DNA of 64,000 bases from Chelydra serpentina (taxonomy: Eukaryota > Chordata > Testudines > Chelydridae): NCBI GenBank assembly GCA_037349315.1, contig JBAIAC010000641.1:1-64000 (forward strand). The letters run 5' to 3'. The notes below the pieces were generated by a model. It was not told where the DNA came from. It searched no databases and saw only the letters and a list, made by a program, of their open reading frames with translations. The first letter of the stretch is position 1. Every line of letters begins with the position of its first letter. Both the position numbers and the translations under genes were made by a program. Below, piece by piece: positions 1 to 64,000 of the stretch.

Positions 1-2775
1 GTTGGGGGGCTGCGGGTCGGGAGTGAGGGGCACCGTCAGGGTGAGGGGGCTGCGGGTCGGGACTGAGGGGCACCGTCAGGGTGAGGCGGCTGCGGGTCGG
101 GAGTGAGGGGGCCCCGTCAGGGTAGGGGGGCTGCGGGTCGGGAGTGAGGGGCACCGTCAGGGTGCGGGGGGGGCTGCGGGTCGGGAGTGAGGGGCACCGT
201 CAGGGTTGGGGGGCTGCGGGTCGGGAGTGAGGGGCCCCGTCAGGGTAGGGGGGCTGCGGGTCGGGAGTGAGGGGCACCGTCAGGGTAGGGGGGGCTGCAG
301 GTCGGGACTGAGGGGCACCGTCAGGGTGCGGGGGGCTGCGGGTCGGGAGTGAGGGGCACCGTCAGGATGGGGGGGCTGCGGGTCGGGGAGTGAGTGGCAC
401 CGTCAGGATGGGGGGGCTGCGGGTCGGGAGTGAGGGGCACCGTCAGGGTGCGGGGGGCTGCGGGTCGGGAGTGAGTGGCACCGTCAGGATGGGGGGGCTG
501 CGGGTCGGGAGTGAGGGGCACCGTCAGGGTTGGGGGGCTGTGGGTCGGGAGTGAGGGGCACCGTCAGGGTTGGGGGGCTGTGGGTCGGGAGTGAGGGGGC
601 ACCGTCAGGATGGGGGGCTGCGGGTCGGGAGTGAGGGGCACCGTCAGGATGGGGGGGCTGCGGGTCAGGAGTGAGGGGCACCGTCAGGGTGAGGGGGCTG
701 CGGGTCGGGACTGAGGGGCACCGTCAGGGTGAGGGGGCTGCGGGTCGGGAGTGAGGGGCACCGTCAGGATGGGGGGGCTGCGGGTCGGGAGTGAGGGGTA
801 CCGTCAGGGTTGGGGGGCTGTGGGTCGGGAGTGAGGGGCACCGTCAGGGTGGGGGGGGGCTGCAGGTCCGGAGTGAGGGGCACCGTCAGGATGGGGGGGG
901 CTGTGGGTTGGGAGTGAGGGGCACCGTCAGGGTTGGGGGGGCTGCGGGTCGGGAGTGAGGGGCACCGTCAGGGTTGGGGGGCTGCGGGTCGGGAGTGAGG
1001 GGCACCGTCAGGGTGCAGGGGGGCTGCGGGTCAGGAGTGAGGGGCACCGTCAGATTGGGGGGCTGCGGGTCGGGAGTGAGGGGCACCGTCAGGGTTGGGG
1101 GGCTGCGGGTCGGGAGTGAGGGGCACCGTCAGGGTTGGGGGCTGCGGGTCGGGAGTGAGGAGCACCGTCAGGTGCGGAGGGGCTGCGGGTCGGGAGTGAG
1201 GGGCACCGTCAGGGTTGGGGGGCTGCGGGTCGGGAGTGAGGGGCACCGTCAGGGTGCAGGGGGCTGCGGGTCGGGAGTGAGGGGCACCGTCAGGGTGTGG
1301 GGGGCTGCGGGTCGGGAGTGAGGGGCACCGTCAGGGTTGGGGGGCTGCGGGTTGGGAGTGAGGGGCACCGTCAGGGTTGGGGGGGCTGCGGGTTGGGAGT
1401 GAGGGGCACCGGTCAGGGTGCGGGGGGGCTGCGGGTTGGGAGTGAGGGGCACCGTCAGGGTGCGGGGGGGCTGCGGGTTGGGAGTGAGGGGCACCCTCAG
1501 GGTAGGGGGGCTGCAGGTCGGGACTGAGGGGCACCGTCAGGGTGCGGGGGGGCTGCGGGTCGGGAGTGAGGGGCACCGTCAGGGTGCGGAGGGGCTGCGG
1601 GTCGGGAGTGAGGGGCACCGTCACGGCTGGGGGGCGCTGCAGGTCGGGACTGAGGGGCACCGTCAGGGTGCGGGGGGGGCTGCGGGTCGGGAGTGAGGGG
1701 CACCGTCAGGATGCGGGGGGCTGCGGGTTGGGAGTGAGGGGCACCGTCAGGTATGGGGGGCTGCGGGTCGGGAGTGAGGGGCACCGTCAGGGTGCAGGGG
1801 GGGGCTGCAGGTCGGGAGTGAGGGGCACCGTCACGGCTGGGGGCGCTGCAGGTCGGGAGTGAGGGGCACCGTTAGGGTTGGGGGGCTGCGTGTCGGGAGT
1901 GAGGGGCACCGTCACGGTTTTGGGGGGCTGTGGGTCGGGAGTGAGGGGCACAGTCAGGTGCGGAGGGGCTGCGGGTCGGGAGTGAGGGGCACCGTCAGGG
2001 TTGGGGGGCTGCGGGTCGGGAGTGAGGGGCACAGTCAGGTGCGGAGGGGCTGCGGGTCGGGAGTGAGGGGCACCGTCAGGGTTGGGGGGCTGCGGGTCGG
2101 GAGTGAGGGGCACCGTCAGGATGGGGGGGGCTGCGGGTCGGGAGTGAGGGGCTCGGTCAGGGTGCAGGGGGCTGCAGGTCGGGAGTGAGGGGCCCCGTCA
2201 GGGTAGGGGGGCTGCGGGTTGGGAGTGAGGGGCACCGTCACGGCTGGGGGCTGCAGGTCGGGAGTGAGGGGCACCGTCCAGGGTGCGTGGGGGGCTGCGG
2301 GTCAGGAGTGAGGGGCACCGTTAGGGTTGGGGGGCTGCGTGTCGGGGGTGAGGGGCACTGTCACGGCTGTGGGGCGCTGCAGGTCGGGAGTGAGGGGCAC
2401 CGTCAGGGTGCGGGGGGGGCTGCAGGTCGGGAGTGAGGGGCACCGTCACGGTTTTTGGGGGGCTGCGGGTCTGGAGTGAGGGGCACCGAAACGGCTGGGG
2501 GGTCTGCGGGTCGGGAGTGAGGGGCACCGTCAGGGTGCGGGGGGGGCTGCGGGTGGGAGTGAGGGGCACCGTCAGGGTGGGGGGGGCTGCGGGTCGGGAG
2601 TGAGGGGCACCGTCAGGGTTGCAGGGCTGCGGGTCGGGAGTGAGGGGCACCGTCAGGGTTGGGGGGCTGCGGGTCGGGAGTGAGGGGCACCGTCACGGTT
2701 TTTGGGGGGCTGCGGGTCGGGAGTGAGGGGCACGTCACGGTTTTTGGGGGGCTGCGGGTCGGGAGTGGGACCGTC
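1..2775. repeat. Minisatellite A, about 39-bp G-rich unit
   Basis: About 70 tandem units of 38-41 bp. Each contains GGGTCGGGAGTGAGGGGCAC followed by CGTCAGGGT and a run of 5-9 G. Unit variants (GGGTTGGG, GCAGGTCGGG, CGTCACGGTTTTTGG) are interspersed, and the last units carry the CACGGTTTTT form. The many open frames on both strands here are by-products of the repeat and are not genes. The left end lies outside the window. Confidence 0.95.
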
Positions 2776-2869
2776 ACACGTCTGGACCAGGGAGTCGCTG
2801 ATGGGCTGGGGAGGCACCGAATCACCCCGGGGAGGCGGCAGCCGAAAGTGGCGCTGAGAGAACAAGGGG

Positions 2870-2994
2870 GAGGGTGACCCGATGTCCCGATTTTATAGGG
2901 ACAGTCCCGATATTTGGGGCTTTTTCTTATATAGGCTCCTATTACCCCCCCCCCCCCCATCCCGATGTTTCACACGTGCTGCCTGGTCACCCTA
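2870..2994 (+). mobile_element. MITE, hAT-like non-autonomous, in a CR1 tail
   Basis: A short element with terminal inverted repeats (AGGGTGACC at the left, GGTCACCCT at the right). Its core has the palindromic GTCCC..TATA..GGGAC block and TTATATAGGCTCCTAT. The flanks ACAAGGGG and CCAAGGAG look like a decayed 8-bp target duplication. The CR1 sequence resumes directly after it. Confidence 0.75.
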
Positions 2995-3235
2995 CCAAGG
3001 AGTAATGGTCTCAAGTTGCAGAGGGGGAGGTTTAGGTTGGATATTAGGAAAAACGTTTCACTAGTAGGGTGGTGAAGCACTGGAATGGGTTACCTAGGGA
3101 GGTGGTGGAATCTCCTTCCTTAGAGGTTTTTAAGGTCAGGCTTGACAAAGCCCTGGCTGGGATGATCTAGTTGGGGTTGGTCCTGCTTGGAGCAGGGGGC
3201 TGGACTAGGAACCCCCCAAGGTCCCTCCCAAGCCG
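2995..3235 (+). mobile_element. CR1 LINE 3' end
   Basis: Matches the CR1 3' region of turtles: GGTGGTGAAGCACTGGAATG, then the tail with CTTGACAAAGCCCTGGCTGG and GGTCCTGCTTGGAGCAGGGG. It is 5'-truncated and non-coding. Confidence 0.85.
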
Positions 3236-3590
3236 GCGGTTGTGAGAGCTCCATGGCGGCGTGGTGACCCTGGTGCATTAGTGAACAGGCCGGGGTGAAT
3301 CGGCACCGGGAAGCGCTGGGCCATTGGCCACACGGCTGGAGCCAACCCCCCTCCGGAAATCCCGAGGAGCAGCCCCCGTGCTGTCCACCCGGCAAGAACG
3401 GGGTGGGATGGTCCAATACAGACTCATTGGGACCAAGGGATTTGCCCGGCCCCTGAGCTCCCCCCTCCCCTGCTGTCCCCCTCCCACGGGCACCCGCCCC
3501 GCGGGCCGGGGCTGTGCGCTCTGACCAGTCGTGCGGCTGCCAGACAGGTCTGGGGGGCCGGGGGGGTGCATAAGGGGCAGAGAAGGGGCA
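3236..3590. other. Unassigned GC-rich spacer
   Basis: Between the CR1 tail and the next minisatellite. Only short overlapping frames are present, and no motif or repeat was recognised. Confidence 0.5.
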
Positions 3591-4265
3591 GAGGGTCCCG
3601 GGGAGCAGTCGGGACAGGGAACGGGGCCAGGGGGTTGGATAAGTGTGGGAGTCCCAGGGGGGCCTGTCAGAGGGCAGGGGTGTGGATCGGGGTCGGGGCA
3701 GTCAGGGGACAGGGAGCGGGGGTGGGTGGATAAACGTGGGAGTCCTTGGGGGGCCTGTCAGAGGGTGGGGGTGTGGATAGGGGTCGGGGCAGTCAGGGGA
3801 CAGGGAATGGGGGGGGTGGGTGGATAAACGTGGGAGTCCTTGGGGGGCCTGTCAGGGGGCAGGGGTGTGGATAAGGGTCGGGGCAGTCAGGGGACAGGGA
3901 ATGGGGGGGGTGGGTGGATAAACGTGGGAGTCCCAGGGGGGCCTGTCAGAGGGCGGGGGTGTGGATAGGTGTCGGGGCAGTCAGAGGACAGGGAACAGGG
4001 GGGCTTGGATAAACGTGGGAGTCCTTGGGGGGCCTGTCAGGGGGCGGGGGTTTGGATAGGGGTCGGGGCAGTCAGGGGACAGGGAACGGAGGGGGGGTGG
4101 GTGGATAAACGTGGGAGTCCTTGGGGGGCCTGTCAGGGGGCGGGGGTGTGGATAGGGGTCGGGGCAGTCAGGGGACAGGGAACGGGGGGGGTGGGTGGAT
4201 AAACGTGGGAGTCCTTGGGGGCCTGTCAGGGGGCAGGGGTGTGGATAGGGGTCGGGGCAGTCAGG
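3590..4265. repeat. Minisatellite B, about 95-bp unit
   Basis: About seven units, each with GGATAAACGTGGGAGTCC, GGGGGCCTGTCAG, GGTGTGGATAGGGGTCGGGG and CAGTCAGGGGACAGGGA. It passes into minisatellite C with the shared CAGTCAGGGGACAGGGA block, so C probably grew from a B unit that had diverged. Confidence 0.9.
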
Positions 4266-6655
4266 GGACAGGGAGCGGGGGAGTTGGATAAGGGGTGGGG
4301 TCCCGAGGAGGTGGTTAGGGGTGGGGGGTCCCAGGAGGGGGCAGTCAGGGGACAAGGAGCGGGGGGGTTGGATAAGGGGTGGGGTCCCGGGGAGGTGGTT
4401 AGGGGTGGGGGGTCCCAGGAGGGGGCAGTCAGGGGACAAGGAGCGGGGGGGTTGGATAAGGGGTGGGGTCCCGGGGAGGTGGTTAGGGTGGGGGGTCCCA
4501 GGAGGGGGCAGTCAGGGGACAAGGAGCGGGGGGAGTTGGATAAGGGGTGGGGTCCCGGGGAGGTGGTTAGGGGTGGGGGGTCCCAGGAGGGGGCAGTCAG
4601 GGGACAAGGAGCGGGGGGGTTGGATAAGGGGTGGGGTCCCGGGGAGGTGGTTAGGGGTGGGGGGGTCCCAGGAGGGGGCAGTCAGGGGACAGGGAACGGG
4701 GGGAGTTGGATAAGGGGTGGGGTCCCGGGGAGGTGGTTAGGGGTGGGGGGGTCCCAGGAGGGGGCAATCAGGGGACAAGGAGCGGGGGAGTTGGATAAGG
4801 GGTGGGGTCCCAGGGAGGTGGTTAGGGGTGGGGGGTCCCAGGAGGGGGCAGTCAGGGGACAAGGAGCAGGGGAGTTGGATAAGGGGTGGGGTCCAGGGGG
4901 AGGTGGTTAGGGGTGGGGGGTCCCAGGAGGGGGCAGTCAGGGGACAAGGAGCGGGGGGTTGGATAAGGGGTGGGGTCCCGGGGAGGTGGTTAGGGGTGGG
5001 GGGGGTCCCAGGAGGGGGCAGTCAGGGTCCAGGGAGCGGGGGAGTTGGATAAGGGGTGGGGTCCCAGGGAGGTGGTTAGGGGTGGGGGGGTCCCAGGAGG
5101 GGGCAGTCAGGGGACAGGGAACGGGGGGAGTTGGATAAGGGGTGGGGTCCCGGGGAGGTGGTTAGGGGTGGGGGGTTCCCAGGAGGGGGGCAGTCAGGGG
5201 ACAGGGAACGGGGGGAGTTGGATAAGGGGGGTGGGGTCCCGGGGAGGTGGTTAGGGGTGGGGGGTCCCAGGAGGGGGCAGTCAGGGGACAGGGAACGGGG
5301 GGGAGTTGGATAAGGGGTGGGGTCCCGGGGAGGTGGTTAGGGGTGGGGGGGTCCCAGGAGGGGACCGTCAGGGGACAGGGAACGGGGGGAGTTGGATAAG
5401 GGGTGGGGTCCCGGGGAAGGTGGTTAGGGGTGGAGGGGTCCCAGGAGGGGACCGTCAGGGGACAGGGAACGGGGGGAGTTGGATAAGGGGTGGGGGTCCC
5501 GGGGAGGTGGTTAGGGGTGGGGGGGTCCCAGGAGGGGGCAGTCAGGGGACAGGGAACGGGGGAGTTGGATAAGGGGTGGGGTCCCGGGGAGGTGGTTAGG
5601 GGTGGGGGGGTCCCAGGAGGGGGCAGTCAGGGGACAGGGAACGGGGGGGGTTGGATAAGGGGTGGGGTCCCGGGGAGGTGGTTAGGGGTGGGGGGTCCCA
5701 GGAGGGGGCAGTCAGGGGACAAGGAGCGGGGGGAGTTGGATAAGGGGTGGGGTGGTCCCGGGGAGGTGGTTAGGGGTGGGGGGGTCCCAGGAGGGGGCGG
5801 TCAGGGGACAGGAACGGGGAACGGGGGGAGTTGGATAAGGGGTGGGGTCCCGGGAGGTGGTTAGGTGTGGGGGGTCCCAGGAGGGGGCGGTCAGGGTCCC
5901 AGGGAGCGGGGGGAGTTGGATAAGGGGTGGGGTCCCGGGGAGGTGGTTAGGGGTGGGGGCGTCCCAGGGAGGGGGCAGTCAGGGGACAGGGAACGGGGGG
6001 AGTTGGATAAGGGGTGGGGTCCCGGGGGGGTGGTTAGGGGTGGGGGGGTCCCAGGAGGGGGCAGTCAGGGGACAGGGAACGGGGGGAGTTGGATAAGGGG
6101 TGGGGTCCCGGGGAGGTGGTTAGGGGTGGGGGGGTCCCAGGAGGGGGCAGTCAGGGACAGGGAACGGGGGGAGTTGGATAAGGGGTGGGGTCCCGGGGAG
6201 GTGGTTAGGGGTGGGGGGGTCCCAGGAGGGGGCAGTCAGGGGACAGGGAACGGGGGAGTTGGATAAGGGGTGGGGTCCCGGGGAGGTGGTTAGGGGTGGG
6301 GGGGTCCCAGGAGGGGGCAGTCAGGGGACAGGGAGCGGGGGGGGGTTGGATAAGGGGTGGGGTCCCAGGGAGGTGGTTAGGGGTGGGGGGGTCCCAGGAG
6401 GGGGCGGTCAGGGTCCAGGGAGCGGGGGAGCTGGATAAGGGGTGGGGTCCCGGGGAGGTGGTTAGGGGTGGGGGGGTCCCAGGAGGGGGCAGTCAGGGGA
6501 CAGGGAGCGGGGGAGTTGTATAAGGGTGGGGTCCCGGGGAGGTGGTTAGGGGTGGGGGGTCCCAGGAGGGGGCGGTCAGGGTCCAGGGAGCGGGGGAGTT
6601 GGATAAGGGGTGGGGTCCCGGGGAGGTGGTTAGGGGTGGGGGGTCCCAGGGGGCG
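4266..6655. repeat. Minisatellite C, about 85-bp unit
   Basis: About 28 units with GTTGGATAAGGGGTGGGGTC, GGGGAGGTGGTTAGGGGTGG, TCCCAGGAGGGGGCAGTCAG and GGGACAGGGA(A/G)CGGGGG. Units differ by small indels in G runs and by a GGGTCC variant in place of GGGGAC. Each unit carries several G runs on this strand, so G-quadruplex formation is plausible. Confidence 0.92.
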
Positions 6656-7176
6656 GGGCTGCGCCCCCCATGACCCGCAGCGCCCGGGGCCAGCAGCCGG
6701 GGAAAGCCGCGGCCCGACGTGCGGGCAGCCGGTCGCGGTGGCCTTCGGGAGAAACCTTGGGAAAAACCCGCCGAGCCCGGCTCCAATTCTGAGCCCCCGT
6801 GAAGGGCAGGTTTGGGGGGGCCCCGGTTCTGTGCGGACGGGCTGAGGAGGGAGCCCCGGCGGGGAGAAGGTGCCGCAAGGCACGTCCCGCCGTGTAGCCG
6901 CTGGGGAATCCCGAGTCCTGCCTCGAGGGTGGGGACAAACGTCCGCGGCCAAATGTCAACCCCTCTCCCAGCCAGAGAGCTCGGAGCATTTCACAAACCA
7001 AGCGCTGAGCAGGGTTGTGAGTTTTAAGATGTCTTAGACGTGTTATTGTCTCTGGTTTTTTATAGGGCATTGGTGGGTTTTTTACACACAAAAGCTTATG
7101 CTCCAAATACATCTTTAAGGTGCCACCGGCCTCCTTGTTGTTTCTCTCTCAGCGGGGAGCATTTTACGTAGGCCCG

Positions 7177-7297
7177 AGGGTGAGCAGACAGCAAGTGTGA
7201 AATATCGGGACGGGGGTGGGGGGTTATAGGAGCCTATATAAGAAAAAAACCCAAAAATCGGGACTGTCCCTATAAAATCGGGACATCTGCTCACCCT
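7177..7297 (-). mobile_element. MITE 2 (inverted copy)
   Basis: Terminal repeats AGGGTGAGCAGA and TCTGCTCACCCT. Reverse orientation of the element at 33124-33246. Confidence 0.8.
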
Positions 7298-7463
7298 AAT
7301 AGGCCCATATCTTTTTTCAAAGCCGGTTTTTTGTGCCGTGAAATGCAAACCCAGAGAGCCTATTAAACGGACGAGGGAACGAAGGGAGCTCCCGGCTCGT
7401 TTTATTTTTTTCCAAGGGGCAATTCCACTTTTCGAAAGCCGCTGAAATCTTTTAAGATGGTGG

Positions 7464-7586
7464 TAGGGAGACCAGACAACAAGTGTGAAAAATCGGGACG
7501 GGGGTGGGGGGTAATAGGAGCCTATATAAGAAAAAGACCCCAAAATCAGGACTGTCCCTATAAAATCGGGACATCTGGTCACCCTA
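7464..7586 (-). mobile_element. MITE 1 (inverted copy), 8-bp target duplication
   Basis: Terminal repeats begin TAGGG..GACCAGA and end TCTGGTCACCCTA. A perfect 8-bp duplication, GATGGTGG, flanks it at 7456-7463 and 7587-7594. An 8-bp duplication points to the hAT superfamily. The element is too short to encode a transposase. Confidence 0.85.
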
Positions 7587-8819
7587 GATGGTGGCTAATT
7601 TCGGGCAGGTCCCGGCTCCCTGCAATGTGTGTCAAGAGGGGCCCTGAGCTAGCCAGGGAAATCTGCGGTGCGTCTACCGCAATCCGCTCGGGGTGCGCGG
7701 CCCCGGGACGCCCATCGTGTATTTATCGGCCCCCGTTTCTGAAGAACCGTTGAGAAGCCCAGAGGGGCGCAGGGCCAGGGGAGGGGCACACCCGCTGGCA
7801 GGGGAGCGCAGCACATTGGCAGAGCAGACACACGGGGTGCGGGGGGGGGGGATGTTCCTCCGTACCCCTCCGGGGAGCTGGGGTGGGGGGAACGCAAGGG
7901 GCAACACCAAGCGCTCCGGGCGTCCAGGTCACTTTCCCCAGCTGGGCTGGGCGGCTTCTTGCTCAGCCCTACGGGGGTGCGGGGGAACGTGGGGGCCGGG
8001 ACGGACGGGGAAGCGAGCCCCAGGTCAGTTCCCCCATGTGGGCATTGGGGGGGGGTGCAGGGCTGAGGAGCACAGGATGGGGAAGGGGGCAGCACCGAGT
8101 AAGTGTGGGAAAATACACCTCTTTCCATACACATTAAACCCGGGGGGGGGGGCAGTGGGGCCCTGGAGGGTGGGGAGCCTGTGGAGATGGGGGAGTGGGG
8201 AGCCTGCGGGGGCCAGGGGCAATGGGGGGGCCACCGTGCTCCCGGAGGCGCCCAAATACAAGTTTGCCCAGGGCTCCATTTCCCCTAAGACCGGCTCTGG
8301 TTGAGACGGTGGCAGAGGGCAAAGCCCCGGCCCCAGGCGGGGCAGAAGGGCTCAAAGTTACCCCCGATGGGCTGAGCCCGGGTTGCAAAGATGGGGTGGG
8401 GGGCAAAGGGGTGTTTTCTATTCCCCCCCCTCGCAGGGCGGCACGGCTCAGCGCCTGCGTCCCAGGGCACCGGGCACCCCAACGCCTAGGCCAGCGTTCG
8501 TGTGCGGACCCCTACACGTTTTTGTTTGGAATGGCGGCGCGGACCCCTCTGGAAATCTTAGACTTCGTGTGCGGATCGTCAGGGGTCCGCGGGTTGAAAA
8601 CCAGGGTGACGCCAACGTTTCCTGGACCCCCTTCGAGGTCGTCTGCAGACCCCCCCAGGACGAGGCCGCTCGTCCCTAGCTAAGGCCGCGTCTGCTCCAC
8701 ACAGCGTCTTCGCTAAAGCGATGGGTCCGTGTCTACCAGGGGCGGCTCCAGCAATTTTGCCGCCCTGAGCAGTCGCCGCCGAACTGCCCCCCCAGTCTCG
8801 ATGTCCCCCCAAGCACCAG

Positions 8820-8930
8820 CGTGACAAAGCCCTGGCTGGGATGATTTAATTGGGGATGGTCCCGCTTTGAGCAGGGGGTTGGACTAGATGACCTCCTGAG
8901 GTCCCTTCCAACCCACTTTGGAGGCTCTGG
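8820..8930 (+). mobile_element. CR1 LINE 3' tail
   Basis: GACAAAGCCCTGGCTGGGAT, then GCTTTGAGCAGGGGGTTGGA and the GACCTCCTGAGGTCCCTTCC signature of a CR1 3' end. The 74 bp before it (GGGGCGGCTCCAGCAATTTT) look like another decayed repeat. Confidence 0.85.
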
Positions 8931-8934
8931 GTTC

Positions 8935-9960
8935 TCAAGAAATGTGTAATAGGGACACAAAGGCCGTTTGGATAATAGGGTGGTTAAATGGTGCCTTGGT
9001 AAACGAGTTATTAACACGCAGCCCAGCTCCTCCAGGGACCCCCATGGAGTAAACGATGTAGGAGCGTGGATTTGGGGACCCCCCGCAATTCATTTGCACG
9101 TGTAGTTCAAACCATGTAAAGAAGCAGTTGGAGATTAATCCAACCCGCGCCCTGAAGAAAGGTCATTGCCGATCTCGCCTTAGCAAGCGTCTTGGCCACA
9201 GAACCCCACTGCGGAAAGTTTGTCCGGCCACGATAGGAGGGCTGGAAAAATTGGCTTCATTTTCATGTGCCCAGACCGCCCAAGGACCGAGCAAAAAGGG
9301 AGCATGTGGGAGCGACCGATTTGGAGTTAGGCCTGGTAGTATGAATGAGGAGGTGGCCGCGAATAAAATGAATGCAGTGGAGAAATACCTGAAGGATTTA
9401 GCAACACCCTCGGAGTCTCCTTAGCTCGGCTAAATGCCATACAGGGTGGGGCGGGGCGGGTTTTAGAGGAACGGGAGCAACCCCCCCAAAAAGAACACCT
9501 CTGCCTCTTGCACGTTGTTGGTGCCCTCCAGAGTAATTTTCCTTGGGTCTGGCAGACGCGGCTGGGTTAGGGTGTGGGGTGGGGAGCCGCCCCAGCCGCG
9601 GCTGGGTTGGGGCCTGGGCTAGGTTGGGGCCGGGAGAAGGGATTATCGACGTGGTAACGACATCATTCCCGACGGTATGCTCTGGATACGCCCATTGGAA
9701 ATTAGGAGCCTTATTTGGAAAAATGATGATGTCCATCGTGTGCCTCATAATCCACATGAAAACAAATGTTTCCGCCCCGTAGAAATAGAGCTAAGTACGC
9801 GTGAAATACGCGTTGTATTCAAACGCAACACCTGTACCCACGGGAATGAATTCAACTCTTTTACAGATGTTGCTTCAGCGTCCCCTTGGGAGGAATTATT
9901 TACATGCTGCCAAACAGGAAGCACGCAAAGTCCTGGTCACTGTCGTAGAGAACGGCCTTC
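8935..9960. other. Unassigned spacer
   Basis: No exon, RNA gene or known repeat was recognised. The longest frames are under 120 codons and lack recognisable composition or motifs. Confidence 0.45.
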
Positions 9961-9964
9961 GGTC

Positions 9965-10068
9965 AGCAAAAAGAAAAGAACAGGAGCATTGTGGCACCTT
10001 AGAGACTCACAAATCTATTTCAGCATAAGCTTTCGTGGACTACAGTCCGCGTCGTCGGATGCAGAGAA
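9965..10068 (-). mobile_element. Penelope-like element tail with hammerhead-like core
   Basis: Reverse complement of the PLE tail common in turtles (GGTGCCAC block, AAGCTTATGC). On the minus strand it reads CCGACGA, a perfect hairpin GGACTGTAGTCC, then GAAAGCTTATGC, the layout of a hammerhead core with one change (CCGACGA instead of CTGANGA). Fragment only. Confidence 0.6.
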
Positions 10069-10069
10069 T

Positions 10070-10865
10070 GGAACATCCAGTGGGAGGATATTTAGACATT
10101 CAGAGAAACGTGGAAAGGTGGAAGTACCCGTACCAACTGTAAGAGGCTAATTCATTGAAAGGAACCGTTACCAGCAGGGGAAAGAAACTTTTGAAGTGAT
10201 CATCAACATGGCCCATTCACTCACTTTCTCTTGATACTTCCCACCTATAATAGAAAAGGTAGGAGGGATGTTCTGACATTACACCCCATATTCTTCATGG
10301 AAATACGCGCGTGACACGGATATGACATAACTGAGATGTACTTCATGCAAGATGGCTCGTTGGAAAGGTGATGATTCACGGAATGTGTCTATCCAGTTTG
10401 CACGCGTGTATCATTTTTGTCTCTGAAGCTGGGACTATTGACCACGTCTCTGGATTTCAAATGGGCTACGTTGGATGAGGCCAGACAATGTTAGTGGCTG
10501 ATTGAGGAAAGGCCGACACGCATAAGGATTACCCCAGGAACCGTGTGTAACAGAAACCTCTCAGAGAAAGCGCGACGCAGTGGGAACCGTTTGACTCCGG
10601 TCGCAGCAAAAAAGCTTCCCAGCAAGTGGGGGGGGAAGATATAAATGAGGGACAATGACAACATGAGGGGTCCTCACTCTCCCGACAAGAACCCACCTGA
10701 GGAACAAAGACTGACTTGCAGGAAGTGACGGTCCCAGGCTGGAAGGATTTTTAGCCTGTGTATGAAAACCGGGAAAAGCCAAGGCAACCTGTGCCTTGAG
10801 ATCTGCCGGCCTGTTTCTCACTCAGGGTGAGAATTTGCTAATTTGCATCTTACCTATCTAGTGCG
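10070..10865. other. Unassigned spacer
   Basis: AT-richer sequence with no recognisable gene, RNA or repeat. It lies downstream of the zinc-finger gene. Confidence 0.45.
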
Positions 10866-10869
10866 CTAC

Positions 10870-11066
10870 CATAAAACCGTAGGACTGGAAGGGACCTCGG
10901 GAGGTCGTCTAGTCCAGTCCCCTGCATTCATGGCAGGACTAAGTATGATCTAGACCATCCCTGGCGGGTGTTTGTCCAACCTGCTCTTAAACATCCCCAA
11001 TGATGGAGATTCCACCTCCTCCCTCGGCAATTTATTGCTTAGCCGCCCTGACAGTTAGGACCCTAG
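10870..11066 (-). mobile_element. CR1 LINE 3' end, antisense
   Basis: GGACTGGAAGGGACCTCGGG and CATCCCCAATGATGGAGATT are the antisense CR1 3' region, the same family that is repeated in every tRNA-array unit. It contains TTTATT at 11031-11036, an AATAAA signal on the minus strand about 170 nt past the zinc-finger stop codon. Confidence 0.8.
11031..11036 (-). terminator. Candidate poly(A) signal of the zinc-finger gene
   Basis: AATAAA on the minus strand inside the CR1 fragment, about 170 nt beyond the stop codon. Position and strand fit. Use is inferred. Confidence 0.35.
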
Positions 11067-11206
11067 CCATGATGGAGACTGCAGAGCAAGCCATGTGATG
11101 CAAACAATCCAAGAAGTCTAAGAGGGAATTAGGAAAAAATAAATAAACATGGTCAGCCTGAAATATGGTTTTTATGGCGTTTGTTTCCCTCATCTCGAGA
11201 GGGTCT

Positions 11207-16739
<5,533 letters not shown>

Positions 16740-17035
16740 TCTGCCGCCTGTCAGGGGGAGAAGGGTTATTGGGGGGGGATTTCAGACCAGACTTTAGAGA
16801 CTTTCACATTCTCACTGGCTTTTTCTCGGTCTAGACATCGCCCCCGTCCCCTCCCACCAGGACTAAACCCGCTGTACCTCAAAGTGACACCCTGTAAGCC
16901 CCAGAATCACAATTCAGACGTGGCCGTGAGATTTCATACAAAGCCGGCCGGGCACGGTATACACAAGGTATCGGCCGAAACCCGTTGTCCTGTCCAAATC
17001 TGTACATTGTTAGCGTGTAGGAAGTCATGAGGTTC

Positions 17036-17219
17036 TGGGGGAGGGAGAGCTCAGTGGTTTGAGCATTGGCCTGCTAAACCCAGGGTTGTGAGTTCAATCC
17101 TTGAGGGAGCCACTTAGGAATCTGGGGCAAAAATTGGGGATTGGTCCTGCTTTGAGCAGGGGGTTGGACTAGATGACCTCCTAAGGTCCCTTCCAACCCT
17201 GATATTCTATGCTTCTATG
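17036..17219 (+). mobile_element. tRNA-derived SINE with CR1 tail (turtle Cry-type)
   Basis: The head resembles a tRNA gene, with A-box-like AGCTCAGTGGTTTGAG and B-box-like GTTGTGAGTTCAATCC. The tail is the CR1 3' end (GCTTTGAGCAGGGGGTTGGA) finishing in TTCTATG repeats. This structure is typical of cryptodiran turtle SINEs moved by CR1. Confidence 0.88.
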
Positions 17220-17464
17220 TTCCTGAAATATGTCGTAACTTTGCGCGTCTCTGCTGCCATGGGTAGTGATCTCCGCCCGGGCGGGTGCTCAGTGACCGTT
17301 AATCGTCAAGGGATTTACAAGTCAGCGAGCACCACACCAGGGGGACTGCGCCACTCGGTGACTCCGTTGTTCAAGACCACACCAGGGGGATTGCTCCACC
17401 CCCATGATGCAGCAAAGCCCACCCGGACGAGTATGTTCCAGGCACGCGGACTGAGGGTAGAAAA

Positions 17465-18030
17465 TACGGGACGGTGGCCTCATGCCTTGATGTTTCACTC
17501 ACTCTGGCGGCAATTCTTGATTTAGTCCTAAGTGGAGCACGGGAGCTGGTCCAAGAGGTGAATTTCGCTGGACTGCTTGGTAATAGTGACCATAATATAA
17601 TTAAATTTAACGTCCCTGTGGCGGGGAAAACACCACAGCGGCCCAACACTGTAGCATTTAATTTCAGAAAGGGGAACCACACACAAATGAGGAAGTTAGT
17701 TAAACAAATTAAAAGGTACAGCGCCAAAGGTGAAATCCCCGCAAGCTCCATTTAAATGTATCCCCCAAATTATAGAACATGGCAAGAGAACCAAAACAGA
17801 GCCACCGTGGGCTAAACAGCAAAGTAAAAGAAGCAGTGAGAGGCGAAAAGGCCTCCTTTAAAAAGTGGAAGTTAAATCCTAGTGAGGAAAATAGAAAGGA
17901 GCATAAACGCTGGCAAAGGAAGTGTACAAATATAATGAGGAAGGGCGAAAAAGAATTTGAGGAACAGTTAGCCAAGGAGCCAAAAAGTAATAGCAAATTT
18001 TTTTTAAAGTACATCAGAAGTAGGAAGCCT
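17465..18030 (+). mobile_element. CR1 LINE ORF2, part 1 (degenerate)
   Basis: Encodes the end of the endonuclease domain (GLLGNSDHNIIKFNV, with the SDH motif) and the linker to reverse transcriptase (KFFLKYIRSRKP). It is broken by stops, then interrupted by a SINE. Confidence 0.85.
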
Positions 18031-18215
18031 GGGGGGGAGGGATAGCTCAGTGGTTTGAGCATTGGCCTGCTAAACCCAGGGTTGTGAGTTCAATCCTTGA
18101 GGGGGCCATTTAGGGATCTGGGGCAAAAATTGGGGATTGGTCCTGCTTTGAGCAGGGGGTTGGACTAGATGACCTCCTATGGTCCCTTCCAACCCTGAGA
18201 TTCTATGATTCTATG
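18031..18215 (+). mobile_element. tRNA-derived SINE with CR1 tail, nested in CR1
   Basis: Second copy of the SINE at 17036, closer to consensus, ending GATTCTATGATTCTATGA. It interrupts CR1 ORF2, which resumes with CAACCCGTGGGGCCACTGGA. Confidence 0.88.
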
Positions 18216-18306
18216 ACAACCCGTGGGGCCACTGGACGATCGATGCTAAAGGAGCACTCAAGGACAATAAGGCCATTGTGGAGAAACTACATGAATTCTT
18301 TGCCTC
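18216..18306 (+). mobile_element. CR1 LINE ORF2, part 2
   Basis: Short continuation of the interrupted CR1 (AAGGAGCACTCAAGGACAAT), ending at GCCTC, the LTR target site. Confidence 0.8.
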
Positions 18307-19117
18307 TATCATAAATATGAAGGGAAGGGGGAGAGGGTCGGATGCAGTGCTATAAAATCCTCTTACCAGTAAAGGGTTAAGAAATGCAGGTAGCCAGACT
18401 GACACCTGACCTGGCTGGCATCTGACCAATAAGGGGACAAGATGCTTTCAAATCTTGGGAGGGGGAAAGCTTTGTGTGGGGCTCTTTGTCAGACACGGAG
18501 TGATCTTGGAGTAAAAAGGAATCAGTCATCTTTTCATCAAATCCTCACTTGTCTAAAGTAAGTTTAGATAGCATAGCGAGTAGATTTCTGTTTATTTTTG
18601 CTTGGTACGTTCCCTGTGTGAGAGGGAGGGGTTACGCCTTTCTTTTTCTGTAACCTTAAGGGTTTGTCCAGAGGGGGGGAATCCCTCTGAGTTTGGAAAT
18701 TGAGTATGCTGTAAATTAGTTACCATCCTGATTTTACAGAGCTGATTTTACCTTCTTTGTTTTAATAAAATCCTTCTTTTAAGAAGCTGACTGTTTTCTA
18801 TGGTGTTAAAACCCCGGGGGTGGTTTTTTTTAGATCACTGTGTAACCAACTGGTTAGGAGATTATTCTCAAGCTTCCCAGGAAGGGGGGGTACAGGCTTG
18901 AGAGGATATTTTGGGGGGAAGGGACTTCAAGTGGTCCCCTTTCCTGGATTCCTGTTTAGAACACTTGATGGTGGCAGCGAAGAAGCATTTCTCAGGGTGC
19001 AGGGAATTTTGTACCTTGGGGGTTTTAACCTAAGCTGGTAAAAATAAGCTTAGGAGCTCTTCATGCGGGTCCCCACGTCTTTACCCTAGAGTTTAGAGTG
19101 GGGAGGGAACCCTGACA
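18307..19117 (+). mobile_element. Solo LTR, 811 bp, with 5-bp target duplication
   Basis: Starts TATCATAAATATGAAGGGAA (probably TG originally) and ends CCCTGACA. It is flanked by the perfect repeat GCCTC at 18302-18306 and 19118-19122. It contains TATAAAA near 18351 and AATAAA near 18764, consistent with U3/R signals in plus orientation. No internal genes, so LTR-LTR recombination is likely. Confidence 0.8.
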
Positions 19118-20908
19118 GCCTCGGTCTTCACGGCTGAGGATGTGAGGGAGATTCCCAAACCTGAGCCGTTCTTTTTGGGTGACGAATGGGAGGAACTGTC
19201 CCAGACTGAGGTGTCGTTAGAGGAGGTTTTGGAACAAACATATAAATTACACAGTAATAAGTCACCAGGACCAGATGGGATTCACCCAAGAGTTCTGCAG
19301 GAACTCAGATGTGAAATTGCAGGACTGCTAACTGTCGTCTGTGACCTATCGTTTAAATCCGCTTCTGTACCAAATGGCGAACACCCATTTTTTAAAAGGT
19401 CTCCAGAGGTGATCCCGGCAATTACAGGCCGGTGAGCCTGACTTCAGTACCGGGCAAACTGGTTGAAACTAAAGCACAGAATTGTCAGACACGCAGAGGC
19501 ACATAATTTGTTGGGGAAGAGTCAACCTGGTTTTTGTAAAGGGAAATCACGGCTCATCAATCTACTTGAATTCTTTGAGGGGGTCAACAAGCATGTGGAC
19601 CAAGGGGATCCGGTGGATACAGTGTACTTAGATTATCAGAAAGCCTTTGACAAGGTCCCTCACCAAAGGCTCTTACGCAAAGGAAGCTGTCATGGGATAA
19701 CAGGGAAGGTGCTCTCATGGATCAGTAACTGGTTAAAAGATAGGAAACAAAGGGTAGGAATAAATTGTCAGTTTTCAGACTGGAGAGAGGTAAATAGTGG
19801 TGTCCCCCAGGGGTCTGTACTGGGCCCAGTCCTATTCAACATCTTCATAAATGATCTGGAAAAGGGGTAAACAGAGAGGTGGCAAAATGTGCAGATGACA
19901 CAAGACGACTCGAGATAGTTAAGTCCCAGGCAGACTGCGAAGAGCTACAAAAGGATCTTTCAAAATTGGGTGATTGAGCAACAAAATGTCAGATGACATT
20001 CAGTGTTGACAAATGCAAAGTGATGCACCTTGGAAAACATCACCCCCACCATACATATACAATGACGGGGTCTAAATTAGCTGTTACCACTCAAGAAAGA
20101 GATCTTGGAGTCATTGTGGATAGTTCTCTGAAACCATCCACTCAATGTGCAGCGGCCGTCAAAAAAGTGAACAGAGTGTTGGGAATCATCAAGAACGGGA
20201 TAGATAATAAGACATAAAATATCATATTGACTCTATATAAATCCCTGGCACGCCCACATCTTGAATACTGCGTGCAGATGTGGTCGCCCCATCTGAAAAA
20301 AGATATACTGGAATTGGAAGAAGTTCAGAAAAGGGCAACACAAATAATAAGGAGCATGCAACTGCTTCTGTATGAGGAGAGATTTAATAAGACTGGGACT
20401 TTTCATCTTGGAAAAAAGACAACTAAGGGGGGATATGATCGAGGTCTATAAAATCATGACTGGTGTGGAGAAAGCAAACACGGAAGTGTTAGTTACTCCT
20501 TCTCATAACACACAAACTAGGGGTCACCCAATGAAATGAACAGGCAGCAGGTTTAAAACAAACCAAAGGAAGTATTTCTTCACACAACGCACAGTCAACC
20601 TGTGGAACTCCTTGCCGGAGGACGTTGTGAAGGCCAAGACTATAACAGGGTCCAAAAAAGAAGTAGATACGTTCATGGAGAACAGGTCCATCAATGGTTA
20701 CTAGCCAGGATGGGCAGGGATGGTGTCCCTCACCTCTGTTTGCCAGAAGCTGGGAATGGGCGACGGGATAATAATAATAATAATAATGGATCACTGGATG
20801 ATTCCCTGTTCTGTTCATTCCCTTTGGGGCACCTGCCATTGGCCACTGTCAGAAGACAGGATACTGGGCTAGATGGACCTTTGGTCCGACCCAGTGTGGC
20901 CGTTCTGG
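19118..20908 (+). mobile_element. CR1 LINE ORF2 reverse transcriptase and 3' UTR, part 3
   Basis: Encodes recognisable reverse-transcriptase blocks: [35 protein letters not shown] and [20 protein letters not shown]. The catalytic box reads AKCADDT instead of FADDT. Several frameshifts and stops make it dead. The CR1 3' UTR follows, with an ATA/AAT microsatellite near 20770, ending GGCCGTTCTGG. Confidence 0.88.
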
Positions 20909-20909
20909 A

Positions 20910-21795
20910 AATTAACTCTGTCTCGTTAAGAGAGGATGCAGATCCTACTGAAGGAAAGGTTGTCTGTGAAAAGGCAGATGACCCGTCTGACAGGAGGAAG
21001 GAGGGATTTCCCCAGGCTGGGGAGACACAGAAAGAAACTACAGAACAGCTCCTGGGAAAAGGTGAATCTGAACCAAGAGCAGACGCTCTTAACCCGAAAA
21101 GAACAAATCATAACCCTGTAGGAAAAGGGGGTGGGGAAGGACTCGGTGCTGGGACTGGGGAACACAGGGTGACCCCAAGAAGGGTTACAAAATAATGAAT
21201 CATCCAATGCAGCATTTCTCCGCTGGCTGGTTGCAACCGCAAGGGGTTCATGACAGGCGGTCAGATGCGCTGGGAGATATTAAAAGATTTACTACGATCT
21301 TCAGCAAAGAAACTCTCACTTCCTGCCCTTTTAGCCCTGAAGGACGGCTATTTTCTGGCAGCCTCTTGAAACGCTCCCACGGAAGTTGTCCAGGATCAGC
21401 CTGGATCCGTGTTTTATTCTTATTTCCTTCTACGTGTACGTGGTTCGCAAAAGAACCAAAAAAAGAGACTTCTCAGAAGGGGTCACCAATATGAAAAAAA
21501 TGCGAGAACCACGAACATGCCCTGGAGTAGCTCCCTCTATTCGGTCCTTGTCTCACCCTATTTCAACCATGCGGGTGGTTGTTCCTGTCCCCCAAGGGAA
21601 ACACCCCCCTGAGATCCGGATTCGTGCCGAATCCCCATCAGACGTCACGGCAGGAAGGAATCAGCCACGGGGCTCCCCCGGCTTCACGTTGTTCCACCAT
21701 TTCCGGGTGCCCGTCGGGGCTGGAGGCCGAGACGCCCCGTCGCTAACATGGCTCTAGGTGTGAAATCCCCCCAGGGCCCGTCAGAGACAGACACC
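20910..21795. other. Intronic spacer, unassigned
   Basis: Contains several open frames of 60-200 codons on the plus strand, none with recognisable motifs. It could include decayed transposon coding sequence (the stretch near 20930-21120 is AAG/GAA-rich). Confidence 0.4.
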
Positions 21796-21798
21796 TAC

Positions 21799-21831
21799 CT
21801 GCGTCGCTGCCCGGCTCCAGCCGCAGCGTCT
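21799..21831 (-). CDS. Short exon after the coiled coil
   Basis: 33 nt, acceptor CTTCCCCTAG, donor GTAGGT, phase 1 in and phase 1 out. Joined to 22125 it reads GFKETLRLEPGSDA, matching the FKETL continuation seen in TRIM coiled-coil genes. Its phase also fits 16747. Confidence 0.7.
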
Positions 21832-22124
21832 CTAGGGGAAGGAGAGGACGGGAGAGAGGAGGATTCAGGCCCGCGCACCGATGGAGAAATCCCCCTTGGC
21901 GATTAACGGAACCGCTGTTAACTAGGAGACGGTGACACGCACCGAGCCGCTGCGGACAGAGCCAGCCCCACGCGGCTACTCCCATGGGGCAGGGCGACCC
22001 GCTGAGCTGGGGCTGTGAGACGGAGCCCGGGGCCAGTGACGTCCCGAGAGTCCCCGACTCCCCCCCAGGGCCGGGGTCGCTCTCGCCAGGGGAGACGCCG
22101 CCCCCCCCCCCAACTCCCGCTCAC

Positions 22125-22231
22125 CTTTGAACCCCAGCAGCAGCTCCCGCAGGTGGGCGCTTCTCCGCGAGAAATCGCCGAGTCTCTTCTCCAGCGCCGC
22201 AAACCCCGGCTCCCGAAACCTCCCGCCCGCC
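22125..22231 (-). CDS. TRIM-type coiled-coil exon
   Basis: 107 nt, acceptor TTCCCCCGCAG, donor GTGAGC. Encodes RFREPGFAALEKRLGDFSRR and then LRELLLGFK, resembling the TRIM/RFP-like exon whose usual form is LEKRL-DFS-K---L-E-L-KFK. Slightly shorter than the usual 116 nt of TRIM genes. Confidence 0.78.
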
Positions 22232-22449
22232 CTGCGGGGGAAAGGAGGAGGGGTGAGAAATCCCCAATCCCTGAGCCCGGCAACCCCCAAACTCCAGGAC
22301 ACCTGGATCTGAGCTTTGTAGCCTGGGATGGTCGCGGTTATGGGGAGTCGCCCGCCCTCAGCCGTGTGCTCTCCATGGGCCCAGAGAGATGGGACGTAGG
22401 AAACAACGGGGCAAGGAACATTGGGGCTTTCTCTGCGACGCTCTGCTTC

Positions 22450-23085
22450 TGTGGGCTCTGATGGGGTGCAGACGTGGTCGCCCCATCTCAAAAACGATCG
22501 ATTGGAATTGGGAAAAGGAGAGAAAAGGGGCAACGAAAAGGATGAGGGGCCTGGAACGGCTTCCATACGAGGAGAGAGATGTAAGACGGGGACTTTTCAG
22601 CTTGGAAAAGAGACGACTAAGGGGGGATAGGACAGAGGTCTATAAAAGCACGACGGGTGAGCAGAAAGTAAGAAAGAAAGTGTCACTTACTCCTTCATGT
22701 AACACAAGAAACTAGGGGTCACCCAATGAAATGAAGAGGCAGCAGGTTTTAAAAAAAAATAAGGGAAATATTTCTTCACACAACCTGGGGAACTCCTCGC
22801 CAGAGGATGTTGTGAGGGCCAAGACTATAACAGGGTTCAAAAAAGAACTAGATAAGTTCATAGAGGACAGGTCCAGCAATGGCTATTAGCCAGGATGGGC
22901 AGGGATGGTGTCCCTAGCCTCTGTCTGCCAGGAGCTGGGAATGGGCAACAGGGGATGGGGCACTTGATGATGATCTGTTCTGTTCACTCCCTCTGGGGCG
23001 TCTGGCATTGGACACCGTCGGCGGACGGGACACGGGGCTAGAGAGACCTTTGGTCTGACCCAGTCTGGCCGTTCCTATGATCACA
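22450..23085 (+). mobile_element. CR1 LINE 3' end
   Basis: Starts in the ORF2 end region (CAGACGTGGTCGCCCCATCT), passes through the 3' UTR (GGCTATTAGCCAGGATGGGC) and finishes with GACCTTTGGTCTGACCCAGT. Inactive and 5'-truncated. Confidence 0.85.
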
Positions 23086-23089
23086 GACA

Positions 23090-23900
23090 CCTCCCACCCT
23101 GGGAAATTCCAGTAACAGGGGGCACCAGCGCTGGGATGACGTGGAAAGGGGGGAGACACGTGCTCAGTGTGGACACAGACAGAGCCCAGGGCTTCAGCAG
23201 GGAATGAACGTGGGCCCCTTAAACACCAAAACCCCCGAGCCCTTCAGCTGTAGCAGTGACCCTGGGGCGTCCACCTCATGTGGTGGACAGGGCCGTCTTC
23301 CACTTTCCGGTACCGTCAGCGGCCCAGGGCATCAATTTCAGACTCTGCACCCCATCCCCCTTCACAGCGGGACACCCCCTGTGCTCGGCGGGACACCCAG
23401 GCACGAAGGGGAGCCACTAGGATCAAGCACCCCGCCTCCTCCCGGGAACAAAGGAAGTCAGTGTCTATGCTGACACGCCAATGAGAGGAACGGAGGCCAA
23501 GGGCATTCACGCCCCTCTGAGCCGCTGTTCCAGGCTGTCTGCAGACTCAGGAAGGCAACGTTGTCTCCGTGTCCATTCGGGACGGTTGCTTTGTAACCAG
23601 GAGGGCTAGAAACTTACTTTAAAAAACAATCAATGGAAAGCTGAGGATCTGCACACTGTGAATACGTGACGTGGCCACATAAATACGTCACGCAGCCCAG
23701 GTCTGGCCCCCCGGTCCATACGTCTGACGGCCCTGCTGGGTCCGTACTAGCTGTCAGAGAGTAACAGGATTTTCCCCTTGCTGAGGCAGCCGCTAGGGGA
23801 GCCAGCGTGTCTCACTCCAAGGGCGGGGGGAGCTCCGTATTCAGTGCCGTTACCAACCCCACCACACCACGAGGGGGAGGGAAACAGAGCCCAGGGACTT
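23090..23900. other. Intronic spacer, unassigned
   Basis: No repeat or exon was recognised. Frames are short and compositionally ordinary. Confidence 0.4.
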
Positions 23901-23902
23901 AC

Positions 23903-23925
23903 CTGCCCCCCGAGCTCCCAGCACC
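23903..23925 (-). CDS. 23-nt micro-exon of TRIM type
   Basis: GGTGCTGGGAG..GGCAG, exactly 23 nt between acceptor CCTCTCTAG and donor GTAAGT. A 23-nt exon between the coiled-coil exons is a hallmark of TRIM genes. It takes the frame from phase 0 to phase 2, which is what the 22231 exon needs. Confidence 0.75.
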
Positions 23926-24273
23926 CTAGAGAGGGAGAGAAAGGAGAGCAAGTCAGAGGGGGCGTCCCAGGCTGGGGAATCACCAGGGGAGCCGCTGGTA
24001 TTTAGGGGAATTTCAGACACTCGGGTTCTTATTCAGAGAGCAACAGATTTTTCCAGGGCAGGGGAGAAGGTCTTGGGGTGGCAGCACCCAGGACCCATCC
24101 CTGGCTCTGCCACAGACTCACTGTGTGGCCTTGGTCCCCTCCCTCAGCCTCGCTTTCCCCCTTTGTCCCACAGGGATAATGGCCCTGTCCCCGCTTTGCA
24201 CAGTGCTTTGGGGTCTGGGAATGAGACGTTTCTCTGGGAACGCGGCGTAGGATCATTGCAATCACAGCCTGAC

Positions 24274-24495
24274 CTGCGGGGACGAGCTCGGCGGCTGCTG
24301 CCCCTTCTCTGCTCCCCTCTCGCCGGGCAGGGAAACCTCCCGGGACGGTCTGCAGACGCCCTCGTCCCTCCTCCGGACAACGGCTCTCTCCAGCTCGTCC
24401 AGCCGGGCCAGCAGCCGCTGCTCCTGCTCCCCCACAAACCCCCACAGCTCCTTCCACTGCCGGCCCATCCTCCGCCGCGCGGCGTCCGTCTGTCT
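24274..24495 (-). CDS. TRIM-type long coiled-coil exon
   Basis: 222 nt (TRIM genes usually 231), acceptor GGCGGCTGCAG, donor GTCAGG, phase 0 both ends. The 74 residues contain WKELWGFVGEQEQRLLARLD, ELERAVVRRRDE and EKGQQPP, aligning with the conserved FLEEQE-LLLA-L-EL and EGKCQQP blocks of TRIM proteins. This is a heptad-rich coiled coil for dimerisation. No RING or B-box was found in the window. Confidence 0.82.
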
Positions 24496-25016
24496 CTGCA
24501 GCCGCCGGGAGAGGGCGGGTCGGTGCCGGGGGAGAACCGTCCATGCGCCTCCCGGCGGGCGGGGGGTTATTGACCAGCGCCCGGGATCTCTTGCGGTGGG
24601 TGACGGGGAGTGAATTTACCCCGGGAAGGGAGGCGGGATCAGGGCCGGGGTGAGCTGTACATCGCTCACAGGGGGGGGCTGTTCCCCCCAAAACCTCATC
24701 AACTTCCACTGAGCCAAACGCTCCATCTCTGTACCCCACCGTTCCTCCCCCCCCCCGCCAGGGGGATCCCCGGTCCCGGTGACATGCGGCCAGCCCGTGG
24801 GCCGGGGCTGGGGGCTCCCACAGACTGACCCTGCCCTGCCCAGCGGCCTCCTGCCCCCTCAGGGCGTCACGTCACCCCCGTGTCTGACCCCGCCCTGGCC
24901 CTGGGCTCCGGGGGGGGGGGTCCCCGGCTGAGGCTGGCAGGCTGGGCCCTGCATTCGCTGTCACTCGGGGCACTGGGACCTGGGGGGCGGGGGGCAGAGG
25001 GGCCGTGGGAACCTAC

Positions 25017-25103
25017 CACCAGCTCCTCGCTTTGCCGCTGCACCTCGGCTTGGCCGGCGTCTCTCGCTTGTCTCAGCGGGGCCGGACGCTCTCGGGGGGG
25101 CTC
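25017..25103 (-). CDS. TRIM-type coiled-coil start exon
   Basis: 87 nt, acceptor CTTCTCCCAG, donor GTAGGT, phase 0 both ends. Encodes EPPRERPAPLRQARDAGQAE and then VQRQSEELV, similar to the LR-ERE-LL exon that precedes the long coiled-coil exon in TRIM genes (usual length 96 nt). Confidence 0.68.
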
Positions 25104-25479
25104 CTGGGAGAAGCGGGGGGGGGGGGTGTTTAGAAACTGCTGCAAACAACCTCCCAGCTGCCAGATTTCAGGGCCCCTCCCACCCTGCAGAGCCCCCGGG
25201 ACCCACTGAGACTTTCCCCCCCCAGGCCGAGCACAACCTCGGCCAGGACGCTCGGAGACGGGCGGGTGACACGGGGCCCAGGTGTCCCAGAGAAAACACA
25301 GGGACCCCTTGGGGAAGTGACCGGGGTGCAGCCCAACCCCCCCCCCAGCTCCCAATATCCCCTGTGCCCCCCCAACTCCCAAGAGACCAACTTCTCACAC
25401 TGCCCCCAACTGCTCCCCCCGAATCGTCCCCTAGCCCCACCCACCTCCCTCACCATTAACATCAGTGCCCAATCTGAAC

Positions 25480-26690
25480 ATGGACCCCCCCCCCAGCCAA
25501 ATACCCCCAAACCCCGGCCCTGCCCCCCTCACAGACATCCCCAAACTCCCACCTCCGTCCCCCACACTGACACCCCCCAAACTCCCAGCTCTGCCCCCCA
25601 ACACCTCCGAAACCCCCAGCTCTACCCCTCCACAGTGACACTCCCAGCTCTGCTCCCCCACTCACCCCCCCAAACTCCAACCTCTGCCCCACATCCTGAC
25701 ACCCCCAAACTCCCACCTCTGCTCCCCTCACAGACATCCCCAAACTCCCACCTCCGCCCCCCACACTGACACCCCCAAACTCCCACCTCTGCCCCACATT
25801 GTGACACCCCCAAACTCCCACCTCTGCTCCCCTCACAGACACCCCCAAACTCCCCTCTCTTCCCCCCGACTAACCCCCCCAAACTCCCACCTCTGCCCCA
25901 CATCCTGACACCCCCAAACTCCCAGCCCTGCCCCCCTCACAGACACCCCCAAACTCCCACCTCTTCTCCCCTCACAGACATCCCCAAACTCCCACCTCCG
26001 TCCCCCACACTGACACCCCCCAAACTCCCAGCTCTGCCCCCCAACACCTCCGAAACCCCCAGCTCTACCCCTCCACAGTGACACTCCCAGCTCTGCTCCC
26101 CCACTCACCCCCCCAAACTCCAACCTCTGCCCCACATCCTGACACCCCCAAACTCCCACCTCTGCTCCCCTCACAGACATCCCCAAACTCCCACCTCCGC
26201 CCCCCACACTGACACCCCCAAACTCCCACCTCTGCCCCACATTGTGACACCCCCAAACTCCCACCTCTGCTCCCCTCACAGACACCCCCAAACTCCCCTC
26301 TCTTCCCCCCGACTAACCCCCCCAAACTCCCACCTCTGCCCCACATCCTGACACCCCCAAACTCCCAGCCCTGCCCCCCTCACAGACACCCCCAAACTCC
26401 CACCTCTTCTCCCTCACAGACACCCCCAAACTCCCCCTCTCTTCCCCCACTGACACCCCAAATTCCCAGCCCTGCCCCCCACACTGACAACCCCAAACCC
26501 CAGTTCTGCTTCTCGACACTGACCCTCCAAGCTCCCAGCCCTGCCCCCCACACTGACACCCCAAACCCCCCAGCTCTGCCCCCCAACACAGACATCCCCC
26601 CAACTCCCACCCTGCCCCCCCACTGACGCCCCCAAACTCCCAGCCCTGCCCCCCACTAACACCCCCCAACCCCCCAGCTCCAAACAGCCC
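25480..26690. repeat. Minisatellite D, intronic, with 443-bp higher-order duplication
   Basis: Units of about 36-41 bp with CCCCCAAACTCCCACCTCTG and CCCCTCACAGACA or CCCACACTGACA. A block of about 440 bp (25462-25905) recurs almost unchanged 443 bp later (25905-26348). It fills most of the putative first intron and is G-rich on the coding strand. Confidence 0.9.
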
Positions 26691-26699
26691 CCTCCCCCC

Positions 26700-27110
26700 T
26701 CCCCACAGCCCGGCTCTGCCCCCCAGATCCCCCCCCCGGCTGCCCACCTCCCCCCACCCCGGCCCCCGCAGCCCAGCCGGGCTCCGGGCCCCTCCCGGCC
26801 GCAGCGTGTCCGCCCCACGCGTGTCCCGGGACCCACCGCGCCGCTCCCGGCCCAGGCCATGGCCCCGCGGCTGCAGACACACAAAGGGGTCCCGGGACGG
26901 GGGGGGGGGGGGACGAGGAAGGGGCGGCTCCTTCCCGGGCCTGGCCCTGCCCCCCGGGCCCCACGCAGGGGGGTTGGGACACGCGGGGACCCGGGGAACC
27001 CCCCCAGCCTGCGAGAGACCCCGAGCTCGGGCAGCGGGGCCGGTACCCACGAGTGGGGAAGGGGGTCAGTGCGGGGCCCGCCCCCCCCCCCTCCCCCGCA
27101 GCATGCAATG
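26700..27110 (-). promoter_or_regulatory. CpG-rich putative promoter of the zinc-finger gene
   Basis: Dense CG dinucleotides (GGCCGCAGCGTGTCCG, CACGCGTGTCCCGGG) flank a short candidate first exon. Position upstream of the coiled-coil exons and high CpG fit a vertebrate CpG-island promoter. Start site and TATA are not evident. Confidence 0.45.
26837..26860 (-). CDS. Candidate first coding exon (MAWAGSGA)
   Basis: ATG at 26860 in a strong initiation context (GGGGCCATGGC), eight codons, then donor GTGGGT, phase 0, which fits the phase-0 start of the exon at 25103. With it, the full chain of ten exons is 2142 nt, or 713 codons plus stop. An in-frame ATG at 26884 is an alternative. Supported only by phase, donor and context. 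Confidence 0.4.
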
Positions 27111-27184
27111 TGGGGGGGGGGGCGCTTGCAGAAACTGCTCCCTGCAGCAGCAGACTGGCCTGGGGAGGGGGGTGTCAGCCAGGG

Positions 27185-28740
27185 AGCTGCAGTGGGGGAG
27201 TTAGGGGAGGGGGGCTGGGGAGGGGGTGAGGATCCGGGGGGGTTAGGGGAGGGGATCCGGGGAGGGGGGTGAGGATCAGGGGGGTTAGGGGAGGGGAGCA
27301 GGGGAGGGGGGTGAGGATCAGGGGAGTTAGGGGAGGGGATCCGGGGAGGGGGGTGAGGATCAGGGGGGGTTAGGGGAGGGGATCCGGGGAGGGGGGTGAG
27401 GATCAGGGGGGAGTTAGGGGAGGGGAGCAGGGGAGGGGGGTGAGGAACAGGGGGGGAGTTAGGGGAGGGGATCCGGGGAGGGGGGTGAGGATCAGGGGGG
27501 AGTTAGGGGAGGGGGGCTGGGGAGGGGGGTGAGGATCCGGGGAGGGGGGTGAGGATCAGGGGGGAGTTAGGGGAGGGGAGCAGGGGAGGGGGGTGAGGAA
27601 CAGGGGGGGAGTTAGGGGAGGGGATCCGGGGAGGGGGGTGAGGATCAGGGGGGAGTTAGGGGAGGGGGGCTGGGGAGGGGGGTGAGGATCCGGGGAGGGG
27701 GGTGAGGATCAGGGGGGAGTTAGGGGGAGGGGGAGCAGGGGAGGGGGGTGAGGAACAGGGGGGGAGTTAGGGGAGGGGATCCGGGGAGGGGGGTGAGGAT
27801 CAGGGGGGGTTAGGGGAGGGGATCCGGGGAGGGGGTGAAGATCCGGGGAGGGGGGTGAGGATCAGGGGGGAGTTAGGGGAGGGGAGCAGGGGAGGGGGGT
27901 GAGGATACGGGGGGGTTAAGGGAGGGGATCCGGGGAGGGGGGTGAGGATCCGGGGAGGGGGATGAGGATCAGGGGGGGGTAGGGGAGGGGAGCAGGGGAG
28001 GGGGGTGAGGATACGGGGGGGGTTAAGGGGAGGGGATCCGGGGAGGGGATGACGATCAGGGGGGAGTTAGGGGAGGGGAGCAGGGGAGGGGGGTGAGGAT
28101 ACGGGGGGGGTTAAGGGAGGGGATCCGGGGAGGGGGTGAGGATCCGGGGAGGGGGGTGAGGATCAGGGGGGGTTAGGGGAGGGGAGCAGGGGAGGGGGGT
28201 GAGGATCAGGGGGGGTTAGGGGTGAGGATCCGGGGAGGGGGGTGAGGATCGGGGGGGTTAGGGGAGGGGAGCAGGGGAGGGGGGTGAGGATCAGGGGGGG
28301 TAGGGGAGGGGAGCAGGGGAGGGGGGTGAGGATCAGGGGGGTTAGGGGAGGGGAGCAGGGGAGGGGGATGAGGATCAGGGGGGGTTAGGGGAGGGGAGCA
28401 GGGGGAGGGGGGTGAGGATACGGGGGGGTTAAGGGAGGGGATCCGGGGAGGGGGGTGAGGATCCGGGGAGGGGGGTGAGGATCAGGGGGGGTTAGGGGAG
28501 GGGATCCGGGGAGGGGGGTGAGGATCAGGGGGGGTTAGGGGAGGGGATCCGGGGAGGGGGGTGAGGATCAGGGGGGGTTAGGGGAGGGGAGCAGGGGAGG
28601 GGGGTGAGGATCAGGGGGGGTTAGGGGAGGGGAGCAGGGGAGGGGGGTGAGGATCAGGGGGGTTAGGGGAGGGGAGCAGGGGAGGGGGGTGAGGATCAGG
28701 GGGGGTTAGGGGAGGGGATCCGGGGAGGGGGGTTAGGGGA
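27185..28740. repeat. Minisatellite E, about 40-bp very G-rich unit
   Basis: Units combine GGGGTTAGGGGAGGGGATCC or GGGGAGCAGG with GGGGAGGGGGGTGAGGATCA. Nearly every unit has multiple runs of four or more G on the plus strand, so stable G-quadruplexes are likely. The repeat ends exactly where the tRNA-array homology begins. Confidence 0.93.
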
Positions 28741-29260
28741 GGGGGCTTTTCAGGCCAGACTTGATGCCGGAGTTCATTATCAGAAGCTGGCGTTGGTTCG
28801 AATGCGGGTGAGACACACACGTCCGTGTGTCCGTGCGTCCGTGTGTCCGTGTGTCCGAACAAGGCTATAACAACTGTTCACATTTTGTTCAGCGCGAGGT
28901 TTTCACCAACCGAATGTCTCTTGCCCACAGAAAAGTGTGGGGGGGGTGAGGATCAGGGGGGGTTAGGGGAGGGGAGCAGGGGGGGGTGAGGATCAGGGGG
29001 GGTTAGGGGAGGGGAGCAGGGGGGGGGTGAGGATCAGGGCGGGGGGGGGATGGTTTTGCCGCATGATTAGCCTGGAGCGAGCAGCAGATGAGGAAGCAGC
29101 TCTCGGGCCCCAGTTCATTATTTTACAGTTGAAAAGAATCGGTGCAAAATAACCTGCGTAAAACACTTGTCAAATCCCCCCCCTGTCCAGGGCTCGGTGC
29201 CCAGGCTCAGCAGAGCCAGGAGCAGCTTTCTGAACACGTCAGCAGGAAACACCCCCCCCC
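28741..29260 (+). repeat. Partial array unit 0 (left edge)
   Basis: Right part of a unit: the spacer from TTTTCAGGCCAGACTTGATG, an expanded (GTCCGTGT)n tract near 28820-28857, and a poly-G tract at 28938-29050 expanded with minisatellite-E-like GGTGAGGATCAGGGGGGGTT units. It then gives the normal leader of tRNA gene 1. Confidence 0.85.
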
Positions 29261-29332
29261 AGCAGAGTGGCGCAGCGGCAGCGTGCTGGGCCCATAACCC
29301 AGAGGTCGATGGATCGAAACCATCCTCTGCTA
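29261..29332 (+). tRNA. Initiator tRNA-Met (CAT), copy 1, A20C variant
   Basis: A 72-nt gene folding as a full cloverleaf with anticodon CAT. It shows the eukaryotic initiator hallmarks: A1:T72, three G:C pairs in the anticodon stem (GGG/CCC) and a T-loop ATCGAAA with A54 and A60. The A box (TGGCGCAGC..) and B box (GGATCGAAACC) are intact. Position 20 is C instead of the conserved A. A TTTT terminator lies at 29340-29343. No CCA is encoded and there is no intron, as expected. Confidence 0.93.
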
Positions 29333-30899
29333 GTTCCTGTTTTATTACTCACACCCCTGGAAATCATTCCCGCCGCCTGCCTTTGAGACCCCCAGAGAAG
29401 AGGAGCGCGGTCTCCTGCTCTTTACTCTTGCACCCGCATTAAACCGAGGGGTCACGCCCCACACCGTCCCCTCCTGCTCTTTACTCTTGCACCCGCATTA
29501 AACCGAGGGGTCACGCCCCACACCGTCCCCTCCTGCTCTTTACTCTTGCACCCGCATTAAACCGAGGGGTCACGCCCCACACCGTCCCCTCCTGCTCTTT
29601 ACTCTTGCACCCGGATTAAATCGAGGGGTCACGCCCCACACCGTCCCCTCCTGCTCTTTACTCTTGCACCCGGATTAAACCGAGGGGTCACGCCCCACAC
29701 CGTCCCCTCCTGCTCTTTACTCTTGCACCCGCATTAAACCGAGGGGTCACGCCCCACACCGTCCCCTCCTGCTCTTTACTCTTGCACCCGGATTAAACCG
29801 AGGGGTCACGCCCCACACCATCCCCTCCTGCTCTTTACTCTTGCACCCGCATTAAACCGAGGGGTCACGCCCCACACCGTCCCCTCCTGGAAGGACAGAG
29901 AGGTGCCAGGCATTGCCTCTAAGATTTGACAGGCCGTGTGCGCGACAAATCTCTTTCGTGCAGGGTTTTGACGCAGAGGGCAAATTTGTGCGCCGGGAGG
30001 CCAAGGCGCCCAAGCGCGCAAACTGCTCCTGCCTTTACAAAGTGGCCGTTTGCAATCTGTGTCCGTGTGGATGGGTTTCCAGAGAGAGGGGAAAAAAGAG
30101 AAAAACAAACCTTTGTGTTTTACATTTCAAACGTTCCTAACAAAATCCATCAATACACGATCAGCCGAGACTCAGACATTGTCATTACAACTGCGTTTTC
30201 ATTTGTAACAGCCTTTTGTGTCCTTGTCTATTGTCATCATGTTCCCCTCAGTCTTCTCCTCTCCAGACTAAACAAACCCACCTTTTTTTCAACCTTCCCT
30301 CACAGGGCGTGTTTTCTAAGCCTTTAATCGTTTTTCTTCCTCTTCTCTGGACTGTCTCCAATTACAAACAACATCTACAATGGAAACGCACAATTTGAAA
30401 TCAACATTCACCCTTCTTCCCTTACCCCCACTCTTTTCTTAATCTGGACCTGTTACCCTTAACTATTGCAAGACGTATGATATGTCTCGTCCCACCCTGA
30501 CCTGAGCCCTCTGCAAAACCAAGCGTTAAGGATTGTCGTGAGTTTTAAGATGTCTTAAACATGTTGTTTTCTCTATTTTTTTATAGGGGAAAGGCCACAT
30601 AAAGAATGGATAGAACAATTACAGTGTAGGAGGTAAAAACACGCTTACACATTTTTTTAAAACGTGTCTTATGTAAATGTTTACAAACTTTCACTACACA
30701 GGTTGTTAACACGACAGCCTGCAAGAGCTGCGACATCTGTAACCATTTTTAATTCAGCATTAAACTCGGGCAACGTTTCATCGACGTGGCTCACCTCTCC
30801 TACTGCGACAGAGTGAGTTTATGGAAAGATGTATTCTTTCAACTCCCTCGCGTAACGGGGGTGCGATGGTGAAAGGCCTGGGGACAGCCATGAGGATGT

Positions 30900-31540
30900 T
30901 CTCTTTTAGGGATCGATTTTTCCTTCAGGATGCATTTTTGCATTAAAGACTCCCCAGCAGCGCCCCTGTGCCATGTACATTGGCCAAACCGGACAGTCTC
31001 CACGCCAAAGAATAAACGGACACAAATCTGCCATCAGAAACCGTAACATCCCAAAACCAGTCGGAGAAACTTCAATCTCCCTGGACACTCAATAACAGAC
31101 TAAACGTGGCCATTCCTCAACACAAAACCAGACTCCGACGTGAAACGGCAGAACTGGAATTCGTTTGCAAACTGGACACCATCCCATTAGGCCTGAATAC
31201 AGACCAGGAGTCGTCGGGTCATTACAAAACCTAAACCTAATGTCCCCCTCCTGTTACTCACACCTTCCTGTCAATAAACGGGGCGACTCTCATCACCACT
31301 TCAAAAGTGATTGTTCCTCCCTCGGTATCCTGCTCTTAATTGAATTGTCTCGTTAAGACTGAGCTCACAACTCTCATCCTTTCATGTCTCCTGTATTTGC
31401 CACTCCATGCCTCTGAGGAAGTGGAATCTAGCCCACGAAAGCTCATGCCCAAATACATTTGTTAGACTCCAAGGTGCCACAAGGCCTCCTCCTTGTTTTG
31501 GCTGATACAGACAAACACGGCTCCCCTCTGAAACCTTACC
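30900..31540 (+). mobile_element. Penelope-like retroelement 3' part (unit 1)
   Basis: Encodes a degenerate GIY-YIG endonuclease (CAMYIGQTGQSPRQRINGHK, with YIG and the following Arg and His) and the C-terminal RLRRETAELEFVCKLDTIPL block in another frame. It ends in the PLE tail (GGTGCCACAAGG, CTCTGAAACC). Frameshifts and the missing reverse transcriptase make it inactive. Confidence 0.78.
31413..31440 (+). ncRNA. Hammerhead-ribozyme-like core in PLE (unit 1)
   Basis: CTGAGGA at 31413-31419, a GTGG/CCAC stem, then GAAA at 31437-31440, followed by a possible GC/GC short stem. The usual T at the cleavage-site dinucleotide is C, so activity is doubtful. Confidence 0.45.
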
Positions 31541-31682
31541 CCAAGCGACAGTTTCGATACAGTTTCTCCCCCAAAAAGGGGGGTGTAAAATCGGTCTGGA
31601 GAGTGTTGGTGTCTCTGCGGAGGTGGAATGATTATGAAGGCGGAGCCGGCTGCTTCCTTCGCCGGGAGCAGCCTTCTGGAGT

Positions 31683-32827
31683 AGACACGGACCCATCGCT
31701 TTAGCGAAGACGCTGTGCGGAGTAGACGCGGCCTTAGCTAGGGACGAGCGGCCTCGTCCTGGGGGGGTCTGCAGACGACCTCGAAGGGGGTCCAGGAAAC
31801 GTTGGCGTCACCCTGGTTTTCAACCCGCGGACCCCTGACGGTCCGCAGACGAAGTCTAAGATTTCCAGAGGGGTCCGCGCCGCCATTCAAAGCAAAAACG
31901 TGTAGGGGTCCGCACACGAACGCTGGCCTAGGCGTTGGGGTGCCCGGTGCCCTGGGACGCAGGCGCTGAGCCGTGCCGCCCTGCGAGGGGGGGGAATAGA
32001 AAACACCCCTTTGCCCCCCACCCCATCTTTGCAACCCGGGCTCAGCCCATCGGGGGTAACTTTGAGCCCTTCTGCCCCTCTCGGTGCCGGGGCTTTGCCC
32101 TCTGACACCGTCTCAACCAGGGCCGGTCTTAGGGGAAATGGAGCCCTGGGCAAACTTGTATTTGGGCGCCTCTGGGAGCACGGTGGCCCCCCCATTGCCC
32201 CTGGCCCCCGCAGGCTCCCCACTCCCCCATCTCCACAGGCTCCCCACCCTCCAGGGACCCACTGCCCCCCCCCCCCCCGGGTTTAATGTGTATGGAAAGA
32301 GGTGTATTTTCCCACACTTACTCGGTGCTGCCCCCTTCCCCATCCTGTGCTCCTCAGCCCTGCACCCCCCCCCCAATGCCCACATGGGGGAACTGACCTG
32401 GGGCTCGCTTCCCCGTCCGTCCCGGCCCCCACGTTCCCCTGCACCCCCGTAGGGCTGAGCAAGAAGCCGCCCAGCCCAGCTGGGGAAAGTGACCTGGACG
32501 CCCGGAGCGCTTGGTGTTGCCCCTTGCGTTCCCCCCACCCCAGCTCCCTGGGGGGGTACAGAGGAACATTCCCCCCCCCGCGCACCCCGTGTGTCTGCTC
32601 TGCCAATGTGCTGCGCTCCCCTGCCAGCGGGTGTGCCCCTCCCCTGGCCTAGCGCCCCCCTGGGCTTTTCAACGGTTCTTCAGAAACGGGGGCCGATAAA
32701 TACACGATGGGCGTCCCGGGGCCGCGCAGCCCGAGCGGATTGCGGTAGACGCACCGCAGATTTCCCTGGCTAGCTCAGGGCCCCTCTTGACAGACATTGC
32801 AGGGAGCCGGGACCTGCCCGAAATTAG
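31683..32827 (+). repeat. GC-rich module of long units (unit 1)
   Basis: About 1.1 kb present in units 1, 4 and 11 and, inverted, at 7595-8738. It contains C-rich tracts and GGGCCGGTCTTAGGGG. Overlapping open frames on both strands show no recognisable domain. I do not recognise its origin. Confidence 0.7.
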
Positions 32828-32835
32828 CCACCATC

Positions 32836-32958
32836 TAGGGTGACCAGATGTCCTGATTTTATAGGGACAGTCCCGATTTTTGGGTCTTTTTCTTATATAG
32901 GCTCCTATTACCCCCCACCCCCGTCCCGATTTTTCACACTTGCTGTCTGGTCACCCTA
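32836..32958 (+). mobile_element. MITE 1 (unit 1), hAT-like
   Basis: Perfect 8-bp target duplication CCACCATC at 32828-32835 and 32959-32966. Terminal repeats TAGGGTGACCAGA and TCTGGTCACCCTA. Short units have the single site as CCACCCTC. Confidence 0.88.
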
Positions 32959-33123
32959 CCACCATCTTAAAAGATTTCAGCGGCTTTCGAAAAGTGGAAT
33001 TGCCCCTTGGAAAAAAATAAAACGAGCCGGGAGCTCCCTTCGTTCCCTCGTCCGTTTAATAGGCTCTCTGGGTTTGCATTTCACGGAACAAAAAACTGGC
33101 TTTGAAAAAAGATATGGGCCTAT

Positions 33124-33246
33124 TAGGGTGAGCAGATGTCCCGATTTTATAGGGACAGTCCCGATTTTTGGGTCTTTTTCTTATATAGGCTCCTATAACC
33201 CTCCACCCCCTGTCCCGATATTTCACACTTGCTGTCTGCTCACCCT
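33124..33246 (+). mobile_element. MITE 2 (unit 1), hAT-like
   Basis: Terminal repeats AGGGTGAGCAGA and TCTGCTCACCCT. The flanks GGGCCTAT and GGGCCTAC are an 8-bp target duplication differing by one base. Short units read CTACGGGCCTCTGTAAAATG without insertion. Confidence 0.85.
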
Positions 33247-33274
33247 CGGGCCTACGTAAAATGCTCGGATCTCC

Positions 33275-33440
33275 CACGCTGAGCGAGAAACAACAAGGAG
33301 GCCGGTGGCACCTTAAAGATGTATTTGGAGCATAAGCTTTTGTGTGTAAAAAACCCACCAATGCCCTATAAAAAAACAGAGACAATAACACGTCTAAGAC
33401 ATCTTAAAACTCACAACCCTGCTCAACGCTTGGTTTGTGA
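33275..33440 (-). mobile_element. PLE-tail insertion (unit 1)
   Basis: Antisense PLE tail (AACAAGGAGGCCGGTGGCAC, GCATAAGCTTTTGTGTG) flanked by AAATGCTCGG and AAATGCTCCG, a near-perfect target duplication. Absent from short units. Confidence 0.75.
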
Positions 33441-33886
33441 AATGCTCCGAGCTCTCTGGCTGGGAGAGGGGTTGACATTTGGCCGCGAACGTTTCCGGAC
33501 GGACTTGATGCCGGAATCATAATCAGACGCGCGAGTTGGTTCGAAGGCGGGTGAGACGAGGAACACATTGTCCGTGTTTCCTAATCGATGATACAGAAAC
33601 GATTCACATTTGTTCAGCGCGAGGTTTTCACCCAACTGAATGTCTCTTGCCCACAGAAAAGCAAGGGGGGGGGGGGATGGTTTTGCCGCATGATTAGCCT
33701 GGAGCGAGCAGCAGATGAGGAAGCAGCTCTCGGGTCCCAGTTCATTATTTTACAGTTGAAAAGAATCGGTGCAAAATAACCCGCGTAAAACACTTGCCAA
33801 ATCCCCCCCCTGTCCAGGGCTCGGTGCCCAGGCTCAGCAGAGCCAGGAGCAGCTTTCTGAACATGTCAGCAGGAAACACCCCCCCC

Positions 33887-33958
33887 AGCAGAGTGGGGCA
33901 GCGGCAGCGTGCTGGGCCCATAACCCAGAGGTCGATGGATCGAAACCATCCTCTGCTA
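33887..33958 (+). tRNA. Initiator tRNA-Met-like, copy 2, probably impaired
   Basis: C11G replaces the C11:G24 D-stem pair with G:G and also alters the A box. A20C as in copy 1. The rest of the cloverleaf and the TTTT terminator are intact. Likely weak or a pseudogene. Confidence 0.8.
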
Positions 33959-35349
33959 GTTCCTGTTTTATTACTCACACCCCTGGAAATCATTCCCGCC
34001 GCCTGCCTTTGAGACCCCCAGAGAAGAGGATCGCGGTCTCCTGCTCTTTACTCTTGCACCCGGATTAAACCGAGGGGTCACGCCCCACACCGTCCCCTCC
34101 TGCTCTTTACTCTTGCACCCGGATTAAACCGAGGGGTCACGCCCCACACCGTCCCCTCCTGCAGGGAGAGAGAGGTGCTAGGACTCCCGTCACGTACAAC
34201 CACAGGACGGGACCTCGGGAGGTCGTCTAGTCCCGTCCCCGGCACTCAAGGCAGGACTCAGTATTATCTAGACCATCCCTGACGGGTGTTTGTCCAGCCT
34301 GCTCTTAAAAATCCCCAATGATGGAGATTCCACCACCTCCCTCGGCAATTTATTCCAGTGCTTAACCACCCTGACTGTTAGGAATTTTTTCCTAATGTCC
34401 GACCTAAGCTTGCTGCAATTTAAGCCCATTGCTTCTTGTCCTGTCCTCAGAGGTTAAGAAGAACAGTTTTTCTCCCCCCTTCTTTTAACAACCTTTTAGT
34501 TACTTGTATATTGTCATCATGTTCCCCCCACCCCTCAGTCTTCTCTTCTCCAGACTAAACAAACCCAATTTTTTTTTTCACCCCTTCCTCCCACGCACTG
34601 TTCCCTCTAGGCTGTGCGCGGGCGCGCGCGCACACGGATCCGAAACCCGCGCACACGGCGAAACACCGCGCGCGCAAAAAATCTGCATGGACGCACAACA
34701 ACTGGCAGAGAAGAAATTCTGTGTGAACACGGGTAGCCACCACTCTTAAAAATATGTCAGCGGCTTTGGAAAACTGGAATTGCCCCCTTGGAAAAAATAA
34801 AACGAGCCCGGGAGCTCCCTTCGTTCCCTCGTCCGTTTAATAGGCTCTCTGGGTTTGCATCTCACTGAACAAAACTGGCTTGGAAAAAATCTACGGGCCT
34901 CTGTAAAATGCTCGGCTCTGTCTTGCTGGGAGAGGGGTTGAAATTTGGCTGCAAACGTTTCAGGCCAGACTTGATGCCGGAATTCATTATCAGACGCGCG
35001 AGTTGGTTCGAAGGCGGGTGACACATTTGTCCGTGTTTCCTAATCGATGCTCTAGAAACGATTCACATTTTGTTCAGCGCGAGGTTTTCACCCAACGAAT
35101 GTCTCTTGCCCACAGAAAAGCGGGGGGGGGGGGGGGGGGGATGGTTTTGCCGCATGATTAGCCTGGAGCGAGCAGCAGATGAGAAAGCAGCTCTCGGGTC
35201 CCAGTTCATTATTTTACAGCTGAAAAGAATCGGTGCAAAATAACCTGCGTAAAAACCTTGTCAAATCCCCCCCTGTCCAGGGCTCGGTGCCCAGGCTCAG
35301 CAGAGCCAGGAGCAGCTTTCTGAACACGTCAGCAGGAAACACCCCCCCC
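33959..35349 (+). repeat. Array unit 2 (short type)
   Basis: VNTR 34039-34156 (2 copies), antisense CR1 about 34180-34590, a GCGCGGGCGCGCGCGCACAC patch near 34615, the spacer, and a long poly-G (18 G) just before ATGGTTTTGCCGCATGATTA. Confidence 0.9.
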
Positions 35350-35421
35350 AGCAGAGTGGCGCAGCGGAAGCATGCTGGGCCCATAACCCAGAGGTCGATG
35401 GATTGAAACCATCCTCTGCTA
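35350..35421 (+). tRNA. Initiator tRNA-Met-like, copy 3, likely pseudogene
   Basis: Two substitutions: G24A (breaks the D-stem pair with C11) and C56T in the T-loop. C56 is invariant, needed for the G19:C56 tertiary pair and for the B box. Transcription and folding should both suffer. Confidence 0.78.
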
Positions 35422-36877
35422 GTTCCTGTTTTATTACTCACACCCTGGAAATCATTCCCGCCGCCTGCCTTTGAGACCCCCAGAGAAGAGGAGCACGGTC
35501 TCCTGCTCTTTACCTCTTGCACCCGCATTAAACCGAGGGGCCACGCCCCACACCGTCCCCTCCTGCTCTTTACTCTTGCACCCGGATTAAAACCGAGGGG
35601 CCACGCCCCACACCGTCCCCTCCTGCTCTTTACCCTCTTGCACCCGGATTAAAACCAAGGGGTCACGCCCCACACCGTCCCCTTCTGCAGGGAGAGAGAG
35701 GTGCTAGGACTCCCGTCACGTGCAACCACAGGACGGGACCTCGGGAGGTCGTCTAGTCCCGTCCCCGGCACTCAAGGCAGGCCTCAGTATTATCTAGTCC
35801 ATCCCTGGCGGGTGTTTGTCCAGCCTGCTCTTAAACATCCCCAGTGATGGAGATTCCACCACCTCCCTCGGCAATTTATTCCAGTGCTTAACCACCCTGA
35901 CAGTTAGGAAGTTTTTCCTAATGTCCGACCTAAGCTTGCTGCAATTTAAGCCCATTGCTTCTTGTCCTGTCCTCAGAGGTTAAGAAGAACAGTTTTTCTC
36001 CCCCCTTCTTTTAACAACCTTTTAGTTACTTGTATATTGTCATCATGTTCCCCCCCACCCCTCAGTCTTCTCTTCTCCAGACTAAACAAACCCAATTTTT
36101 TTTTCACCCTTCCCTCCCACGCACTGTTCCCTCTAGGCTGTGCGCGGGCGCGCGCGCACACGGATCCGAAACCCCGCGCACACGGCGAAACACAGCGCGC
36201 ACAAAAAATCCGCATCGACGCACAACAATTGGCAGAGAAGAAATTCTGTGTGCACACGGGTAGCCACCCTCTTAAAATATGTCAGCGGCTTTGGAAAACT
36301 GGAAATTGCCCTTGGAAAAAAATAAAACGAGCCGGGAGCTCCTTCGTTCCCTCGTCCGTTTAATAGGCTCTCTGGGTTTGCATCTCACTGAACAAAACTG
36401 GCTTGGAAAAAATCTACGGGCCTCTGTGAAATGCTCGGCTCTGTCTTGGTGGGAGAGGGGTTGAAATTTGGCTGCAAGCTTTTCAGGCCAGACTTGATGC
36501 CGGAATCATGATCAGACGCGCGAGTTGGTTCGAAGGCGGGTGAGACGAGGAACACATTGTCCGTGTTTCCTAATCGATGCTCTAGAAACGATTCACATTT
36601 TGTTCAGCGCGAGGTTTTCACCCAACCGAATGTCTCTTGCCCACAGAAAAGCAGGGGGGGGGGGGGGGATGGTTTTGCCGCATGATTAGCCTGGAGCGAG
36701 CAGCAGATGAGAAAGCAGCTCTCGGGTCCCAGTTCATTATTTTACAGTTGAAAAGAATCGGTGCAAAATAACCTGCGTAAAACACTTGTCAAATCCCCCC
36801 CCGTCCAGGGCTCGGTGCCCAGGCTCAGCAGAGCCAGGAGCAGCTTTCTGAACACGTCAGCAGGAAACACCCCCCCC
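35422..36877 (+). repeat. Array unit 3 (short type)
   Basis: VNTR 35501-35682 (3 copies with 1-base insertions, e.g. TTACCTCTTG and TTAAAACC), antisense CR1 about 35706-36108, spacer, and a poly-G of about 15. Confidence 0.9.
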
Positions 36878-36949
36878 AGCAGAGTGGCGCAGCGGAAGCG
36901 TGCTGGGCCCATAACCCAGAGGTCGATGGATCGAAACCATCCTCTGCTA
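36878..36949 (+). tRNA. Initiator tRNA-Met (CAT), copy 4
   Basis: Canonical vertebrate initiator sequence with no substitution; A20, A54 and A60 all present. TTTT terminator follows within 12 nt. Confidence 0.96.
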
Positions 36950-38280
36950 GTTCCTGTTTTATTACTTACAGCCCTGGAAATCATTCCCGCCGCCTGCCTT
37001 TGAGACCCCCAGAGAAGAGGAGCGCGTTCTCCTGCTCTTTACTCTTGCACCCGCATTAAACCGAGGGGTCACGCCCCACACCGTCCCCGCCTGCTCTTTA
37101 CTCTTGCACCCGCATTAAACCGAGGGGTCACGCCCCACACCGTCCCCTCCTGCTCTTTACTCTTGCACCCGCATTAAACCGAGGGGTCACGCCCCACACC
37201 GTCCCCTCCTGCTCTTTACTCTTGCACCCGCATTAAACCGAGGGGTCACGCCCCACACCATCCCCTCCTGGAAGGACAGAGAGGTGCCAGGCGTTGCCTC
37301 TAAGATTTGACAGGCCGTGTGCACGACAAATGTCTTTCGTGCAGGGTTTTGACGCAGAGGGCAAATTTCTGCGCCGGGAGGCCAAGGCGCCCAAGCGCGC
37401 AAACTGCTCCTGCCTTTACAAAGTGGCCGTTTGCAATCTGTGTCCGTGTGGATGGGTTTCCAGAGAGAGGGGAAAAAAGAGAAAAACAAACCTTTGTGTT
37501 TTACATTTCAAACGTTCCTAAGAAAATCCATCAATACACGATCAGCCGAGACTCAGACATTGTCATTACAACTGCGTTTTCATTTGTAACAGCCTTTTGT
37601 GTCCTTGTCTATTGTCATCATGTTCCCCTCAGTCTTCTCCTCTCCAGACTAAACAAACCCACCTTTTTTTCAACCTTCCCTCACAGGGCGTGTTTTCTAA
37701 GCCTTTAATCGTTTTTCTTCCTCTTCTCTGGACTGTCTCCAATTACAAACAACATCTACAATGGAAACGCACAATTTGAAATCAACATTCACCCTTCTTC
37801 CCTTACCCCCACTCTTTTCTTAATCTGGACCTGTTACCCTTAACTATTGCAAGACATATGATAGGTCACGTCCCACCCTGACCTGAGCCCTCTGCAAAAC
37901 CAAGCGTTAAGGATTGTCGTGAGTTTTAAGATGTCTTAAACATGTTGTTTTCTCTATTTTTTTATAGGGGAAAGGCCACATAAAGAATGGATAGAACAAT
38001 TACAGTGTAGGAGGTAAAAACACGCTTACACATTTTTTAAAAACGTGTCTTATGTAAATGTTTACAAACTTTCACTACACAGGTTGTTAACACGACAGCC
38101 TGCAAGAGCTGCGACATCTGTAACCATTTTTAATTCAGCATTAAACTCGGGCAACGTTTCATCGACGTGGCTCACCTCTCCTACTGCGACAGAGTGAGTT
38201 TATGGAAAGATGTATTCTTTCGACTCCCTCGCGTAACGGGGGTGCGATGGTGAAAGGCCTGGGGACAGCCATGAGGATGT

Positions 38281-38922
38281 TCTCTTTTAGGGATCGATTT
38301 TTCCTTCAGGATGCATTTTTGCATTAAAGACTCCCCAGCAGCGCCCCTGTGCCATGTACATTGGCCAAACCGGACAGTCTCCACACCAAAGAATAAACGG
38401 ACACAAATCTGACATCAGGAACCGTAACATCCAAAAACCAGTCGGAGAAACTTCAATCTCCCTGGACACTCAATAACAGACTAAACGTGGCCATTCCTCA
38501 ACACAAAACCAGACTCCAACGTGAAACGGCAGAACTGGAATTCATTTGCAAACTGGACACCATCCCATTAGGCCTGAATACAGACCGGGAGTGGTCGGGT
38601 CATTACAAAACCTAAACCTAAAGTCCCCCTCCTGTTACTCACACCTTCCTGTCAGCTGTTTGAAACGGGGCCACTCTCATCACCCCTTCAAAAGTGATTG
38701 TTCCTCCCTCGGTATCCTGCTCTTAATTGAATTGTCTCGTTAAGACTGAGCTCACAACTCTCATCCTTTCATGTCTCCTGTATTTGCCACTCCATGCCTC
38801 TGATGAAGTGGAATCTAGCCCACGAAAGCTCATGCCCAAATACATTTGTTAGACTCCAAGGTGCCACAAGGCCTCCTCCTTGTTTTGGCTGATACAGACA
38901 AACACGGCTCCCCTCTGAAACC
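38281..38922 (+). mobile_element. Penelope-like retroelement 3' part (unit 4)
   Basis: Copy of the unit-1 PLE with a few base differences (e.g. a CAGCTGTTTGAAACGGGGCC stretch missing from unit 1). Same frameshifts, so it was multiplied as part of the unit and not by transposition. Confidence 0.78.
38800..38827 (+). ncRNA. Hammerhead-ribozyme-like core in PLE (unit 4)
   Basis: Here the core reads CTGATGA, the exact hammerhead consensus, at 38800-38806, with GAAA at 38824-38827. The cleavage-site flank is still ATGCCC as in the other copies. Confidence 0.5.
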
Positions 38923-40221
38923 TTACCCCAAGCGACGGTTTCGATACAGTTTCTCCCCCAAAAAGGGGGGGTGTTAAATCGGTCTGGAGAGTGTTGGTGT
39001 CTCGTGCGGAGGTGGAATGATTATGAAGGCGGAGCCGGCTGCTTCCTTCGCCGGGAGCAGCCTTCTGGAGTAGACACGGACCCATCGCTTTAGCGAAGAC
39101 GCTGTGCGGAGCAGACGCGGCCTTAGCTAGGGACGAGCGGCCTCGTCCTGGGGGGGTCTGCAGACGACCTCGAAGGGGGTCCAGGAAACGTTGGCGTCAC
39201 CCTGGTTTTCAACCCGCGGACCCCTGACGATCCGCAGACGAAGTCTAAGATTTCCAGAGGGGTCCGCGCCGCCATTCCAAACAAAAACGTGTAGGGGTCC
39301 GCACACGAACGCTGGCCTAGGCGTTGGGGTGCCCGGTGCCCTGGGACGCAGGCGCTGAGCCGTGCCGCCCTGCGAGGGGGGGGAATAGAAAACACCCCTT
39401 TGCCCCCCACCCCATCCTTGCAACCCGGGCTCAGCCCATCGGGGGTAACTTTGAGCCCTTCTGCCCCGCCTGGGGCCGGGGCTTTGCCCTCTGCCACCGT
39501 CTCAACCAGGGCCGGTCTTAGGGGAAATGGAGCCCTGGGCAAACTTGTATTTGGGCGCCTCCGGGAGCACGGTGGCCCCCCCATTGCCCCTGGCCCCTGC
39601 AGGCTCCCCACTCCCCCATCTCCACAGGCTCCCCACCCTCCAGGGACCCACTGCCCCCCCCCCCCGGGTTTAATGTGTATGGAAAGAGGTGTATTTTCCC
39701 ACACTTACTCGGTGCTGCCCCTTGCCCCCTCCAGTGCTCCTCAGCCCTGCACCCCGCCCCCCAATGCCCACATGGGGGAACTGACCTGGGGCTCGCTTCC
39801 CCGTCCGTCCCGGCCCCCACGTTCCCCCGCACCCCCATAGGGCTGAGCAAGAAGCCGCCCAGCCCAGCTGGGGAAAGTGACCTGGACGCCCGGAGCGCTT
39901 GGTGTTGCCCCTTGCGTTCCCCCCACCCCAGCTCCCCGGGGGTGTACAGATGAACATTCCCCCCCCCGCACCCCGTGTGTCTGCTCTGCCAATGTGCTGC
40001 GCTCCCCTGCCAGCGGGTGTGCCCCTCCCCTGGCCCTGCGCCCCCCTGGGCTTTTCAACGGTTCTTCAGAAACGGGGGCCGATAAATACACGATGGGCGT
40101 CCCGGGGCCGCGCAGCCCGAGCGGATTGCGGTAGACGCACCGCAGATTTCCCTGGCTAGCTCAGGGCCCCTCTTGACAGACATTGCAGGGAGCCGGGACC
40201 TGCCCAAAATTAGCCACCATC

Positions 40222-40344
40222 TAGGGTGACCAGATGTCCCGATTTTATAGGGACAGTCGGGATTTTTGGGTCTTTTTCTTATATAGGCTCCTATTACCCC
40301 CCACCCCCGTCCCGATTTTTCACACTTGCTGTCTGGTCTCCCTA
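40222..40344 (+). mobile_element. MITE 1 (unit 4)
   Basis: Same site and CCACCATC duplication as in unit 1. The right terminal repeat is mutated to GGTCTCCCTA. Confidence 0.85.
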
Positions 40345-40509
40345 CCACCATCTTAAAAGATTTCAGCGGCTTTCGAAAAGTGGAATTGCCCCTCGGAAAA
40401 AAATAAAACGAGCCGGGAGCTCCCTTCGTTCCCTCGTCCGTTTAATAGGCTCTCTGGGTTTGCATTTCACGGCACAAAAAACTGGCTTTGAAAAAAGATA
40501 TGGGCCTAT

Positions 40510-40632
40510 TAGGGTGAGCAGAGGTCCCGATTTTATAGGGACAGTCCCGATGTTGGGGTCTTTTTCTTATATAGGCTCCTATAACCCTCCACCCCCTGTC
40601 CCGATATTTCACTCTTGCTGTCTGCTCACCCT
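40510..40632 (+). mobile_element. MITE 2 (unit 4)
   Basis: Same insertion site as in unit 1, flanks GGGCCTAT and GGGCCTAC. Confidence 0.85.
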
Positions 40633-41301
40633 CGGGCCTACGTAAAATGCTCGGATCTCCCACGCTGAGCGAGAAACAACAAGGAGGCCGGTGGCACCTT
40701 AAAGATGTATTTGGAGCATAAGCTTTTGTGTGTAAAAAACCCACCAATGCCCTATAAAAAACCAGAGACAATAACACGTCTAAGACATCTTAAAACTCAC
40801 AACCCTGCTCAACGCTTGGTTTGTGAAATGCTCCGAGCTCTCTGGCTGGGAGAGGGGTTGACATTTGGCCGCGAACGTTTCCGGACAGACTTGCTGCCGG
40901 AATCATGATCAGACGCTCGAGTTGGTTCGAAGGCTGGTGAGACGAGGAACACATTGTCCGTGTTTCCTAATCGATGATACAGAAACGATTCACATTTTGT
41001 TCAGCGCGAGGTTTTCACCCAACCGAACGTCTCTTGCCCACAGAAAAGCGGGGGGGGGCCGGGGGTGAGGATCGGGGGGGGGGGGGGTGGGATGGTTTTG
41101 CCGCATGATTAGCCTGGAGCGAGCAGCAGATGAGAAAGCAGCTCTCGGGTCCCAGTTCATTATTTTACAGTTGAAAAGAATCGGTGCAAAATAACCTGCG
41201 TAAAAACCTTGTCAAATCCCCCCCCTGTCCAGGGCTCGGTGCCCAGGCTCAGCAGAGCCAGGAGCAGCTTTCTGAACACGTCAGCGGGAAACACCCCACC
41301 C

Positions 41302-41373
41302 AGCAGAGTGGCGCAGCGGAAGCGTGCTGGGCCCATAACCCAGAGGTCGATGGATCGAAACCATCCTCTGCTA
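41302..41373 (+). tRNA. Initiator tRNA-Met (CAT), copy 5
   Basis: Canonical sequence, no substitution. TTTT terminator present. Leader has CACCCCACCC where most copies have an unbroken C run. Confidence 0.96.
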
Positions 41374-42764
41374 GTTCCTGTTTTATTACTCACACCCCTG
41401 GAAATCATTCCCGCCGCCTGCCTTTGAGACCCCCAGAGAAGAGGAGCACGGTCTCCTGCTCTTTACTCTTGCACCCGGATTAAACCGAGGGGTCACGCCC
41501 CACACCGTCCCCTCCTGCTCTTTACTCTTGCACCCGGATTAAACCGAGGGGTCACGCCCCACACAGTCCCCTTCTGCAGGGAGAGAGAGGTGCTAGGACT
41601 CCCGTCACGTACAACCACAGGACGGGACCTCGGGGGGTCGTTTAGTCCCGTCCCCGGCACTCAAGGCAGGACTCAGTATTATCTAGACCAGCCCTGACGG
41701 GTGTTTGTCCAGCCTGCTCTTAAACATCCCCAATGATGGAGATTCCACAACCTCCCTCGGCAATTTATTCCAGTGCTTAACCACCCTGACAGTTAGGAAG
41801 TTTTTCCTAATGTCCGACCTAAGCTTGCTGCAATTTAAGGCCATTGCTTCTTGTCCTGTCCTCAGAGGTTAAGAAGAACAGTTTTTCTCCCCCCTTCTTT
41901 TAACAACCTTTTAGTTACTTGTATATTGTCATCATGTTCCCCCCACCCCTCAGTCTTCTCTTCTCCAGACTAAACAAACCCAATTTTTTTTTCACCCTTC
42001 CCTCCCACGCACTGTTCCCTCTAGGCTGTGCGCGGGCGCGCGCGCACACGGATCCGAAACCCCGCGCACACGGCGAAACACCGCGCGCGCAAAAATCTGC
42101 ATCGACGCACAACAATTGGCAGAGAAGAAATTCTGTGTGCACACGGGTAGCCACCCTCTTAAAATATGTCAGCGGCTTTGGAAAACTGGAATTGCCCCTT
42201 GGAAAAAAATAAAACGAGCCGGGAGCTCCCTTCGTTCCTTCGTCCGTTTAATAGGCTCTCTGGGTTTGCATCTCACTGAACAAAACTGGCTTGGAAAAAA
42301 TCTACGGGCCTCTGTAAAATGCTCGGCTCTGTCTTGCTGGGAGAGGGGTTGAAATTTGGCTGCAAACGTTTCAGGCCAGACTTGATGCCGGAATCATTAT
42401 CAGACGCTCGAGTTGGTTCGAAGGCAGGTGAGACGAGGAACACATTGTCCGTGTTTCCTAATCGATGCTCTAGAAACGATTCACATTTGTTCAGCGCGAG
42501 GTTTTCACCCAACCGAATGTCTCTTGCCCACAGAAAAGCAAGGGGGCGGGGGGATGGTTTTGCCGCATGATTAGCCTGGAGCGAGCAGCAGATGAGGAAG
42601 CAGCTCTCGGGTCCCAGTTCATTATTTTACAGCTGAAAAGAATCGGTGCAAAATAACCCGCGTGAAACACTTGTCAAATCCCCCCCCTGTCCAGGGCTCG
42701 GTGCCCAGGCTCAGCAGAGCCAGGAGCAGCTTTCTGAACACGTCAGCAGGAAACACCCCCCCCC
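41374..42764 (+). repeat. Array unit 5 (short type)
   Basis: VNTR 41454-41571 (2 copies), antisense CR1 about 41595-41997, spacer, shortened poly-G (GGGGGCGGGGGG). Confidence 0.9.
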
Positions 42765-42836
42765 AGCAGAGTGGCGCAGCGGAAGCGTGCTGGGCCCATA
42801 ACCCAGAGGTCGAAGGATCGAAACCATCCTCTGCTA
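42765..42836 (+). tRNA. Initiator tRNA-Met-like, copy 6, T-stem mismatch
   Basis: T51A in the T stem (GATGG becomes GAAGG) gives an A:A mismatch. Everything else is canonical. Possibly reduced stability. Confidence 0.85.
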
Positions 42837-44227
42837 GTTCCTGTTTTATTACTCACACCCCTGGAAATCATTCCCGCCGCCTGCCTTTGAGACCCCCAGA
42901 GAAGAGGAGCACGGTCTCCTGCTCTTTACTCTTGCACACTGATTAAACCAAGGGGTCTCACCCCACACCGTCCCCTCCTGCTCTTTACTCTTGCACCCGC
43001 ATTAAACCGAGGGGTCACGCCCCACACCGTCCCCTTCTGCAGGGAGAGAGAGGTGCTAGGACTCCCGTCACGTACAACCACAGGACGGGACCTCGGGAGG
43101 TCGTCTAGTCCCGTCCCCGGCACTCAAGGCAGGACTCAGTATTATCTAGTCCATCCCTGACACGTGTTTGTCCAACCTGCTCTTAAACATCCCCAATGAT
43201 GGAGATTCCACCACCTCCCTCGGCAATTTATTCCAGTGCTTAACAACCCTGACAGTTAGGAAGTTTTTCCTAATGTCCAAACTAAGCTTGCTGCAATTTA
43301 AGCCCATTGCTTCTTGTCCTGTCCTCAGAGGTTAAGAAGAACAGTTTTTCTCCCCCCTTCTTTTAACAACCTTTTAGTTACTTGTATATTGTCATCATGT
43401 TCCCCCCACCCCTCAGTCTTCTCTTCTCCAGACTAAACAAACCCAATTTTTTTTTCACCCTTCCCTCCCACGCACTGTTCCCTCTAGGCTGTGCGCGGGT
43501 GCGCGCGCACACGGATCCGAAACCCCGCGCACACGGCGAAACACCGCGCGTGCAAAAATCTGCATGGACGCACAACAACTGGCAGAGAAGAAATTCTGTG
43601 TGCGCACGGGTAGCCACCCTCTTAAAATATGTCAGCGGCTTTGGAAAACTGGAATTGCCCCTTGGAAAAAAATAAAACGAGCCGGGAGCGCCCTTCGTTC
43701 CCTCGTCCGTTTAATAGGCTCTCTGGGTTTGCATTTAACGGAACAAAACTGGCTTGGAATAAATCTACGGGCCTCTGTAAAATGCTCGGCTCTGTCTTGC
43801 TGGGAGAGGGGTTGACATTTGGCTGCAAACGTTTCAGGCCAGACTTGATGCTGGAATCATGATCAGACGCGCGAGTTGGTTCGAAGGCGGGTGAGACGAG
43901 GAACACATTGTCCGTGTTTCCTAATCGATGCTCTAGAAACGATTCACATTTTGTTCAGCGCGAGGTTTTCACCCAACCGAATGTCTCTTGCCCACAGAAA
44001 AGCAGGGGGGTGGTGGGATGGTTTTGCCGCATGATTAGCCTGGAGCGAGCAGCAGATGAGGAAGCAGCTCTCGGGTCCCAGTTCATTATTTTACAGCTGA
44101 AAAGAATCGGTGCAAAATAACCTGCGTAAAACACTTGTCAAATCCCCCCCCTGTCCAGGGCTCGGTGCCCAGGCTCAGCAGAGCCAGGAGCAGCTTTCTG
44201 AACACGTCAGCAGGAAACACCCCCCCC
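42837..44227 (+). repeat. Array unit 6 (short type)
   Basis: VNTR 42917-43034 (2 copies; the first has the variant GCACACTGATTAAACC..GTCTCACC), antisense CR1 about 43058-43457, spacer. Confidence 0.9.
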
Positions 44228-44299
44228 AGCAGAGTGGTGCAGCGGCAGCGTGCTGGGCCCATAACCCAGAGGTCGATGGATCGAAACCATCCTCTGCTA
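44228..44299 (+). tRNA. Initiator tRNA-Met (CAT), copy 7, C11T and A20C
   Basis: C11T leaves a T:G wobble in the D stem; A20C as in copies 1, 2 and 11. Folding is otherwise intact and it may still be expressed. Confidence 0.88.
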
Positions 44300-47169
44300 G
44301 TTCCTGTTTTATTACTCACACCCCTGGAAATCATTCCCGCCGCCTGCCTTTGAGACCCCCAGAGAAGAGGAGCACGGTCTCCTGCTCTTTACTCTTGCAC
44401 CCGCATTAAACCGAGGGGTCACGCCCCACACCGTCCCCTCCTGCTCTTTACTCTTGCACCCGCATTAAACCGAGGGGTCACGCCCCACACCGTCCCCTCC
44501 CGCTCTTTACTCTTGCACCCGCATTAAACCGAGGGGTCACGCCCCACACCGTCCCCTCCCGCTCTTTACTCTTGCACCCGCATTAAACCGAGGGGTCACG
44601 CCCCACACCGTCCCCTCCTGCTCTTTACTCTTGCACCCGCATTAAACCGAGGGGTCACGCCCCACACCGTCCCCTCCCGCTCTTTACTCTTGCACCCGCA
44701 TTAAACCGAGGGGTCACGCCCCACACCGTCCCCTCCTGCTCTTTACTCTTGCACCCGCATTAAACCGAGGGGTCACGCCCCACACCGTCCCCTCCCGCTC
44801 TTTACTCTTGCACCCGCATTAAACCGAGGGGTCACGCCCCACACCGTCCCCTCCCGCTCTTTACTCTTGCACCCGCATTAAACCGAGGGGTCACGCCCCA
44901 CACCGTCCCCTCCTGCTCTTTACTCTTGCACCCGCATTAAACCGAGGGGTCACGCCCCACACCGTCCCCTCCCGCTCTTTACTCTTGCACCCGCATTAAA
45001 CCGAGGGGTCACGCCCCACACCGTCCCCTCCTGCTCTTTACTCTTGCACCCGCATTAAACCGAGGGGCCACGCCCCACACCATCCCCCCCTGCTCTTTAC
45101 TCTTGCACCCGCATTAAACCGAGGGGCCACGCCCCACACCGTCCCCTCCCGCTCTTTACTCTTGCACCCGCATTAAACCGAGGGGTCACGCCCCACACCG
45201 TCCCCTCCCGCTCTTTACTCTTGCACCCGCATTAAACCGAGGGGTCACGCCCCACACCGTCCCCTCCCGCTCTTTACTCTTGCACCCGCATTAAACCGAG
45301 GGGTCACGCCCCACACCGTCCCCTCCTGCTCTTTACTCTTGCACCCGCATTAAACCGAGGGGTCACGCCCCACACCGTCCCCTCCTGCTCTTTACTCTTG
45401 CACCCGCATTAAACCGAGGGGTCACGCCCCACACCGTCCCCTCCTGCTCTTTACTCTTGCACCCGCATTAAACCGAGGGGTCACGCCCCACACCGTCCCC
45501 TCCTGCTCTTTACTCTTGCACCCGCATTAAACCGAGGGGTCACGCCCCACACTGTCCCCTCCTGCTCTTTACTCTTGCACCCGCGTTAAACCGAGGGGTC
45601 ACGCCCCACACCGTCCCCTCCCGCTCTTTACTCTTGCACCCGCGTTAAACCGAGGGGTCACGCCCCACACCGTCCCCTCCCGCTCTTTACTCTTGCACCC
45701 GCGTTAAACCGAGGGGTCACGCCCCACACCGTCCCCTCCCGCTCTTTACTCTTGCACCCGCGTTAAACCGAGGGGTCACGCCCCACACCGTCCCCTCCCG
45801 CTCTTTACTCTTGCACCCGCATTAAACCGAGGGGTCACGCCCCACACCGTCCCCTCCCGCTCTTTACTCTTGCACCCGGATTAAACCGAGGGGTCACGCC
45901 CCACACCGTCCCCTCCTGCTCTTTACTCTTGCACCCGGATTAAACCGAGGGGTCACGCCCCACACCGTCCCCTTCTGCAGGGAGAGAGAGGTGCTAGGAC
46001 TCCCGTCACGTACAACCGCAGGACGGGACCTCGGGAGGTCGTCTAGTCCCGTCCCCGGCACTCAAGGCAGGACTCAGTATTATCTAGACCAGCCCTGACG
46101 GGTGTTTGTCCAGCCTGCTCTTAAACATCCCCAGTGATGGAGATTCCACCACCTCCCTCGGCAATTTATTCCAGTGCTTAACCACCCTGATAATTAGGAA
46201 GTTTTTCCTAATGTCCGACCTAAGCTTCCTGCAATTTAAGCCCATTGCTTCTTGTCCTGTCCTCAGAGGTTAAGAAGAACAGTTTTTCTCCCCCCTTCTT
46301 TTAACAACCTTTTAGTTACTTGTATATTGTCATCATGTTCCCCCCACCCCTCAGTCTTCTCTTCTCCAGACTAAACAAACCCAATTTTTTTTTCACCCTT
46401 CCCTCCCACGCACTGTTCCCTCTAGGCTGTGCGCGGGCGCGCGCGCGCACACGGATCCGAAACCCCGCGCACACGGCGAAACACCGCGCGCGCAAAAATC
46501 TGCATGGACGCACAACAACTGGCAGAGAAGAAATTCTGTGTGCGCACGGGTAGCCACCCTCTTAAAATATGTCAGCGGCTTTGGAAAACTGGAATTGCCC
46601 CTTGGAAAAAAATAAAACGAGCCAGGAGCGCCCTTCGTTCCTTCGTCCGTTTAATAGGCTCTCTGGGTTTGCATCTCACTGAACAAAACTGGCTTGGAAA
46701 AAATCTACGGGCCTCTGTAAAATGCTCGGCTCTGTCTTGCTGGGAGAGGGCTTGAAATTTGGCTGCAAATGTTTCAGGCCAGACTTGCTGCCGGAATCAT
46801 GATCAGACGCGCGAGTTGGTTCGAAGGCGGGTGAGACGAGGAACACATTGTCCGTGTTTCCTAATCGATGATACAGAAACGATTCACATTTTGTTCAGCG
46901 CGAGGTTTTCACCCAACCGAATGTCTCTTGCCCACAGAAAAGCAAGGGGGGGGGGGGGGATGGTTTTGCCGCATGATTAGCCTGGAGCGAGCAGCAGATG
47001 AGGAAGCAGCTCTCGGGTCCCAGTTCATTATTTTACAGCTGAAAAGAATCGGTGCAAAATAACCTGCGTAAAAACCTTGTCAAATCCCCGCCCTGTCCAG
47101 GGCTCGGTGCCCAGGCTCAGCAGAGCCAGGAGCAGCTTTCTGAACACGTCAGCAGGAAACACCCCACCC
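44300..47169 (+). repeat. Array unit 7 (short type, giant VNTR)
   Basis: VNTR 44380-45972 is exactly 27 copies of 59 bp (1593 bp). Copies alternate CTCCTGCTC and CTCCCGCTC. A run of four to five neighbouring copies near 45580-45780 has GCGTTAAAC instead of GCATTAAAC, showing local spread of a variant. Antisense CR1 about 45996-46397, then spacer. Confidence 0.93.
44380..45972. repeat. 59-bp VNTR, 27 copies
   Basis: Unit: TCCTGCTCTTTACTCTTGCA, CCCGCATTAAACCGAGGGGT, CACGCCCCACACCGTCCCC. Largest block of the family, while other units have 2-14 copies. Contains GAGGGGTCACGCCCC, a short imperfect palindrome. Confidence 0.95.
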
Positions 47170-47241
47170 AGCAGAGTGGCGCAGCGGAAGCGTGCTGGGC
47201 CCATAACCCAGAGGTCGATGGATCGAAACCATCCTCTGCTA
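47170..47241 (+). tRNA. Initiator tRNA-Met (CAT), copy 8
   Basis: Canonical sequence. TTTT terminator present. Confidence 0.96.
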
Positions 47242-48752
47242 GTTCCTGTTTTATTACTCACACCCCTGGAAATCATTCCCGCCGCCTGCCTTTGAGACCC
47301 CCAGAGAAGAGGAGCGCGGTCTCCTGCTCTTTACTCTTGCACCCGCATTAAACCGAGGGGTCACGCCCCACACCGTCCCCTCCTGCTCTTTACTCTTGCA
47401 CCCGCATTAAACCGAGGGGCCACGCCCCACACCGTCCCCTCCTGCTCTTTACTCTTGCACCCGCATTAAACCGAGGGGTCTCGCCCCACACCGTCCCCTC
47501 CTGCTCTTTACTCTTGCACCCGGATTAAACCGAGGGGCCACGCCCCACACAGTCCCCTTCTGCAAGGAGAGACAGGTGCTAGGACTCCCGTCACGTACAA
47601 CCACAGGACGGGACCTCGGGAGGTCGTCTAGTCCCGTCCCCGGCACTCAAGGCAGGACTCAGTATTATCTAGACCGTCCCTGGCGGGTGTTTGTCCAGCC
47701 TGCTCTTAAACATCCCCAATGATGGAGATTCCACCACCTCCCTCGGCAATTTATTCCAGTGCTTAACCACCCTGACAGTTAGGAAGTTTTTCCTAATGTC
47801 CGACCTAAGCTTGCTGCAATTTAAGGCCATTGCTTCTTGTCCTGTCCTCAGAGGTTAAGAAGAACAGTTTTTCTCCCCCCTTCTTTTAACAACCTTTTAG
47901 TTACTTGTATATTGTCATCATGTTCCCCCCACCCCTCAGTCTTCTCTTCTCCAGACTAAACAAACCCAATTTTTTTTTCACCCTTCCCTCCCACGCACTG
48001 TTCCCTCTAGGCTGTGCGCGGGTGCGCGCGCACACGGATCCGAAACCCCGCGCACACGGCGAAACACCGCGCGCGCAAAAATCTGCATGGACGCACAACA
48101 ATTGGCAGAGAAGAAATTCTGTGTGCACACGGGTAGCCACCCTCTTAAAATATATCAGCGGCTTTGGAAAACTGGAATTGCCCCTTGGAAAAAAATAAAA
48201 CGAGCCGGGAGCTCCCTTCGTTCCTTCGTCCGTTTAATAGGCTCTCTGGGTTTGCATTTCACGGCACAAAACTGGCTTGGAAAAAATCTACGGGCCTCTG
48301 TAAAATGCTCGGCTCTGTCTTGCTGGGAGAGGGGTTGAAATTTGGCTGCAAACGTTTCAGGCCAGACTTGATGCCGGAATCATGATCAGACGCACGAGTT
48401 GGTTCGAAGGCGGGTGAGACGAGGAAACACATTGTCCGTGTTTCCTAATCGATGATACAGAAACGATTCACATTTTGTTCAGCGCGAGGTTTTCACCCAA
48501 CCGAATGTCTCTTGCCCACAGAAAAGCAAGGGGGGGAGGGGGATGGTTTTGCCGCATGATTAGCCTGGAGCGAGCAGCAGATGAGGAAGCAGCTCTCGGG
48601 TCCCAGTTCATTATTTTACAGTTGAAAAGAATCGGTGCAAAATAACCCGCGTAAAACACTTGTCAAATCCCCCCCCTGTCCAGGGCTCGGTGCCCAGGCT
48701 CAGCAGAGCCAGGAGCAGCTTTCTGAACACGTCAGCGGGAAACACCCCCCCC
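47242..48752 (+). repeat. Array unit 8 (short type)
   Basis: VNTR 47322-47557 (4 copies), antisense CR1 about 47581-47980, spacer with one extra A in GAGGAAACACATTG. Confidence 0.9.
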
Positions 48753-48824
48753 AGCAGAGTGGCGCAGCGGAAGCGTGCTGGGCCCATAACCCAGAGGTCG
48801 ATGGATCGAAACCATCCTCTGCTA
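48753..48824 (+). tRNA. Initiator tRNA-Met (CAT), copy 9
   Basis: Canonical sequence. TTTT terminator present. Confidence 0.96.
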
Positions 48825-50391
48825 GTTCCTGTTTTATTACTCACACCCCTGGAAATCATTCCCGCCGCCTGCCTTTGAGACCCCCAGAGAAGAGGAGCAC
48901 GGTCTCCTGCTCTTTACTCTTGCACCCGGATTAAACCGAGGGGTCACGCCCCACACCGTCCCCTCCTGCTCTTTACTCTTGCACCCGCATTAAACCGAGG
49001 GGTCACGCCCCACACCGTCCCCTCCTGCTCTTTACTCTTGCACCCGCATTAAACCGAGGGGTCACGCCCCACACCGTCCCCTCCTGCTCTTTACTCTTGC
49101 ACCCGGATTAAACCGAGGGGCCACGCCCCACACCGTCCCCTCCTGCTCTTTACTCTTGCACCCGGATTAAACCGAGGGGTCACGCCCCACACAGTCCCCT
49201 TCTGCAGGGAGAGAGAGGTGCTAGGACTCCCGTCACGTACAACCACAGGACGGGACCTCGGGAGGTCATTTAGTCCCGTCCCCGGCACTCAAGGCAGGAC
49301 TCAGTATTATCTAGACCAGCCCTGACGGGTGTTTGTCCAGCCTGCTCTTAAACATCCCCAGTGATGGAGATTCCACAACCTCCCTCGGCAATTTACTCCA
49401 GTGCTTAACCACCCTGACAGTTAGGAAGTTTTTCCTAATGTCCGACCTAAGCTTGCTGCAATTTAAGCCCATTGCTTCTTGTCCTGTCCTCAGAGGTTAA
49501 GAAGAACAGTTTTTCTCCCCCCTTCTTTTAACAACCTTTTAGTTACTTGTATATTGTCATCATGTTCCCCCCACCCCTCAGTCTTCTCTTCTCCAGACTA
49601 AACAAACCCCATTTTTTTTTCACCCTTCCCTCCCACGCACTGTTCCCTCTAGGCTGTGCGCGGGTGCGCGCGCACACGGATCCGAAACCCCGCGCACACG
49701 GCGAAACACCGCGCGCGCAAAAATCCGCATCGACGCACAACAATTGGCAGAGAAGAAATTCTGTGTGCACACGGGTAGCCACCCTCTTAAAATATGTCAG
49801 CGGCTTTGGAAAACTGGAATTGCCCCTTGGAAAAAAATAAAACGAGCCGGGAGCTCCCTTCGTTCCTTCGTCCGTTTAATAGGCTCTCTGGGTTTGCATT
49901 TCACTGAACAAAACTGGCTTGGAAAAAATCTACGGGCCTCTGTAAAATGCTCGGCTCTGTCTTGGTGGGAGAGGGGTTGAAATTTGGCTGCAAGCTTTTC
50001 AGGCCAGACTTGATGCCGGAATCATGATCAGACGCGCGAGTTGGTTCGAAGGCGGGTGAGACGAGGAACACATTGTCCGTGTTTCCTAATCGATGCTCTA
50101 GAAACGATTCACATTTGTTCAGCGCGAGGTTTTCACCCAACCGAATGTCTCTTGCCCACAGAAAAGCAAGGGGGCGGGGGGATGGTTTTGCCGCATGATT
50201 AGGCTGGAGCGAGCAGCAGATGAGGAAGCAGCTCTCGGGTCCCAGTTCATTATTTTACAGCTGAAAAGAATCGGTGCAAAATAACCCGCGTGAAACACTT
50301 GACAAATCCCCCCCCTGTCCAGGGCTCGGTGCCCAGGCTCAGCAGAGCCAGGAGCAGCTTTCTGAACACGTCAGCAGGAAACACCCCCCCC
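48825..50391 (+). repeat. Array unit 9 (short type)
   Basis: VNTR 48905-49199 (5 copies), antisense CR1 about 49223-49622, spacer, poly-G broken by C. Confidence 0.9.
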
Positions 50392-50463
50392 AGCAGAGTG
50401 GCGCAGCGGAAGCGTGCTGGGCCCATAACCCAGAGGTCGATGGATCGAAACCATCCTCTGCTA
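50392..50463 (+). tRNA. Initiator tRNA-Met (CAT), copy 10
   Basis: Canonical sequence. TTTT terminator present. Confidence 0.96.
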
Positions 50464-52561
50464 GTTCCTGTTTTATTACTCACACCCCTGGAAATCATTC
50501 CCGCCGCCTGCCTTTGAGACCCCCAGAGAAGAGGAGCGCGGTCTCCTGCTCTTTACTCTTGCACCCGGATTAAACCGAGGGGTCACGCCCCACACCGTCC
50601 CCTCCTGCTCTTTACTCTTGCACCCGCGTTAAACCGAGGGGTCACGCCCCACACCGTCCCCTCCTGCTCTTTACTCTTGCACCCGCATTAAACCGAGGGG
50701 TCACGCCCCACACCGTCCCCTCTTGCTCTTTACTCTTGCACCCGCATTAAACCGAGGGGTCACGCCCCACACCGTCCCCTCCTGCTCTTTACTCTTGCAC
50801 CCGGATTAAACCGAGGGGTCACGCCCCACACCGTCCCCTCTTGCTCTTTACTCTTGCACCCGCATTAAACCGAGGGGTCACGCCCCACACAGTCCCCTCC
50901 TGCTCTTTACTCTTGCACCCGGATTAAACCGAGGGGTCACGCCCCACACCGTCCCCTCCTGCTCTTTACTCTTGCACCCGCATTAAACCGAGGGGTCACG
51001 CCCCACACCGTCCCCTCTTGCTCTTTACTCTTGCACCCGCATTAAACCGAGGGGTCACGCCCCACACCGTCCCCTCCCGCTCTTTACTCTTGCACCCGCA
51101 TTAAACCGAGGGGTCACGCCCCACACCGTCCCCTCCCGCTCTTTACTCTTGCACCCGCATTAAACCGAGGGGTCACGCCCCACACCGTCCCCTCTTGCTC
51201 TTTACTCTTGCACCCGCATTAAACCGAGGGGTCACGCCCCACACTGTCCCCTCCTGCTCTTTACTCTTGCACCCTCATTAAACCGAGGGGTCACGCCCCA
51301 CACCGTCCCCTCCTGCTCTTTACTCTTGCACCCGGATTAAACCGAGGGGTCACGCCCCACACCGTCCCCTCCTGCAAGGAGAGAGAGGTGCTAGGACTCC
51401 CGTCACGTGCAACCACAGGACGGGACCTCGGGAGGTCGTCTAGTCCCGTCCCCGGCACTCAAGGCAGGACTCAGTATTATCTAGACCATCCCTGATGGGT
51501 GTTTGTCCAGCCTGCTCTTAAACATCCCCAGTGATGGAGATTCCACCACCTCCCTCGGCAATTTATTCCAGTGCTTAACCACCCTGACAGTTAGGAAGTT
51601 TTTCCTAATGTCCGACCTAAGCTTGCTGCAATTTAAGCCCATTGCTTCTTGTCCTGTCCTCAGAGGTTAAGAAGAACAGTTTTTCTCCCCCCTTCTTTTA
51701 ACAACCTTTTAGTTACTTGTATATTGTCATCATGTTCCCCCCACCCCTCAGTCTTCTCTTCTCCAGACTAAACAAACCCCATTTTTTTTTCACCCTTCCC
51801 TCCCACGCACTGTTCCCTCTAGGCTGTGCGCGGGTGCGCGCGCACACGGATCCGAAACCCCGCGCACACGGCGAAACACCGCGCACGCAAAAATCTGCAT
51901 GGACGCACAACAACTGGCAGAGAAGAAATTCTGTGTGCGCACGGGTAGCCACCCTCTTAAAATCTGTCAGTGGCTTTGGAAAACTGGAATTGCCCCTTGG
52001 AAAAAAATAAAACGAGCCGGGAGCGCCCTTCGTTCCCTCGTCCGTTTAATAGGCTCTCTGGGTTTGCATTTCACGGAACAAAACTGGCTTGGAAAAAATC
52101 TACGGGCCTCTGTAAAATGCTCGGCTCTGTCTTGCTGGGAGAGGGCTTGAAATTTGGCTGCAAACGTTTCAGGCCAGACTTGACGCTGGAATCATTATCA
52201 GACGCGCGAGTTGGTTCGAAGGCGGGTGAGACGAGGAACACATTGTCCGTGTTTCCTAATCGATGATACAGAAACGATTCACATTTCTTCAGCGCGAGGT
52301 TTTCACCCAACCGAATGTCTCTTGCCCACAGAAAAGCAGGGGGGGGGTGGGATGGTTTTGCCGCATGATTAGCCTGGAGCGAGCAGCAGATGAGGAAGCA
52401 GCTCTCGGGTCCCAGTTCATTATTTTACAGCTGAAAAGAATTGGTGCAAAATAACCTGCGTAAAACACTTGTCAAATCCCCCCCCTGTCCAGGGCTCGGT
52501 GCCCAGGCTCAGCAGAGCCAGGAGCAGCTTTCTGAACACGTCAGCAGGAAACACCCCCCCC
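50464..52561 (+). repeat. Array unit 10 (short type, expanded VNTR)
   Basis: VNTR 50544-51369 is exactly 14 copies. A CTCTTGCTC variant recurs at several spaced copies, suggesting duplication of multi-copy blocks. Antisense CR1 about 51393-51792, then spacer. Confidence 0.9.
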
Positions 52562-52633
52562 AGCAGAGTGGCGCAGCGGCAGCGTGCTGGGCCCATAACC
52601 CAGAGGTCAATGGATCGAAACCATCCTCTGCTA
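52562..52633 (+). tRNA. Initiator tRNA-Met-like, copy 11, A20C and G49A
   Basis: G49A gives an A:C mismatch at the top of the T stem; A20C is also present. Boxes A and B are otherwise intact. Confidence 0.83.
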
Positions 52634-53851
52634 GTTCCTGTTTTATTACTCACACCCCTGGAAATCATTCCCGCCGCCTGCCTTTGAGACCCCCAGAGAA
52701 GAGGAGCACGGTCTCCCGCTCTTTACTCTTGCACCCGCATTAAACCGAGGGGTCACGCTCCACACCGTCCCCTCCTGCTCTTTACTCTTGCACCCGGATT
52801 AAACCGAGGGGTCACGCCCCACACCGTCCCCTCCTAGAAGGACAGAGAGGTGCCAGGCGTTGCCTCTAAGATTTGACAGGCCGTGTGCGCGACAAATGTC
52901 TTTCGTGCAGGGTTTTGATGCAGAGGGCAAATTTGTGCGCCGGGAGGCCAAGGCGCCCAAGCGCGCAAACTGCTCCTGCCTTTACAAAGTGGCCGTTTGC
53001 AATCTGTGTCCGTGTGGATGGGTTTCCAGAGAGAGGGGAAAAAAGAGAAAAACAAACCTTTGTGTTTTACATTTCAAACGTTCCTAAGAAAATCCATCAA
53101 TACACGATCAGCCGAGACTCAGACATTGTCATTACAACTGCGTTTTCATTTGTAACAGCCTTTTGTGTCCTTGTCTATTGTCATCATGTTCCCCTCAGTC
53201 TTCTCTTCTCCAGACTAAACAAACCCACCTTTTTTTCAACCTTCCCTCACAGGTCGTGTTTTCTAAGCCTTTAATCGTTTTTCTTCCTCTTCTCCGGACT
53301 ATCTCCAATTACAAACACCATCTACAATGGAAACGCACAATTTGAAATCAACATTCACCCTTCTTCCCTTACCCCCACTCTTTTCTTAATCTGGACCTGT
53401 TACCCTTAACTATTGCAAGACGTATGATATGTCTCGTCCCACCCTGACCTGAGCCCTCTGCAAAACCAAGCGTTAAGGATTGTCGTGAGTTTTAAGATGT
53501 CTTAAACATGTTGTTTTCTCTATTTTTTTATAGGGGAAAGGCCACATAAAGAATGGATAGAACAATACAGTGTAGGAGGTAAAAACACGTTTACACATTT
53601 TTTTAAAACGTGTCTTATGTAAATGTTTACAAACTTTCACTACACAGGTTGTTAACACGACAGCCTGCAAGAGCTGCGACATCTGTAACCATTTTTAATT
53701 CAGCATTAAACTCGGGCAACGTTTCATCGACGTGGCTCACCTCTCCTACTGCGACAGAGTGAGTTTATGGAAAGATGTATTCTTTCAACTCCCTTGCGTA
53801 ACGGGGGTGCGATGGTGAAAGGCCTGGGGACAGCCATGAGGATGTTCTCTT

Positions 53852-54490
53852 TTAGGGATCGATTTTTCCTTCAGGATGCATTTTTGCATTAAAGACTCCT
53901 CAGCAGCGCCCCTGTGCCATGTACATTGGCCAAACCGGACAGTCTCCACGCCAAAGAATAAACGGACACAAATCTGACATCAGGAACCGTAACATCCCAA
54001 AACCAGTCGGAGAAACTTCAATCTCCCTGGACACTCAATAACAGACTAAACGTGGCCATTCCTCAACACAAAACCAGACTCCGACGTGAAACGGCAGAAC
54101 TGGAATTCATTTGCAAACTGGACACCATCCCATTAGGCCTGAATACAGACCGGGAGTGGTCGGGTCATTACAAAACCTAAACCTAAAGTCCCCCTCCTGT
54201 TACTCACACCTTCCTGTCAGCTGTTTGAAACGGGGCCAGTCTCATCACCACTTCAAAAGTGATTGTTCCTCCCTCGGTATCCTGCTCTTAATTGAATTGT
54301 CTCGTTAAGACTGAGCTCACAACTCTCATCCTTTCATGTCTCCTGTATTTGCCACTCCATGCCTCTGAGGAAGTGGAATCTAGCCCACGAAAGCTCATGC
54401 CCAAATACATTTGTTAGACTCCAAGGTGCCACAAGGCCTCCTCCTTGTTTTGGCTGATACAGACAAACACGGCTCCCCTCTGAAACCTTA
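53852..54490 (+). mobile_element. Penelope-like retroelement 3' part (unit 11)
   Basis: Third copy of the PLE fragment, GIY-YIG remnant at about 53915-54040, same defects as units 1 and 4. Confidence 0.78.
54365..54392 (+). ncRNA. Hammerhead-ribozyme-like core in PLE (unit 11)
   Basis: CTGAGGA at 54365-54371, GTGG/CCAC stem, GAAA at 54389-54392, as in unit 1. Confidence 0.45.
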
Positions 54491-55783
54491 CCCCAAGCGA
54501 CGGTTTCGATACAGTTTCTCCCCCAAAAAGGGGGGGGTGTTAAATCGGTCTGGAGAGTGTTGGTGTCTCGTGCGGAGGTGGAATGATTATGAAGGCGGAG
54601 CCGGCTGCTTCCTTCGCCGGGAGCAGCCTTCTGGAGTAGACACGGACCCATCGCTTTAGCGAAGACGCTGTGTGGAGCAGACGCGGCCTTAGCTAGGGAC
54701 GAGCGGCCTCGTCCTGGGGGGTCTGCAGACGACCTCGAAGGGGGTCCAGGAAACGTTGGCGTCACCCTGGTTTTCAACCCGCGGACCCCTGACGATCCGC
54801 AGATGAAGTCTAAGATTTCCAGAGGGGTCCGCGCCGCCATTCAAAGCAAAAACGTGTAGGGGTCCGCACACGAACGCTGGCCTAGGCGTTGGGGTGCCCG
54901 GTGCCCTGGGACGCAGGCGCTGAGCCGTGCCGCCCTGCGAGGGGGGGGAATAGAAAACACCCCTTTGCCCCCAACCCCATCCTTGCAACCCGGGCTCAGC
55001 CCATCGGGGGTAACTTTGAGCCCTTCTGCCCCTCTCGGTGCCGGGGCTTTGCCCTCTGCCACCGTCTCAACCAGGGCCGGTCTTAGGGGAAATGGAGCCC
55101 TGGGCAAACTTGTATTTGGGCGCCTCCGGGAGCACGGTGGCCCCCCCATTGCCCCTGGCCCCCGCAGGGTCCCCACTCCCCCATCTCCACAGGCTCCCCA
55201 CCCTCCAGGGACCCACTGCCCCCCCCCCGGGTTTAATGTGTATGGAAAGAGGTGTATTTTCCCACACTTACTCGGTGCTGCCCCCTTCCCCATCCTGTGC
55301 TCCTCAGCCCTGCACCCCCCCCCAATGCCCACATGGGGGAACTGACCTGGGGCTCGCTTCCCCGTCCGTCCCGGCCCCCACGTTCCCCCGCACCCCCGTA
55401 GGGCTGAGCAAGAAGCCGCCCAGCCCAGCTGGGGAAAGTGACCTGGACGCCCGGAGCGCTTGGTGTTGCCCCTTGCGTTCCCCCCACCCCAGCTCCCCGG
55501 GGGGGTACGGAGGAACATCCCCCCCCCCCGCACCCCGTGTGTCTGCTCTGCCAATGTGCTGCGCTCCCCTGCCAGCGGGTGTGCCCCTCCCCTGGCCCTG
55601 CGCCCCTCTGGGCTTCTCAACGGTTCTTCAGAAACGGGGGCCGATAAATACACGATGGGCGTCCCGGGGCCGCGCAGCCCGAGCGGATTGCGGTAGACGC
55701 ACCGCAGATTTCCCTGGCTAGCTCAGGGCCCCTCTTGACAGACATTGCAGGGAGCCGGGACCTGCCCGAAATTAGCCACCATC

Positions 55784-55905
55784 TAGGGTGACCAGATGTC
55801 CCGATTTTATAGGGACAGTCCCGATTTTGGGGTCTTTTTCTTATATAGGCTCCTATTACCCCCCACCCCCGTCCCGATTTTTCACACTTGCTGTCTGGTC
55901 TCCCT
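55784..55905 (+). mobile_element. MITE 1 (unit 11)
   Basis: Same site as in unit 1, flanked by CCACCATC on both sides. Right terminal repeat has GGTCTCCCTA as in unit 4. Confidence 0.85.
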
Positions 55906-56071
55906 ACCACCATCTTAAAAGATTTCAGCGGCTTTCGAAAAGTGGAATTGCCCCTTGGAAAAAAATAAAACGAGCCGGGAGCTCCCTTCGTTCCCTCGTC
56001 CGTTTAATAGGCTCTCTGGGTTTGCATTTCACGGAACAAAAAACTGGCTTTGAAAAAAGATATGGGCCCAT

Positions 56072-56193
56072 TAGGGTGAGCAGACGTCCCGATTTTATAG
56101 GGACAGTCCCGATGTTGGGGTCTTTTTCTTATATAGGCTCCTATAACCCCCCACCCCTGTCCCGATATTTCACACTTGCTGTCTGCTCACCCT
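56072..56193 (+). mobile_element. MITE 2 (unit 11)
   Basis: Same site as in unit 1. Left flank GGGCCCAT has one further change. Confidence 0.83.
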
Positions 56194-56834
56194 CGGGCCT
56201 ACGTAAAATGCTCGGATCTCCCACGCTGAGCGAGAAACAACAAGGAGGCCGGTGGCACCTTAAAGATGTATTTGGAGCATAAGCTTTTGTGTGTAAAAAA
56301 CCCACCAATGCCCTATAAAAAACCAGAGACAATAACACGTCTAAGACATGTTAAAACTCACAACCCTGCTCAACGCTTGGTTTGTGAAATGCTCCGAGCT
56401 CTCTGGCTGGGAGAGGGGTTGACATTTGGCCGCGAACGTTTCCGGACAGACTTGCTGCCGGAATCATGATCAGACGCTCGAGTTGGTTCGAAGGCGGGTG
56501 AGACGAGGAACACATTGTCCGTGTTTCCTAATCGATGATACAGAAACGATTCACATTTTGTTCAGCGCGAGGTTTTCACCCAACCGAATGTCTCTTGCCC
56601 ACAGAAAAGCAAGGGGGGGGGGGGATGGTTTTGCCGCATGATTAGCCTGGAGCGAGCAGCAGATGAGAAAGCAGCTCTTGGGTCCCAGTTCATTATTTTA
56701 CAGCTGAAAAGAATCGGTGCAAAATAACCTGCGTAAAACACTTGTCAAATCCCCCCCCTGTCCAGGGCTCGGTGCCCAGGCTCAGCAGAGCCAGGAGCAG
56801 CTTTCTGAACACGTCAGCAGGAAACACCCCACCC

Positions 56835-56906
56835 AGCAGAGTGGCGCAGCGGAAGCGTGCTGGGCCCATAACCCAGAGGTCGATGGATCGAAACCATCCT
56901 CTGCTA
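56835..56906 (+). tRNA. Initiator tRNA-Met (CAT), copy 12
   Basis: Canonical sequence. TTTT terminator present. Confidence 0.96.
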
Positions 56907-58357
56907 GTTCCTGTTTTATTACTCACACCCCTGGAAATCATTCCCGCCGCCTGCCTTTGAGACCCCCAGAGAAGAGGAGCACGGTCTCCTGCTCTTTACT
57001 CTTGCACCCGCATTAAACCGAGGGGCCACGCCCCACACCGTCCCCTCCTGCTCTTTACTCTTGCACCCGCGTTAAACCGAGGGGTCACGCCCCACACCGT
57101 CCCCTCCTGCTCTTTACTCTTGCACCCGCATTAAACCGAGGGGTCACGCCCCACACCGTCCCCTTCTGCAGGGAGAGAGAGGTGCTAGGACTCCCGTCAC
57201 GTGCAACCACAGGACGGGACCTCGGGAGGTCGTCTAGTCCCGTCCCCGGCACTCAAGGCAGGACTCAGTATTATCTAGACCATCCCTGACGGGTGTTTGT
57301 CCAGCCTGCTCTTAAACATCCCCAGTGATGGAGATTCCACCACCTCCCTCGGCAATTTATTCCAGTGCTTAACCACCCTGACAGTTAGGAAGTTTTTCCT
57401 AATGTCCGACCTAAACTTGCTGCAATTTAAGCCCATTGCTTCTTGTCCTGTCCTCAGAGGTTAAGAAGAACAGTTTTTCTCCCCCCTTCTTTTAACAACC
57501 TTTTAGTTACTTGTATATTGTCATCATGTTCCCCCCACCCCTCAGTCTTCTCTTCTCCAGACTAAACAAACCCAATTTTTTTTTCACCCTTCCCTCCCAC
57601 GCACTGTTCCCTCTAGGCTGTGCACGGGCGCGCGCGCACACGGATCCGAAACCCCGCGCACACGGCGAAACACCGCGCGCGCAAAAATCTGCATGGACGC
57701 ACAACAATTGGCAGAGAAGAAATTCTGTGTGCACACGGGTAGCCACCCTCTTAAAATATGTCAGCGGCTTTGGAAAACTGGAATTGCCCCTTGGAAAAAA
57801 ATAAAACGAGCCGGGAGCTCCCTTCGTTCCTTCGTCCGTTTAATAGGCTCTCTGGGTTTGCATTTCACTGAACAAAACTGGCTTTGGAAAAAATCTACGG
57901 GCCTCTGTAAAATGCTCGGCTCTGTCTTGCTGGGAGAGGGGTTGAAATTTGGCTGCAAGCTTTTCAGGCCAGACTTGATGCCGGAATCATGATCAGACGC
58001 GCGAGTTGGTTCGAAGGCGGGTGAGACGAGGAACACATTGTCCGTGTTTCCTAATCGATGCTCTAGAAACGATTCACATTTGTTCAGCGCGAGGTTTTCA
58101 CCCAACCGAATGTCTCTTGCCCACAGAAAAGCAAGGGGGAGGAGGGGATGGTTTTGCCGCATGATTAGCCTGGAGCGAGCAGCAGATGAGAAAGCAGCTC
58201 TCGGGCCCCAGTTCATTATTTTACAGCTGAAAAGAATCGGTGCAAAATAACCTGCGTAAAAACCTTGTCAAATCCGCCCCCTGTCCAGGGCTCGGTGCCC
58301 AGGCTCAGCAGAGCCAGGAGCAGCTTTCTGAACACGTCAGCGGGAAACACCCCCCCC
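56907..58357 (+). repeat. Array unit 12 (short type)
   Basis: VNTR 56987-57163 (3 copies), antisense CR1 about 57187-57587, spacer, poly-G interrupted by A. Confidence 0.9.
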
Positions 58358-58429
58358 AGCAGAGTGGCGCAGCGGAAGCGTGCTGGGCCCATAACCCAGA
58401 GGTCGATGGATCGAAACCATCCTCTGCTA
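58358..58429 (+). tRNA. Initiator tRNA-Met (CAT), copy 13
   Basis: Canonical sequence. The trailer differs (CTAGCTTCTGTTTTA), shared only with copy 14. Terminator intact. Confidence 0.96.
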
Positions 58430-59880
58430 GCTTCTGTTTTATTACTCACACCCCCGGGAATCATTCCCGCCGCCTGCCTTTGAGACCCCCAGAGAAGAGG
58501 ATCGCGGTCTCCGGCTCTTTACTCTTGCACCCGCATTAAACCGAGGGGTCACGCCCCACACCGTCCCCTCCTGCTCTTTACTCTTGCACCCACATTAAAC
58601 CGAGGGGTCACGCCCCACACCGTCCCCTTCTGCTCTTTACTCTTGCACCCGCATTAAACCGAGGGGTCACGCCCCACACCGTCCCCTTCTGCAGGGAGAG
58701 AGAGGTGCTAGGACTCCCGTCACGTGCAACCACAGGACGGGACCTCGGGAGGTCGTCTAGTCCCGTCCCCGGCACTCAAGGCAGGACTCAGTATTATCTA
58801 GACCATCCCTGACGGGTGTTTGTCCAGCCTGCTCTTAAACATCCCCAATGATGGAGATTCCACCACCTCCCTCGGCAATTTATTCCAGTGCTTAACCACC
58901 CTGACAGTTAGGAAGTTTTTCCTAATGTCCGACCTAAGCTTGCTGCAATTTAAGCCCATTGCTTCTTGTCCTGTCCTCAGAGGTTAAGAAGAACAGTTTT
59001 TCTCCCCCCTTCTTTTAACAACCTTTTAGTTACTTGTATATTGTCATCATGTTCCCCCCACCCCTCAGTCTTCTCTTCTCCAGACTAAACAAAACCAATT
59101 TTTTTTTCACCCTTCCCTCCCACGCACTGTTCCCTCTAGTCTGTGCGCGGGCGCGCGCGCACACGGATCCGAAACCCCGCGCACACGGCGAAACACCGCG
59201 CGCGCAAAAATCTGCATGGACGCACAACAACTGGCAGAGAAGAAATTCTGTGTGCACACGGGTAGCCACCCTCTTAAAATATGTCAGCGGCTTTGGAAAA
59301 CTGGAATTGCCCCTTGGAAAAAAATAAAACGAGCCGGGAGCTCCCTTCGTTCCCTCGTCCGTTTAATAGGCTCTCTGGGTTTGCATCTCACTGAACAAAA
59401 CTGGCTTGGAAAAAATCTACGGGCCTCTGTAAAATGCTCGGCTCTGTCTTGCTGGGAGAGGGGTTGAAATTTGGCTGCAAACGTTTCAGGCCAGACTTGA
59501 TGCCGGAATCATGATCAGACGCGCGAGTTGGTTCGAAGGCGGGTGAGACGAGGAACACATTGTCCGTGTTTCCTAATCGATGCTCTAGAAACGATTCACA
59601 TTTTGTTCAGCGCGAGGTTTTCACCCAACCGAATGTCTCTTGCCCACAGAAAAGCAAGGGGGTGGGTGGGATGGTTTTGCCGCATGATTAGCCTGGAGCG
59701 AGCAGCAGATGAGAAAGCAGCTCTCGGGTCCCAGTTCATTATTTTACAGCTGAAAAGAATCGGTGCAAAATAACCCGCGTAAAAACCTTGTCAAATCCGC
59801 CCCCTGTCCAGGGCTCGGTGCCCAGGCTCAGCAGAGCCAGGAGCAGCTTTCTGAACACGTCAGCGGGAAACACCCCCCCC
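58430..59880 (+). repeat. Array unit 13 (short type)
   Basis: VNTR 58510-58686 (3 copies), antisense CR1 about 58710-59109. Private variants shared with unit 14: ACACCCCCGGGAATCATT, AACAAAACCAATTT, CTCTAGTCTGTGCGCG. Confidence 0.9.
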
Positions 59881-59952
59881 AGCAGAGTGGCGCAGCGGAA
59901 GCGTGCTGGGCCCATAACCCAGAGGTCGATGGATCGAAACCATCCTCTGCTA
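59881..59952 (+). tRNA. Initiator tRNA-Met (CAT), copy 14
   Basis: Canonical sequence, same variant trailer as copy 13. Confidence 0.96.
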
Positions 59953-61343
59953 GCTTCTGTTTTATTACTCACACCCCCGGGAATCATTCCCGCCGCCTGC
60001 CTTTGAGACCCCCAGAGAAGAGGATCGCGGTCTCCGGCTCTTTACTCTTGCACCCGCATTAAACCGAGGGGTCACGCCCCACACCGTCCCCTTCTGCTCT
60101 TTACTCTTGCACCCGCATTAAACCGAGGGGTCACGCCCCACACCGTCCCCTTCTGCAGGGAGAGAGAGGTGCTAGGACTCCCGTCACGTGCAACCACAGG
60201 ACGGGACCTCGGGAGGTCGTCTAGTCCCGTCCCCGGCACTCAAGGCAGGACTCAGTATTATCTAGACCATCCCTGACGGGTGTTTGTCCAGCCTGCTCTT
60301 AAACATCCCCAATGATGGAGATTCCACCACCTCCCTCGGCAATTTATTCCAGTGCTTAACCACCCTGACAGTTAGGAAGTTTTTCCTAATGTCCGACCTA
60401 AGCTTGCTGCAATTTAAGCCCATTGCTTCTTGTCCTGTCCTCAGAGGTTAAGAAGAACAGTTTTTCTCCCCCCTTCTTTTAACAACCTTTTAGTTACTTG
60501 TATATTGTCATCATGTTCCCCCCACCCCTCAGTCTTCTCTTCTCCAGACTAAACAAAACCAATTTTTTTTTCACCCTTCCCTCCCACGCACTGTTCCCTC
60601 TAGTCTGTGCGCGGGCGCGCGCGCACACGGATCCGAAACCCCGCGCACACGGCGAAACACCGCGCGCGCAAAAATCTGCATGGACGCACAACAACTGGCA
60701 GAGAAGAAATTCTGTGTGCACACGGGTAGCCACCCTCTTAAAATATGTCAGCGGCTTTGGAAAACTGGAATTGCCCCTTGGAAAAAAATAAAACGAGCCG
60801 GGAGCTCCCTTCGTTCCCTCGTCCGTTTAATAGGCTCTCTGGGTTTGCATCTCACTGAACAAAACTGGCTTGGAAAAAATCTACGGGCCTCTGTAAAATG
60901 CTCGGCTCTGTCTTGCTGGGAGAGGGGTTGAAATTTGGCTGCAAACGTTTCAGGCCAGACTTGATGCCGGAATCATGATCAGACGCGCGAGTTGGTTCGA
61001 AGGCGGGTGAGACGAGGAACACATTGTCCGTGTTTCCTAATCGATGCTCTAGAAACGATTCACATTTTGTTCAGCGCGAGGTTTTCACCCAACCGAATGT
61101 CTCTTGCCCACAGAAAAGCAAGGGGGTGGGTGGGATGGTTTTGCCGCATGATTAGCCTGGAGCGAGCAGCAGATGAGAAAGCAGCTCTCGGGTCCCAGTT
61201 CATTATTTTACAGCTGAAAAGAATCGGCGCAAAATAACCTGCGTAAAACACTTGTCAAATCCCCCCCCTGTCCAGGGCTCGGTGCCCAGGCTCAGCAGAG
61301 CCAGGAGCAGCTTTCTGAACACGTCAGCAGGAAACACCCCCCC
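59953..61343 (+). repeat. Array unit 14 (short type)
   Basis: VNTR 60033-60150 (2 copies), antisense CR1 about 60174-60573. Almost identical to unit 13 apart from one VNTR copy, so it is the youngest visible duplication. Confidence 0.9.
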
Positions 61344-61415
61344 AGCAGAGTGGCGCAGCGGAAGCGTGCTGGGCCCATAACCCAGAGGTCGATGGATCGA
61401 AACCATCCTCTGCTA
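61344..61415 (+). tRNA. Initiator tRNA-Met (CAT), copy 15
   Basis: Canonical sequence. TTTT terminator present. Confidence 0.96.
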
Positions 61416-62806
61416 GTTCCTGTTTTATTACTCACACCCCTGGAAATCATTCCCGCCGCCTGCCTTTGAGACCCCCAGAGAAGAGGAGCACGGTCTCCTG
61501 CTCTTTACTCTTGCACACTGATTAAACCGAGGGGTCTCACCCCACACCGTCCCCTCCTGCTCTTTACTCTTGCACCCGCATTAAACCGAGGGGTCACGCC
61601 CCACACCGTCCCCTTCTGCAGGGAGAGAGAGGTGCTAGGACTCCCGTCACGTACAACCACAGGACGGGACCTCGGGAGGTCATCTAGTCCCGTCCCCGGC
61701 ACTCAAGGCAGGACTCAGTATTATCTAGACCATCCCTGACGGGTGTTTGTCCAGCCTGCTCTTAAACATCCCCAATGATGGAGATTCCACCACCTCCCTC
61801 GGCAATTTATTCCAGTGCTTAACCACCCTGACAGTTAGGAAGTTTTTCCTAATGTCCAAACTAAGCTTGCTGCAATTTAAGCCCATTGCTTCTTGTCCTG
61901 TCCTCAGAGGTTAAGAAGAACAGTTTTTCTCCCCCCTTCTTTTAACAACCTTTTAGTTACTTGTATATTGTCATCATGTTCCCCCCACCCCTCAGTCTTC
62001 TCTTCTCCAGACTAAACAAACCCAATTTTTTTTTCACCCTTCCCTCCCACGCACTGTTCCCTCTAGGCTGTGCGCGGGCGCGCGCGCACACGGATCCGAA
62101 ACCCCGCGCACACGGCGAAACACCGCGCGCGCAAAAATCTGCATGGACGCACAACAACTGGCAGAGAAGAAATTCTGTGTGCACACGGGTAGCCACCCTC
62201 TTAAAATATGTCAGCGGCTTTGGAAAACTGGAATTGCCCCTTGGAAAAAAATAAAACGAGCCGGGAGCTCCCTTCGTTCCCTCGTCCGTTTAATAGGCTC
62301 TCTGGGTTTGCATTTCACTGAACAAAACTGGCTTGGAAAAAATCTACGGGCCTCTGTAAAATGCTCGGCTCTGTCTTGCTGGGAGAGGGGTTGAAATTTG
62401 GCTGCAAACGTTTCAGGCCAGACTTGATGCCGGAATCATGATCAGACGCGCGAGTTGCTTCGAAGGCGGGTGAGACGAGGAACACATTGTCCGTGTTTCC
62501 TAATCGATGCTCTAGAAACGATTCACATTTTGTTCAGCGCGAGGTTTTCACCCAACCGAATGTCTCTTGCCCACAGAAAAGCAGGGGGGTGGTGGGATGG
62601 TTTTGCCGCATGATTAGCCTGGAGCAAGCAGCAGATGAGAAAGCAGCTCTCGGGTCCCAGTTCATTATTTTACAGTTGAAAAGAATCGGTGCAAAATAAC
62701 CTGCGTAAAACACTTGTCAAATCCCCCCCCTGTCCAGGGCTCGGTGCCCAGGCTCAGCAGAGCCAGGAGCAGCTTTCTGAACACGTCAGCAGGAAACACC
62801 CCACCC
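61416..62806 (+). repeat. Array unit 15 (short type)
   Basis: VNTR 61496-61613 (2 copies, the first with the GCACACTGATT variant also in units 6 and 16), antisense CR1 about 61637-62037, spacer. Confidence 0.9.
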
Positions 62807-62878
62807 AGCAGAGTGGCGCAGCGGAAGCGTGCTGGGCCCATAACCCAGAGGTCGATGGATCGAAACCATCCTCTGCTA
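62807..62878 (+). tRNA. Initiator tRNA-Met (CAT), copy 16
   Basis: Canonical sequence. TTTT terminator present. Confidence 0.96.
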
Positions 62879-64000
62879 GTTCCTGTTTTATTACTCACAC
62901 CCCTGGAAATCATTCCCGCCGCCTGCCTTTGAGACCCCCAGAGAAGAGGAGCACGGTCTCCAGCTCTTTACTCTTGCACACTGATTAAACCGAGGGGTCT
63001 CACCCCACACCGTCCCCTCCTGCTCTTTACTCTTGCACCCGCATTAAACCGAGGGGTCACGCCCCACACCGTCCCCTTCTGCAGGGAGAGAGAGGTGCTA
63101 GGACTCCCGTCACGTACAACCACAGGACGGGACCTCGGGAGGTCGTCTAGTCCCGTCCCCGGCACTCAAGGCAGGACTCAGTATTATCTAGACCATCCCT
63201 GACGGGTGTTTGTCCAGCCTGCTCTTAAACATCCCCAATGATGGAGATTCCACCACCTCCCTCGGCAATTTATTCCAGTGCTTAACCACCCTGACAGTTA
63301 GGAAGTTTTTCCTAATGTCCGACCTAAACTTGTGCAATTTAAGCCCATTGCTTCTTGTCCTGTCCTCAGAGGTTAAGAAGAACAGTTTTTCTCCCCCCTT
63401 CTTTTAACAACCTTTTAGTTACTTGTATATTGTCATCATGTTCCCCCCACCCCTCAGTCTTCTCTTCTCCAGACTAAACAAACCCATTTTTTTTTTCACC
63501 CTTCCCTCCCACGCACTGTTCCCTCTAGGCTGTGCGCGGGTGCGCGCGCACACGGATCCGAAACCCCGCGCACACGGCGAAACACCGCGCGCGCAAAAAT
63601 CTGCATGGACGCACAACAACTGGCAGAGAAGAAATTCTGTGTGCACACGGGTAGCCACCCTCTTAAAATATGTCAGCGGCTTTGGAAAACTGGAATTGCC
63701 CCTTGGAAAAAAATAAAATGAGCCAGGAGCGCCCTTCGTTCCCTCGTCCGTTTAATAGGCTCTCTGGGTTTGCATTTAACGGAACAAAACTGGCTTGGAA
63801 AAAATCTACGGGCCTCTGTAAAATGCTCGGCTCTGTCTTGCTGGGAGAGGGGTTGAAATTTGGCTGCAAGCTTTTCAGGCCAGACTTGCTGCCGGAATCA
63901 TGATCAGAGGCGCGAGTTGGTTCGAAGGCGGGTGAGACGAGGAACACATTGTCCGTGTTTCCTAATCGATGCTCTAGAAACGATTCACATTTGTTCAGCG
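62879..64000 (+). repeat. Array unit 16 (short type, cut by window end)
   Basis: VNTR 62959-63076 (2 copies), antisense CR1 about 63100-63500, spacer to TTGTTCAGCG at the window end. The array evidently continues. Confidence 0.9.

Follow-up and report, generated by a model that had tools for sequence, protein, structure and literature searches.

The snapping turtle (Chelydra serpentina) stretch analyzed here, a 64-kb window of one contig, contains an initiator tRNA gene that recurs in unit after unit of a tandem repeat. Such an arrangement raises the question of whether the genes form a selected dosage locus, are passengers of a satellite, or are one product of a wider amplification of tRNA genes.

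Initiator tRNA genes and their variants

ARAGORN and the Rfam model RF00005 identified the same 16 tRNA-Met(CAT) genes in the window, all on the plus strand at 29261 to 62878 and one per repeat unit, in agreement with the tandem array of at least 16 genes proposed in the first-pass annotation. RF00005 scores ranged from 46.6 to 58.4 bits, relative to a cutoff of 29 bits. Neither method found a tRNA in positions 1 to 28740, and a permissive Rfam search (E up to 1) of 28600 to 44300 returned seven tRNA genes and no other RNA genes. TTTT begins 8 nt past the gene in all 16 copies, as expected from the T-run terminator that had been noted after each. The genes are as follows.

29261..29332, plus strand: initiator tRNA gene, variant A20C (ARAGORN, Rfam)
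33887..33958, plus strand: variant C11G + A20C (11:24 pair broken)
35350..35421, plus strand: variant G24A + C56T (pair broken, B box changed)
36878..36949, plus strand: canonical
41302..41373, plus strand: canonical
42765..42836, plus strand: variant U51A (pair broken)
44228..44299, plus strand: variant C11U + A20C
47170..47241, plus strand: canonical
48753..48824, plus strand: canonical
50392..50463, plus strand: canonical
52562..52633, plus strand: variant A20C + G49A (pair broken)
56835..56906, plus strand: canonical
58358..58429, plus strand: canonical
59881..59952, plus strand: canonical
61344..61415, plus strand: canonical
62807..62878, plus strand: canonical

Eukaryotic initiator tRNAs are recognized by a CAT anticodon, A1:U72, A54, A60, and three G:C pairs at the foot of the anticodon stem. 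The consensus has all of these and the variants leave them untouched, so they are present in 16 of 16 genes. The full consensus, comprising A20 and every stem pair, is found in 10 of 16. These ten are mutually identical over 72 letters, as the earlier count of ten canonical copies implied, and match letter for letter the initiator tRNA-Met printed in a human MetRS paper (PMC8216282). The earlier statement that every gene carries all initiator hallmarks holds for these ten copies and fails for the other six, which have one or two changes each: four have C in place of A20, four have a disrupted stem pair, and two of these show both defects. The A-box stretch (positions 8 to 19) is unaltered in 14 of 16 genes and the B box in 15 of 16, the exception being the copy with C56T. 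On the best reading of these sequences, many array copies look transcribable; in the intact ones, Pol III would use the gene's internal A and B boxes and terminate at the downstream TTTT.

Repeat units, extent of the array, and its relatives

Homology among units extends from approximately 28748 to the window end (blastn). The units are not uniform but of two types, 3 of them long and 13 short, the final short one being truncated at the window end. A short unit measures 1463 bp plus n × 59 bp and a long unit 4.3 to 4.6 kb, such that complete units span 1463 to 4626 bp. Each includes a block of a 59-bp variable-number tandem repeat (VNTR), with 2 to 27 copies per unit according to TRF. The units also contain a putatively CR1-like stretch.

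6937..8736, minus strand: inverted 1.8-kb piece of a long unit, tRNA gene absent, 20 kb to the left of the array (blastn)
28748..29260, plus strand: left edge of the array, a truncated 5' part of a unit (blastn)
29261..33886, plus strand: long unit 1, 4626 bp, 8 VNTR monomers (TRF for the VNTR)
36878..41301, plus strand: long unit 2, 4424 bp
41302..42764, plus strand: short unit, 1463-bp type example, 2 VNTR monomers
44379..45973, plus strand: 59-bp VNTR, 27 copies, in one short unit (TRF)
50543..51375, plus strand: 59-bp VNTR, 14 copies (TRF)
52562..56834, plus strand: long unit 3, 4273 bp
62807..64000, plus strand: final short unit, truncated at the window end

Identity of the left edge to other units is approximately 73 to 75% over 28748 to 28946 and approximately 97% over 29035 to 29260 (blastn). 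The inverted piece is 97.1 to 97.7% identical to the three long units. A zinc-finger gene adjoins the array.

The 5' flank of the unit has 31 exact copies on the array's own contig between 29.2 and 97.5 kb, 16 of them within the window, which bears out the earlier expectation that the true copy number is larger. The rest of the 2.28-Gb assembly contains a single copy, at the edge of contig C687, and a control pattern gave no match. The flank also had no match in viral contigs, a set from which records close to the turtle's own genome may be excluded. The stretches fetched beyond the window contain some N letters, and the genes of those units are known in part. The best explanation of these data is a single, real tandem locus that comprises at least 31 units over approximately 69 kb, the first 35 kb of which would lie in the window.

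The units run head to tail with a tRNA gene each, and variants appear to be common to units by recombination. Among the 13 short units, pairwise differences range from 0.43 to 3.66% (mean, 2.50%) and are unrelated to distance along the array (Spearman 0.15, p = 0.19). Across the 12 full short units, incompatibility affects 614 of the 1653 pairs of informative sites and Rmin is 24, values that repeated mutation could inflate. A20C was rejected as a marker of kinship between units: A20C units are no closer to one another, with mean differences of 6.2% within the group, 5.0% between groups, and 3.4% among the others, the means for the four A20C units being inflated by the divergent unit at the left edge. 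The mosaic variants and variable unit lengths point, indirectly, to unequal exchange and gene conversion between units, processes that may have multiplied the array and may keep its units partly homogenized. They also bear on whether the assembler repeated one or a few units. Tandem repeats are a known source of such errors, and the extra copy of the 5' flank lies at a contig edge; however, every pair of short units differs, unit lengths and VNTR copy numbers vary severalfold, and the window is free of N. Because the units differ by 0.4 to 3.7%, vary in length, and look recombined, we regard an assembly duplicate as highly improbable.

Outside the array, the gene together with approximately 100 bp of 3' flank is homologous to initiator-type genes that other contigs carry within mixed tRNA clusters. 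A 3' flank pattern had 184 exact matches genome-wide (control, 0), and the first 100 of these listed were spread over at least 40 contigs. Other tRNA types are present in 12 of 14 neighborhoods around initiator-type matches outside the array's contig. Eight arbitrary stretches of six flank-bearing contigs, 40 kb in all, held 13 tRNA genes (ARAGORN and Rfam), compared to none in 10 kb of control sequence drawn from only two stretches inside large scaffolds. The 16 units of the array contain only Met genes by the same two methods, and mixed types occur at the other loci. The A20C form, otherwise exact, is present in the array and at loci L016 and L039 on other contigs. Three genes at other loci are likewise of initiator type: the tRNA at L025:6472 carries one inserted base, and those that ARAGORN typed as Val(cac) at L016 and Leu(cag) at L023 have an altered anticodon.

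Several other ideas were set aside. That canonical genes are missing outside the window was dropped, as only 40 of 785 candidates were scored, the query's own place was omitted, and some N letters were present. A tRNA-derived SINE would consist of a tRNA head, a body unrelated to it, and a tail that is A-rich or LINE-like, in copies scattered over the genome. The array does not fit this, given its head-to-tail order, the terminator directly 3' of the gene, and the confinement of the 5' flank to one locus plus one copy; nor do the dispersed relatives, with other tRNA types in 12 of 14 neighborhoods. Telomeres at scaffold ends were likewise rejected: the longest perfect runs in the last 4 kb were one TTAGGG and one CCCTAA in C24 and one and two, respectively, in C30.

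The gene and 3' flank shared with mixed clusters make the array look like a branch of a wider tRNA-gene amplification, and for the same reason the earlier alternative, capture of a tRNA gene by a satellite, is too restrictive. We infer that the direction of descent ran from the wider cluster amplification to the array, which most likely arose as an initiator-only branch.

Variation in the gene and alternative explanations

If the array were a selected dosage locus, with many initiator genes needed at one or more stages such as the oocyte or zygotic genome activation, the letter-perfect state of ten of 16 genes would be readily understood. Non-CpG variation in the 12 full short units leans the same way (2 of 62 gene sites vary versus 102 of 1204 elsewhere), and none of 368 overlapping CpG-matched windows had as few distinct non-CpG variants as the gene; tissue-specific use of the Arabidopsis SYY array offers a precedent (PMC12308677). 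However, the non-CpG contrast falls short of significance (p = 0.23), and 12.7% of all windows, CpG-matched or otherwise, equal the gene's paucity of variants. CpG sites in the gene are no less variable (3/10 versus 23/130, p = 0.39), four of the seven distinct changes seen in the window's genes disrupt stem pairing, versus 48% expected for random changes, and the genome holds many further initiator-type loci. Considering all sites, 5 of 72 vary in the gene versus 125 of 1334 in the rest of the unit (p = 0.68); with the power that 12 full short units afford, there is no significant excess of conservation in the gene. Since the 5' flank from −75 to −24 shows zero changes across 16 copies, invariance does not single out the gene. 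Selection on the array genes is thus not detectable from sequence. The lineage-specific amplification of initiator dosage proposed earlier is supported as amplification and not as adaptive dosage; a dosage role is unproven, and we consider it rather doubtful.

Somewhat less doubtful, though still tentative, is a silent satellite, in which the tRNA gene would hitchhike in a minisatellite-rich repeat, untranscribed and subject to germ-line methylation. The VNTR and CR1-like stretch, the similar variation of gene and spacer, and the four CpG transitions among the seven distinct gene changes are consistent with this. Against it stand the ten intact genes with their boxes and terminators and the presence of an intact gene in 8 of 12 full short units, where other 72-bp windows average 4.75 intact copies and 14% of them attain 8. 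Nor does CpG look strongly depleted, with an observed/expected ratio of 0.72 in the short-unit consensus versus 0.51 in 8737 to 27193. tRNA genes can also act as chromatin boundaries or TFIIIC anchors, and the retention of the B box in all but one copy would suit such a function beside the zinc-finger gene, with the array not a source of tRNA; one or two genes would be enough for that, and we judge it very unlikely. A dedicated, stage-specific locus of the egg or early embryo, split from a genome-wide tRNA expansion in the turtle, with initiator supply amplified as a separate recombining locus and A20C as a second initiator species in use, seems unlikely.

We favor, with a joint probability of roughly 0.7 that includes the single genuine locus, a view of the array as a recombining offshoot, restricted to initiator genes, of a wider amplification of tRNA genes. 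Its net effect would be a surplus of redundant initiator tRNA genes under birth-and-death, some intact and some decaying. That the surplus copies are put to use, as they might be in the egg or early embryo, is unproven.

Comparison with other tRNA arrays

Human initiator genes (tRNA-iMet-CAT) are dispersed, whereas the turtle carries the same 72 letters, in ten copies, at one gene per tandem unit. The 3.18-kb tandem tRNA repeat of Xenopus laevis is also a vertebrate array with initiator genes; its units combine several tRNA types, whereas all 16 turtle units are Met only, of two unit types, and contain the 59-bp VNTR. To our knowledge, large clustered tRNA expansions are known mainly from zebrafish and frogs. 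The counts are 10,471 tRNA loci for zebrafish and 3,457 for Xenopus tropicalis (PMC9858662), with 65% of zebrafish tRNA genes in clusters and mostly mixed neighbors in both frog and zebrafish (PMC2888827). The turtle's mixed clusters on other contigs resemble these large clustered sets, but the turtle is an amniote and is known here from sampled loci rather than a genome total.

Beyond vertebrates, the Arabidopsis SYY tRNA-Ser/Tyr cluster likewise has tandem units, with a core rich in the major form and minor forms and pseudogenes around it. It differs in being from a plant, in having two tRNA types per unit, and in its known expression, which is off in most tissues and activated in root caps; the same paper notes, citing other work, that in embryos of Xenopus and mouse Pol III is recruited to tRNA repeats that are methylated (PMC12308677). 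Entamoeba, a protist, also has tRNA genes in tandem units, described in a 2010 paper as the sole tandem tRNA repeats reported (PMC2888827). No title among the literature matches listed concerned a nuclear array of tRNA genes in turtles or other reptiles, "tRNA" is absent from the main text of the painted turtle genome paper (PMC4054807), and neither "turtle" nor "reptil" occurs in PMC9858662.

The initiator flank on at least 40 contigs, often amid other tRNA genes, and the initiator-only array would together extend the fish and frog pattern to turtles. They would provide a natural case for asking whether such large amplifications determine tRNA dosage, are of use to eggs and embryos, or persist as a tolerated surplus. 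Because A20C and the other variants mark transcripts, this question is answerable by tRNA sequencing.

The array and its units

The first-pass annotation claimed 16 plus-strand tRNA genes with a CAT anticodon, ten of them canonical and each followed by a T-run. ARAGORN and Rfam each found 16 tRNA genes in the window, and every one lies on the plus strand between 29261 and 62878; ARAGORN typed every one as tRNA-Met(CAT), and a TTTT terminator starts 8 nt 3′ of each gene (16/16), confirming the claim. Ten of the 16 are identical, and their 72 letters are those of the initiator tRNA-Met printed in a human MetRS paper (PMC8216282). The other six copies carry A20C, C11G+A20C, G24A+C56T, U51A, C11U+A20C, and A20C+G49A. 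Positions follow standard tRNA numbering. A stem pair is broken in four of the variants, and the B box is altered in one.

Each repeat unit contains one gene and a common 5′ part of approximately 450 bp. The window holds 13 short units, of which one is truncated where the window stops, and three long units of 4626, 4424, and 4273 bp. A short unit consists of 1463 bp plus additional 59-bp variable-number tandem repeat (VNTR) monomers and includes a presumably CR1-like stretch. VNTR blocks span 2 to 27 monomers according to TRF and 2 to 26 in a separate motif count; the repeat has grown to 27 copies at 44379-45973 and to 14 at 50543-51375, and the remaining blocks have 2 to 8. Comparison of one short and one long unit revealed matches in the 5′ part, in the gene together with its 3′ side, and in two more blocks (82% and 92%).

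The window lies at the start of contig C635, which comprises 226,864 bp of a 2.28-Gb assembly in 806 contigs. Genome-wide, a 24-base pattern from the 5′ flank has 31 exact matches on C635, at 29.2 to 97.5 kb, and a single further match at the edge of another contig, C687; the reversed control gave no matches genome-wide. These counts indicate that, as far as the exact pattern goes, this type of array is one locus of at least 31 units, and they bear out the earlier expectation that the true copy number exceeds that of the window. Between 64 and 124 kb on C635, ARAGORN identified at least seven further initiator genes, all of them variants (A20C; C56T; C56G; C40T; U51A; A20C+A63G; A20C), with one tRNA-Arg past them. 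Because some letters in this stretch are N, seven is a lower bound and is silent on the number of canonical genes beyond the window.

Signs of exchange among units and tests of constraint on the gene

Divergence among the 13 short units runs from 0.43 to 3.66% (mean, 2.50%) and is unrelated to how far apart two units lie (Spearman 0.15, p=0.19; 13 units); the three long units diverge by 1.6 to 2.0% across approximately 3.8 kb. The 12 full short units show incompatibility in 614 of 1653 pairs of informative sites, a count that recurrent mutation at one site could inflate, and Rmin is 24. This pattern is expected from unequal exchange and gene conversion and is not what an assembler duplicating one unit would give.

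Constraint on the gene was assessed in the same 12 units. Variable sites did not differ significantly between the gene (5/72) and the rest of the unit (125/1334; Fisher p=0.68), either at CpG sites (3/10 versus 23/130; p=0.39) or at non-CpG sites (2/62 versus 102/1204; p=0.23). The gene is intact in eight of the 12 units; other 72-bp windows average 4.75 intact units, and eight is reached by 14% of the 1261 overlapping windows. As few distinct non-CpG variants as in the gene are found in 12.7% of all windows and in none of 368 overlapping windows of similar CpG content. Of the seven distinct changes seen in genes of the window, four are CpG transitions and four break a pair, versus a chance expectation of 48%. 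These figures are compatible with constraint on the gene and equally with its absence. No copy of the 16 has a change between -75 and -24 of the 5′ flank, and invariance is therefore not peculiar to the gene.

The left edge of the array

The array begins at approximately 28748, with a G-rich minisatellite outside its edge.

Features to the left of the array in the window
4-2767: minisatellite, 40-bp period, G-rich or C-rich on one strand
4254-6650: minisatellite, 85-bp period, G-rich or C-rich on one strand
11207-12589, minus strand: C2H2 zinc-finger ORF
19463-19870, plus strand: reverse transcriptase fragment (Pfam RVT_1)
25503-26674: minisatellite, 70/443-bp periods, G-rich or C-rich on one strand
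27194-28737: minisatellite, 43-bp period, G-rich or C-rich on one strand

Part of a long unit lies inverted at 6937-8736 (minus strand). Its end corresponds to unit position 33494 of long unit 1, and the array edge (28748) to unit position 33492. This correspondence suggests an inversion of approximately 21.8 kb, one breakpoint of which fell within a unit, but the same G-rich minisatellite motif occurs in the same orientation to either side of the array edge, which argues against it. The four large minisatellites are strongly skewed toward G or C on one strand, and their region may, at a guess, represent a chromosome end or a microchromosome.

Among the best 120 of 7898 scored relatives of the zinc-finger ORF, the top identities were to two turtles, Chrysemys picta at 82% and Lepidochelys olivacea at 77%, which ranked third and first by score, respectively; the other listed relatives had 39 to 62%. 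This ranking supports a turtle origin of the sequence but, as zinc-finger genes evolve in large families, does not point to one species.

Relatives in mixed tRNA clusters and a possible origin

A 27-base 3′ flank pattern that includes no gene letters matches 13 of the 16 window units and has 184 matches genome-wide; its control has none genome-wide. The 100 listed of these 184 matches fall on at least 40 contigs, with at least five close to the end of scaffold C30 (70.2 Mb). Fourteen sized contigs with initiator-type or flank matches range from 0.18 to 5.6 Mb, besides scaffolds C24 and C30 (70 Mb each). Mixed tRNA clusters are present on several contigs of the Chelydra serpentina assembly. We picked 14 neighborhoods outside C635 (13 of 8 kb and one of 4.4 kb) around initiator-type matches, so that each holds one; 12 contain tRNA genes of further types as well (Phe, Ile, Cys, Ser, Val, and Gly). 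The longest matching piece per pair of these loci spans 394 to 6763 bp at 86.8 to 98.8% identity, and loci L017 and L018 are 97.8% identical across 6.8 kb. In a 28-kb stretch of contig C259 (C259:117700-145700, holding loci L018, L029, and L030), ARAGORN found 17 tRNA genes of nine types and Rfam gave 20 matches, several of them low-scoring; a selenocysteine-type call there has a low Rfam score of 32.6 bits. On six contigs selected for carrying the 3′ flank, eight stretches of 5 kb taken arbitrarily contained 1, 1, 4, 0, 0, 4, 3, and 0 tRNA genes (13 in 40 kb by ARAGORN; Rfam total, 13), and a small control of two 5-kb stretches within large scaffolds contained none.

Window units match the cluster loci at 82.8 to 86.7% over 173 to 186 bp, that is, the gene and approximately 100 bp of 3′ flank, with no match past this point. 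At least 22 initiator-type genes from the cluster loci are 1 to 4 letters off the consensus, which is no evidence that canonical copies are absent elsewhere; two more are degraded (10 and 12 mismatches) and one has an inserted base. A gene exact except for A20C occurs at locus L016 and again at L039, which is an arbitrary stretch, making this variant common to the array and the clusters. The ARAGORN calls Val(cac) at L016:3173-3244 and Leu(cag) at L023:6478-6549 are initiator-type genes with one anticodon letter altered, probably through decay. A 57-bp VNTR lies close to dispersed initiator-type genes (L016:4298-5025 and L022:7614-8001). Its consensus is, by eye, unlike that of the window's 59-bp VNTR, and minisatellites may thus have arisen twice near an initiator gene.

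The sequence data establish the array, its unit types, a recombination signature, a single locus by exact flank, and homology to the initiator-type genes of mixed clusters. The array most likely expanded through unequal exchange, starting from an initiator module that shares its stock with the clusters. Intact copies would be transcribed by Pol III; part of the copies would decay, and exchange would restore others.

Xenopus laevis has a tandem tRNA repeat. Published reports describe tRNA gene clusters in zebrafish and frog together with tandem tRNA genes in Entamoeba (PMC2888827), large tRNA numbers in zebrafish and frog (PMC9858662), and a plant tandem tRNA array (PMC12308677). The last of these reports describes the Arabidopsis SYY cluster as silent in most cells and active in one tissue, and it also refers to Pol III at methylated tRNA repeats of early Xenopus and mouse embryos (PMC12308677). 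By analogy with the SYY cluster, such an array can be off in most cells but turned on in one tissue. Among the papers listed by one open-access library, which lacks most subscription journals, we found no amniote tandem array that is initiator-only and has two unit types. Tandem or clustered tRNA genes are already known from zebrafish, frog, Entamoeba, and a plant, and the initiator-only array of two unit types in an amniote is an added case.
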